In this document: in pieces, positions 1 through 64,000 of the stretch
How positions within the stretch are numbered: position 1 is the first letter of the stretch
Layout: the number at the start of each line of letters is the position of its first letter
Assembly (NCBI RefSeq): GCF_016906535.1
Contig: NC_057382.1
Location: 186,001 to 250,000 of the forward strand
DNA from: Rhizoctonia solani
Lineage: Eukaryota; Basidiomycota; Agaricomycetes; Cantharellales; Ceratobasidiaceae
Direction: 5' to 3'
Length of the DNA stretch: 64,000 bases
The notes under the pieces: generated by a model
Seen by the model: only the letters and a program-made list of their open reading frames with translations
The model's database searches: none
What the model was told of the DNA's origin: nothing
Position numbers and translations under genes: made by a program

Positions 1-2
1 CC

Positions 3-481
3 CTTGTAGGTGGTCTCGCCGTCGCTATCCGTGATTGGGGTGGCGCCGTAGCAATTATTTCCCACAATGAGGAATTCGTGGGCGCGCTGTGTGGGTGGAA
101 TAGCTTCGTCGTATGCACTCAGAACCTCACCCAAGCTCAAATTCAGGTCCTGAGATATGGAATGTCGCGGCAGGACGGATGACCCATCAAGGAAAATCAG
201 CAGTTGTGGAAGACGCTTTTGCAGACGGCAAATTCAAAGCAACCCCGAAGGGTTCGCCAGCCGCTTCTGCTCGGGCCAGCAAGGCCCCAACCCCCGCCGT
301 GTCTGCCTCCGCTACCCCGGCAGGCAGTGGGAATGAAGGAGCAGCCCCCGCAGTTCCCAAGTCAAAGAAGAAAAAGTTGACGAGAAATCAGCTCAAGGCT
401 CAGGAAGAGAGGAGACGTATTCGCAAACTTAACTGGCTGACCTTTGGAGGCCCAAAACCGGAGGATACTGATAGCGATTGA
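3..481 (+). CDS. eEF3/New1 (Elf1)-like ABC-F ATPase, 3' end only
   Basis: This is the C-terminal end of a fungal ABC-F ATPase of the eEF3/New1 group, ribosome-associated cytosolic proteins that act in translation elongation or termination. The open frame from base 3 reads the end of the second ATPase domain, with the switch-histidine motif AVAIISHNEEF. A 56-nt intron (91-146, GT-AG) splits the Cys codon, after which the frame resumes as PEIWNVAAGRMTHQG, the usual sequence following the ABC domain in this group. The tail is lysine-rich (KSKKKKLTRNQLKAQEERRR) and ends RKLNWLTFGGPKPEDTDSD with the stop at 479-481. Such a basic tail is typical of eEF3 and of New1/Elf1. Choosing between those two needs the missing upstream part; the GGPKPxDTD ending made me lean to New1/Elf1. 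Confidence 0.8.
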
Positions 482-538
482 TTATAGGATCGTCTAGACT
501 CATAGATTTTACACGTATTTATAACTAGATTTTCATTT

Positions 539-1919
539 TCAGTTCAGAACGTAGACCTCAATCCAGCGTATATACAGTTGGAATCGAATGAATTGAAACC
601 AAATCAACTGATAGTTTGAAGGTAAAGATAAATCAATCATCTTCCGGCCCGTGCAAATAGTCGGTCTGCTCCTCGTTGTATATTCCTTCAAGTTCGAGCC
701 TGAGGATGCCTCATGCTCGAGTTGACTTTGTCTTGAAGCCTGTCGGCGATTCTGAAACCTGGATGTTTGGTAGTTTTTTCAGCAACGTCAGCGTCGAGGG
801 GGGTTGGCTTACCAAATCTGCACCTGGCGAGGAGTCATGTTTATGCGCCGGGCAATATCAGCTCTCTCCTCGGTGGTCGGAAACATAGTCCGAGAATATG
901 TATCATTTAAGAGTTTAAGCTGTGCTGCGTTGGCACGACGACGTTTTGGCTTTGTTTCTGACAACTCCTCTGGACTGTGCGATACCCTCGTCGTATCATA
1001 ATAGCCAGCGGGTGGAGTGTGAGATGCTAAATCAGCTCTGGGAATACGAGAGGATGGAACCACATATTGTTGGGTTTCAGTGGAGCGAACTGCGGCCTCC
1101 GGATTGTGGGCGCCCTGTTGGCATTGTTGCTGTGAGGAATATGGTGTGTGTGAAGGCGAGTGGGAACGGCGATGATTGCCGGGGCCGGAAAGAGCGGCGG
1201 AACTCCTTCCTGACTGAAGTACTGTAGTGGTATAGGGGCCGAAAGATTGCGCGGAAGGGTGTCTGGAGGCCGCCGATGGTCTGTGGTGCTCGTAGTCCCG
1301 GTTCATAGGTGAAGCTGAACCTCTCAATATAGTTGAAGTCGTGTCACTACGGGATCCTGGAGGTGGCTGGAAGCTATGCGCATGATCATATCCTGATTCA
1401 GAATGTCTCCTTTCTTGAGCGTTTGGATCCCATGTTAAGACCTGGTGCTGGCGGTCCCGCAGTGGTTGAAAGGTCGTGGGCGGTGAGGAAAGAAAGGGGG
1501 CGTGGTGGGCTGTTAAGAATATGCATGAGTTCTATTCATGAACCCGGAAATTAAAGACAGATTTAATTTCCCACAGTCTTGGGTATAAAATCCCCGGCAG
1601 TCTGCGAAGCCCCTTCTCTCCACGGAACTCGTTCGAAGTCACCTCCTTCCTCTTTTCGAAAGTATGCATCGGCTAGCATCTGATGTTGCGCTGCGTGGTG
1701 GTCTGAACGAGGTGCGCCTTGTGGGGATTCGCGCCTCACTGAATGCCATTGTTGAGGATGCGTGCTACCCGTCACTGATGAATTTGTTCTACCCCTCGGA
1801 TCACGATACGATAACTCGTTTCCGCGCTCGACCGGATATACCTGGACACCACGTTGAGTGCTGTCTTGAACAGGCACCTGTATGCTGCGCTTGTAGTGGT
1901 CTGATGGTTGTTGACTCAT
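539..1919 (-). CDS. homeodomain transcription factor
   Basis: A nuclear DNA-binding protein, probably a transcription regulator. The N-terminal ~115 residues (exon 1, from the ATG at 1919) are polar and disordered. The homeodomain spans the exon 2/3 junction: KRRRANAAQLKLLNDTYSRT, then ERADIARRINMTPRQVQIW, then FQNRRQ. The helix-3 signature WFQNRRQ is restored only when the 54-nt GT-AG intron at 759-812 is removed, which fixes that junction. Exon 2 runs from 813 to about 1440-1510. The exon 1/2 acceptor is ambiguous, since several AGs keep the frame. The 3' end is also uncertain: the direct frame stops at 539-541, but a frame ending GPEDD with a stop at 633-635 also looks protein-like. The sequence is of the general homeobox type. 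There is no paired divergent HD1/HD2 arrangement, so this is not read as a mating-type locus. Confidence 0.8.
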
Positions 1920-4493
1920 GAGAACTGGAACGTGACAGTGGAAGCGAACGCGAGAGTTCTTGATGTAGTTCTCAGTAGGTGTTAAATCAGAGATGCTGAG
2001 TGGTGAGTCGCATCTGGGTCTCGCCTTGCCGGCTTAAAATCATGCCAAAGGGACGATATAATAACGATCAAACCGGCTGCCCGGTGCTAGCTACGCTTGA
2101 ATCGACCTTGAAAAGCAAGTATTGGCTTTGCGAGACCACAGCCTCGAAATCGTATGTTGTCTCAGTATGCCACGCTGCTATTCTAGGGTGGCGGGGGAAT
2201 TTGTATAATGTATACTACCGGCAATCAGTACGAAACCGCGAGTTCATCCGCCCAAATTAGTCCATGGATTTGTGAGGTAGATCTTTACACAAGAGCTTAG
2301 AGTTGCAAGGGTCCTTCCGAAGCCTTCTTGTTGCAAAATCTAACCGGGGTCTTTCAAGGTCGACCAAACAAATCCTAACTTCCTAAATCACTGACATATA
2401 AGCACTAATCGACTCTCAAAAATTTGTCGCCTTACGAAATGAAGGATGCAGTACGTCAGTGATCGAAGAGTGACAGCCATTTGGGGCGATCAGTTGTGTG
2501 CCTTTGAATAAGTTGCTATACGGCTGCAGTGATCAAAATTACTATAATTGGTGGCGGGGTCCAGGCATCGGTATGTTCCATCATTACCTATATTGGCATC
2601 TCATGTGTTCTGACTCGGGCAATTAATGCTTCCCTGAACCCTGTGTTGTTTAATTAGTAGAGGTAATGTTGGGCTTATTCTTGCCCGGGCGCTATCTACG
2701 TGTGCTAGATTATGCGGCGTCTGAGTCGAGGATGTATGCGACTGAAATGACAGCAACTATGCACGTGCGGCAACGTGATATACATGCCGTAATCAATTCA
2801 GTTCTATTCTATAATACCCTTGGCAGGGTGAGCAACATGTCCTACTTTCAAGTCATCGGAGATTCGATTTGGAAATGTTGACTACAATCAGCTGACAGGT
2901 TATTCAACCTCAGAACTAAGTGCTTTTCAGATCAAACTATGCACAAACAGTTGCCCATTCCGAGTGTAAGTATTGAATACTATGGAAATGGCTGATAGCC
3001 ATGTGAACTAAACAACGTGCATGGGAAAACAGTTGTGAGATAAAGTTTGGGAGGATACGTTGAAGTCGAGGGAGAAAATCGTACATCAGGATAATTCCTC
3101 ACAACGGCTTCCAGTGGATCCATAACTGTTCTTTTGCAAAGATTTCGAATGCCGAACGCTTATCTATCTTAAGAACGGGACCTAACAATTCCTTGCTGCG
3201 ATACAATATTTAATATTGACTCGTATCCTGATGTTCAACGAGCGCCGAAGCAGTTTCAAACTTATTGCAGTAATAACCAATTACCTCCGGTGATGGAAGC
3301 CCGCTGCCCACTGACCCCGTAAATTACATTTAGCGAACTGCCCCTGATTCGCAAGTGAACTGACTTCTGAACTACCTCACTTGGCCCATTTGGTTGTGTT
3401 CTGGTGCCATTTTCCGAGTAATTAGAATTCGGTTGAGTTTATACTAGCAAATCTTTCCGTAACTTTATCGCTCCACTGATAGAATACAGTAATCAAAAGC
3501 TAAATGTGGGGCTGTATCGGATTGAAGTTGATCTGGTGCATACATACGTTGTAGAGCGGACACTACAATAATCGATGAGCGAGTGCTGTAGTGTAAGTGA
3601 TACATTAGTGAGCTTCCGTGGTGTATCGTTTTATTTGTGAAAGATGAGTGCTTTGAAGGATGACTTCTGGTGAAAAAAACCTGACCCTAATACTGTAGTC
3701 ACTTTTATGACTTGCAGACCCCCTACAAGTTATGTATCGCTTCAAATTATCACAAATATTGTTTATACTACCAAGCCTAGTGTTATGGCCTAATTTCTGA
3801 CAGTAGCACACACCTCGAACGTGATTTCGGCCCATTCTTTATAACCCCATGTGGGACTTGAACTCCCTTTGCCATGAGCTCTATGTAACGGACCGGTAAC
3901 GCTTCTCTCATTAGCTCTATATTAGCCTAATTTTGTCACATGTACCAACCGTTACCTAGACCCAAGCCACCCCGTTAAAAGAGCCGAATGCTCATGTACA
4001 GTACCCGAATATTTAATTTATCTTTTCTAGTCTCAACGAATACAAGTGACTTAAGGCTTGTCTATTTACGAGACACACCGTGGCACGATAGGTTCTAATA
4101 TACATCGTATATCGAGAGACTAACACTCTACCACGAGTTTGAACACCCTGAGTAACTGTATCTTGTCGCTGCGATCCGTAGAATAACATCTACTCACTTT
4201 AAATAAACCAGTAGACTTGTCTACTTAAGGGCGTAATGCCATACATCATTGTGACCCATTATTAACATATCTAAATTTACGGTTATGAGTGCCAAGAGAT
4301 CTAGGCACACAACACGTGACTATTGAGTGGGGAAACTGCGGTTCGCGCGTTTCCTGAGAAGCGTTTGCCACGCGACCGGCCTCCGGCATGACCAAAGGAA
4401 CCCAATGTCATTCAGACACCATATTGCCTTTGGGGTATTTATATGGTGAGGTTGACTCCGTCCTTTAACTACCTTCACCTCAATTCACTTGCC
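1920..4493. other. 2.6-kb intergenic region without a recognisable gene
   Basis: AT-rich sequence with only short open frames that lack introns, domains or family resemblance. It should hold the divergent promoters of the homeodomain gene (leftward) and the MFS transporter (rightward). The only structured signal I see is the tRNA/SINE-like motif near 3835-3925. Confidence 0.6.
3835..3925 (-). repeat. tRNA-like motif, possible tRNA-derived SINE head
   Basis: On the minus strand a D-arm/A-box-like string (AGAGCTAATGAGAGAAGCG) is followed about 45 nt later by a B-box-like string (AGTTCAAGTCC) flanked by GGGA/TCCC arms. This is the spacing of an internal RNA polymerase III promoter. The acceptor stem cannot be closed, so it is not an intact tRNA gene. 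A degenerate tRNA or the 5' head of a tRNA-derived SINE is more likely. A second A-box-like string (TGGTAGAGTG) lies on the same strand near 4120. Confidence 0.3.
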
Positions 4494-6792
4494 ATGCCTA
4501 GCGAAAAGGTTGATGAGAGCGGTACGTCGGGCCCTTATAATGCGTCTGTAGGCTCGCACACGCTGGATGAGGGGAAAGCCAATACCCATCTAGTCGGGGG
4601 GAGTGTTTCTTCGCAAGACCAGGTTGGTCAGGTGGAGCAGGGCACGCAAAAGGATGGGCAAGACAGTTGGGACGAAGACCCTCGCAATCCTCGGTTATGG
4701 CCGGGGTATCGGAAGTGGGGAGCGGCCGCAATTGTTAGCATATATACACTAGTATCGTGAGTGTGGACGTAACACGGGGTTATGGATACAAGCTCACTTT
4801 AATCACTTTGGCCTTCAGTCCGTTAGCGTCCTCGTGAGTCTTGTTATTATATCGCCTACAGTAACGCATACCGATACCTTATCTGCACTCCCGGGTAGAA
4901 TGATAGCGCCTGGTCTCCCAGAGATAGCTCACGCATTCGGTATTACAAACTCAACAGTAGCAGCTCTCACTCTGAGTATATTCATCCTCGCATACGTACG
5001 TGCCTCGCTAAATATCTATGAATCAAAATCTAAAACAACAATCATAACTTACATTAGGCTATTGGTCCTCTTTTTGTTACACCGCTTTCGGAAGGTAGTC
5101 TATTTCTCTCCATTTTAGTCAAGCTGATCCCAATACCTTCTGTAGTTTACGGTCGTAGTTGGCCACTGCATCTTTCCAACATCTTCTTTTTGGTATTTAA
5201 CCTGGCCTGCGCCTGGGCTCCCGATACCGCCTCACTTATTGTTTTCCGTTTCTTTGGTAAGCGTAAATAACCAGAAACAAAAATATCACGTATTAAAGCC
5301 ATACCAAAGCTGGAATAGGAGGATCTGCGCCTCTCACAATCGGCGCAGGTTCCATAGCGGATCTATTTCACGAACGAGACCGGGCGGTTGCCATGTCGCT
5401 CTTTTCTCTAGGTCCCCTTATGGGTCCAATTATTGGTCCGGTGAGCCTCCAAGATATCCATTGTATTATAACCTAAATGCTTAATTGATTTTAGATTGCA
5501 GGGGGATTTATCACCCAGAATGTTGGATATCCGTGGGTATTCAAAATCATCTCAATTGTAGCCGGTATCGCGACCATTTTTGGGATTCCTTTACTGCAAG
5601 AGACATACGCGCCTGTCTTGAAGTAAGCATAAGTCCGTGTGATAAGTAAATATTGAAGCTAATAATAGAGCAGGCGGCGGTATGGATATCAAGATTCGGG
5701 CCCAAGTGGCTCCTTAGGCGAGGTTCTCTCAGAGAACCTTCGTCGGCCACTGCGGTTATTGATGAGAAGCATGATCTGCTTCTCACTGAGTCTATACATG
5801 GCTATGTAAGCAGATTTGCTCGGACTACTAATCAAGGATGTACTAATCTACTTATAGAATTTATGGTGTGTTAATCCTGCTATCACAAAGTTCATTTAAC
5901 GAATGAAACTCTGGTAATATAGGACTTCTTTATCTGTAAGCAAGCCTAATCAAACTAGAGCACAATATTGACTTTCGCCGACTGCAGTATGTTTGTCACC
6001 TTTCCGACGCTGTTTGCTAGCGTCTACGGCTGGGGCCCGGGAATTGCTGGGCTAGTGAGTTATGCAAATTGATAACTATGTCATTTTTAACGTATTCTAA
6101 TTTCAAGGCATACCTTGGGCTTGGCATCGGGTTTATGTTCGCGGCAGTGATAGGCTCACGGTTAATGAATACCCTGTACCTGAAAGTATGTACCTTGATT
6201 GCAGACTTATCAACAACCTTTGATAGGCTTCGCACTAGCTTTCTGAAAGAAACGGGGGTCAAGGTAAACCAGAGTACCGTATACCACCGATGCTTTTTGG
6301 AACTGTACTCATAGTTATTGGGTTGTTGTGAGTATGATACGTGTAGCATTGTCTGTATTGTCTCACGTATCTCTCGATTAACTCCCTTAGTTGGTATGGA
6401 TGGACGGCCCACGTCAAGGCTCACTACATATTGCCCATTATCGGGTCGGGAATCTTTGGCGCTGGAATGATGTTCTGTTTGTGAGTATCAAAACAACTTA
6501 TTAAGCGTCTGAATCGGCCAATCTTGACTAAATATATTATAGCATGCCGATTCAATTATATCTGGTCGATTCCTTCACATATGCTGCCAGTGCCATTGCG
6601 GCTGCAACGTTTCTCCGTTCCTTATTTGGTTTTGCATTTCCACTTTTTGGTCAAAGACTATTTGATGCGATGGGAATTGGAGGAGGCCACTCGTTTTTGG
6701 CAGGGATTGCGATCGTGGTTGGGGTACCATTCCCAATTTGGATCTACTTCAAGGGAGAACAAATGAGAGCACGCAATCCTCTCAATCGATAG
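4494..6792 (+). CDS. MFS transporter, DHA1 drug/polyamine-type
   Basis: A 12-TM major facilitator of the plasma membrane, of the fungal DHA1 class that exports drugs or polyamines (substrate not predictable). Fifteen exons give 502 residues: 4494-4756, 4819-4833, 4899-4995, 5058-5094, 5146-5256, 5310-5440, 5495-5622, 5674-5805, 5858-5865, 5923-5935, 5988-6054, 6108-6185, 6239-6327, 6391-6480, 6543-6792. The summed length is divisible by three. A ~70-residue acidic N-terminal tail is followed by [13 protein letters not shown] and TM1. Family motifs seen are [13 protein letters not shown] after TM1, PLSEVYGRSWP (motif A region), [11 protein letters not shown], and [14 protein letters not shown] with [17 protein letters not shown] C-terminal TMs. 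Three exons are micro-exons of 15, 8 and 13 nt, each needed to keep the family sequence. An in-frame ATG also exists at 4443; 4494 was chosen because the upstream stretch adds no family sequence. Confidence 0.88.
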
Positions 6793-7273
6793 ACACCCTC
6801 CAGTATTTCGTTTGATTTATTTGCTCGTTTGGAAACAATACATACCCAATTCTTTTAGTAAATGGGTGTGATTGGGTTAATGGTATGCAATCATGACATT
6901 GAGCCAAGTTGAGAACTGGTTTGCTACTGCCAGTGCTAACTACATTAATATTGTGTTTTGGAACAACATTGAGGTTTGAACCTTTCATATAATAAGTTTG
7001 TACCAGGTCGTATTTCATCTGAATGTTGGATTTGTATTTCTATATCGGTCGACAAACTTGTATTAATGTCATTGTACTTCGTATAACTGACATTAGAAAC
7101 GTGATTTAGCATAAGATAGAGACATTGTTAAGCCGTGTGTCTCTACTTACTCCCTTGGTACGAGTTGGTGGCCATAGGGCGTGTTGTAAAGCCAAAGAAA
7201 GGATGGAGGGTATAGCTAACTTATGTCAGCAAGGGATTGGAGGAAATGACACGTGATTCTTGGTCTTGCAACA
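6793..7273. other. intergenic, MFS transporter to chitinase
   Basis: No gene seen. It presumably holds the MFS terminator region and the chitinase promoter; no specific element was recognised. Confidence 0.5.
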
Positions 7274-9462
<2,189 letters not shown>

Positions 9463-9701
9463 AACAAGAGCCAGTCACAATGTCGCATCCCAATTTCCTA
9501 CTGGGCTCATGTATGCGCTCAAAGAGAATATTTATGCCGCAAATTCAATATGACGGTGTTTTCTTTCTTAGATAATTTTCGCCCAAATGACAAAAAGCTA
9601 TCATCATGTGTGCACGTTTGTTCCAAATTTTTGATAGAATCGTACGATGGACACACTAACCTGATATCATCAAAAGCACGATGGCTCTCATGATACGGCT
9701 T

Positions 9702-9716
9702 CCGCAGTAGCTGCGG
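9702..9716. promoter_or_regulatory. conserved inverted repeat in UGT-1 upstream region
   Basis: CCGCAGTAGCTGCGG: 6-bp arms with a 3-nt spacer. The counterpart upstream of UGT-2 (14735-14749) is CCGCAGCAGCTGCGG, with identical arms and a changed spacer. It could be a dimeric regulator site; function is inferred only from symmetry and conservation. Confidence 0.3.
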
Positions 9717-10017
9717 TAAACTCTGCAGGCCCATTGCTGTACTACTGAGTTTATTGAACACCTCTTCTTAACATGGAACGTGGCCGGACCTATCTCGGGG
9801 GTAGTTTTGTACGCGAGGCGAACGACAGAATAACATATACTCACATATCTCGATCACAATTTCGCTGAGACTAACCTTGACGTGAGTTACATGATAACAA
9901 AATACACTCTATGGTTCCAACCTGTCCTGGGCAAGTGAAGCTTTTTAATTATATTATGAAGGTTAGAGTTGGGACGAATAATGATTATGCGTTTCTCCAA
10001 CTCTTCGCGCGATCCGG

Positions 10018-10032
10018 GCGGGTTGAACCCGC
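10018..10032. promoter_or_regulatory. 15-bp palindrome in UGT-1 promoter
   Basis: GCGGGTTGAACCCGC: perfect 7-bp arms around one central base, 167 bp before the UGT-1 ATG. The same palindrome, in a longer identical stretch, lies at 15050-15064, 152 bp before the UGT-2 ATG. The symmetry suggests a binding site for a dimeric transcription factor; this is inference. Confidence 0.4.
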
Positions 10033-10198
10033 GTTAGCCGCGTAACGACGAATTGGTGGCTGTGTGTATAAAGCTGCATATTAAAGCTCGGGACTTTCAG
10101 ACAACTAAAACCAACCATCCTATCCTCGGTCCCTATCGAACACTACATCAATTACCTTCCTTGTTCGATTCACTCTCACAAATCTACTGTTCTTCCCA

Positions 10199-13100
10199 AT
10201 GGTTAGCAACGATAGAGCAGAAAAAGCCCCTGAGACCCCTCATCGACAGGCTATCACTCCTAATGGGGTCTATCAGTCGCCAAGTTCGGAGATGTTCTCT
10301 CAGAGCCTTGAAATGGTTACTCGAACGGAGCCCGATCACTTTTCTCCACCTGCATATTCTCGCTACAGGCATTCTGATGAATCCACCCTGGAACAAGGAG
10401 AGGCATCTTTTATAACACGGTTTGCGCACGATATCTGTGAGTACGCACACATCGAGGTATATAAAATCTATATTTATTTCAACTTAGCCGAGAAAAGGAA
10501 TGAAACCCTACTTGGATTAAAGCTCGATGCCGAAGCCGCATTTCAAGACGATGGGCGGCTGCAAATCTCCTTTGGCCGTCGGTTGTCCAAATCACTACCA
10601 CCAAATTACGCAGAGCCAGTGAAGGAAGTTGGACTCGACGAAGTGGGGTTCCACGACGCGCCTCCCATGAACGTTAACATCATGATCGTAGGAAGCAGGG
10701 GGGACGTACAGCCTTATCTTGCACTTGGCCAGAGGCTTCAAAACTACGGCCACACCGTTCGAATATCGACACATGAAACATTTCGCAAACTAGTGAAAGA
10801 CTCTGGGCTACGTTTCTTTAACATCGGGGGAGACCCTCATGAGCTAATGAGCTACATGGTTCGGAATCCTGGACTCATTCCTGGTTTCGAAAGTGTGCTG
10901 AAAGGCGACATTGGGAAGAAACAAGTGATGGTCGCTGAGGTAAGTGACCGTTGTTATTATGGATATAGATGTTTGTTACTCATTAGATCTGGAAAGATGC
11001 TTGAAAGGTGTTGCCTATCGTGCTATGAAGTTGACGAAGAGTCACCGAATGAAGGTGGATTTGTAGCAGATGCGATAATATCCAATCCCCCCACTTTTGC
11101 CCATATTCACTGTGCCGAAGCGCTTGGAATTCCTTTACTCTTGTCATTCAGTGAGCCTATTTTTCGGGATCTTGATGACGTTTGACTGAGAGTAGGCAAG
11201 CTATGCCGTGGTGTGCTACTGCTGCCTTTCCGCACCCGCTAGTGGACATCAAGCAGAACGGATCACATGAACCAAATGCGGTAAATTATTACTCTTATAC
11301 CCTGGTAGATATGTTGACATGGCAAGGGTGAGTTTTATTTCAATTGAGTTTAGGTTCTAGACCTAAGAAGAACTTTCGTAGGCTCGGCAATGTTATCAAC
11401 AAGTTCCGTACCAAAAAGCTAGGGCTCCCCAGTTTGACAACTGCATCAGCTGTAACCATGATACAGCGTAGTTCCATCCCTTGGACTTACTGCATCTCAC
11501 CCGCGCTTGTCCCAAAACCACAAGACTGGCTGACACATATTGGTACGCATACACCTCATTCAGATCAATTCCCACTGATCATCCCTGTAGATGTGGTTGG
11601 CTTTTATTTCTTGGACCTGGCAAAAGATTACGTCCCCCCTACTGAATTGTTCGAGTTCATTGCTTCAGGGGAGCCACCAATATACGTCGGGTTTGTCTAG
11701 CACGTTCATTTAGAACGAAAGGAAAGCTCACGCCCATTCGTATACCTTTAGATTCGGTTCAATTGTTTTAAAAGATCCACAAGAAATGACTGGTCAGTTT
11801 CTTAACAATTTAACAAATTCTTCTGCCTACATGGTTTATTTTATAGGGGCCATTCTTGGAGGTATTGCGAAGGCAGGGGTGCGAGCAATTGTGTCACCAG
11901 GGTGGGGCGGGCTAGATGAGGCGATGATCAGAGCGGCTGGACCCCATGTGTTTGCTCTCGGGAACGCACCACACGATTGGCTCTTTCAATATGTAAGCGC
12001 TGTTTGCCACCATGGAGGGGCAGGTTAGTGTTTTTCCCAAGGCTTCTTTAGAACTTATAAGTTACCATTCTTAACACCAGGTACAACGGCCATTGGATTG
12101 AAGTGCGGGAAACCTACAATCATCGTCCCATTCTTTGGTGATCAGGTATGATTAAGGACCTAATACAAAATGATAGTCTTGCTCATATGGTGCTCTCTCG
12201 ATTCTAGCCATGGTGGGCTGCTCAGCTAGCGCAGCAGGGTGCTGGGCCCGAGCCCCTGGACTCAAGGAACTTGACCTCGGACGGCTTTGCAGCTGCGATT
12301 CGAGCTGCTCTATCCCCAAGTATGGTCGTGGCGGCACAAAGAATTAGTGAGATGATAAATAGCGAAGTAAGTCACGAGTTGTTTGTCGCGGTCTATGTCG
12401 CAGTGATTTAACCTGGCAATCAGGATGGAGTCAAGAATGGAGTAGAATCATTTCACAAACACCTTCCCTTACTCAATATGCGGTAAGCCAAGTTGATTAG
12501 TATTGTATTCTTAGAGCTATTTCTCTGACTTACTTTACCTGCGAAGGTGTGATCTTGACCCCAAACGGACTGCAGTTTGGTATAGCCCAGCACATAAATT
12601 AAGACTGAGTGCATTTTCTGCTCAGGTATTGGCAGACCGAGGAGAGATCGATATCAATAAGCTGAAGTTACATAGTAAATAAAGCCGAGTGAAATCACGA
12701 TTCGGCACTGATTAGTTGCATAGGATCCCGTGAATACAGAACATATGCATCGGCCACGGACCCTATCAGCGGCACTGCACTCCCACTACTCAGAGTTGTC
12801 AACGGCTTCGTTCATGGAGTATTCAGGATCGGTTCCACTAGACCCGATAAAGGAGTTGCACAGATGGTCACTTCAACCGTCGGAGGCGAGTGAATGATGC
12901 CTGTAGAGAAATCCGTACAATTACTCATCCCTGATATGATAGGATTACAAACGGTCCTTCAAGGTATAACCGAGGGGCTTACCAATACTCCTAAACTTTA
13001 TGGAAGTGAGGTCCGTGAACCGAAACAAGTGACCGGAATGGGCTCTGGTTTCGTGGAAGGTGGCAAGGTAAGCCCCTCGATATCGTTTGCGGCTTCATAA

Positions 13101-13604
13101 TGCCTCTAATATATTTTTGTGAAGGGATTTGCTTATGGCTTTTACGATGGTGTTGTTGGCTTAGTAGCTGACCCGGTGAAAGGGTTCAAGGAAAAGGTCA
13201 GATTTTCAACTTTACAACTAAGCGCTCGTTAGTGGCCAACCAGGTAACCTAGGGTGCTTTGGGTGCTGCCGTTGGAGTCGGCACTGGAGGTAAATTTTAA
13301 CGTTTCTGTATGATTTATTCTATTGAATCTGCTTCATTTTCAAGCACTAAACTTAACTATTAAACCTGCTGCCGGAATTTTCCAACTGTTCTCTATGCCA
13401 GTGGAGGGCGGGGTCAGAGGTATTCGTACTTTGTTTAGCAAGGATGTCAGCCAGGAAAGAGTTGCAGCACGGCGTGCGGAAGGGATACATGCCCTGAATG
13501 AATCGAATCAGACAGAGCAAGAAGTGGTTGTTCAAGCATTCACCGAATACAAGGCCAAGACGTTGCGCGAAAGAAAAGGAAAAGGAAAAGGAAAAATGAC
13601 GTAA
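10199..13604 (+). CDS. sterol 3-beta-glucosyltransferase-like protein, copy UGT-1
   Basis: A GT-B fold family 1 transferase of the sterol glucosyltransferase (UGT80/Atg26-type) group, expected to move glucose from UDP-glucose to a sterol 3-OH at membranes. Seventeen exons sum to 2517 nt (838 residues): 10199-10436, 10488-10939, 10997-11150, 11201-11327, 11382-11542, 11591-11690, 11752-11792, 11847-12023, 12081-12145, 12208-12366, 12424-12482, 12547-12674, 12724-12885, 12943-13067, 13125-13196, 13253-13289, 13345-13604. The N-terminal GT28-like lobe starts NVNIMIVGSRGDVQPYLALG. The donor-binding signature is PHDWLFQYVSAVCHHGGAG, then TTAIGLKCGKPTIIVPFFGDQ and PWWAAQLAQQGAG. A ~270-residue C-terminal extension (GLTNTPKLYGSEVRE; FYDGVVGLVADPVKGFKEKG; KPAAG) ends in a Lys-rich tail. 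Intron 13 has a GC donor (GCGAGT at 12886). Residues encoded by 10676-11088 are identical in UGT-2 at DNA level. Confidence 0.92.
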
Positions 13605-13798
13605 CTTCACGCTGAAGGCTTATGTGACTTCATTCTTGTGTATTATGGTGACTACGCACTGGTTAATTGATATTTTGAAAATATGCACATAAGAACAATG
13701 TTAAACTTATACCGAAATGCTTCCAGGTTTGCCATATGGCTTCTTGAATGACAAATACAAATGATGGTTTGTGATTTCAAACTTTTCAAACCAGACGT

Positions 13799-13899
13799 TA
13801 TGGGCGGTATATTTGGGGGTGCGGGCGAAGAGTATGGTGGATGGAATTGGTTGAGGTATGAAGGAAGTCGTTACGGGATGAGGAATGAGATGAAGTAAG
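13799..13899 (+). pseudogene. duplicated tail of the GH18 chitinase (relic)
   Basis: This stretch matches the last exon of the chitinase from 9359 to 9462: MGG.F.G.GEEYGGWNWLRYEGSRY is readable, followed by a 6-nt deletion, an altered end and a TAA at 13897-13899. Homology continues into the 3' flank to about 13970. It has no upstream exons or promoter and marks the left edge of the second UGT duplication unit. Confidence 0.85.
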
Positions 13900-13965
13900 A
13901 TAAGAGCCAGTCCAATCGCATCTCAAGTTCCTACCGAGGCCCATGTATGCGCTCAAAGAGAATAT

Positions 13966-14274
13966 TTATATCACAAATGTGACAAAAAATAATAGCTTAT
14001 CTCTTAGATACCTTACGGCTAAGTAACCCAGTACTGCACTCACGTGAATAGCCCTGTCTTCAATGAGTCCAAACTCGTGGGCTCTTTGTTGCTCAACCCG
14101 GCCATTGCTCCCCTGGCCATCACGTCTCAACCCCACTGGCTCCAAAAACCTGAGATAACAACCGGTTCTCCATCTTCTATAGTCCTCAGCTTCTAAGACC
14201 TGGATGGAGCCATTGCCCGCGACCTCCTCAAGACCCCGATTTTCGTATTTGGAGCGCCAATAAACATTGAACAT
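13966..14274 (-). other. open frame of unknown repeat-like protein fragment
   Basis: A 102-residue intronless frame with protein-like composition (YRRWRTGCYLRFLEPVG; EQQRAHEFGLIEDRAIHVSAVLGYL) inside the insert that distinguishes the UGT-2 upstream region from that of UGT-1. I do not recognise the family. Absence from the paralogous position and lack of a complete domain suggest a fragment of a mobile or multicopy gene. Confidence 0.3.
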
Positions 14275-15049
14275 GGCTTGCTAAGCCTGCCCGACTTCAT
14301 CCTCAAGCTCTTCGGCCCGCAACTGTAGATGGGGTATGGAATAATGTCCAAATCCTGGAGTAGGACCACCTCGCGTTGCTTATTTGACTAATTAGCATTT
14401 ATATTTAGTTTTATTTGTGTTTTCTGTCCCCCCCCCCCACTTTTTCCCACCATTGCGTCCCCCTGTTGGTGCGACTTTCAGGTCAAACTCACTTATCGAA
14501 TTCCCCGAGTGTTCCCCTTTTTTTGCCCACCCGCTATCTTTTGTCGTCTTTGTGTGTATCTACTGGTTAACAGCCCTCGGTGTGCGACCCAGCGATCGGG
14601 CCCGAGTAATAAATCGCATCCAAAAAAAAACTACACTCATGTGAGGATGTCTGTTACAAATCATTGATTTAATCATATAATGGATACACCAACATGGGAT
14701 CATTGCAAGCACGATAGCTCTCATGATACGGCATCCGCAGCAGCTGCGGTAGGCTCTGTAAATTCATTGCTGTGCCACTGAGTTTATCGGGCGTCTCTCC
14801 TTACTGGGGAACATGGTCAGACCCATCTCGCGGGCGAGCTCGTACCCGAGGCAAACAGCAGACGAAAATATATCCACACACTTCGGCCATGACTTCCCCG
14901 AAACCGACCTGGACATAGGTCATATAACTATCTCAATACATCCCAGCTTTAAACCATCCTGGGCTACTGAAGCTTTTTAACTATATTATGAAGGTTAGGA
15001 CTGGGTCGAATATTGACTACGCGTTTCTCCAACTCTTCGCGCGATCCGG

Positions 15050-15064
15050 GCGGGTTGAACCCGC
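15050..15064. promoter_or_regulatory. 15-bp palindrome in UGT-2 promoter
   Basis: Second copy of GCGGGTTGAACCCGC, 152 bp before the UGT-2 ATG, in the same flanking context as in UGT-1. Confidence 0.4.
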
Positions 15065-15215
15065 GTTAGCCGCGCTGCGACGAATGGGTGGCTGTGCCTC
15101 TGATCCGCATATTAAAGCCTGGAGCGTCCAGACAACTACCATCCTGTCAGTGCCTGAAACTGAAACATACATCAGTCACCTTACTAATTCAATTCCAAAG
15201 CCGCTGTTTCTTTCA

Positions 15216-18200
15216 ATGATTGTCGACGACAGGATAGACAAATACCCTGGGTCCTCTGATCTACAGAGTGTTACTCCTAACGATTTCTATCAGTCACCAG
15301 ATTCAGAGTTATTCTCACAGAGTTTTGAGGCAGTCGCTCGAGCAGAGTCAGATCAACCTCTGCTTCCTTCTTACTCTCCCCATAGGCGTTCCAATGAATC
15401 CACTCTGGAGCAGGGGGGAGCATCTTTAGAAAAGCGGTTTACGTGGGGTCTTTGTGGGTATGTGGATATTAATATATGTGACTTATACTAATTCCAAATC
15501 AGCCGAAAAGGAAAGTAGTCCCAAACATGGCTCAAAGCTCGACGCCGAAGCCGCATTTCAAGACGACGGGCGACTTCAAATCTCCTTTGGCCATCGGTTG
15601 TCCAAACGATTGCCATCGAATTATGCCGAGCCGGTGAACGAAATTGGACTCGACGAAGTGGGGTTCCGCGATGCACCTCCTATGAACGTCAACATCATGA
15701 TCGTAGGAAGCAGGGGGGACGTACAGCCTTATCTTGCACTTGGCCAGAGGCTTCAAAACTACGGCCACACCGTTCGAATATCGACACATGAAACATTTCG
15801 CAAACTAGTGAAAGACTCTGGGCTACGTTTCTTTAACATCGGGGGAGACCCTCATGAGCTAATGAGCTACATGGTTCGGAATCCTGGACTCATTCCTGGT
15901 TTCGAAAGTGTGCTGAAAGGCGACATTGGGAAGAAACAAGTGATGGTCGCTGAGGTAAGTGACCGTTGTTATTATGGATATAGATGTTTGTTACTCATTA
16001 GATCTGGAAAGATGCTTGAAAGGTGTTGCCTATCGTGCTATGAAGTTGACGAAGAGTCACCGAATGAAGGTGGATTTGTAGCAGATGCGATAATATCCAA
16101 TCCGCCCACGTTCGCTCACATTCATTGCGCCGAAGCGCTTGGCATTCCGTTACTCTTGTCGTTCAGTGAGTTGGCTCTTCTCTATTTTGAGATAATTTGA
16201 CTAAGAGTAACAAGCTATGCCATGGTGTGCTACTGCTGCCTTCCCGCATCCGTTGGTGAACGTCAAGCAGAGCGGGTCGCACGAGCCAAATGCGGTGAAC
16301 TATTACTCGTACACCCTGGTAGATATGCTGACATGGCAAGGGTGAGTCTTAATCGCAATCAAAACTAAGCATCAAGCTCAGGAGCCCTCCTAGACTTGGC
16401 CATGCTATCAACAAGTTCCGTACCAAAAAACTAGGGCTCCCCTACTTGTCAACTGCATCAGCCGTCACCATGATACAGCGCAGCGCCATTCCATGGACTT
16501 ATTGTATCTCACCTGCCCTCATTCCGAAACCTCAGGATTGGTTGACACATATTGGTACGCATATATTCTCTTCAGGTCAGACTCCCACTGATCATCCCAA
16601 TAGATGTGGTTGGCTTTTATTTTTTGGATCTAGCCAATAACTACGTCCCTCCCACTGACCTGTTCGATTTTCTGGCTTCAGGAGAGCCACCAATCTACGT
16701 TGGGTTGGTTGGGCATTTCCGTTAATAATAAAAAGACAACTCGAGCTCACCACCATACATTTAGATTCGGTTCAATCGTTCTGAATGATCCTCAAGAAAT
16801 GACTAGTTAGTTTCCAAATGACAATTCAGCATGATTAAGTGACTCAATGATTTATTTTATAGGAGCCATTCTTGCAGGGATATCACAGGCTGGAGTGCGA
16901 GCTATAGTGTCGCCGGGGTGGGGCGGGCTCGATGAGACGATGGTCAAATCGGCAGGGCCACATGTATTTGCTCTCGGAAACGCGCCCCACGATTGGCTCT
17001 TTCAACATGTAAGCGCCGTCTGCCATCATGGAGGGGCAGGTTAGTATTTCCTGTGACTCTTAGGGTTCATAAATCACCATTCTTAACATTCTTAATGCCA
17101 GGTACAACTGCCATTGGCTTGAAATGTGGGAAACCTACAATCATTGTCCCATTCTTTGGTGATCAGGTGTGGCCTACCTCTGTATGATGTCCTCATCCGG
17201 AATTTAAGGATGATTTTCAACCAGCACTATCTACCAGGGATTGATCCTTAAACTGAAATTCAGTACGTACTGAAAGTCAGCACATGAAATACTGAGATCC
17301 AAGGCTGACTGAAATCCCAAAAATCGCCAATTTAAACACGTATTGAAAGTTAGTATGAATCAAGTTTGCGACTTTTTTAAGTATGTTATGATACAAATAA
17401 GGACGTAAAGAGAACATTCCAAAATCCGAATCAGTATCATAGAACATGAAATAGACTTGCCATTGTGTAAATGGTCAATCAATCTCAACCGTCACATCAA
17501 GCATATCCACTTGGCCAACAACAGATGTACGTTCAACAACAAATGAGCCCTGGTGCTCAGTTGTTATACGACCAATGAGACAGTCAATTTTAGTGGCATC
17601 AACAACCTCAGCACCAGCATAGTTGCCAGATGAGAGCCGGTACTCCACAAGGTCAGCATCATTATGGTACCGCAGGTGAGGGAAAGCCATAATCACAGCA
17701 AGAACTTGGGTACAGGGGTTTGGCACATTTAGGCTTGCAATTAAGTCAGCCTCAATGACAACAAACATCCCGGTTTGACCATAGCTGAGTATCTCATTGG
17801 GGAACTCAACTGCATGAGGCCGGTCCCAGCGCCAACGAGACATTTTTGAGTGAAACTAAGTTAGAGGTAGGGTAAGCAATTGCCTTGCAAGTCCAAATGC
17901 TACTTACCCGAACATGTGATGCATCGCGCATTGTTTTATTACTGGGCACAACCATAGCCCCCCGAATAACGTCACCACCAACAACAGCCTCAGCCAGTGA
18001 CTTGTCCAGTCGCTGCATCCTACCCCACACCTTCAAGGGCCGGTTTGCTAGTGCATTGGACATGTCTTCTACAGGGATACCTATTACAGGGCCAAGGTAT
18101 TTAGCAATCTTGAGCTGTAACAAGCGTTGAAGGGGGAGTGTTTTTGATGGGTTGATAAAGACAAGGTCAGGGTAGTGATCATACTGGACTCCATGCCTGA

Positions 18201-21200
18201 TATTCTCCTGACGTTCATCAAGCTCAAGTTCTTCTGTAAGCCCATATACCAACTTAATTTGTGATAACTGGGCAAGCTGGAGGACACGACGGTTGATGCT
18301 AGAGTATGGGAAACGGCGGCTCATGCTTGCACGTGTAAGTGCACCACAAAAGCGCTCCATTGGGAAGGCCCAGTATGCCCAGACAGGACCCATGGCCTCA
18401 ATGTTGTTGGCAATGTGAAGGAGGGCGTGGAGTGGGAGGGTACAAGCAGAAAGGCGGGCTTGATCATTCATGTAGTAGTATCTATACACCAATACACATG
18501 TTAGCTACACCGGCAAAATCAAGTACATATTAAATCAACTTACTTTTCGTAGTCTTTCACCCATTTTGCAAATCCTTCACGAATGGTAACTATGTTGTTG
18601 GGTGTGATCTCAAAGTCAATACACATATTAATGAGGCGGACAAGTTCAATAAAATGCCAATAATACTTTTGATGGACAAAGCGGCCTCGCAGGAGCACAG
18701 GACCAAGCATAGTGGCAAGTAGTAACCGAGCTTTGGCAGTAAGTTCAGCACGCTTTTTCTTTGGATTGGGTACGCGACAGCCAAACGTGTATGGGATGTT
18801 GTTGCCGGCTAGAGGGCAGGCCTCAGCAATTGTTGTCCATACGTCTGGGTGCAGCAGATATTCTTCAGTCCCTGATCCAAATGCCTCAAAGTTTCCGCTT
18901 CGCGTCCACAAGTCAAAGAGAGTGGGAATAATATTTTCAAAAATTAAGTGCATAAAGTCGTGGGGAAACGAGACTGGGAATGAGAGGCCGGGCACCCGTG
19001 CAAGGGGGGCAAGTCCATTGATGCCTGTTCGTAAGGACCGCCGACCCTCTTCAGCATCATTTTGAGCCTCCTCCACCCACATTGCTTCCTCAAGGTATTC
19101 AGTGTGTGTTCGAAGGGGGAGGTTCTGCGTGTCGTACACCACTGTAAGGTGGGTACGCGCTGGTGGAGGCGGGCGCTTGTGGCCGTACTACTACACTGGC
19201 TTATGTAATCTAACTGACTAAGGCTAACTACTAACTACTAAGTCGCTTAAGGCGACAACTAACTATCTACTGTCGATGCGGAGGGGCCTGAGGCCTGGAG
19301 GTGTGGTAGGTTAGGTAAAGGGGTGAGTGCTACTGATACTACTTGGGGGCCGGCTACTTAGCTGGCTGACTACCTTCTCTAATGTGTAAGAGACAAGGTA
19401 AAATCGACTTGGTGTCTCCAAGCGATTTCCCTGCTGTATATATAGACAAAGCACACTATCTACATGGTCTGTGCTCGTGAGAGAAAGAAGTAGCTAAGAC
19501 AAATGAGAAGCGTGCTGCGGGCTGCGCAGAAGCGTGGATTTCTCCTAAGCGCCCTTGGCACGGCATCTTGGCGCGGCATCTCGGCATAATAAGCGCCGAG
19601 ATCACGTGATCGAAAAACAAAAGGTATCCAGTCCGTAAAAAATACTACAAATATCAGAAAAATCGTGCAAGTCCAATGGTATATGTTAGGAGGTTATAAC
19701 ATTGCCCCCCCCTTAAAGGCTCTTGGCGGAGTCACGAGCCTTTTTCAGTTGTGACTTGTTGAAGCGTTTGATTTCCTCCTGACTATGCTCAAGTAACTCC
19801 TCTGGTTCCCATGAGTTGTCCTCGGGTCCATATCCTTTCCACTTGATTAAGTAAAACCATTTTCCCCGTTGCCTTTTTGAGTCAATGATCTGTTCTACCT
19901 CGTATTCCTCTTCTCCCTCTATTGTTTCAGGGGGAGGTCGTTCTGGAAATGGCTGGCTCGGAGACTCATGAACTTTGGATAACAACCCTACATAGAACAC
20001 ATTGTGGATCCTCAAGGTTTCAGGCAACTTCAGGCGGTAGGCGTGGCTGGAAATTTTTTCTGAGATCTCGAAGGGGCCCAGTCTTTTAGGGTCTAGTTTA
20101 TTGGAATTGGTTCTTAATTCCACGTTTTTTCCGTCCAACCAGACTTTTTCACCGATTGAGTATTCTGGTGTAGTTCCCTTGTCTCTGGCCATTCTTTCCT
20201 TACTCATCCTGAGGGCGGCCTCGGCTTCTTTCCATTCGTTGGCTAGGTTGTCTACCAATTGATCTGCCTCTGGGACGTTGGATGGCACATTGGAGGGGTT
20301 CATTATTGGGTTTCTTCCATAGACCAGTTCAAACGGTGTCTTTCCTGTAGCGGCGTGCTTGGCATTGTTGTAGGCGTATTCTGCCAAAGGTAGCCACGTG
20401 GCCCAATCTGAATGATCCGCGGCCATGTAAGAACGGAGGTAGAATTCGATGAACTGGTTTACCCGCTCTGTTTGACCATCCGATTCAGGGTGGTAAGCTG
20501 AAGAGAATGACGGCTTGACTCCTAGCCTTTGGTAGAGGGCCCTGAGGAATTTTCCTGTGAACGTGGTTCCTCTATCTGAGACGGTCCTAATGGGCAATCC
20601 GTGAAGTTTCCAGACATGTGTGATGAACAAGTCCGCAAGTCCCTTGGCTGTCACCTTTTTTGATGTAGGGATGAAGTGGCCGAATTTTGAAAAGGAATCT
20701 ATTACCACTAGGATTGCATCATGACCTTGGGACTTTGGAAACCCTGTAATGAAGTCATAGGAGATTGTGTGGAACGGGAAAGGGGGGACTTCTAATGGCT
20801 TCAAGGATATAACCGGGGCGTGGGCACGGCGATTTGCTTGACAAGTAGGACAACATTCTACCCATTCCTTGGAGGACGACTTCATTCCTGGCCACCAATA
20901 GTTGCGGCTCAGGAGTTCCAGGGTTCTTTGTTGTCCAGGGTGCCCTGCCAGGGGTGAATTGTGGAATTCTCTGAGTAGACGTTCCTTCAGGGCTTCAGAG
21001 TCTGGAACAACTAGTTTTCCGCGGTACCATAGGAGGTCTTCCTCCCAATCATAGTCTCTGTAAGCTTTCCGAATGGAGGGGGGTGCATTGTCCGCATCTT
21101 CTGTCAGGAATTGGATAATGGGTTCTAGGGATGGGTCCTCCCTCAGTTTGTTCCTGATTTCCGTGACTATCTCAAGTTCTTCCTCAGACGTGTTGGCAAA

Positions 21201-24200
21201 TACCTCGGATGGTAACATGACCTCTGGTTCTTGGGGTTCATCTACATAGTCCGCTCTTCTGGATAGTGCATCCGGTTTCCCCGACTGTTTCCCTGGGCAA
21301 TAGTGGATTTCAAAATTGAAGTCGCCCAGGAATATGCGCCATCTAGCGTGTTGCCGGTTGAATGTTTGTGCCTGCATCCAATATTCCAAGTTCCTATGAT
21401 CTGTGAAGACTTGTGTCGTAGACACACTCGATACCAGGGAATTTATTCCCATTTTCTCAAATTTAAACAAAGACTAACGGACAACATTTTCGATCACGTG
21501 ACTTCGGCGCTTATATCATACGCTAAGCGCCGAGCCACGTCCCCATCCGCACTTACCTCAGCATACGTAGCCACCTCCACCGGATGACATCATTATGACA
21601 CGTCAGTGACACGTATGCATGAGTAAGGCCAACTGCGGAGCGGGGTTCTTATTTGATATGGTATTGCATATAAATGTATTTGTAATTAGATAGCTCTGTA
21701 ATATATAAGGAGGCCAATCGACCACGGTAACACCCAGGTCAATTACCTCTTGTCGCATCCCACTTTGTACGAGGGCCTTATAGCCCAGTAAGCACTTAGT
21801 CACACGCCTTAAGCGTTGTTCTTGCTGTACATACGTAGCTCGCCGCCGCCTTAAAGCGCGCGGTCATCGTAGATAGTTGGTTTGTCGTTGTAGGGTACCC
21901 ATCGCCGCCTTAAGCGGTTCTCTGTAGTAGTTACACGGCCACAAGCGCCCGCACCCTCGACGTCCTTACAGACGTCTAGGACACTAGGTAATCAACCTTA
22001 AGTTGGTTGCAAACCGTGCCCACCAAGCACACCTTACTTAGTCTCAACAAACAAGAAGGTCCCCTGTACTAGCACGAGGGAAATCACCTGATCGGGCTCG
22101 CCTTTCGCTATCAATAATCAAACTAGCGTCGGCCCCAGGTAGTACCGAATTGCTATAAGGCAGACGGATTCTAATTGTCCGCGTACCACCGGTCACCGCA
22201 CCCTTTGTCAGCGGAACTAGTCAGCAGATCCACCCGCTTGCAGAAAACCCGTCCCACATCACGCCCGCACACGGCAGTCGATTGGTTGATAGGGACTGTC
22301 CAACGCTAGGCGGTTGACGCAAGTTCTTAGCGCCAGAACAATAAAGCGACCCATAAGTCCTGTCACAGGCACCATCCCCCCTACTTCGCCCATCATTACG
22401 TCCCGCACCCCCTCTCGCGCTTCCTCCCGCGCTTCCCAACGCGCCACCTCCCACCAAGGCCGCTCATATCCCCATGAGATGGCAACCCGTTCCCGGAGCA
22501 CCGCTCGTCCCCCGTCCCCTCTCGATCAAGGAGAGTTGGGACCCGCTCTTCCGGCAGCCGCCGATGAGCCGAGAAGCCTCGAACCAGAGGTCTATGGGGA
22601 AATCTCCCTCGGCCGCGCAATCTCCCTCCTCCTGGGATTGCAAAACCAAGTCATCCGGCTCGAACAGGAACTCGAGGAACTCAAGGAGGTCAACAAGGAA
22701 GCCCAAGATTGGATGGGAGCGGTTGACCAAACCCTCACTCGAATCGAGGCTATTGGGGGGCCCCAGCCCCACACACCAGAAGACCGGAAGCCCCCGGCAG
22801 TCGAGGCCACGCCCAGGCCCATATCCAAAACCGACCCTCTTCCAGCGCCTAGTGCGCCCCTCATTGCCTGGGCCAACCCCACCAAGCCGCCCATCACCTT
22901 TGCCCAACCAACTCCCGTCCGGGCTCCCCCGAGAATCCCTACTCCCACTCCACCTGCGCCTATCAGGCTCCAATCCCCCCTTGCCTCTCAACCAGCGGCT
23001 CCAGTAGTCGCTTATCAAGCCCCCGTCAAGGTGGATCACCCCGACGCCTATACGGGGAAGATTGGTAATGAGTCCAGACAATGGCTCACCAGGATGATGG
23101 CATGGGTCCGCCTCAATCAGCGAATGTTCCCAACCGATCAGGAGGTATTGTCCTTCCTCCTGATGAACATGAAGGACACGGCAGGAGCCTGGGCACACCC
23201 CCACCTTGATCAACTAGGGTCTCACAGGGCCATCATCCAAACAGTCGAGGACTTTAGGAGGGAGTTCCTATCCGCATTTGGGAATCCGGACGCTACACGA
23301 GCCGCTGAGCGGCAAATCACAAACCTTACTCAGACAGGAACCTGTGCTGAGTACATCACTAAGTTCAGGACCATCGCCATGGACCTGGACTGGAACGACG
23401 CCGCCCTTTGCGGGCAATTTGCACGTGGCCTCCACTGGGAGGTCAGCCGCCTCATTGCCACTCGAGAACGGCGACCCACCACCCTCCTTGAGCTGCAGAA
23501 CGCGGCTCTGGTCATCGACAACGCCCTCCGTGAGGAGCGCGCCAGCCACCCGCCTAAGGGTAATAAGTCTGGCACCTCCAATACCACCCCCAATAGGGGG
23601 GCGAGTACCGGCCAACAGGCCACCAGACCAGGGCGCCTCTCCGGCAACCCCAACTTTGTCTCCAAGGAGGAGCGTAACCGCCGCAGGGCTGAAGGCCTTT
23701 GCATCAAATGCGGTAAGCCGGGCCACAAATTTGCGGAATGCCGCACTGGCTGGAAAGCCACACCCAAGGAGGAAGGGGCCAAAAAGGAAGCCGCCAAGAT
23801 TGGCAAAGAGTCTGGACCCGAATCGGGAAAAGACTAAGGGTACCTGCTGCCGCGCGCAAGGACCCCAAGGACTCTGGTCGTATAGAAATTTGTAATATAT
23901 CCAATAGCACGAATAGAATCTCCCCACTCTTCACTATTTCTATTACACCAGAGAAACGAGCGGAACACTTAGAAGTCCTGATTGACTCAGGCGCCACATC
24001 TTCTTTTATGCACCCCCGTACCGCGGAATCACTCCGCCTCCCACTTATCGATCTCCCTACGCCCCGTACCGTTACTATGCTCAATGGGTCGAGCCCCCAG
24101 GCAGGCAAAATCTGGAAGAAGGCCAATCTAACCTTCTCCTTTGATGGCAAGAAAATGACCGAGACCTTCCTCATCTGCAATACAGGGTCTCACGCCGCCA

Positions 24201-27200
24201 TCTTGGGATTAAAGTGGCTAGACGCCCACAACCCAGAAATTGATTGGAACCAACGCACCCTTTCCTTCCCCCATGCTCCACCGGAACACGTGGCCATTGC
24301 CGAAGAGGAGGAAGCCAACAAGAATCCCCTTGAAGGAGTACCCCCTGAATACCACCAGTACGCCAAGGTATTTGGGGAAGAAGAATTCAACAAGCTTCCC
24401 CCGCACAGGCATTACGACATTGCCATCGAACTCACAGAGGAAGGCCCACTCAATTCCCCGTTGTACAGCATGACCGATGCCGAGTCCACCACGCTCAAGG
24501 ACTGGCTTAGGGACGAACTCAAGGCTGGAAAGATCCGCCCCAGTAAATCGTCAATTAGTTCCCCAGTCATGTTTGTTCCTAAAAAGGATGGTTCCCGTCG
24601 CCTTGTAGTCGACTACCGTCGCCTCAATAACCGGACTAAGAAAAATGTGTATCCATTACCCCGTCCTGATGACCTCATGGCCCAGCTCCGCGGCGCCAAG
24701 GTATTTACCAAACTGGACTTACGATGGGGTTATAACAATGTCCGGGTCAAGGAAGGTGACGAGTGGAAGACGGCTTTCCGCACCAAGTATGGCCTATACG
24801 AATCCCTGGTAATGACTTTTGGTTTAACGAACGCCCCCGCTGCTTTCCAACACTTCATGAACGAATTGTTCAAAGACCTATTGGATGTATGCGTCATCAT
24901 ATACCTAGATGATATCCTGATCTACTCCAAGGATGACGCATCCCATACTCAGCACGTCCATGAAGTTTTGCGGCGCCTATTAGAAAACCAACTGTTCTGT
25001 AAAGCCTCAAAGTGTACTTTCCACGTAACCTCCGTGGAATACCTGGGAATCATTGTGTCGGATAAGGGTTTCAGTCTGGACAAGCTCAAAATCCAGGCAG
25101 TACAGGAATGGCCTACCCCTACCAAGGTTAAAGAGGTCCAATCCTTCCTTGGGTTCGCTAATTTCCTCCGCCGATTCGTTGCAAACTTCAGCCACGTAGC
25201 ACGACCCTTGCATAACCTGGTTAAGAAAGACACACCGTGGAGATGGGAAGAAAAGGAACAAGCCGCCTTCCAAGGGCTGAAAGATGCCATTACCAACGCC
25301 CCGGTACTTTGCCACGCAGACCCCACCAAACCTTACTTCCTGGAAACAGACGCATCCGGCGCAGCCTTAGGATCCATACTTAGTCAACGTCAAGAAGATG
25401 GCCGGTTGCACCCACTGGGTTTCCTATCAGAATCATTCAAAGGTGCCGAACAAAACTATGACACCCATGATAAGGAACTCTTGGCAATCATCAGATCATT
25501 TGAATACTGGCGTATCTTCCTAGAAGGAACCCTGCAACCCATCACCGTCTTCACTGATCACCGGAACTTGGAATATTGGAAGGAGTCCCGCACTTTCAAT
25601 CGCCGCCATGCCCGTTGGCACCTCTTACTGGCTGGTTACAATTTCCAGATAGTTTATCGCCCAGGGAAGCAGTCAGGAAAACCGGATGCCCTCTCACGCC
25701 GCTTGGATCATGCCGATATTCCCCCTGCCAACCAAACAATGCTCCCAGATCCCATATTCGCCAATGTCGCCTTAGTAACGCCCAAGAAAGAACTGCAACG
25801 CCAGATTGAGGCGTCCCTAGACCAGGACGAATCCTTGGAAGAAATCTTGCAGTTCCTTCAAAATGAATCCAAAGCACCGCCCTCCATTAAACGCGCATTC
25901 AAGGACTATGAAATGGAGGCAGGACTGTTATTCTACCAGGGACGAATTGTAGTACCCAATGTAGGGACCCTAAGAACGGACTTACTTTGGATCTTCCACA
26001 ATAGCCCGTTGGCCGGACACCCAGGAAGGCAGCGAACCCTAGAATTGGTATCCAGGAATTACTATTGGCCTGGTATCCGTGCTGACACGTACTGGCACGT
26101 CAATTCATGCAAAACCTGCCAACGGATCCGAAAACCGAAATACGCGTCCATTCCACCTCAACCCCTAGAACTTCCATCACGACCCTGGCAACACGTGTCA
26201 TACAATATGATAGTAGACCTACCCAAGGACGGGAACAACGACTCAATACTAGTCATTGTGGATAGCTTCACTAAGTATGTCATCTTGGTGGAATGTTCCA
26301 AAAAGCTCAAAGCCCCGGAACTAGCGGATCTCTTTTTGCGCCACGTATGGAAACGTTACGGCATGCCTGAGAAAACGGTGTCAGACCGAGGACAAGTATT
26401 CAATAACAAGTTCCTGAAGGCCCTGTACCAACGACTAGGGATAGACCCCCACTTCTCCTCGGCCTATCACCCTCAAAGCGACGGACAGACAGAGCGCGTA
26501 AACCCCACGGTCGAGCACTTCTTAAGGGCCTACTCAGGGATGAACCAAAGGGATTGGGTCAAATGGTTACCAATGGCGGAGTTTGCCTACAACAACGCGG
26601 TACACAGTTCAACAGGCAAATCTCCATTTAAGGCCCTATACGGATGGGAACCCTCATTAACCCCAAGTAACGTCCCAACAGACGTCCCTGAGGCAGACGA
26701 CTTGGCAATGCAAATGGAGGCACAATGGCGGGAAATCAAGGCTGCACTCCGGCAATCCAAGACACGCATGGTAGCCGGAGAAACAGGAGAACCACTTGAG
26801 TTTGAAATCGGAGAAGAGGCCTGGCTAGATGCCAAAAATGTAAAGCTGAAGACCCTGAGTCCCAAGCTAACCAAACAATGCCTGGGCCCCTTCAAAGTAA
26901 CTGAGAAAATCTCCAATCGAGCATACCGCCTAGAGCTCCCGCCCACAATGAGGATCCACAATGTATTCTACGTAGGGCTTTTGTCAAAGGTGAAGAGGGA
27001 TGAAAAGCGCAACTTTGAGAACCGGCCCCCACCTGTCACAGTGGATGGAGAGGAGGAATACGAGGTCAAAGGCATCACGGACATGGAAGAAAGGAACGGA
27101 AAATGGTTTTTTAGGGTTAAATGGAAAGGCTACGGATCAGAGGAGAATACCTGGGAACCAAGGGAAAACCTCAAGAACGCCGAAAAAATCCTGAAAAAAT

Positions 27201-30200
27201 TCGAAAAAGAAATGAAGGAAAAGGCCCTTGGCGCTGCCAAGGCCCTTAGAGGGGGGGCAGTGTCGTAGACACACTCGATACCAGGGAATTTATTCCCATT
27301 TTCTCAAATTTAAACGAAGACTAACGGACAACATTTTTGATCACGTGACTTCGGCGCTTATATCATACGCTAAGCGCCGAGCCACGTCCCCATCCGCACT
27401 TACCTCAGCATACGTAGCCACCTCCACCGGATGACATCATTATGACACGTCAGTGACACGTATGCATGAGTAAGGCCAACTGCGGAGCGGGGTTCTTATT
27501 TGATACGGTATTGCATATAAATGTATTTGTAATTAGATAGCTCTGTAATATATAAGGAGGCCAATCGACCATGGTAACACCCAGGTCGATTACCTCTTGT
27601 CGCATCCCACTTTGTACGAGGGCCTTATAGCCCAGTAAGCACTTAGTCACACGCCTTAAGCGTTGTTCTTGCTGTACATACGTAGCTCGCCGCCGCCTTA
27701 AAGCGCGCGGTCATCGTAGATAGTTGGTTCGTCGTTGTAGGGTACCCATCGCCGCCTTAAGCGGTTCTCTGTAGTAGTTACACGGCCACAAGCGCCCGCA
27801 CCCTCGACGTCCTTACAGACGTCTAGGACAACTTGTATCGGCTTTTCTGTTGCCTCCAGGAATATTCTCCATTCCTCCAAAGCCTTGATGATTGCCAGAA
27901 GTTCCTTGTCGTGGGTGTCATAGTTTGCTTCTGCCCCTGAGAACGACTTAGACATATAGGCAATAGGGTGTAATCAATTGTCTGGTCCCCTCTGGCTTAG
28001 TATGGCGCCCATAGCTACTCCCGATGCATCTGTTTCCAAGTAATAGGGTAGGTTTGGGTTGGAATGGATGAGGACCGGTGACTGGGTAACAAGGAGTTTT
28101 AGTTCCTGGAACGCTGCTTCCTCCAGGTTACCCCATGACCAGGGGGTTTCCTTCTTGGTGAGGTTGTGGAGGGGGCGTGCAACCAAGCTGAAATTAGGAA
28201 TGAAACGTCTAAGATAGTTGACAAATCCTAGGAAGGCCTGAACCTGTTTGACCGTTTTGGGAGTGGGCCAGGAAGTGACGGCCTCAATCTTCTTTTGGTC
28301 CATTGAGAACCCAGCTGGGGAGATGACGATACCAAGATAATCTACGGTTGTGACATGGAAGTGACACTTAGAGAGTTTGCAGAATAACTGGTTCTTCATC
28401 AGCCGTGATAAGACCTCCCTGACATGGGTTGGGTGGTCTTCGGGTTTCTCTGAGAAGATCAGTATATCATCCAGGTATATAACCACAGTGACATCAATGA
28501 GGTCCCTAAATAAGTCGTTCATGAAATGCTGGAACGCTGCGGGGGCATTGGTAAGACCAAAGGGCATAACTAGGTATTCGAACAGGCCATATTTGGTTCT
28601 GAAGGCCGTTTTCCATTCGTCACCTTCCTTGATTTGGACATTATTATACCCCCAGCGTAAGTCCAATTTAGTGAAGATCTTGGCATGTCTGAGTTTAGCC
28701 ATGAGATTGTCCTGTCTTGGTAACGGGTATACGTTCTTATGGGTGACGTCATTCAGCTTTCTATAGTCAACAACTAGTCTGAGGGACCCGTCCGCCTTCT
28801 TTACAAACATGACCGGGGCACCTGCCGAGGAAGTACTAGGGCAGATCTTGCCCGTTGCCAGTTCCTCATCAATGTGTTGTTTCAGTGCCTTTGATTCCGC
28901 GTCAGTCATGCCGTAAATGGGCCCAGGTGAGAGTTTGGCATCCGGAATCAGGTCAATGGCTATATCATATTCCCGATGGGGGGGTAGGACCTTGAACTCT
29001 TCTTCCCCAAAGACCTTAGCAAATTTGTGGTATTGCTCAGGTAAGTCGGCTAATGGGTCTGGATCGGCCTCTTCCTTGGAAGCAATTTTGGCTTGGTCTG
29101 GGAATGAAATTATGCCAGAGGACCAGTCGATGAGTGGGGATTCTTGGGTAAGCCATGTCATGCCAAGTATAGCTGGGGTATTGCCAATAGGGCAGACTAG
29201 GAAGGGGATGGAATGGGGATGGCCGTTGGCCGAGACCGCAAGTTGTACCTGGTGCCATATGCGACCAGTCTGGGATATTGTACCATCTAACATTCTCACT
29301 ACTCGTGGATTTTCGAGTAGGGTTTTTGGTATTTTATATTTTTCAACTATGGCGGGTGATATAAAATTGGATGTTGCGCCAGAGTCTATCAGGGTTTTGA
29401 GGGTTTCCGTTGGGTGGTTATGCATGACTAGATCAAGATATAACAAAGGTTTTTTATTCGAATCTAGGGCTAGAGAGACAAATTCAAACTCCAAATCTGA
29501 TACATGCATATCTATTTTTGGGGCCAGGGGCTTGACGGTAGTCCTTGGCCTTATTCTTTTCCCAACTCGACATCCTCAGCAACCTTAGCCACCTCTTTGA
29601 CTGTGGCTTTCCACCCGTTGGGGCATTGCTTGATGCCGTGGCCCTTCTGGCCGCATTTCATGCACAGCCCGGATGCACGGCGGCGGTCCCTTTCTTCCGG
29701 TGTGACATAATTTGGGTCCTCTGAGAGGCGGACCCGTTGGGTGGTAGTGGTGGAAGTAGTGGCCACGGTGGCCGGGGATTTGGCAGGTGCCTTTTTGGGA
29801 CGGTTCTCCTCATTTTCGCGGCAAATGTTGTCAATCTTAATAGATGCCGCAAAAATTGCCTCGAGTTCATCGGGAATACTATCCTTGGTTGATAGCAGTT
29901 CCTTGACCTTCCAGTGGAGGCCTCGCGTGAACTGCGCAATATAGGCCTCCTTGTTCCAGTCCAATTCCGCCATGAGATTGCGGAACTCCGTGACGTACTC
30001 GGAGGTGGTGGTTGTTTGGGAGAGAGCCGCAATTTTTCTAGCGGCGGCTCGCTTGGCGTCGGGATCGGCAAATGCTTCTTTGAACTTGGCCGTTAAGGCC
30101 TGGATGGTGGTGGGGGGATTGCCTTCGCCCTTGATGATGGCCCCAATAATGGGGAGAGCCCAATCGGCAGCTTTATCGGTCATATGGTATAGGATCCATA

Positions 30201-33200
30201 CGACCATTTGCTCCTCCTCGTCAAATTGGTCCCTATGTAGGGCAACCCAGAGCATCATTCGATCGAGCCACTGAGTGGCCTTGCGTCCCCTGGTATCACC
30301 CTTATAGGGGTCTGGGAGGTCCATCTTTGGCCGCTTTACGCTGGACCCTGCATCAAAAGGGGTGAGAGATCCCAAGTGCCGTTTAGGCGTTCCTTGAGGC
30401 TCCTTTTTGGGGTGCCTTGGCTCCTCCTTGTCTTCTGAATCAAAACCTGTGCCCCTTGATGGTCGGAAGGGGGCCTTGAGTCCAGGCCTAATCGTTGCTG
30501 GAGTGTGGGCTTCTCCTCCCGTGTGGGTGGGAGGAGTGGTAGGCCCAGTCGATGGGCCAGGCTTTGTTTGGGCTCCGCCCTGGTCCTTGTCTCCAACGAG
30601 GTCGTTGGTCTCCTTGCATAAGGCGGTGAGCTGAGTGATTTGCTCGCCTTGAGACTTGACTTGGTCCTGGAGGGACCCAACTTGTGTGGAGAGGGCTTGG
30701 ATAGCCTCGAGGAGAGTGCCAATGGACGGCTCTGGTTCCATTCCGGGCAAGTTTCGCGGAGTGGGAGATGATTTGCGAGTGGGTGGTTGGGAGTTGGCTG
30801 CCACGGAACAACGACTAGAGCGGCTGGTAGGACGGGAGTATGGGTGGGGGACGCCAGAGCGTGTGGATGGAATGGTGAAAACGGCGTGGGGGAAGTAGTG
30901 CCTATATCAGGACTTATGAGCGGTTTTTCTGTAGTATACTGGCGCTAAACCCTTGCGTCTAGTACCTAGCGTTGAACTGTCCCTACGACAAATCAGCAGA
31001 CCTGGCGGTCGTGATATGGGCGGGTTTTCAGCAAGCGGGTATTTCAGCGGTCTAGGGTCGCTGACTACTGAGTTCCGGCGAAACTCGGGGTATGCGGGGG
31101 ATTAGAGCCCGTCTGCCTTATAGCAATTTGGTACTACCAGGGACCGACGTCTGTTTGATTATTAAAGACAAAAGGCAAGTCCAATCTGGTGTTTTCCCTT
31201 GTGCTAGTACAGGGGGTCCTCTCCTTGTCAATCAAGCCTACTACAAGTCGATTTTACAATGTCGTACACCACTGTAAGGTGGGTACGCGCTGGTGGAGGC
31301 GGGCGCTTGTGGCCGTACTACTACACTGGCTTATGTAATCTAACTGACTAAGGCTAACTACTAACTACTAAGTCGCTTAAGGCGACGACTAACTATCTAC
31401 TGTCGATGCGGAGGGGCCTGAGGCCTGGAGGTGTGGTAGGTTAGGTAAAGGGGTGAGTGCTACTGATACTACTTGGGGGCCGGCTACTTAGCTGGCTGAC
31501 TACCTTCTCTAATGTGTAAGAGACGAGGTAAAATTGACTTGGTGTCTCCAAGCGATTTCCCTGCTGTATATAGACAAAGCACACTATCTACATGGTCTGT
31601 GCTTGTGAGAGAAAGAAGTAGCTAAGACAAATGAGAAGCGTGCTGCGGGCTGCGCAGAAGCGTGGATTTCTCCTAAGCGCCCTTGGCACGGCATCTTGGC
31701 GCGGCATCTCGGCATAATAAGCGCCGAGATCACGTGATCGAAAAACAAAAGGTATCCAGTCCGTAAAAAATACTACAAATATCAGAAAAATCGTGCGAGT
31801 CCAATGGTATATGTTAGGAGGTTATAACACTGCGGATCATAGCGTCGGGTGGCATGTGGTTCGTCATTGAATGGTCGTGAGAGGGGGATGTAGTTTGTAT
31901 TTGGGTGTGGCCCATGTCTGGCACGTACGCCGTGAATCTTACAGGCTTGACAGGGCAGTTTGCCATTGGGACCTTTCATCTCCATCATTTTGGCAACTGC
32001 AGGCATATCACCAAACGCAGCAATGAGGTAGGCACGGAGCACAAAGGGATGACGATTGGCTGCATTAAATGCTGGCACTCCACGTGCAAGTTCCTCAAGC
32101 TCATCGATGAAAGGCTCGAGGAATGTGTCAAGTTCCTTTGGGGTCCGTGGGCCGGGAATCACGCCAAGACACAAAATGTTCTCAAGACGCGTTCGAATTG
32201 AGGGTGGGAGGTTATAATTGATAATGATTAGTGGCCAGCATTGCTGCTTCCGCGTCTTGAAGGGGCCTACGCCATCAGTAGAGAGCCCAAGGGCCATGTT
32301 GGTATTGCTTGAGAAGAATCGATGACCCAGTCGTGTACCACCCAAATATACAAACTCCTGAAGGAGTTGAAGGTAATAGCGGCCATCAAAGATGTCAGAG
32401 AGGGTGTTGGGTTTGGGCCGCCGCCGCGATCGATATTGGAGCAACTCGGCCATAGGAGGGCTGCGGAAAAGGTTTATCAGACGTGGGATAAGGGGGAGGT
32501 AGTGGAAAGTTTGCCGCGGGACACGGCGAACAGGGTTCTTGCGGTGTGCTGTGTACCGTGCTTCACCACACCATGGGCACAACTCAAGCCGCTGGTATAC
32601 ACCAGTGTATGCGATGCATGAGTTGATGCAGCAGTGGATTGCCCTCGCACCAAAGGCTGATATCTTGTCTATCTGCCTCTGAAGCTTGGGTTCCATGGGC
32701 AAGTTGGCGAGGTGGTCGGGGAAAGCGCGCGGCAGTTTGCTGTACGCGCGCCCACTGATGTCGGTATCAACCTTGTAGTTGAATGCCTGGACCGTCAGTC
32801 GGTGGTAATCTGGTAGCCGTAAACCTGAATTGGATTTATTAGCATTAATATCGAAGAAAAAATCAATTACTTACCCCCTTTGCGTAACAACTCCTCCTGT
32901 ACAATTAACTCGTAGTAGTCGTGTGGCGCAATGCCGTGCATCCAAGGTAAGGCGGCCAGTGGGTCCTCCTCCTCCTCCTCCTCCTCCTCCTCAGCGGGGT
33001 TGTATGGGGCAAATCGAGGGGACTGCTCTCGACTGGAGGGCCCAGGGCCAGCCCCAGGGGTGACGAATCGGAAGTTGGGGTCAAACCCAGGTTCTCCCAT
33101 TGCGTGATCAACAACGGGCAGTGCAGGTGATTGAAGGAGTTCGCAAAATGCAGGGGGAGGCGGGACATTGGGAGGGTGTCGTCGGTTAAAGTGTGGCAAT

Positions 33201-36200
33201 GGGCAATGTGGTGGTGGGGAGCGGGCAACCAACCCAAGTCGTCGTAGCCTGGTGAGTGTTGCCTCGGCCGCGGTGCGAAGTTTCGAGGCCCTTCTCCGAA
33301 GAGATGGGCAACCATACTTTTGGTGTCGCCAATAGGTCTTGGGCGCCCGCATTTCGTGACATTCGGGGCACCTCCATCGAGTCCCAGCCATTGTACTGAG
33401 CAGAGTCAGTTGCAAGAACACGACGATACAAAAAAAGGACTTACAAGAGCAAAAAGAAAATGTAAACTTGTGTTAATCCAACGAGGATAGTGAAAACAAA
33501 CCGCAAAGAGTGTGTTCAAAGTTGGTTGAGCAATCTATAACTACAACGTACATTGTGAGAACTTATACCGCAAGAAATAAACCAGAAACTTACCTACTGG
33601 CCACATTACGCGGCTTTTGTGGCGTGAAGGTGCTGTGCATCAAATTGGGGAATAAGCGAATAGACCCAGAAATTACGCGAGTGCGGAGGCGTGTGCGCCC
33701 CACAACCGCAACTACGGGACCACCGGACAACAAAAATAGTTAGTGACCTACTTTCAATAAACCGCAAAAGGCTACGTACCTCATCGACTTCAGTTTCCTT
33801 GGCTTTGCTTCTCCATCCACGCAAACAACAGAAAATGCCAATAATATAACGGCGGCAAGGGGACGGGTTTAACGTGCAAGCAGCAAGCCAAAAACACACG
33901 CGTCGCAGTTAAGTAAACAACGGATAGAAACATAACAAGCAGAATATAAGTGAGCAACTTAAGTAGGGGGTATTGGGCATGTCGGTGACTGAGAGAAGGA
34001 GCCTGTTTGATTGGTGTCGATCAGGTTGAAGATCGCAAAGCATTGATATGACAAATAAGAGACACGTACCTAATATAGATACATATTAAGCCCAAAAAGT
34101 AAATAACCAAGGAGAAACGTACTGATTGGTAATTGGCTGTGTATGGCGCGGCTGACCGGGGCAAGGTGAACACCGGTGGAGCTCCGAGTCGGATAAGGAT
34201 GAAACACAATTACCAAGTGAGCATAAGTAGAATTCGCAAGCGAAATCCTAGTAAGCCACCACCACCACAATGCCTCGGTCTCGAGGTATTTATACAGCCC
34301 CTTTTTGGCCGCCCAACGCCTTTGCACATCAAGTCCCTCTTGATCTGAACCCCCGGTAGCCAGCACTACGCGAACGAAAAACTGCTAATAATTTGATTAT
34401 TTTACAACTACACTCGGCAACCCGACCTCCTACCCTTGACTATTTTGACTATCCCTCCAACTCCAATGGCTCCATCTCCATGGAAGGGCAAGGGCAGGGC
34501 CTCCAACAACCAGGATTCGCGCCGTCGAGCCCTAGAACGCTCGATCGCGAGACACAACGTCAAGAGGGCGCGCCGCGCTGAGCAGCGTACCACCCGTAAC
34601 GCCCCAGACCCCTTCGACACTCTCCAGGCCATTGATTGGCCACCTTCTGACGACAACGGAGACGATGACGATGACGAGACCGGCAACAACGCTGGTTTGG
34701 GTTCTCGGGAGCCATCTGAGAACGATTGGGCTGCCATGTGTCGTGCGTATATCTAATATATATTCACGCCAGACCAATAGATTACGCTGCTAATTAATTA
34801 TTAGGTGCCAATGAGGCAATGTCTCAAGAACTCGCGCATTTGCGAGCAATTTTTGGACGTAATGACCAGCTTACCCACGGTGCCACCCCGGGAGCGTCTG
34901 GTTCGCGCTCTCGAAGTAGCGTTCCTCGTCCCTCCAGCGCTGCTCCTGTTTCCCTTGGGGAACCTGCCCTCGACTATCCCCCCACTTGCCCGCCATCGCA
35001 TACTCACCCATCGCCTTCTGACGACCCAGCTCCCCGCCGTTTTGTGCCGCTCCCGAAGTCTAAGACCAGTGCGAACATTGGCGACATACAAAACGATGCC
35101 GGACTCGGTGGCAACCTGGCTCGTTGGCTGGAGATAAGCGTAAGTGTGGAAGATGTGTCTTCCCCCGGTTCAATATACTATTTACTCTCTTTAAACTTAT
35201 AGAACATCATACGTGAGCTTATGACGCGGGTTGGGTTAGACTATGGTAACTCGTGGTCGAATCAGGACAAGACCAAGCTTGGTATCTTGTACGCATTGGT
35301 ACGTGTTATATTCATTACGTGAAAACTTGACCCTATGGTTGACTGGGGGTCAGATTCTCAAGGAGGCTCCCGAGCTCGGAGTCTTTCAAAACGGGTGGGG
35401 CACCGAGTGGCTCGTCCAGGCAAAGTTCAACAACCATTGATGCTACAAGACGAAACGCATGAAGCAGAGACACTCGAATGTCAAAGGTAGGTCAATTGAA
35501 TGACACATTCACATTGATTACTAAATATCGCCTCCATTTGGTGCACAAGCGGAGGACAGTGCTCAAGGTCATGGTCCCCCTCCACCTCCACCTTTGGAGA
35601 CTCCGTCTCCACAGCTGACCCTGAAGTCACCCCCACCGCCCTCTCCCCTCTTCCTTGCAGCATCCCCCCTGCGAGAACCAACCCCTCTGCCTCAACCAGA
35701 GCCAGGGCCAGAGCATGAGGCGCCCCAACCTCAAAACCCTCCCCAGCAATCGCCCCCGCCACCAGCTTCCCCTCGGCTCCAGCGTGAACACCCCCCGGAG
35801 CTACCTACACTCCGGCTCTTGCACCCGCCTCCCGACTCGGAGCCTATCCATCCCCCCGCAGACCAGCCCCCAACCTCCCGGCGTCGTGGGCCTCGCGCTT
35901 GCCGTTTGTGCGGCGATCCCAGCACCTCGCGCTCGCGGTACAACCTACGCACTCGCGGTGCTGCAGCAGCGGCTGCTGAGGCCCAAACAGTTGCGGCAAT
36001 CGAGGAGAACCAGCGGCAAGCGGGTGGAACCTTGGGGAGTAAGAAGCGCTCCTGTAGAAGCGAATCGCCACTGCGCCTGCTGGAGGAGTCTGACGACGGC
36101 GGGCGATTGAGCGATGAGGACTACTGAGGTGAGTTTTTGATAATAATATTCTATTTCTGGCACGTCCTACCTGCTGAATCCCGGATTTTGCATGCATAGG

Positions 36201-38312
36201 GTTTTTCTAGACGTTTCCTTGTTTCTTTGTTTTTTTTTTTTTTTTCCTTTATATATTACCCAAGATTCGTGATAATTGTAACCCTGCATGTAGTGCCGAA
36301 TTTACGCATGAATTAGCCTGAAATATCTTACATTGTTGCTCATTTCAGTACGTTTTAGTGACCCGTTCAGTGGCGCAATCAGTACCATCCTTTCTGAATA
36401 TCAGCACGAAAGGTTTTGATTCGAGCGTATGTTTAGTATGATCCCTAAATTAAGCACGCACCGTTTCAGCAAGATTCCACCTAAAATTCAGTACCTAAAA
36501 ATTGCGCCCAGATTACGCGACCTCACTTTCAGTACGTATCGTACAATGAATTAACAATAATTGTGGGACAATCCACTGGAAATCAGCATAGAAAATTGCA
36601 CGAAACAACCTAAAAACATCATCCTTAATATCAGGACGAACTGACCTCAATGTGAATTTCTGCACGTCAGTTCAAAAACGTGCTGAAAACTCGAAGCATA
36701 CTTAAAACACGAATGACCTGAAAATCGGAAAACGTACTGAAACAGGGCAAAGTAAAAACGGGTGAAAGTAAGGACGAACGATTATTAAACAGCATTTATT
36801 ATACATCTAAATTCAGTATCATACAGTGTGATTCCGGCGTCCCAGTTTTCAGGATCTCGACCTCATACAGAGTACAATGTTCCGAAAGAATGCTCTTCCT
36901 CATAACGGGGCTCTGCTGGCGCTAGCCATGGTGGGCTGCTCAGCTAGCGCAGCAGGGCGCTGGACCCGGACCCCTTGACTCGAGAAACTTGACTTCGGAG
37001 GGCTTTGCAGCTGCTATTCGAGCTGCTCTATCCCCGGATACCATTGAAGCGGCACAAAGAATTAGTGAAATGATAAATAAAGAGGCAAGTCTAGGGTAAT
37101 CGATCATAGTTTATGTGAGCGCGGTTTAACTTGGCGCTCAGGATGGGGCCAAAAACGGAGTGGAATCATTTCACAAGCATCTACCGTTACTCAACATGCG
37201 GTAGGCCAAGTTAACTATGTTCTTGGAATATTCCGCAGACTGACCATGCGTATGAAGGTGTGATCTTGACCCCAAACGAACCGCAGTTTGGTATAGCCCA
37301 ATACATAAATTACGATTGAGTGCATTTTCTGCTCAAGTATTGGCAGACCGGGGAGAAATCGATATGAATAAATTGAAATTATACAGTAAGTCGGGGGGCG
37401 AGTGGCGTTGTGATTCGGTACTGACTGGTTGTGAAGGATCCCGCGAATATAAGACGCATGCATCGGCCACAGACCCTATTAGCGGCACTGCACTTCCACT
37501 TCTCAGAGTTGTCAATGGTTTTGTTCATGGGGTGGTAAAAATAGGATCCAGTAGGCCTGATAAAGGGGTTGCAAAGATGGTTACTTCAACCGTTGGAGGT
37601 AAGTGAATAATGCTTCGAGAGAAACGCATAAACGTCTTCATTGTCTCTACTATAATAGGAGTCCAAACGGTTCTTCAAGGTGTAACAGAGGGGCTTACCA
37701 ATGTTCCTAAGCTTTATGGGAGTGAAGTTCGCGAAACTAAACCAGTGACTGGATTCGCCTCTGGTATCGTGGAGGGTGGTAAGGTGAGTAACTCGAGCTT
37801 GGCTAGGCTCCGCATAACCTCTGAGATATTCAATAGGGCTTCGCCTATGGACTTTATGATGGAATTACTGGTTTAGTAAATGAACCGGTGAGGGGTTTCA
37901 AGGAAAAGGTCAGATTTTAGCTATATAAACAAGCGTTCATCTATAGCCAACGAGATGATTATATAGGGTGCTTTGGGTGCTGCCATCGGAGTTGGCACTG
38001 GGGGTAAGTTTACATGGTCTAGTGCAACCTACACCATTAACTTTATTTAACTTTCAAGTACTAAGCTTCTACATGAAACCTGCTGCTGGGTTTCTCCAAT
38101 TTTTTTCCATGCCGATGGAAGGCGGGGTCAAAGATATCCGCACTCTGTTCACCAAAGGTATAAGCCAGGAAAGAATAGCGACAAGACGTGCCGAAGGCGT
38201 TCTTGTTGTAAAACAATCGAGTCAAGAAGAGCAAGATTCGATTATCCGAGCGTTCGCTGAACACAAGGACAAAACACTGCGCGATAGGAAAGGAAAAGGA
38301 AGGTTACAGTAA
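15216..38312 (+). CDS. sterol 3-beta-glucosyltransferase-like protein, copy UGT-2, with a 19.8-kb intron
   Basis: Same enzyme type and exon plan as UGT-1. Exons: 15216-15453, 15503-15954, 16012-16165, 16215-16341, 16394-16554, 16604-16703, 16765-16805, 16863-17039, 17102-17166, then 36926-37084, 37142-37200, 37258-37385, 37437-37598, 37659-37783, 37837-37908, 37967-38003, 38059-38312. They sum to 2511 nt (836 residues), and the first 16 match UGT-1 exon for exon in length. Intron 9 (17167-36925) contains the nested transposons. Its donor GTGTGG and acceptor GCTAG are intact, and deleting the element plus one TAC copy leaves 61 nt versus 62 nt in UGT-1. No stop or frameshift is seen in any exon, so the protein could still be made if the giant intron is spliced; premature polyadenylation inside it is the obvious risk. 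Intron 10 uses a GC donor (GCAAGT at 37085). The donor-binding motif is PHDWLFQHVSAVCHHGGAG. Confidence 0.82.
17178..17198 (+). repeat. left terminal inverted repeat of the DNA transposon
   Basis: CTCTGTATGATGTCCTCATCC pairs with the reverse complement of 36852-36872 at 17 of 21 positions; the first ten bases are identical. Confidence 0.75.
17199..17474. repeat. left subterminal region of the DNA transposon
   Basis: Non-coding, with short inverted motifs such as ATTCAGTACGTACTGAA near 17257 and related TCAGCAC and CTGAAAT strings, matching motifs in the right subterminal region. Likely transposase-binding sites. Confidence 0.5.
19130..19701 (-). repeat. 3' LTR of element A
   Basis: 572 bp, starting TGTCGTACACC and ending TTATAACA in plus-strand reading. 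Nearly identical to 31260-31829. Confidence 0.95.
19713..21408 (-). pseudogene. element A pol, 3' part: RNase H end, integrase, chromodomain
   Basis: Continues the pol frame from 27831 across element B: PIQ joins VFTDHRNLEYW when one ACTTG copy is removed. It then shows the end of RNase H (GKQSGKPDALSRR), the integrase HHCC zinc region (GHPGQQRTLELLSRNYWWPG; CCPTCQANRR), the catalytic core with SYDFITGFP, VSDRGTTFTGKF and GQTERVNQF, and a C-terminal chromodomain (EEYEVEQIIDSK; WFYLIKWKGYGPEDNSWEPEE). Catalytic acidic residues are present. Broken only by being cut off from its 5' half. Confidence 0.9.
21414..21983 (+). repeat. 5' LTR of element B
   Basis: 570 bp, TGTCGTAGACAC...GTCTAGGACA, nearly identical to 27261-27830. 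The repeated GCGCTTA/TAAGCGC strings inside may be regulatory. Confidence 0.95.
21984..22478 (+). other. leader of element B
   Basis: Untranslated region between LTR and gag. It shares blocks with the leader of element A (for example CCCTGTACTAGCAC and TTGCTATAAGGCAGACGG). No obvious tRNA primer-binding site next to the LTR. Confidence 0.6.
22479..23837 (+). CDS. element B Gag
   Basis: Structural capsid protein of element B. The frame is open further upstream, but the first good in-frame ATG is 22479 (MATRSRSTARPP). A coiled-coil-like segment (LGLQNQVIRLEQELEELKEV) and a Pro-rich linker precede the retrotransposon Gag domain (MMAWVRLNQRMFPTDQEV; GAWAHPHLDQLG; EYITKFRTIAMDLDWNDAAL; QFARGLHWEV). 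A CCHC zinc knuckle (CIKCGKPGHKFAEC) lies near the end. Stop at 23835-23837, just after a GGGAAAA heptamer likely to direct -1 frameshifting into pol. Confidence 0.9.
   Translation: MATRSRSTARPPSPLDQGELGPALPAAADEPRSLEPEVYGEISLGRAISLLLGLQNQVIRLEQELEELKEVNKEAQDWMGAVDQTLTRIEAIGGPQPHTPEDRKPPAVEATPRPISKTDPLPAPSAPLIAWANPTKPPITFAQPTPVRAPPRIPTPTPPAPIRLQSPLASQPAAPVVAYQAPVKVDHPDAYTGKIGNESRQWLTRMMAWVRLNQRMFPTDQEVLSFLLMNMKDTAGAWAHPHLDQLGSHRAIIQTVEDFRREFLSAFGNPDATRAAERQITNLTQTGTCAEYITKFRTIAMDLDWNDAALCGQFARGLHWEVSRLIATRERRPTTLLELQNAALVIDNALREERASHPPKGNKSGTSNTTPNRGASTGQQATRPGRLSGNPNFVSKEERNRRRAEGLCIKCGKPGHKFAECRTGWKATPKEEGAKKEAAKIGKESGPESGKD
23825..23831 (+). promoter_or_regulatory. candidate -1 frameshift site, element B gag/pol
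   Basis: G GGA AAA in the gag frame fits X XXY YYZ. A -1 slip here reads G K R L R V P into pol, six bases before the gag stop. Element A has the same heptamer at the same place (29557-29563, minus). Confidence 0.6.
23829..27268 (+). CDS. element B Pol: protease, RT, RNase H, integrase, chromodomain
   Basis: Polyprotein read in the -1 frame relative to Gag (open from 23738, overlap 100 nt). Domains in order: aspartic protease (LIDSGATSSF), reverse transcriptase (RLVVDYRRLNNRTKK; YLDDILIYSKDD with the YxDD-type active site), RNase H (LETDASGAALGSILSQ; FTDHRNLEYW), integrase zinc region ([20 protein letters not shown]; CKTCQ) and core (SDRGQVFNNKFL; GQTERVNPTVE), then chromodomain (EEYEVKGITDME; FRVKWKGYGSEENTWEP). 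Stop at 27266-27268. Oddity: the first integrase acidic residue, Asp in SYDFI of element A, is Asn here (SYNMI), so the integrase may be inactive although the frame is intact. Confidence 0.9.
27261..27830 (+). repeat. 3' LTR of element B
   Basis: 570 bp, same borders as the 5' LTR, followed by the ACTTG target copy. The pol stop codon lies within its first 8 bases. Confidence 0.95.
27831..29563 (-). pseudogene. element A pol, 5' part: protease, RT, start of RNase H
   Basis: The pol frame is entered by a -1 slip near 29560 (G K R I R P). It contains the protease (LIDSGATSNFIS), RT (RLVVDYRKLNDVTHK; VMPFGLTNAPAAFQ; YLDDILIFSEKPED) and the RNase H start (LETDASGVAMGAILSQ). An in-frame TGA at 27974-27976 interrupts it after RGPDN; element B has CGG at the matching codon, which suggests a C-to-T change of a CGA. 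The frame then continues (LHPIAYMSKSFSGAE; THDKELLAIIKALEEW) until element B cuts it at 27835. Doubly disabled. Confidence 0.88.
29551..30804 (-). CDS. element A Gag
   Basis: Capsid protein of element A. The open frame begins at a GTG at 30804 (AANSQPPTRKSS); the first in-frame ATG is at 30741 (MEPEPSIG), so the start is uncertain. A predicted helical segment (IQALSTQVGSLQDQVKSQGE) precedes the Gag domain (MMLWVALHRDQFDEEEQMVV; LMAELDWNKEAYIAQFTRGL), and a CCHC knuckle (CMKCGQKGHGIKQC) lies near the end. Close in layout to element B Gag. Confidence 0.88.
   Translation of the reverse strand: MAANSQPPTRKSSPTPRNLPGMEPEPSIGTLLEAIQALSTQVGSLQDQVKSQGEQITQLTALCKETNDLVGDKDQGGAQTKPGPSTGPTTPPTHTGGEAHTPATIRPGLKAPFRPSRGTGFDSEDKEEPRHPKKEPQGTPKRHLGSLTPFDAGSSVKRPKMDLPDPYKGDTRGRKATQWLDRMMLWVALHRDQFDEEEQMVVWILYHMTDKAADWALPIIGAIIKGEGNPPTTIQALTAKFKEAFADPDAKRAAARKIAALSQTTTTSEYVTEFRNLMAELDWNKEAYIAQFTRGLHWKVKELLSTKDSIPDELEAIFAASIKIDNICRENEENRPKKAPAKSPATVATTSTTTTQRVRLSEDPNYVTPEERDRRRASGLCMKCGQKGHGIKQCPNGWKATVKEVAKVAEDVELGKE
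29557..29563 (-). promoter_or_regulatory. candidate -1 frameshift site, element A gag/pol
   Basis: GGGAAAA on the minus strand, six bases before the gag TAA, phased G GGA AAA. Conserved in element B. Confidence 0.6.
30805..31259 (-). other. leader of element A
   Basis: Non-coding stretch between the 5' LTR and gag on the minus strand. It shares blocks with the leader of element B. No clear tRNA primer site adjoins the LTR. Confidence 0.6.
31260..31829 (-). repeat. 5' LTR of element A
   Basis: 570 bp, matching 19130-19701; followed on the plus strand by CTGCG, the right target copy. Confidence 0.95.
33392..34465. other. divergent promoter region inside the DNA transposon
   Basis: Lies between the 5' ends of the leftward transposase and the rightward accessory gene. 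Only short frames without domain character; upstream exons of either gene could hide here but I cannot support any. Confidence 0.5.
34466..36127 (+). pseudogene. second gene of the CACTA-like transposon (accessory protein)
   Basis: A plus-strand multi-exon gene divergent from the transposase. The ATG at 34466 opens a basic region (RRRALERSIARHNVKRARRAEQ) and an acidic one (SDDNGDDDDDETG). Introns near 34743-34803, 35139-35201 and 35300-35353 link to SQELAHLRAIFGRN and IIRELMTRVGLDYGNSW, then LKEAPELGVFQNGWGTEWLVQ. A later exon (about 35550-36127) is very Pro-rich and has CRLCGDPSTSRSRYNLRTRG before the stop. It is reminiscent of CACTA accessory (TnpA-like) proteins by position only. An in-frame TGA at 35438-35440 lies upstream of a Lys-rich continuation, so it is either a nonsense mutation or a missed splice. 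Confidence 0.5.
36128..36872. repeat. right subterminal region and TIR of the DNA transposon
   Basis: Non-coding, with many copies of short motifs around CAGTACG, TCAGCACG and CGTACTGAA in both orientations (for example near 36347 and 36530), mirroring the left side. Ends in the right TIR (36852-36872). A 17-T run lies near 36218. Confidence 0.65.
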
Positions 38313-38674
38313 TTTCATAACAGATATTTATATACAATCTTCTTTGATACTCTTGTTTCGAGGACTATGCATTGATCGATATGTTTAATATATGCGCATA
38401 ATGTTATTATTGAATTCGTACTAGAATGGCTCCGTCACATGGTTCGCGATCGATGACACATCCAAATGACAACTTTGATTTCAAACCAGTCATATAGGTC
38501 ACTGATTTTGCACTGCGGCTGTCCCCCGGCTTTCGTGATGCGCGCGTTGCGCGTCTTTTAAGCATTCCTAGCCTCTATTCACCACGCTAAATTTGGACAC
38601 AGTAGTTCTAAAATGACATTAAATAGCCGCTCTGCCTGACGGGATTGGGTACTTGGACGTTCCCCTCGCATACC
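38313..38674. other. intergenic, UGT-2 to UGT-3
   Basis: The first ~190 bp still resemble the 3' flank of UGT-1 (for example TTTGATTTCAAACCAG against TGTGATTTCAAACTTT); the rest is the UGT-3 promoter. No inverted repeats like those upstream of UGT-1/2. Confidence 0.6.
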
Positions 38675-41600
38675 ATGATTCTCATCGACAACAAAACCGA
38701 TTCGACTGAAATCCAACCTCAAACAGAATCACTATCACAGTCCGATTCCTATGCCGATGGATCTGAACCAGCTGCTTCCTCAGTGATACTAGATATTCCC
38801 GCCTCCGATAGTCACGAATATCTGCCAGAAGCTGCTATGCGACCGCCACCAAATTATTCTCCAACTGCCGTAAGTCCTGGGGGGAGCGCAAGAATGTTTG
38901 TTACCAATGGAAGACCAGGTTCGGTTATAGACTTGATAGATTCTTCTGCCTCTGGTATTTGTAAGTCGAGAAATAGCTCCCCTTGGTTATTCAGAGGGAT
39001 GTTAATCTATCCCAGCTTATCCAACAGAAAAAGCCCGTCTTCCCGAGTATAGTGAGACTGTTGTGACGGAAGCTACGATTCGAAGCGATGGGCGCATTCA
39101 AGCTTCGTTTGCATCGTCTCAAGGGTTCCCAGAGGGATATGCACCTCCAATATATGAGCCTGCTCTTGAAAAGGACGGGAGCCTTAATACCCCTTCAATG
39201 AATATCAATATCATGATTGTCGGAAGTAGGGGTACGATCTGGCTTCAGTATTCCATGATTATTACCGCTAATATGATAATGCAAAGGTGACGTCCAGCCA
39301 TGCGTTGCGCTTGGCCAACAACTCCAAGAATACGGTCATATAGTTCGGATCTCTACACATGAGATGTTCCGTTCGCTTGTTAAACACGCCGGACTTAGAT
39401 TTTTCAGTATTGGAGGGGACCCAAGCAACCTTAGCGAATACATGTTTCTCAACGCTGGGCCTGTTTCAAAATCGGATAATATCAAGAAAGGTGACGTTGA
39501 AAAGAACCAAAGTATGATATCTGAGGTATGGATTTTTTACATATCAGCCTATTATATAGCTGAGCGGTTGTGACAAGATAATGGAAAGATGCTTGTTATC
39601 CTGCTATGAAGACGACGATGTTTCAGGAGAAGAACCCGGATTCGCTGCGGATTTGATCATATCGAATCCTCAAACATTTGCCCATATTCATTGCGCTGAA
39701 GCCTTGGGAATACCGTTGCATCTTTCGTTCAGTGAGTCTGAAATACATGAATAATGATAGAGTATCTGAGTTTATTATATCGATACCATGGTCGGCCACC
39801 GTCGCGTTTCCTCATCCATTAGTCAACATCAAGCAAAAGGAGAAAACTGATCCTGGAATGGCAAATTATTATTCCTATAGTCTCGTGGATACAATGAGCT
39901 GGCAAAGGCAAGCTAGTTCCAAGCACTATTGTCCTGTCTGCTAATCCTTGTCAGACTTGGCCGAATAATCAACAAGTTTCGCACCAAAAAACTAGGACTA
40001 GAATACCTGTCGCCTCAATCGGCCGTTGGAATAATCGAAAGAGCCTCAGTCCCTTGGACATACTGCATATCACCTACGGTCATCCCCAGACCTGCGGACT
40101 GGATGGCAAATATTGGTGAGACACATATGTTTCGGTCATCCATACGTTCAGGCCTAATATGGACGAAATCGCAGATATTTCAGGTTTCTGTTTTCCAAAT
40201 ATGACAAAGGGTTACGACCCACTGAGGGAATTGGTCGAGTTTATTGAATCTGGCGAACCGCCTATATATATTGGGTGCGCCATTTACCACTTGGTCTTGG
40301 ATTGATTTGAACTTGCCTCTAGATTTGGTTCGATCGTCTTGGAGAACTCTGAAAACATGACTAGTGAGTCAATTCTATTAAACTGTTAGACTGTACCAAC
40401 CACTTCTGTTTCCCAAGAGTCCGTGTTGGGGGCAATATCTCAGGCCGGAGTAAGGGCGATAATCGCAACGAGTCCAGAGGGTCTAGATGAGGGCATGATC
40501 AAGGATGCTGGAGACGATGTGTTCCTGTTGACGGCTGACACACCGCATGATTGGCTATTTGAGCGGGTTAGTGCAGTAGTTCATCATGGCGGGACCGGTA
40601 AGACCTATTTGTATGGCATTTTTCGGCCTTCTAATCATTTATTTGGAACAAGGTACTACGGCAATTGGACTTAAATGTGGGAAACCTACCGTCACCGTCC
40701 CGTTTTTTGGAGACCAGGTAAGAGCACCTGGGATCGAAAAAGCGTCTCTCAAGTGCCTGACAAGCGGTTTTGTCTCAGCCGTGGTGGGCCGCACAAATAA
40801 CGCGCCTCGGAGTTGGTCCGCCTCCCATTCACCCGAACAGGTTGACCGCGGAGGTTCTTGCAAACGCGATCCGTGTGGCAATTTCCCCGGAATCGCGCGA
40901 GGCAGCGAGAAAAATCGGGGACACGATTCGAGCTGAAGTATGCCGCTCACTTTACCCGCTGATGAGATCCTATAACTATTGTTTTGTAGCATGGGCCTAA
41001 GAATGCGGTCGAGAGTATTCACAGACACTTGCCGTTATTGAATATGCGGTGCGGCTCTTCCCTTTGCCTATTTCTATAGCATAACATCTGAAATCCATCA
41101 TGTAGATGCGACCTTGATCCTAATCGGGTCGCAGTTTGGTATTCCCCTACGCATAAATTGAGGTTGAGTGCATTTGCAGCCCAGGTTCTGGCAGAAGCGG
41201 GAGAACTCGATATCAACAAGCTCGAATTGCATCGTAAGTCACATATCCTTTCTCAGTATCATTTAACCTAGGATATATGCGCAGGATCTCGGGAATACGA
41301 TACTCATATTGGACCTATCGACCCGGTATCCGGTACTATTCTTCCTGGTATAAAGATTCTGAATGACTTTGGAAGAGGTGTTGCCCAATTGCCCAGTGAG
41401 CCTGGGAAAGGTGCTACCAAAATGCTGAGCGCTTCTACCCTTGGTATGTACATTCAACCCCACCTGTTCCCGTTATTCTGTTTATGAACGTATCGTCCAG
41501 GGCTGCAAAACACGCTTCAAAGTGCTGCAGAAGGGATGCATAATCTTCCAAAGGTTTACGGCGGGGAAGTTCGCAAGCATAAGAAAGTGACTGGAATTGG

Positions 41601-42181
41601 TTCTGGATTCGCTCAGGGTGGGAAGGTATTCATTTTCACTCTACCATTTGATTTTAACGGGATATGAACGGGGTGATATTAGGAGTTCGCACTAGGATTA
41701 TACGACGGCTTTTCAGACTTTTTTATGGAGCCTGTGAGGGGGTTTAAACGAGGGGTACGTCTCGTGGTCTGATTTACCTGTTTTTTGAAACTCACATATT
41801 TGATAGGGCGTGTTGGGTGCAATTGGTGGAGTTGGAATAGGAGGTGAGCGATACGGCCATGCTGATTGGCTATACGATAATTCTTACGGCGCAACTTGAG
41901 CTCTTAACCTAACCACAAAACCGACTGCCGGTTTTATGCACGCGGTATCGATGCCGATCGAAGGGACGGTGAGGGAAGTCAAATCACTTCTAAACAGACA
42001 AGTGGGGAAAGATCGGATTGTGACGAGGTATGCTCAGGGTGTTTCGGCCGCCCGGGGCGCGAGCGAGGCGGAAAGAGAGAGAGTCGTGAGGGCCTTTATC
42101 GAGCGTGTTAGTCGAGGCGACTCGGCGTCTACGGTGAATAAGGAAGACAAGAAAGGAAAGGGAAAAGCAAAGATAATTTAA
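38675..42181 (+). CDS. sterol 3-beta-glucosyltransferase-like protein, copy UGT-3 (one splice acceptor lost)
   Basis: Third, more diverged paralogue. Exons: 38675-38960, 39016-39231, 39287-39525, 39578-39731, 39781-39907, 39955-40115, 40184-40274, 40323-40363, 40418-40597, 40653-40717, 40779-40937, 40990-41048, 41106-41233, 41285-41443, 41501-41625, 41683-41754, 41807-41843, 41901-42181, summing to 2580 nt (859 residues). Motifs: MNINIMIVGSRG, GDVQPCVALGQQL, PHDWLFERVSAVVHHGGTG, TTAIGLKCGKPTVTVPFFGDQ. The acceptor before exon 5, AAG|CG in UGT-4, reads TAT|CG here, so normal splicing at 39780 is impossible. The nearest upstream AGs give either a frameshift or a 31-nt intron. Intron 5 has a GC donor (39908). 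Versus UGT-1/2 there is an extra intron after VGSRG. Possibly a decaying gene. Confidence 0.75.
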
Positions 42182-42543
42182 AAGACTTGATTAATGGGGG
42201 AAATGTTATTTGGATTTTCTGGGTATTTGATACATATTCTGTTCCGCTCTGTTTCTGTGAGTGTATCAATTAACATGTTCGAGGTAGACCTGGTAGAGTG
42301 GGGTTACAAGTGTAACGCGCTCCAACGTTGTCAAGGCGTGGTATGACATAATTTGATCTCCGTGTTCTGCACCTTGACTGTCGATCAGCGAGATGGCCGA
42401 ATCTTATACGGGCCTTGTGGCTATGGCGGTGCACCGCTGAAGCTATATCTTGCTGCGGTCTATAGAAATGCTCATCAGCGCAGTCCGCGACTAGCGGTTG
42501 TAATATTTATAAAAAGCTTATAGCTTGTCCAACCATCGCCACC
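42182..42543. other. intergenic, UGT-3 to UGT-4
   Basis: Promoter region of UGT-4; no specific element recognised. Confidence 0.5.
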
Positions 42544-45500
42544 ATGATTATCCCCGACGATTACGACAGCAAGAGAGCGCTCTCTGAGCGCGAGGACCAG
42601 AGCGAGTACAATAGGGACAGTCATATGAGCTCTGAGTCTGATGGCAAGCCCCGTCGATCTATTTCCGTTTCTGACTTTCCTCAACCACCCAATCATGGAG
42701 AACTTGGCCCGCCCCGGTACGAAGAGGCCACTCAAGGCGCGTCATCCCCCCGACCTCTAGCGGACGTGAAATCCGAAATCGATCCCAGAAGAGAATCCTT
42801 GCAATCCCAGACTTCTATGAGCTCGTGTAGGTAACTTTAATCAATACTCGTGCAAGTTGCCTAACATTCAGGACCCAGCGGTACAAGAGGATGAACCCAG
42901 CGCCGAATTCCGAACAGCCGCCATGGCAGCGTCTGCTGCTTTCCAGCCCGACGGCCGGTTCCAAGTATCGATCGACGTTCCGTCTGGGAGGCTGCCCAAG
43001 GATTATGCCACACCTATTAATGAACCCGGGGTCGATTTGGTTAATTTCGTAAATGCACCACCGATGAACGTGAATATCATGATCGTTGGTAGTCGAGGTA
43101 TCTCCCGTGTGCTTCAAGCCTTTACCCACCTTGAACTAACCGATGTCTGATTCAAGGTGATGTTCAGCCCTACTTGGCATTAGGCAAACAACTTCGTCGG
43201 CATGGACACACCGTGCGGCTCACTACTCACGAAACCTTCCGTCAGTCTGTCAAGGACGCTGGATTGCGATTCTTCAATATCGGAGGAAACCCACATGAGT
43301 TGATGAGTTACATGGTCCGCAACCCCGGTCTGATGCCTGGTTTCGAGAGCTTGACAAACGGAGATATAACGAGGAAGCAGATGATGGTTGCTGAAGTAGG
43401 CTCAACTTCTGTTTTTTAAACTCCAATCTAACTTTCCATAACGTTAGATGCTGGAACGGTGCTGGCGCTCCTGTTATGAGCCTGATGATGCCACAGAAGG
43501 AAGCCTTAGTTTCGCAGCAGATGCAATAATTTCCAATCCACCTACATTTGCGCATATCCATTGTGCAGAGGCGCTAGGAATTCCGTTGTTAATGTCTTTC
43601 AGTAAGTTTCTCGCAGCATCCTATTCACTTTTGATGGGACTAAGCGACGAATGAAGCGATGCCATGGTGTCCAACTACGGCCTTCCCCCACCCTCTCGTA
43701 AATGTGCGAAGCAGTCAAGCTGAACCTCGAATCACGAATTATTTGACTTATGGCTTGGCGGACGCAATGACTTGGCAGGGGTACGTCATAAATTTATATT
43801 TATCTATCACTTGCTGGTTCCCCTAATTCACCCGCCCCCTCTATCATAAATAACCGACACTCTTTGGCTATCAATTGCTACAGTCTGGGCCACACGATCA
43901 ATAAATTCCGGCGCAAACGTCTAGGTTTACCGTCCCTCTCGGTATTATCCGGCTCTGGAATTATCGAACGCTGCGGTGTACCATGGACATATTGTATGTC
44001 CCCAGCGTTGGTTCCTAAGCCTCAGGACTGGGTCAATCATATCGGTTTGTATCATTTGTTCAGTGGTGGACTTTGGGTTAATAGAGGGCACGCCACAGAT
44101 GTTGTCGGTTTCTATTTCCTCGACTTGGCAACAGAGTATACTCCTCCCGACGATTTAATCAAGTTCCTTGACGCGGGTGAACCTCCTATCTATATAGGGT
44201 CCGTGCGAATAACAATTTTAATTTATCGATGCGTAAATTAACGTGTAGTCCTCAGATTTGGTTCGATAGTAGTCGAAAATCCAGTTGAAGTGACCAGTAC
44301 GTACCCTTTTACCCCATCTATTTCCCTCCCCCTTCATAAACGTGTTAATAGAAATCGTCTTGTCGGCGATTACCGAATCTGGAGTCCGGGCTGTCATTTC
44401 AGCAGGATGGGGCAGCCTCGACAATGCTACTCTTCAAGATGCCCGAAACCCAAACATATTCATTCTCGGAAACGTCCCGCACGACTGGTTATTCGAGCGT
44501 GTAAGCGCGGTCGTCCATCACGGCGGAGCAGGGACGGCCGCGATCGGACTACGATGTGGTAAACCGACGATCGTTGTCCCGTTCTTCGGAGACCAGGTGA
44601 AAGAGGCTTTAATACATTTTGATTCAGAGGGAATGATGATCTGATTTTACTTTTGGATGTGTTTGTAGCCGTGGTGGGGAGACCAGGTACATGCGCGCGG
44701 AGCCGGACCAGCGCCTATCCCGCACAAAAAGCTCACGACTCCTGCGCTCGTGGGCGCGATCAAGAGTGCATTGTCCGATGAGACGAAGGCTGCCGCACAG
44801 AGAGTTGGCCAGATGATCAGGGCCGAGGTGTGTTTTCTTTGCTACCCATTTTTGTTCAGGTCTCATATCTGATTTTGTTCGTTGCCCATAGAATGGCGTT
44901 AAAAATGGGGTGGATTCGTTTCATAAGCATTTACCCCTGCTCGATATGCGGTAAGTCTACGTAATATCCTGTATCTGCAGAATAGGTATCTTAACGAGGT
45001 CACTTGCAAAGGTGTGATCTGGATCCCAAGCGAGTAGCCGTCTGGTATTCTCGTTCGCACAAGTTACGATTGAGTGCGTTTGCGGCCCAGGTTTTGGCCG
45101 AAAAGGGAATATTGGATGTGAACAAACTCGAGCTTCATCGTGAGTGGAAGTCTATATAGATGTGCCAACACCACGCCATTAATGAATATGTCCAAACAGG
45201 TCCGCGAGAGTACATAACCCGTGTCCAACCCTCGGATCCGATTTCGGGTACGCTTGGCCCGACTTTGGGTGTAGTAGGAGACGTTCTGGGTGGTGTTGGA
45301 GGACTATTTACTCCCCGTCCCGAAAAGGGAGTGATCAAACTTGTTAGAGCTGCCCCGGAAGGTACGCCTCTTCCCCTTGATTGTGATACTTGACTTATAG
45401 ACCCATGGCAAGGTGTTCGAGGAATCCTCGAAGGCCTTCACCATGGTATGAATAATGCTCCCAAAATCTACGGAGGTAGCGTCCGCGATCCCGGGAAGGT

Positions 45501-45989
45501 TACTGGATTCAGAAGTGGGATCAGGGAGGGACGCAAGGTTCGCGCCTCTCATTTCTTATCTTTTGTGTATATTCTAATGACAATGCAGAGTGTCGCTATG
45601 GGATTTTATGATGGTCTTACAGACATAGTGAGGGAGCCTGTGGACGGGTTTAAAAAACATGTACGATTCAATAATTTAGCCACCCAGATTGCCACTAAGT
45701 AAATCTGACACAGGGAGTAATCGGTGGCGCAGGAGGTCTCATCATTGGCTGTAAGCTGCCTCCTTCTGGCTCTTTTCCTATCTGTTTCTCACTTGATCTC
45801 CTTTCAGTAACTAATGCCGTTGTTAAACCTACTGCTGGAGTGATAGGATTGCTTTCTCAACCAGTTGAAGGGACGATCCAAAGCGTTCGCTCTTCAATGG
45901 CAAAACCCGCCAAAGAACGTCATGCGACGCGGTACGCTCAGGGCGTTGGGCATTCAAGAGTAGTAGCGAGGCCGAACGAGAGGCGGTAG
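42544..45989 (+). CDS. sterol 3-beta-glucosyltransferase-like protein, copy UGT-4 (frameshifted C-terminus)
   Basis: Fourth paralogue. Exons: 42544-42830, 42901-43097, 43157-43395, 43448-43601, 43657-43780, 43884-44044, 44099-44198, 44256-44296, 44352-44596, 44669-44827, 44892-44950, 45012-45139, 45200-45361, 45401-45537, 45589-45660, 45714-45750, 45808-45989 (827 residues). Motifs: MNVNIMIVGSRG, GDVQPYLALGKQL, PHDWLFERVSAVVHHGGAG running directly into TAAIGLRCGKPTIVVPFFGDQ, because the intron found there in copies 1-3 is missing. In the last exon the frame ends at TAG 45987-45989. Shifting one base near 45941-45960 restores the family ending (SSSEAEREAVVHAFEEKR, Lys-rich tail) with a stop at 46043-46045. 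About 25 residues of the non-catalytic tail are affected, so the enzyme may still work. Confidence 0.82.
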
Positions 45990-46045
45990 TTCATGCATTC
46001 GAAGAAAAGAGGAGTCGATCAAAGGGAAAGCAGAGGGCTACTTGA

Positions 46046-46355
46046 TAGACTTGTATGATGGGGATCGATGTTGTTGTTTTGCAGGTCTTCTTACCTTGGG
46101 GATATTGCGTTATTTACTAGCTGTGAAACTATAAATACTGTAATCGACCGTTCATAGTTGTGTGTATACGTGCGAATATGAATTCGATCAGACCAGTCAA
46201 TGCAGTTAGGATAAACATATGCGAGAAACAATACAGTGACCATGTGTCAAACAAACAACAAACAGAAAATAATCGGTACGAAAGCGGTCGTCAAAAAATC
46301 ATTCCAGAAAGTGGTATATACGTGGTGAATCGTCTCTCCCTGGGCCCCATGTCGT
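46046..46355. other. intergenic between convergent UGT-4 and TAF12
   Basis: 310 bp between two gene 3' ends; AT-rich, no gene seen. Confidence 0.6.
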
Positions 46356-49300
46356 CTAATCCTTACCCATCCCACGGGCATTCTGCACAGCCGCAACTCG
46401 TGCGGTCCGCAAACTCGCAGCGGCCTCGGGGTTGAGTTTCTTCTTCTTGCTCTTATCCGTGCCACCGACGTTCTTGGGCTTTACTTCGACGGCCGGTCGA
46501 GAGAGCGCACCTCGGATCTCATCAGACGCGAAACCTGGGATTCGGATATTGTGGTTACGCTCTGCAAGATTGTTAGACCTGGGCTAAGTGTGGTTTACAG
46601 TGGGACGCACCAAGATGCAATTGTATATCTCTCGGTTCGACTTGATCTGATCCTCGATGTTTCGCTATCCGACAAGCAAAATGCATTACGGAATCTATGA
46701 ATTCGTCCGCCCTGGCAAGCAAATACTGGATGTTGATCCCAGTCAGTAATGTGCTATGTAGACCAGGCAAGAATTACTCACACTCTCCATTTCGTAATCG
46801 ACCGTCACCCTGGGATCCAGCTCAGCAACCAAGTCTTGTATCGTTCGTTTCCCGGGCTGCCCAACACCCGGTTCACTCATTGATCCAACCTTCTTAGCCG
46901 CAACACTCGCACCCGCATCTTCCTTCTCCTCAGCCTCCGCATCGCCAATCCCGAGCCCTAGCGCTTCATCGCCTGCTCCAAATCGCAGCAGCTGGCTGGG
47001 AGTGCCCAGAACTGGGCCTCCAGCAAGACCCTGGGAGAGCGTTGGACGTGCGCCCATTCGAAAAGAACCAAAGGTTTTCAGATTTTTGGGAACCGGCCAC
47101 GTTTGGGGCCCCGGATTCGTAACGTTCAAAGTATGCGGGGAAGAAGGAGCTACCGTCCCAGGTGCACTCTCGCCATTTGTTTGGAAAGTCGAACTGGCTT
47201 CGTCGGCCTGTGAGACATTATTAATCTGCGCCATGGAAGGATCGCTGGTCGTTCGAGTCTGGGAGGAGGACGTGGCTGGCGCTTCTGCATTGCCTGATAA
47301 GCTCGGACCGGAGGGTGGTGGCTGCAACGTCGAAGGGCCCGCTTGTGGCTGTTGTGGTTGAGAGAGCGTTGGCTGGGGCACCTGGACAGGGGTTTGAGGT
47401 TGGATTTGAGGCTGGCCTGATAACGCAGCTGAACTTGGCTGGGTTTGAGGCAGAGTTGGCGGTTGTTGCGACTGCTGAGGAACTTGCACGGGAGCTTGAG
47501 GTTGTGGCTGTTGTTGCGGTTGAGTTTGTGGTTGCTGTTGAGGGGGTTGAGATTGAGCCTGCGCTGGAATTTGCGATTGACTCGCTCCTGGCATGCCCAC
47601 CACCTGCGCCTGCGCCTGTGCTTGAGCAGCCTGTTGTGCACGAATACGCTCCTGCTGTTGCTGCTGAAACCTGGCCATGAGTGCTCGCGCGACGTTAAGT
47701 ATATAGGCCTCGTCAGCACGACCCTGGCTTCGAGCAATGGTCCTGGCGCGCTCCAAAATGGCGGCTTGCACTTGCTTATTCACCGGCTGTAGCGTCTGTC
47801 CGTTTTGCTGAGGAGCTGTGCCATTCGACTGCTGATGGACGCCGTTTACTTGAGCACCGGTCGCCTGCTGGTTGATTCCGTTCGCCTGAATGACGCCATT
47901 CGTTTGCGTCCCGTTGGCCTGCGCTCCTTGTTGGAGGCCATTTACTTGGCCACCATTCACATTGTTTGCCTGCTGGGGTTGCTGCGCCAATTCGTTTGGT
48001 GGCAAAGTAAGAGTACCAGGCGGAGCTTTGCGCTTGATTCCGATTACTTGATTTGGGGGTGCAGGAGAGCCTTGGGTTTGAGCCTGGATGTGGGGCTGGT
48101 TCTGGATGTGGGGCTGTTGTAGATGCGATGGCTGGTTCAAATGGGAATGATTCTGACCCGCCTGGAGCTGCTGCGACTGAAGATGTAGTTGTTGGGGGGT
48201 CGGGAGATGATTCATTGGCTGGGGCGGGTTTTGTTGTACTTGAGCATGCGGTTGCATATGGCCATGAAGATTCTGGTTCAACGTCACATTCTGCCCCAGG
48301 TGAGGACTTTGGGAATTCACGTTCTGAAGATGCGATGGTTGGGCCTGGAGGTGCGGGTTGACACTCTAAACTAGGAATACGAATCATTTATTGCTTACCG
48401 GTTGTGGTGGGGTTGCGTTCATCATAGCAGGGCTATTCGGGAAAGAGCTGCCGGTGGCCTACAATCGCAACAAGGGCTCTGGTCAGACATTACATGGTTT
48501 ACACGGGTCCCGTTTGAAGAACACTCAATCCGGGACGAAACCAAGTACTCACCTGAACCTGAGGTGACCCCTGCACCTGACGCTGTAGCTGATTCGGAAT
48601 TGGTTTTCCGTTACTCTTTGCTACCATTCCGATGAGAGTCTTGAGCTACATAAAAAGATTAATTGACGAAGTTCCAGTTTCGATGTCCAACTTGCCTGTG
48701 CCAATTGCTGTGCATTAAGGTGACCGGACTTGGCAAGGGCGAGAATTTGCGGTAGATGTGGAGCAACCGCCGCAGTGACAGCAAGAGATTGTGTTGGTCC
48801 AGCATGTTCGGTCAGCTGCAAGAGACCTGCGAGCTTCGCCTGCGATACGGCGAGTTGTTCCGGTGTTACCTCTGAGGAGGCGGGGGTTAGCGCGAAGTTA
48901 GTGCTAGGGCCGGCGCCATTATTGAGCATCGCCTGGTTTTGCTGTCGTTGCTGGCCTTGTGGTTGGGCCTGGTTCTGCGCCTGCAATTGGGCTTGACTTT
49001 GCGCTTGTGCTTGAGCCTGTGCTTGTGCTTGAGCCTGTGCATGTGCTTGAGCCTGTGCTTGAGCCTGAGCCTGCGCCTGAGCCTGCGCCTGCGCCTGAGC
49101 CTGAGCCTGGGCTTGAGCTTGGGCTTGTTGAGCTTGCTGGGCTTGTTGAGCCTGTTGAACCTGCTGGGCTTGTTGTGCTTGCTGAGCTTGCGCTTGAGCT
49201 TGCGCTTGGGCCTGTGCCTGAGCTTGAGCATGTGCGCGGGCTTGAGCTTGTCGGACCTGGATTTGCTGCAATTGTAACCTCGCCGCCTGTGCTTGCGCAT

Positions 49301-49511
49301 TCTGCGCACCCATGCCCATCATGGCCATATTCGCATAAGCCTGTTGCGGCGGCTGTGGAGCATGAAAGCCCATCTGCGCATTGTACGCTCCGGGAAATCC
49401 GAGTGCATTGTGCATCCCAGGGTTTATATGTGTATTCGCGCCATTAGGAAATAGGTTTCCTCCGAGGTGCGGATGTTGTACATGATGTTGTTGGCCAGGC
49501 TGATTAGACAT
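46356..49511 (-). CDS. TAF12: TAF12, TFIID/SAGA histone-fold subunit
   Basis: Subunit shared by TFIID and SAGA in the nucleus; its H2B-like histone fold pairs with TAF4 or Ada1. Exons (minus): 49511-48696, 48645-48553, 48458-48399, 48365-46782, 46725-46611, 46561-46356; sum 2874 nt, 957 residues. The histone fold is C-terminal: [20 protein letters not shown], then [38 protein letters not shown], then [18 protein letters not shown] Lys-rich tail follows ([20 protein letters not shown]). The N-terminal ~800 residues are low-complexity, with a long Ala-Gln repeat and Gln/Pro/Asn-rich blocks, making it much longer than animal TAF12. The first intron has a GC donor (GCAAGT at 48695) and the third is only ~33 nt. 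The ATG at 49511 is the first in frame. Confidence 0.92.
48945..49300 (-). repeat. Ala-Gln coding repeat in TAF12
   Basis: GCNCAG-type hexamer array encoding about 60 near-perfect Ala-Gln pairs with some QQA units. Both strands and other frames stay open, which produces spurious Leu-rich frames on the plus strand. Likely length-variable. Confidence 0.9.
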
Positions 49512-50445
49512 GAGTGGATTTCTTCGAAGATTAGGTCAGAGAGTACAAAAAGTCATTCATCGAGATCACTCACCGAGAATCCGCGCGTGAAAGGAGGCGC
49601 TATAGTATGTGTGGCCGTGCTCGATCAGAGTAGTATTCTGTGAGAAAAAATAGATATTTTCAATAATCGGGATACATATTCCTCGTCCGCACACTTGCCA
49701 GCAGCGTTGGCCGAGTGATGAAAATATGAATCGAGGCGTACGAATAGGCAAGTCCAGCTGTTGGTCGACGTCGGTCGAAGACCCAAGAATCACATCACAT
49801 CACGTGGCAACGAGTTATCTTATCTGCCGGCGCCTAACACTGATTTACGCGCCCAAAAACAGCCAGTCGTTCAACTATTAAGAGAGAGTTTGGGCTCAGT
49901 GCTGAGGTTTAAGTTATCTTCCACAATCACTCATGTAGCTTCAGATACTACCTTCATAGCGGATGCCCATAAATAAACTAGGATGTAGCGCGCCTGGCGC
50001 TCATTTTTTTCAAATCAAATCCAATAAATGCTCAATGTTTTGATCTTCAACCATGTATACACTTATGGGTCGTATGAGATATACCCTCGTTTAGATGAGA
50101 TTAACCCAACGAATTAATTGATTGACAATCTGTTATACCGCTAGTCCTTGGGCTTGACCCGGCATTCTCAACGAAATCGTCTATTTCTCCAAAGGACCAC
50201 TTAACTCCAGAGCGCTCTGGAGCGTTCCGGAGATCTTCAGAGGTATCTGGAGCAAACTTCTCTAGACATCTACAGGGTTCTCTGGAGTGTCCCATAGATA
50301 AGTCCCCTGATCGAAGAACCCTGGAGAACTCTGGAGGAAGTGGGAGTTTACTTGAGAAACTCGGTCAACCGGCAAGTATATTGGACGACCTGCATACACT
50401 ACGCTATAAAGTAGATGTACACATCCTTGTTAGAGTACTAATTAT
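49512..50445. other. intergenic, upstream of TAF12
   Basis: No gene recognised. Contains the TAF12 promoter (near 49512-49800) and the CTCCAGAG/CTCTGGAG cluster at 50205-50336. Confidence 0.55.
50205..50336. repeat. cluster of CTCCAGAG/CTCTGGAG motifs
   Basis: Starts with a perfect 18-bp palindrome, CTCCAGAGCGCTCTGGAG (50205-50222), followed by further TCTGGAG or CTGGAG strings near 50248, 50281, 50320 and 50330. Could form a hairpin or a multi-site binding region near the 3' end of the next gene. Confidence 0.5.
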
Positions 50446-51319
50446 CTAACAATAATAACATTTCTTCAGAAATATAGATAGCATTGAATTCTTATAAGCC
50501 ACCAAGCCACCCATGAACCTCTTCATTAGTTGAATGCCTGCCCCGGTCGGTCTGGTGATAGATTCCAGTCCATATGAGTAGTTGAATACTGGAACTTTTA
50601 CAGCAAGACAAATACTCACGTCTGATACAACAATGCCTCTCACCAATGGCTCTCTCGGATTAACTCCATTGATGACCACACGAGTCCCAATACCAATATG
50701 CTGCCCTCGGAGCCGGTCCGCCAGTCGGTCTATGGCATTAGTCTCGCTCCTCTCCTCACCAATCGCTCTGGAATAAGCACGCATGCGATAGTGATGAATG
50801 ACACTTCGACCCAACTCTCTCATTTGATCGAGTTCATCCATACTCAATACTAATTCATTTCTCAGATACATGCGGAATATCTGGGAGACGATCGGACGAA
50901 GTACGAATGCGTAGCGAGGTACGTCCTGTGGTCGAAGCTCCCGCCAAATCCGAAGGAAAGATACCACCAGTGCACGAAGCTGGTGTGCATCTTGACGAGG
51001 TTGCTCTCGAACTTGGTTATTGGAAAAGCGAAAGGCGGTGGTGGATAAAAGACCGTAGTCCGGACCTGGGTCAGTTTGTTGGCTATAGGCAGTCGTATCT
51101 CTTGATAATGGCCGTTCTAGAAGAAAGGGGTGAGGGCATAAAAGATCTTTTGTCGTCCATTTCTGCGTGATAGTCGCGCGACCATCTGAAGATGCTACCC
51201 GTCCGCTCTGAAGGGCTGCAATTAGCATTACTACCACTGAAACTGATCTCTACCAACCCACCATGAATATTTATCCGGATGAACGTGGAGGAAGAATGCA
51301 AGGCCAGCTGATCCACCAT
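50446..51319 (-). CDS. protein of unknown function
   Basis: I do not recognise the family. The ATG at 51319 begins MVDQLALHSSSTFIRINIH. A 46-nt intron (51216-51261, GTGGGT...GCAG) keeps phase and joins ALQSGRVASSDGRATITQKW. The middle is helical and charged: LRALVVSFLRIWRELRPQDV, FVLRPIVSQIFRMYLRNELV, MDELDQMRELGRSVIHHYRM. Then comes a short Gly/Val segment (IGIGTRVVINGVNPREPLV). The frame can run to 50446, or a 31-nt intron at 50589-50619 would end it at 50526-50528. No signal peptide or membrane segment is evident. Splice phases and coding-like composition support a real gene. Confidence 0.5.
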
Positions 51320-51808
51320 ACCCCTGAGTCAATGCTCTCGGACCGACGCTGAGTCACGTATATATAGGGGAAGAACAAATCACGTGTTTTCCGAACCGTT
51401 CGGTACCGAAGATACTGCTAACAAACATATCCCGCAACAGGCGAGCCTGCACAAACAAACAAAAATGACCGTGTATCAAGCCAAATACATTCTTATGCAC
51501 GGAATCAATGGTGTTTCTGTCTATCTAAATTTGGAATATAACTATAGTCGGTGGCAAACATGACCTGCCAGGTATGTCATTTAGATGTCTTTAGATTGAC
51601 GTGGACAAAAATATCATGCCCGCCATGGTGATTCTTGTCATTCAGTGTCACCGAGTCCGCGCACGTTCGGTCATATATCGGCATCCATCATTTTACAACT
51701 ATCGACCTATATATGCACTTCGCGAGACAAACATGCGAATTCATCCATGAAATTTATTATTACATATCGGTAAATCTTCACATTATTCGATAAACATACA
51801 AACTATTT
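51320..51808. other. intergenic
   Basis: Upstream region of the unknown gene and downstream region of the mucin-like gene. No gene or clear element seen. Confidence 0.5.
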
Positions 51809-54234
51809 TCAGAGACGGGGTTCAGTCATCCCACTTTCAACGGCGACTGGCGACCCTACCAACATATTCCCAGAACTCTGTTTCTTGCGCCTCCAACGAA
51901 TTGCCAGTATCAATGCGGTAAGTAGGAGCGCCACCCCAACCACTCCACCAATTACACCCCCAGCAATCGCACCCTTGTTTACATGGTTACTTTCTACTTC
52001 AACAGGTGTAGGTGTGGGCGTAGTCAAAGCAACTAAAAGTGTAGACTTAATTAATCAACCTGGACAAGAATTTGGTGAAGACGTACTCGAGTTGGCGTTC
52101 GGAGTTAATGTGGCCCCTTGATTTCTGAGGCTCAATTGCGAATTTGTCGGGTCCACTATCACCGTAGTCGGATTTAATACGGTATATAATTGACTGAAAA
52201 CCAAGAGTCAGACCTCAACGTACTTCGAGTGAGAACAACAACTTACGTGACAGTTTCGCCTTCCTCAGTAACGGTGGACTTCCTAAGCTTCGTAGTCTCC
52301 GATATCACAACGACAGTGGTTGGGGTCGGGGTAAGGGTAAACACATCCGTCACGGTGGCCGTAGTGACGGAAATATACGAAACCGTGGTCGGAACGGGGA
52401 CATACCAGGCCGTCTGTGTCACTGTTTCAATAGCCCTTGAAGTAGTTGTAGGTACATTTGGCACCGGAGCCAGGAGACTGCGGGTCAGCACTAAAGTTGT
52501 CGCTGGAGAACTCGATAAGCTGACTGCGGTAAAGATGGTGGTTGTGGGCAGTGGTGGAACAATCACGGTCCTGGTCACGGTTATATGCGAACTTAGATTT
52601 GAGATTGACAGCGTGCTCGAAGCTTTTGTCGGGTACATGATTGGAGAAGCATTGGTCGCCAAGGTCGGTTGGATGGGGGACAATGTCCCCATCTTAATCG
52701 TGGTTATGGTCGCATATTGTGTACTCAATGATACGAATACCGTTGATGTCGATGTTATTGTAGGTGTAGGTCTTACAATGATAGTATGAGTGATGGTAGT
52801 ATGGGTCAGAGTTAAAATTGAGGTTGATTCCGACGTTGCAGGCGAAGGAAAGGCTACTAGAGAACGAGTCAATGGTAGGAGTGATGAAAAAGTGGAGCTG
52901 GCTGTCGATGTCAAAGATACGGATCCTATCAATACTGTAGTGGTAGTAGTATCAGTTATTGTGTATTGAGGACCGGTGATCGCAGCCAATGAGGGGACAG
53001 TGACGCTTAATGGGACTACAACAGTAACTGTGCGCGTTGGGATGGGTCGGGTAGAAGTTGGCGATGGGGCCCCAGTTGCGTTAGGAGGCGAAACAATAAG
53101 TGAGCGAGTGAGCGTAAGTGGAGTAAGAGTCGTAGCAGTCGGTGACGCATGGGTAACTGTCCCCGTCTTTGTGGTCGTGAAAGTGCCATATAAGGTTATC
53201 ACTGTAATGTTTTGTGTAGGAATAAAGGACGTTGACAGGCTAGTAGGTGAAGCGTTGACGATTACTGTCTGCGTGACTGTAGGCCCCGAAGAATCGGTAA
53301 GCAGGCTGACATTCGTTTTTGGCGGAGATACAACAAGTGAACGAGTTAACGGCAAGGGTGTAGATGAGCTAGACAAAACATGCGTTGTAGTAGGTATGGT
53401 GAGGATAATCGTCTTCGTCACGGTTGAGCGGGTAGAATTCATAAACACAGTGCTAGTCGTGTTCCCGGATGAAGATGCGATCAAAGAACGAGTAACAGGT
53501 AGAGTAGTGGCACTGGGGGTGAACAATGTATGCGTGGCGGATAATATCCTGACTGAAGTGATAGTACCATATAAAGTAACTATAGTCACGTTTGGTGAAG
53601 GAATGGCTGAAACTGATAAGCTTCTAGTTGCATCACTAGATACAGCAGTGACGATAGTTGTTCGTGTGACAATGGGCCGACTAGAGTTTGCTGACACCGC
53701 AGTAATTGTATCTGGAGTAGAGACAACCAGAGAACGAGTAAGCGGTATATTGGAGGTGTTTTCGTGAGTTGTGTACAAGGCTCCCGTTAATATGGCAGTT
53801 GTAGTCGGGTAGAGAGTACTTAAAGTCATGAAAGGCGTTGGAGTTGTAAGATTAGTAGTGCCCGAAGGAGGGACAGCGACTATGACCGTTTGCGTAACGG
53901 TCGGCCTTATGAAATCTGACAAAGTGGAGGCAGTTTTATTCACAGAGGGGAGTGACGCTGAAGTCGTCGAAGTAGCCGAAGAAATAGGACATGTGACATA
54001 GACCACAGGACGCGTGATAATTGTTGTAAAAGTTTCGACAACTGACGCAGTACTGGTTGCCGTAGAGTCTGAGGAATGTATAGTACCTAAAAATGCATTG
54101 ATATAATTCTTTTAGGAAAAGAATACCATGCGCTCACCCGAAATTGAAGTTGGCGCGGGAAGGGCTCTCGTGAGAGTATAAGTTCTGACTGCATCAGTAT
54201 CTGTATAGATGGGAACACATGGTTGTCGCTCCAT
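51809..54234 (-). CDS. mucin-like Ser/Thr-rich single-pass membrane protein
   Basis: Predicted cell-surface glycoprotein. Four exons (54234-54138, 54086-52247, 52193-52060, 52032-51809) sum to 2295 nt (764 residues). Most of it is a Ser/Thr/Val/Pro ectodomain with about six diverged repeats of ~80 residues. Each holds a TRSLVVSPP-like and a RPTVTQTVIV-like block, separated by a segment ending LYGTITTV/TLYPTTTA-like. It should be heavily O-glycosylated. Near the C-terminus a Gly-rich transmembrane helix (AIAGGVIGGVVGVALLLTALILAI) is followed by RWRRKK and a ~25-residue cytosolic tail. This layout resembles fungal wall-stress sensors, but no WSC cysteine domain is seen. No signal peptide follows the ATG at 54234, so an upstream exon may be missing. 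Confidence 0.75.
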
Positions 54235-56461
54235 GATAAGCTCTCGACTAGGAGGTAAAGACAGTAGTAGCTTCAGGAGTATCTTCCGCTTTAAGTATGA
54301 GAAATGGGGATTTGACACTGGTGTGAATTTTTTTGGATGCAGGAACCTCTGTGCGGGGAGTGCGAGGCAATCTCCCGACGTCAACCTAGTACTATGGCAA
54401 ATCTATGTTTCGGCTGGAATATCCTCAAGCATTGATTAAGGATTACTTGGCAAAGTGCCTGGCTGTGGTCGAAAACGGTCAAAGAGATAATAGCTCAAGA
54501 GGTTTTTGGGCTCAATTGCAGCCATGAAACGAATTGAAAGTTCGCCTTAGATGGTACAAAGGTACGGCCTACGGCTCCCTTCAATACCTTGTGCGAGAAA
54601 GCAAATAATTAACTAAAGTTAGCCCTGTTTTGGGTGTGCCAACGGTGACGCCGAATAAGATTTTTAACCGGCGTAGGCCAGGTTTCAGAAGCTATATTCG
54701 CAAGTAGATTTGTGGCCCGAGACCGCCGTTTCCCGGCAATCAACATCCATTCTTCTCCCCTTCAATCCTCACGAGATGAGCTGTGGTCGGGAATCAAGAT
54801 AGTGAAATGAAATGAAGCTTACGCTTAGACAAGATTCACTTATAAACCTTGAAGCCCTGTACACCTGCACGTGATTCAATGGGCACATTTAGCGCGGCAA
54901 GCCCAATTTTCTATGTGGTTGGCAAAATTTAAACTTGAGCTTATGAGAAGATCTGGAGAAGATGGGACAGGTCATTGCTGAAACCTCCCAAAACCTTGTC
55001 AACATGCAATAGGCATTTGTAAGAGTTGAGCAATATGGTATCAGTCTAAATGTTTTCTGTCCAGAATATGAAGACTGGCTCAAGTCATACCAACACAGTT
55101 TGGGCCACCTCCCAGCATGAGAGTCAATCCTCAGTTTGTTTCATGGGTATGATCAAATAGCTCATAACAGGATTAGGAAATTAGGAGAAACGTTTCACTT
55201 TCAAATACCTATCAACCCAACATCAAGCTCTGATTTGGAACCGTGCGCATACAGTCAATGCCCCAACCCCCTATCCAATGTTCAGAGTAAGACTTGTTTG
55301 CGCAAATTTTTGCGTAACCAAGTATTGTAGTGAGTGCTGTCACACTTTATGAGCCACATTATTGCTGTAGGACAACAATCTAACGCTTGTTTCTGCTTGC
55401 AGGGACTGGGCACATCACAGACTTGCACCCCATAAAACTATTTGTAGGAGCCCGCACTTAGCTCTTCATAATTGATTGAGCTGCTTAGCTAAGCTGAAAG
55501 ATTGATGAGTAAGAGTTGGCGATATATCTACAACCAAACTCTACTATGCCCAAATCAAGACGCTGAGAAGAGCCCCGCTGTCTACCTAATGGACTACCAT
55601 ACCGGCTTTAAGGAAACGCGCGCAACAGTATTCTTTTCCCATAGTTGCTCTGTCCCTTTTTGTTATATTTCTTTGAGCAAATTCGATCATGGGACAGCAA
55701 GAAACTATAGGAGAAAGAAGTCAGGAGTCCGAATGATGAGCTGAAAAATATTAAACTTGTAGTAGTATAAAACCAGGTTGAATTCGAGTACTTTGTAGTA
55801 AGTTATATTTATTGTAATTCAGACTATCGCCGAACCTTTGGGCGCAGTCGTTGTAACCCGGTGTAGAATGACTGACATCATCATACATCTGAGAGTAACC
55901 ATCTAGTTAGTGAGAATTAGTACTATAATTTGCACCTGTTACGTTGAAATAATATGTGATTGCATCTACATAATTCAAGAAAATGTACAAACGAAGCTAA
56001 GGGGCGCTAGACCAAGAAGTGAAGATATCGGGTGTGCTTCGATACCAGCGACGATAGAGCCAAGCCCCTAACCCATCTGGGAAAGTGATCCAGATCTCTT
56101 GTCCTATCCATTGCCACAAATTTCGTACAGTAAGTCTCAACCAGAAATACAGGGAGTGGTTCCAAGTGTTGACTTTGTGCCATCCGGAATAGGGTTCAGT
56201 GTACTATGCCTCATCCTCCGAATAAAATCATGTGCTCGTGACTCTACAATGAGGCTAAACTTGCCCTTATCGCCCCATTGGCCAAGAAAGGCCCTCGTAC
56301 ATACAAGAGTACACCTGTAAATCACTACGATCATAACGCAAGTATCCAAAGATTGAGATGCGAATCTCACCCTATGTATAAATATATAAATATATATATG
56401 TAGATCAATATTACACACCAAAGCTACGCTAATAATAGAAAAGACGCCCAACAAAATACAA
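54235..56461. other. 2.2-kb intergenic region
   Basis: The first ~150 bp may contain an unrecognised 5' exon of the mucin-like gene. The rest has only short frames with no domain or consistent splicing. I see nothing else that can be supported. Confidence 0.5.
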
Positions 56462-57049
56462 TCATTCTGTGACAGGAACCTCAAAGAAGCCTTCTGCCAG
56501 AGTTCCAACCTCCCCGCCCAGCTTCTTCGTCGCCTCCTTGATCTCATCTACGACCTCTTTACTAATACTTGTGGGATCTCTCGCGTATATGTCCAACCCA
56601 GCAGGAGTGAATAACGTTTTTGAGAAGTAGGTTACCGCCCAACCTTGGTCGGGGTCGTATCCAAGGACCTGCCATTTGGACGTAGCAATCATTAGCCTAG
56701 TAGATGGATATAAGAATGGGAGCTATCGTATAAGATACAGAGCATACCAGCCTTTGCCCCTCCAGTGGTATGATACCGCGCTTACATACCCCTCAGGTGC
56801 GTCATGAGGAGTCGCAACCAGCGTGTCCACGCCGACAACTCGACTTTTTGGACTACCTGGAGAGCTACGTGATCGATATTCAACAACGTCATCAAACTTG
56901 ATGGTGGTTGACGATGGGGAGACGAGTAACGGAGAATATGTGATCGTTACATCTGATCGGCTCTGTACTACTGAATCAATATTACTTGCAGCCCGGGGCA
57001 GTAGGGAGAGGACCAACCTTCCACAGAGGTAACGTAGAAGAGACAACAT
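56462..57049 (-). CDS. small protein of unknown function, possible N-terminal signal
   Basis: Two exons (57049-56748, 56696-56462; 51-nt GT-AG intron) give 178 residues. The N-terminus MLSLLRYLCGRLVLSLLPRAAS is hydrophobic with Arg residues and could be a signal or mitochondrial targeting sequence. The middle is beta-rich (SDVTITYSPLLVS; FDDVVEYRSRSS; VSAVSYHWRGKGW) and exon 2 begins SKWQVLGYDPDQGWAVTYF, then TPAGLDIYARDPTSISKEVV, ending in a charged helix EEIKEATKKLG-like. The repeated W-x-V-x-x-Y pattern has a lipocalin-like feel, but I cannot assign a family. The precise phase match across the intron supports a real gene. Confidence 0.6.
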
Positions 57050-59768
57050 GCCATTTCCCCATAAATTTATCAATGTCAAATCGTTCTCGAGATAGTGAAG
57101 GGTGGAAGGAATCCGGATGATGAACGGTAATTGATGGCTGAGATGAGGGCTCGGACATAACGAGATAGCGATAGCTAGTACTAGATTACTGCAGTGATGA
57201 CTGTGGAATGAGACGAAGTTGTGGGACGGTGGTCGTCGTCCGTGAAGCCAACATGTAGGCCTGACGACATGACACCCCGCGCTTCGGTCCCGTCGATCAA
57301 AACAAGCTAAGCGCCAGACTCCCAAGAATTTGAATGCTCAATCAAATACCAAAATCGTGGAAGTTCGCAAGGGCTTCGCTTTTCCCTACGTTCTCAGAGC
57401 TTCACAGACCCTCGATGAGCCGCGTTTCATGCTATCCTACAAGCTTAGTGTGGTAGCTATTAGCCCAAACCCAGCAAGGCGCGTGATGACTAATCAGTCC
57501 GTAGATTTCGCGAGCCTCTAAGAGCGTCCAGAGTACCAGAGGTACCTCCGAGTAACTCGCGAACTCTACATGTAGCCATTGCAATTTTGTTAATATATCG
57601 AACTGATATAGCACAAAAGCTTGATTTGGTTAACCACTTTTCAGATACTCGATGAATCTTTGTTGTTCCTCTTGATTTATGCCTGTACGTTTTCACGAAA
57701 GGGTATATAAAGACCCTGTAAAAGCTAATTCACGCATAAAGCAGTAAAAAGACGTAGAATCAAAGTTTAAGAAAAGTTCATACATACTAGTCCCAGGCCC
57801 GGTGGTTGATTCTCCTGCTGATTATCTCATGCATTACACAGTACTCTGTACACTATATACCCTCTGTTCTACCACAGCCACCGACCCCCACCCATGACTT
57901 CTCTCTTGGGTCCCGCTCTATCCTCTGTTCCTGGGTGGTCAAACTAATATATATAATCGTACTGCTAGATCCTGATCAACCTAATCATCCAAGTAGCTTC
58001 GCAAGGAGTACAGCGAGACAAGATCTGTCATTTCATCGAAGCTGCAAAATGAAACAAGGATACCTATGTATCAGAATACAGCACAGAAGTCGAGTGGGAG
58101 TGATATTTATATGTGAATAAGCTCATAATACTTTGCTCACATCTCCATCGTTTATTGTCTGAATACAACATATGCACACTTGTTATATAGCTGAGATGCT
58201 ATGCTACTGATATGCTATCTTATTGATATTTTATGTCTATTTATTCCCAAGTTACACTCGCTACAACGAAAATCGTGTTTTCTGTAACAGGTTTTAAGGC
58301 GAACCGCATAACAGCATTCTATCTGAATTACGTACTGCGAGCTTAGACGGGACCTCCTGCTGGGTAGAGGAATTGACTGGTAGGTTATTAATACTACCCT
58401 GGTTGATGTGCCGTCACCTGAACGGTTTTTACCTCTCTCTTATTTAGATATTTAAAAAAAATCATATAAACGACCCAAGTCGGCCAAGAGACAATCCATT
58501 ACTCTTATTATTGGAGGACGAAATGGCTGAAAACGTTGATCCCAGAAACCTAATCGAACAAGGCCGACTCACTGGAAAATAAGTGCCGATTAAACCCACA
58601 ACAATTCATCTTAAGCGCGTTCTAGGGTTCACCTCCGAAGAAAACACCTCGAATGGCCCAGTAGAAACTCATGAGGAATGTGTGAGCTCGTGCCTGTAAA
58701 ACATGACACTTGTACTCTACAAAGCGCTGGCATAAGTTTTAGAAGTTCCCCCCCGAAAATTCGTCTCCAAGCTTCAGTTAGATTCTCGTTTGCATATCCC
58801 ACCCATCGTCCTTACAAGATCTCTTTATTGAAACGTACTTCGGAAAAATGAACTTAATTGGTAAAATTAACACTGGTCCAACCACCCAAGCTGTTACCGT
58901 CACAGACGTTAGTGATTCAATGTACGGCCGTATAACGAACACACAGTGAGTTCTGTATTGACAGAACAACTCACGATCAATGCGAACACATGAAAAGGCC
59001 CATTTTCAAAGCACATTAGAACGGACCGACTAAATGAAATCTAGACCTCTGAAAGATTTTCTGAAATACAATCTCAGTTGAGCCTCGTTACCCGTCGTGC
59101 GACCCATATATGCGCATACATGTACACAACGCGTGCTTATAGCTTGAGGCGACATGGGCATACCAATACCCTCGTACCACCCCATTGCCCAGCCCCAGTG
59201 ATTAGCGCAGACCGCAATTGTCACATTATACTCCCGAGCCTCATGGCGTGCGCGGGCCGATTTAACGCGGGTGGGAGCCAGGATAACGTCACTTTGTCAA
59301 TTAACCCTATCGTAGCTCGACCCTGTGATATCACCAAATTGTCCGATGAGGCAAAAGAAGGGCGCCGAAGAACGTAAGTGGCCGCCCCTCGAACATGTTC
59401 AAAAATCATAAATTCCGAGGTATGGTCGGGAGAGAGCAAAGCAACCAAGCCACGTATTGCTCTTCAATACCAAACGGCCTATAAACGAGCTCGTGAGGGC
59501 GTCAAGCAGGCGCTCAGCAACCGGTGAAACGCGTGAACTCGGCTGGTCAGCACCGCCCTGATCCGAAGAAGCACAGCCACGAGTTGGATTTCGGATCTGG
59601 ATAAGTTATCCCTTTCAATCCAGTCCAGCCTAGTCACGTCTCGTCTTTTTTTCTCCTGGTGCCTCGACCTCGTGTCATTCGTCTGTCAATCAACACCCCT
59701 ACTGTAGTGGCGCGGAAATAACTTTGGTTGGGGGCGAATAAGTGAGGAACTTGAGGATAACCACCACC
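57050..59768. other. 2.7-kb intergenic region
   Basis: Only short frames without introns, domains or coding-like composition. Promoter of the mitochondrial carrier should lie near the right end. Nothing else recognised. Confidence 0.5.
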
Positions 59769-61133
59769 ATGTCCTCGGAAAAACGTGGCCGTATACCGTT
59801 CTTGTCGCCTCAGACTGCGTCCTACTTTGTGGCAGGCGGCATAGCGGGTGCTGCTTCCCGAACTGTTGTCTCGCCTTTAGAGAGGTTGAAGATTATATTG
59901 TAAGTTGTAGTTTAACCAATTATTTCTTGCTTTTAATGTTTGTATCATAGGCAAGTCCAGCCCACAGGCCCAAATAGCGCATACGTGGGTGTATGGCCGT
60001 CTCTGGCGAAGATGTGGCGCGAGGAGGGATGGAGAGGGATGATGGCTGGTAACGGCATAAACTGTTTGCGCATCGTCCCCTATTCTGCCGTACAGTTTAC
60101 GACGTATGAGAAGCTCAAGAAGGTAAATTCATGGCCCAACCCTCCCTTGCCCGCTTGCTAAACATAGATCATTCCGACAATTACCCCGCCAATTCTACCA
60201 ACAGCTATTTACCTCGGACGGTACGCAACCACTCGATACCCCAACCAGACTGCTAGCAGGTGCTTTGGCCGGGATAACATCAGTCACGACTACCTATCCG
60301 CTCGACCTCGTACGATCCCGTCTGTCTATTGCATCCGCTTCTATTCGCATTCCAACTCCCGCCGCTGCCCCTACCCCACCTCCTGCTCCTGCTCCCGCAC
60401 CAATGCCAACTGCAAGTGCACAAGTGATTGGTGCACAAGGACGTCGAACGATGTCTACCCTATTACAACATCCGTCCCCCGTACCTGGACATCCTCCTGC
60501 TCGGAGACAACCTGTGCCTTCCATGTGGGGGATGACACTCAAAGTCATGCGAGAAGAGGGCGGCATTCGTGGGCTTTATCGGTGCGTTCAACTTTGCACC
60601 CCGTCGAATAATACTAATTCCATACTTTAGTGGTTTGATCCCAACGGCCGTTGGAGTCGCCCCATACGTTGGTATCAACTTTGCAGCCTACGAACGTCTA
60701 CGTCAAATTATGACCCCCGATCCAACGGTAGACTATTCGGCTCCGAGAAAATTGATGTGCGGTGCTCTGGCTGGATCCATCTCTCAGACTCTCACGTATC
60801 CATTTGATGTTTTGAGGAGGAAGATGCAGGTTTGTTGGCGTGTCTATCCCCGAGCGGTCAGATACTCAGCAAATTTCGTATTTAGGTCGTGGGCATGCAA
60901 TCCGGCGTGTTGGGGTACAAATACAATGGTGCGATCGATGCTCTTCAGACGATTGTCAGAGTGGAGGGTATGCAGGGATTGTACAGGGGACTGTGGCCTA
61001 ATCTACGTACGTTTTCCGACTAGGGTACTCGACTCCTTTCATCTAACCTATTCCTGTAGTCAAAGTCGCACCAAGCATAGCCACTTCCTTCTTCACCTAC
61101 GAAACTGTCAAAGACTTCCTCAACAAATCATAG
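59769..61133 (+). CDS. SLC25 mitochondrial carrier protein
   Basis: Six-TM carrier of the inner mitochondrial membrane. Exons 59769-59899, 59951-60122, 60205-60581, 60631-60829, 60886-61006, 61060-61133 sum to 1074 nt (357 residues). Three ~100-residue repeats each carry the PX[DE]XX[KR] signature: VVSPLERLKIIL, TYPLDLVRSRLS and TYPFDVLRRKMQ. Matching GLYRG-type ends are EEGWRGMMAGNG, IRGLYRG and MQGLYRGLWPN. The pattern of the first repeat (SRTVVSPLERLKI; GNGINCLRIVPYSAVQFTTYE) is that of the SLC25A42/SLC25A16/YPR011c cluster, which moves CoA or adenine-type nucleotides; the substrate cannot be settled here. The second matrix loop has an unusual ~60-residue Ala/Pro insertion (PAAAPTPPPAPAPAP). 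Confidence 0.9.
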
Positions 61134-61704
61134 CTTCACTTAAAATATCTCTAGACTGTGATTACACAGCTAGAATTGCTGCGCGTCTTATGTCATATGA
61201 ATATGGCTATGCTTACGATTTCCATGCTTTGTTATACTTAGAGACATTTTTGTTTATTAGGACCCAGACTAGTAATATTACCATAAGTTTCTGTTACCCT
61301 AATTCAGTATTGGTTGATCTGGTCCAGGCTGCCGTGTGATCAATTACAAACCAATGCCCTATGATTGGTTTGTGCGAGTCATACTGGCAAGATTTTTCTC
61401 GGTGACATGATAGCAGTGGATTGACTTGAAGTATTGTTTACACCAGTATCATTTGGATGAGTCGCTTATGCTTTGTAGACCAGTGATCGACAGAATCGGA
61501 ACCAAAGCACGTCTCATTGAAGAAGGGTGATCACTAACCTAAAAGAGAATACATGTGATAAGATATCAATCTTTACTAGGCGAATCGGGTAACCATAAGT
61601 ACAGAGCGTCTTCCTTCGAATAACGTCATAGGTCATATCTATACCTTGAACCACCAGCTCAGGTACAAACCAATAATCGGATACTAAGTACAAACTACCC
61701 ACAG
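61134..61704. other. intergenic between convergent carrier and SH3 genes
   Basis: 571 bp, no gene seen. Confidence 0.55.
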
Positions 61705-61992
61705 CTATTCGCCATCAGAGTCCGTTTCTCCTTCGCTATCAGAGTCTCCTTGTCCTCTGAATCGAAGCGGAACCAGTATTACTTCCCGATAATCAACTAT
61801 GACCACATGGTTACTCGGAAACCATCCCCTTTCGCCCCGTATAAGTCCATCCCACCATCCACTCGGTAAGGTATTAAGAACTTCTATCAAATCGCCCCGC
61901 ACGAACGCTATTCCGTTATCGTCATGGGGCGTGTAGTCGTAGATTGCTTGGACCCAGAATAACGTCGGGACATCTGTTAGTAATTCCTCCAT
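61705..61992 (-). CDS. small SH3-domain protein
   Basis: A single-exon 95-residue protein. Almost all of it is one SH3 domain: WVQAIYDYTPHDDNGIAFVR, GDLIEVL, GWWDGLIRGERGWFPSNHV. It has the ALYDY-, WW- and PSNYV-type ligand-binding positions. It ends in an acidic Ser/Asp/Glu tail (GDSDSEGETDSDGE). The domain closely resembles the N-terminal SH3 of fungal Cdc25-type Ras exchange factors, but no catalytic region follows on this strand, so it is either a stand-alone adaptor or a duplicated fragment of such a gene. The stop is clear; the ATG at 61992 is the only one that gives a complete domain. Confidence 0.75.
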   Translation of the reverse strand: MEELLTDVPTLFWVQAIYDYTPHDDNGIAFVRGDLIEVLNTLPSGWWDGLIRGERGWFPSNHVVIVDYREVILVPLRFRGQGDSDSEGETDSDGE

Positions 61993-63256
61993 GATGTGGG
62001 TGGTATATGGGTCGCGGGTCAGTTGCGAACTTGTGGTGAGCTGCGGGTAGGCGTCCGACTGCTATATAAGCAGGGAAATATTGCTGTTTTGAATTTTTGG
62101 CTCAGGGGGATTGTCATTTAAACCGACTCATCGAGAAGCCTTTTACGAAACTACGCATGGTCTCTTGCCTCGTCCGATTGCAAGGGCGGAGGCTGACGAG
62201 CATGGCATCGTACGCGTGCTGATGCAAAACATCGGGCTGAAGCTCATTGGCCATGGGTTGTGGCTTGCGGGGTTCCTCGTGAGTGACACGTGCTGTAACT
62301 GGGGATGATTTAGGCTGCATACTCCGATTCAGAACCCCGACACGATTGGGATCATGTCTTCTTATGATTAGATTTGCATTCCCGGAAAATTAGAGGGCGA
62401 GACTAGGATACAACAACTTGTTGAAACGCTGCGCAAGAAAATTACTCAGTAATCGTGGTACGGCAGTATGGTGGAACAGTACAGGTAAGTCGTCATATAA
62501 TTTTTTCCCCATGAGTCGCCGCGCATACACATAGATATTAGTTTCTGACAAATTTGTTGGGCGGCTCTTGCCACTCTGCCCACCGTAGGTATAAAGCGAA
62601 TACGCACGTGTGGTACCGGTATTACCCTGATTCACGCGGTGCATGATTTACTTGGCGTTCACTATCGTATCAATTTCATCAGAAGGGTGGTATATTAAAG
62701 CATTGATGGAATGGGTCATCCAGTCCCGGGCTTCGCGGCGCGTTTGAAGTTCAATATTATGGGACCATACAGCTGCTATAGGCGTGATAAATATTCTAGG
62801 AGATGCTCCTAGGCCTAGGTCTGGAATGCTTTTTTTATGTGTCAGGTCACTTTTTGTCTCGATATCTGGCGGGGAAGTTGGGAAACCCGAAGGCGCTAAT
62901 CAAATTAGAGGAGTAGGGTCAGTTGCAACTGTGCTCTACTGTATAACGGGGTTCGCTCCTCATCTGTTGCACCGCTTTTTAGCTATACCCGATGTAGCAA
63001 ACAGATCGGTTTGATACAAACAATCATGTTGGTACATGCGCTATCAACCCCATATAATAGGAGCCCAGTGCGACCCCCCCCTTCTATCTAAAGCCGGTCT
63101 TGATTTATTCACTTTTTCGTCACTATTGTCTCGCGTCATCGCACGGCCTCAGTCAGACAAGGATTGTTTTCTTCTTACACATATATTACTCATCCGCAGG
63201 TGATCATACCACACCTCTCAGTCTTTCTCTAGCTTATGTTGTAATAACCCTACCAG
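61993..63256. other. 1.3-kb intergenic region
   Basis: Holds the promoters of the SH3 gene and of the partial membrane-protein gene. Short frames only; none has support. Confidence 0.5.
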
Positions 63257-64000
63257 ATGGAGTCGAAAGAATTCTCCACCGAGCCCCTTCGATGGCCAGT
63301 CGATGGCACCGAGTCAAAGGAGCTCGATCTGGCTTATAACTCGGTCCCCTTGCTCCCTCACGACCCTAATGCTGCTAAAGAGACCGGCGTTACTGAAGGT
63401 CTGTCCCCGGGCGTGGCCGAGGAATTAAGGACAGGCTATTTATGGCCTTGCCCTTAGTTATACACTTCCTTGGATCTGTTGGGATAGCAATGACCCTCTT
63501 ATACGGTCTCAACAGAACTCAACTGTACCTGGAGCGGCAGCCACGAATCAAGCTTGCTGACGGGAGCGAGGACTCTAGCACTCTGGGTCGGTATAATATA
63601 CTGCAATCGGATGTTGTGACGATGCTATCAGGCGCGTTGATGATACTTCGGTGGATTGGTGCTGCCTGGACTGGACCGCTATGTCTGCGCGTCATGTTCT
63701 TCCTTGCGGAACGTAACGGGGTATACCGACACGATATATCGTGGATAATCAGTTACGGGATTCTCCCCCCCGAAGGCCTACTTGAGGCATTCCCGGAATT
63801 TCTTGATCGGGATGGTTCTCTTATTTACATTGGCACCGTACCCAGCGTCACCGCTACTCACAGGTGCCATATCCTGGGTCCCCAATAGCTCTACTCTAAA
63901 GCCTTCAGGGTCTTTGTCGAGTTACACTATCGCATATACGGGACTGTTATCGGATACCATTAAGCAAGTTGGTTGGGACTCGTACGACTTTCATGCCAGC
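63257..64000 (+). CDS. putative multi-pass membrane protein, 5' part (runs off the window)
   Basis: The ATG at 63257 begins MESKEFSTEPLRWPVDGTES. A ~58-nt intron (about 63402-63459, GTCTGT...CTTAG) joins TEG to VIHFLGSVGIAMTLLYG, a hydrophobic segment. A second hydrophobic region is MLSGALMILRWIGAAWTGPL, then a conserved-looking stretch VYRHDISWIISYGILPPEG and SLIYIGTVPSV. The frame then breaks at about 63845: the continuation GAISWVPNSSTLKPSGSLSS is open to the end of the window in the +1 frame. This is a 1-base indel or an unrecognised short intron. The function is unknown; the architecture resembles multicopy uncharacterised membrane proteins of this fungal group. Confidence 0.55.

Follow-up and report, generated by a model that had tools for sequence, protein, structure and literature searches.

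The window analysed here, that is the whole stretch of 64,000 nucleotides, corresponds to positions 186001-250000 of chromosome 13 (C13) of Rhizoctonia solani XN, a strain assigned to AG1-IA (PMC9890813) with a genome of 40,703,773 bases on 16 contigs. It harbours the gene UGT-2, whose product matches the Pfam profiles Glyco_transf_28, EryCIII-like_C and UDPGT and is thus a glucosyltransferase; related records bear the name of either a family 1 or a sterol 3-beta-glucosyltransferase. Immediately downstream of UGT-2 lies a third glucosyltransferase gene (window 38640-43000), so that at least three are arranged in tandem. Between its 5' and 3' exons UGT-2 of C13 carries a large insert, and the features are as follows (window coordinates).

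14988 to 17166, plus strand: 5' exons of the C13 copy of UGT-2 (glucosyltransferase, family 1 / sterol-type), last residues ...CGKPTIIVPFFGDQ; the 5' start is uncertain
17167 to 17177, plus strand: start of the host intron (11 nt, with the GT donor), the final 3 nt being the TAC target-site duplication
17178 to 36872, no strand: entire insert (19,695 bp), its terminal inverted repeats being imperfect, with identity at 20 of 26 positions and throughout the first 10
17178 to 19129, minus strand: left portion of the outer EnSpm-type element; it contains subterminal repeats similar to ACGTACTGAAA and, on the minus strand, the 3' portion of the element's gene
17209 to 17237, plus strand: candidate cryptic acceptors within the element, AG ends at 17208, 17224 and 17237, i.e. 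42, 58 and 71 nt from the donor
19130 to 31829, minus strand: retrotransposon 1 (Ty3, chromodomain), target duplication CTGCG, split by retrotransposon 2
About 19130-19701 and 31260-31829: LTRs of retrotransposon 1
21414 to 27830, plus strand: retrotransposon 2 (Ty3, chromodomain), target duplication ACTTG, in sense with UGT-2
21414-21983 and about 27261-27830: LTRs of retrotransposon 2
31835 to 36872, minus strand: right part of the outer element, with Transposase_21 (tnp2) in the frame 31785-32870, interrupted by retrotransposon 1
36873 to 36925, plus strand: second TAC and remaining host intron with the branch region and the TAG acceptor
36926 to 38312, plus strand: 3' exons of UGT-2, in phase and open

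Comparison with C11 reveals the empty site. A segment of this contig (minus strand, ~1.884-1.914 Mb) matches the window with 98.7% identity at 243-17177 and with 99.1% at 36873-50011. The matches to the left and right of the insert overlap by three bases, TAC, which delimits the insert proper to 17178-36872, and because nothing of this sequence is present in the C11 segment, UGT-2 is uninterrupted there and has an intron of 61 nt. The insertion is genuine, and its ends are located to the single base; the empty site on C11 together with the perfect 3-bp duplication shows that it is not an assembly join. The C11 alignment also upholds what an earlier note on this DNA had described, namely a single, in-phase insertion with a TAC duplication within an otherwise ~60-nt intron. 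The boundaries given there (exon end at 17166, GT at 17167, TAG ending at 36925, exon start at 36926) are identical to ours, and so are the host intron sizes, 61 nt for UGT-2, as read from its C11 copy in our case, and 62 nt at the same position in UGT-1. That all exons around the nest stay in phase holds as well, as each of the 19 non-empty exons of the C11 model has its partner on C13 without any frameshift (19/19), one exon near the 5' end being 3 nt longer on C13 than on C11. The proposed number of 17 exons could not be reproduced: the automatic models, whose 5' ends are unreliable and which read through some UGT-1 introns, comprise 20 entries for C11 UGT-2 (one of them empty) and 19 for UGT-1. 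The claimed similarity of exon lengths does stand for the downstream exons of 127, 65, 128, 72 and 37 nt, which are equal in UGT-1 and UGT-2.

The empty site is part of a far larger duplication. C13 read from its telomere and C11 read to its telomere are collinear, in inverted orientation, at every point that was compared in both (C13 0-9.9, 186-236, 251-254, 281-282, 330-331, 503-504 and 750-751 kb; genome DNA comparisons are based on 1-kb queries), and a PF02992 pair near 840 kb lies on the same C11/C13 diagonal. For C13:1.003 Mb no second copy was found in the genome. From C13:1 to at least 751 kb, C13 and the right end of C11 thus represent a telomere-to-telomere collinear duplication with 98-100% identity, which is about 99.9-100% at the proximal points and lower in the distal 236 kb. 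This pair could be either a terminal duplication inside one nucleus or an arm held by two nuclei; 2.56 heterozygous SNPs per kb are given for XN (PMC7884421). Between C13:236.0 and 250.9 kb (window 50011-64000; C11 about 1.84-1.884 Mb) C11 carries about 29 kb extra, a further large indel by which the arms differ.

The term transposon nest, already used in the earlier description, is correct, since there are three layers in the insert, each of which is flanked by a separate target-site duplication. In the outer element, the minus-strand frame 31785-32870 encodes a transposase domain that matches PF02992 (Transposase_21 / tnp2) with E = 2e-26, and in a genome search with this profile 36 of the 40 matches listed exceed the curated cut-off. 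A second copy of the outer element, with a length of 6,987 bp and TAT flanks, is found at C4:115901-122887; this copy is nest-free, the site of retrotransposon 1 being empty. The target-site duplication comprises 3 bp in both cases (TAC on C13, TAT on C4). EnSpm/CACTA termini are given as CAC..GTG and CA..TG (PMC12730594). The ends of the element are neither CACTA nor CAC..GTG, as both the C13 and the C4 copy have CTCTG..CAGAG, and we therefore name it EnSpm-type on the basis of its transposase and do not assign it to the canonical CACTA elements. Subterminal repeats are located at both ends, 10 of the 27 matches to ACGTACTGAAA in the window falling into 17258-17386 and 36343-36742 (up to two mismatches allowed, motif picked by eye; none of 100 shuffles reached 27).

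Retrotransposon 2 possesses gag, protease, RT, RNase H, integrase and chromodomain, all present, and retrotransposon 1 shows the same Ty3 domain set on either side of the inner insertion, by which its RNase H is severed. Both are bounded by an LTR pair with TG..CA ends and by 5-bp duplications (CTGCG and ACTTG, respectively), and the LTRs of each pair are about 99% alike. At least 40 LTR relatives were scored in the genome.

The copies of the outer element on C13 and C4 show 2 non-CpG differences in 6,985 aligned sites, compared to 209 non-CpG differences in about 29,990 sites of the host flanks of C13 and C11 (rates compared by Fisher test). As the element has fewer such differences than the host flank, it was inserted after the split of C11 and C13. 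Retrotransposon 1 arrived after the C4 and C13 copies had parted, and retrotransposon 2 later still. In this course of events an EnSpm-type transposon entered the 61-nt UGT-2 intron on C13 after the divergence of C11 and C13, duplicating TAC; a Ty3 chromodomain retrotransposon then inserted into this outer element, and a second one into the first. We considered the LTR ages as dates for these steps and rejected them, because all of the differences within the LTR pairs (5 and 6 sites) are CpG transitions (11/11; one further difference listed for the first pair falls outside the LTR end and was excluded). The C-to-T bias at TCG inside the nest makes LTR dating of the nest unsafe.

In the outer element, all 25 substitutions between the C13 and the C4 copy are transitions, 23 of them at CpG and 21 at TCG. 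Sorted by the copy that carries the T, 20 changes at TCG and two at other CpG sites fall on C13, one at TCG and two at non-CpG sites on C4. When the outer element and the two LTR pairs are pooled, 30 of 230 TCG sites are changed compared to 4 of 644 other CpG sites (Fisher p = 1.5e-14), whereas the host flanks show no TCG preference (14/885 TCG vs 44/2,152 other CpG, p = 0.47). The load per TCG site is 0.5% in the C4 copy of the outer element and 10% in its C13 copy, and each LTR copy has 12%.

Two further repeat families lean toward TCG like the nest. In one of them (21 copies, taken from 40 listed places) the columns are variable at 12 of 12 TCG and at 17 of 40 other CpG sites (p = 4.5e-4). 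The same column test gave no significant difference for the other one, family B (21 copies from the 80 matches listed; 7/7 TCG vs 12/16 other CpG, p = 0.27); a test of copy counts was significant for this family, with T counts of 92 over 7 TCG and 55 over 16 other CpG sites, related copies being treated as independent. The repeat-rich stretch C13:500001-510000 contains 28 TCG and 531 TTG, and the other 11 tabulated 10-kb stretches contain 215-369 TCG each.

Within the C13 outer element 10 of 51 TCG sites are changed within 1 kb of the nest vs 10 of 146 beyond (Fisher p = 0.015; rank test p = 0.018, one-sided and post hoc). In the host DNA within 2 kb of the insert, 0 of 61 and 1 of 60 TCG sites are altered on C13. 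One suggestion from this distribution of sites is that the many-copy retrotransposons were targeted, with a leakage into the outer element that halted before the gene. After nesting, C-to-T changes occurred almost only at TCG in the nest, the flanking host DNA being spared, and these changes are probably the trace of a repeat-directed, methylation-linked, RIP-like silencing.

As in RIP, only C-to-T (G-to-A) transitions in a fixed context are observed in repeats. RIP, which acts before meiosis in crosses, is expected to hit both copies, but the TCG changes number 20 in the C13 copy and one in the C4 copy, and because the C4 twin is spared we label the process RIP-like and not RIP. A DNA methylase (PF00145, DNA_methylase) scores over the cut-off at one genome locus only, C3:2182119-2183213, in two exon pieces, and may be of the RID/Masc1 type that RIP involves or of another class. 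The presence of this single methylase gene would also agree with an ordinary slow deamination of methylated CpG that needs no repeat-directed process, and so would the CpG transitions, which make up 11/11 LTR and 23/25 outer-element differences, as well as the findings in R. solani AG8, where changes are reported to be biased to CpG with no preference for TCG (PMC4014442). However, deamination of this kind would have to explain why TCG sites are so much more affected than other CpG sites, why 20 changes in one copy face a single one in its twin, and why TCG is not preferred at the CpG sites of the host, and we therefore regard it as doubtful.

It is possible, and we propose it tentatively, that R. 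solani AG1-IA has a TCG-specific, repeat-directed hypermutation of transposons which is triggered by many-copy retrotransposons, spreads into the low-copy outer transposon, fades with distance and stops before the gene. If this were true, the outer transposon would buffer its host gene, a TCG RIP-like defence would either predate the divergence of Pucciniomycotina from Agaricomycotina or have evolved on two occasions, and such hypermutation would be invisible to CpA-based RIP indices applied to the R. solani genome.

Concerning the consequences for UGT-2, the transposon sequence begins 11 nt past the donor on C13. Reading on without splicing adds VWPTSV followed by a stop, and splicing to the cryptic acceptors at 42, 58 and 71 nt leads to a stop after 11, 8 and 11 residues, so that all four exits stop within 6-11 codons. 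In an acceptor weight matrix made from 28 predicted introns, one of which holds the C11 version of the tested acceptor, these three score 5.1, 1.0 and 4.5, and the true acceptor scores -2.72 on C13 and 1.1 on C11. The training acceptors range from -3.6 to 9.4, a range that includes the true C13 acceptor, and the cryptic acceptor at 71 nt outscores 17 of the 28. Across the nest, 1,151 of 1,223 AGs equal or exceed the score of the true C13 acceptor. The public protein P0016 (551 aa), a computed gene model of the C13 UGT-2 copy, matches the window and has the C-terminus FFGDQVWPTSV, which is the unspliced donor read to the first stop. The motif before the junction is present in 113 of the 120 homologues listed, 107 of which continue with xWW or xFW, the exceptions being P0016, P0004, P0039, P0041, P0068 and P0073. 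In the C11 model of UGT-2, FFGDQ is found at residue 628 of 955.

The donor in front of the transposon sequence would thus be left unspliced or be joined to a cryptic acceptor in the first 40-140 nt of the element; by either route translation would stop within about a dozen codons and the transcript would end inside the nest, leaving a C13 protein that lacks everything after FFGDQ. Judged from sequence, UGT-2 of C13 is most likely truncated, a null allele or paralogue, with C11 carrying the working copy. A null copy on C13 may be tolerated because the C11 copy is intact.

The alternatives offered originally were a giant intron or an early termination, and the latter is much better supported (P0016, the acceptor scores and retrotransposon 2 in sense), the former not being favoured. 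A working 19.8-kb intron appears unlikely. That it is accurately spliced and that UGT-2 of C13 is still functional would be in line with the intact donor, acceptor and downstream frames and with the fact that the nested layers took nothing from the exons; but the 28 predicted introns of the gene family measure 49-76 nt, mean intron lengths in fungi are given as below 0.5 kb (PMC8476143), the cryptic acceptors come before the true one and the public model P0016 is truncated, which makes such splicing quite improbable. Intact donor and acceptor dinucleotides and open downstream frames are to be expected in a young allele and in a functional one alike.

Seven differences between C11 and C13 cluster within 143 bases to the right of the insert (36903-37045), none of which is a stop, a frameshift or a TCG change. 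The exchange of E to G at 36969, beyond the insert, is derived-looking, and the variant at 36903 seems to be common to another strain, as P0004 reads H there. Due to this seemingly shared variant the cluster is not clearly decay, and a decay of the downstream exons was rejected, because stops and frameshifts are lacking and at least one variant seems to be older than the insert.

An assembly artefact, in which transposon reads were mis-joined on C13, might draw on the mean length of the XN PacBio reads of 11.5 kb (PMC7884421), which lies below the insert length and allows few spanning reads, and on the near-identical second copy of the region, but it is hardly credible: each of the three layers is flanked by an exact target-site duplication, the corresponding empty sites exist on C11 (outer element) and on C4 (retrotransposon 1), and mis-joining would not yield such a nest. 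That the outer element was inserted after the split, that nesting and TCG changes followed, and that a truncated C13 UGT-2 and a record of RIP-like silencing are the result, is in our opinion well founded and probable.

The nest is most likely an ordinary loss-of-function insertion that could be neatly dissected. Its value is that the empty sites of the outer and the first nested element as well as the nest-free twin are all available in one assembly, so that mutations after the insertion are directly readable. Because the LTR divergence of about 1% consists wholly of CpG transitions, mostly at TCG, clock ages of retrotransposons in the R. solani genome may be inflated.

The key survey on TCG hypermutation is reportedly Horns et al. 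2012, as it is referred to in citing papers. This type of hypermutation is placed in Pucciniomycotina (PMC5381629, PMC12730594, PMC4352252), and CpG (not TCG) hypermutation is in print for the agaricomycetes Tricholoma matsutake, Heterobasidion parviporum and R. solani AG8. The authors of the AG8 study anticipated a CpG context for R. solani, not a TpCpG one (PMC4014442). We found no report on TCG-context hypermutation in Agaricomycotina in the open-licence literature. The TCG signature in the nest is familiar from rust-type fungi and not expected in the agaricomycete branch. According to the XN genome paper RIP is not prevalent (PMC7884421), and this published negative for Rhizoctonia may stem from indices blind to the TCG context.

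Among known systems, the insertion resembles Tgmt* in the F3'H gene of soybean (PMC2613891), where a 20.5-kb tnp2-type transposon in one allele abolishes the normal product; in contrast, the outer element in UGT-2 comprises 7 kb, lacks CACTA termini and resides in a basidiomycete, and it is the two LTR retrotransposons of the nest that account for the size of the insert. Transposase_21 and inverted repeats not starting with CACTA are also known from SmTRC1 and the fungal TRC elements (PMC1636069), but SmTRC1 is described with CCC termini and 2-bp duplications instead of CTCTG and 3 bp. In AG1-IA BRS1 (PMC9890813) transposon clusters likewise alter one member of a duplicated gene pair, the insert in UGT-2, its layers and its empty sites being absent from the consulted parts of that account. 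With R. solani AG8 (PMC4014442) the nest shares CpG-biased C-to-T changes, which in AG8 are denser near repeats; however, both genes and repeats are reported to be affected there, whereas in the XN nest TCG is dominant and the host flanks are spared. A parallel in context is given by the Microbotryum transposons (PMC5381629), with RIP-like C-to-T changes at TCG (TpCpG) on both strands and in repeats only. That pattern is reported to be conserved among Pucciniomycotina, while R. solani is an agaricomycete in which one copy was hit and its twin spared.
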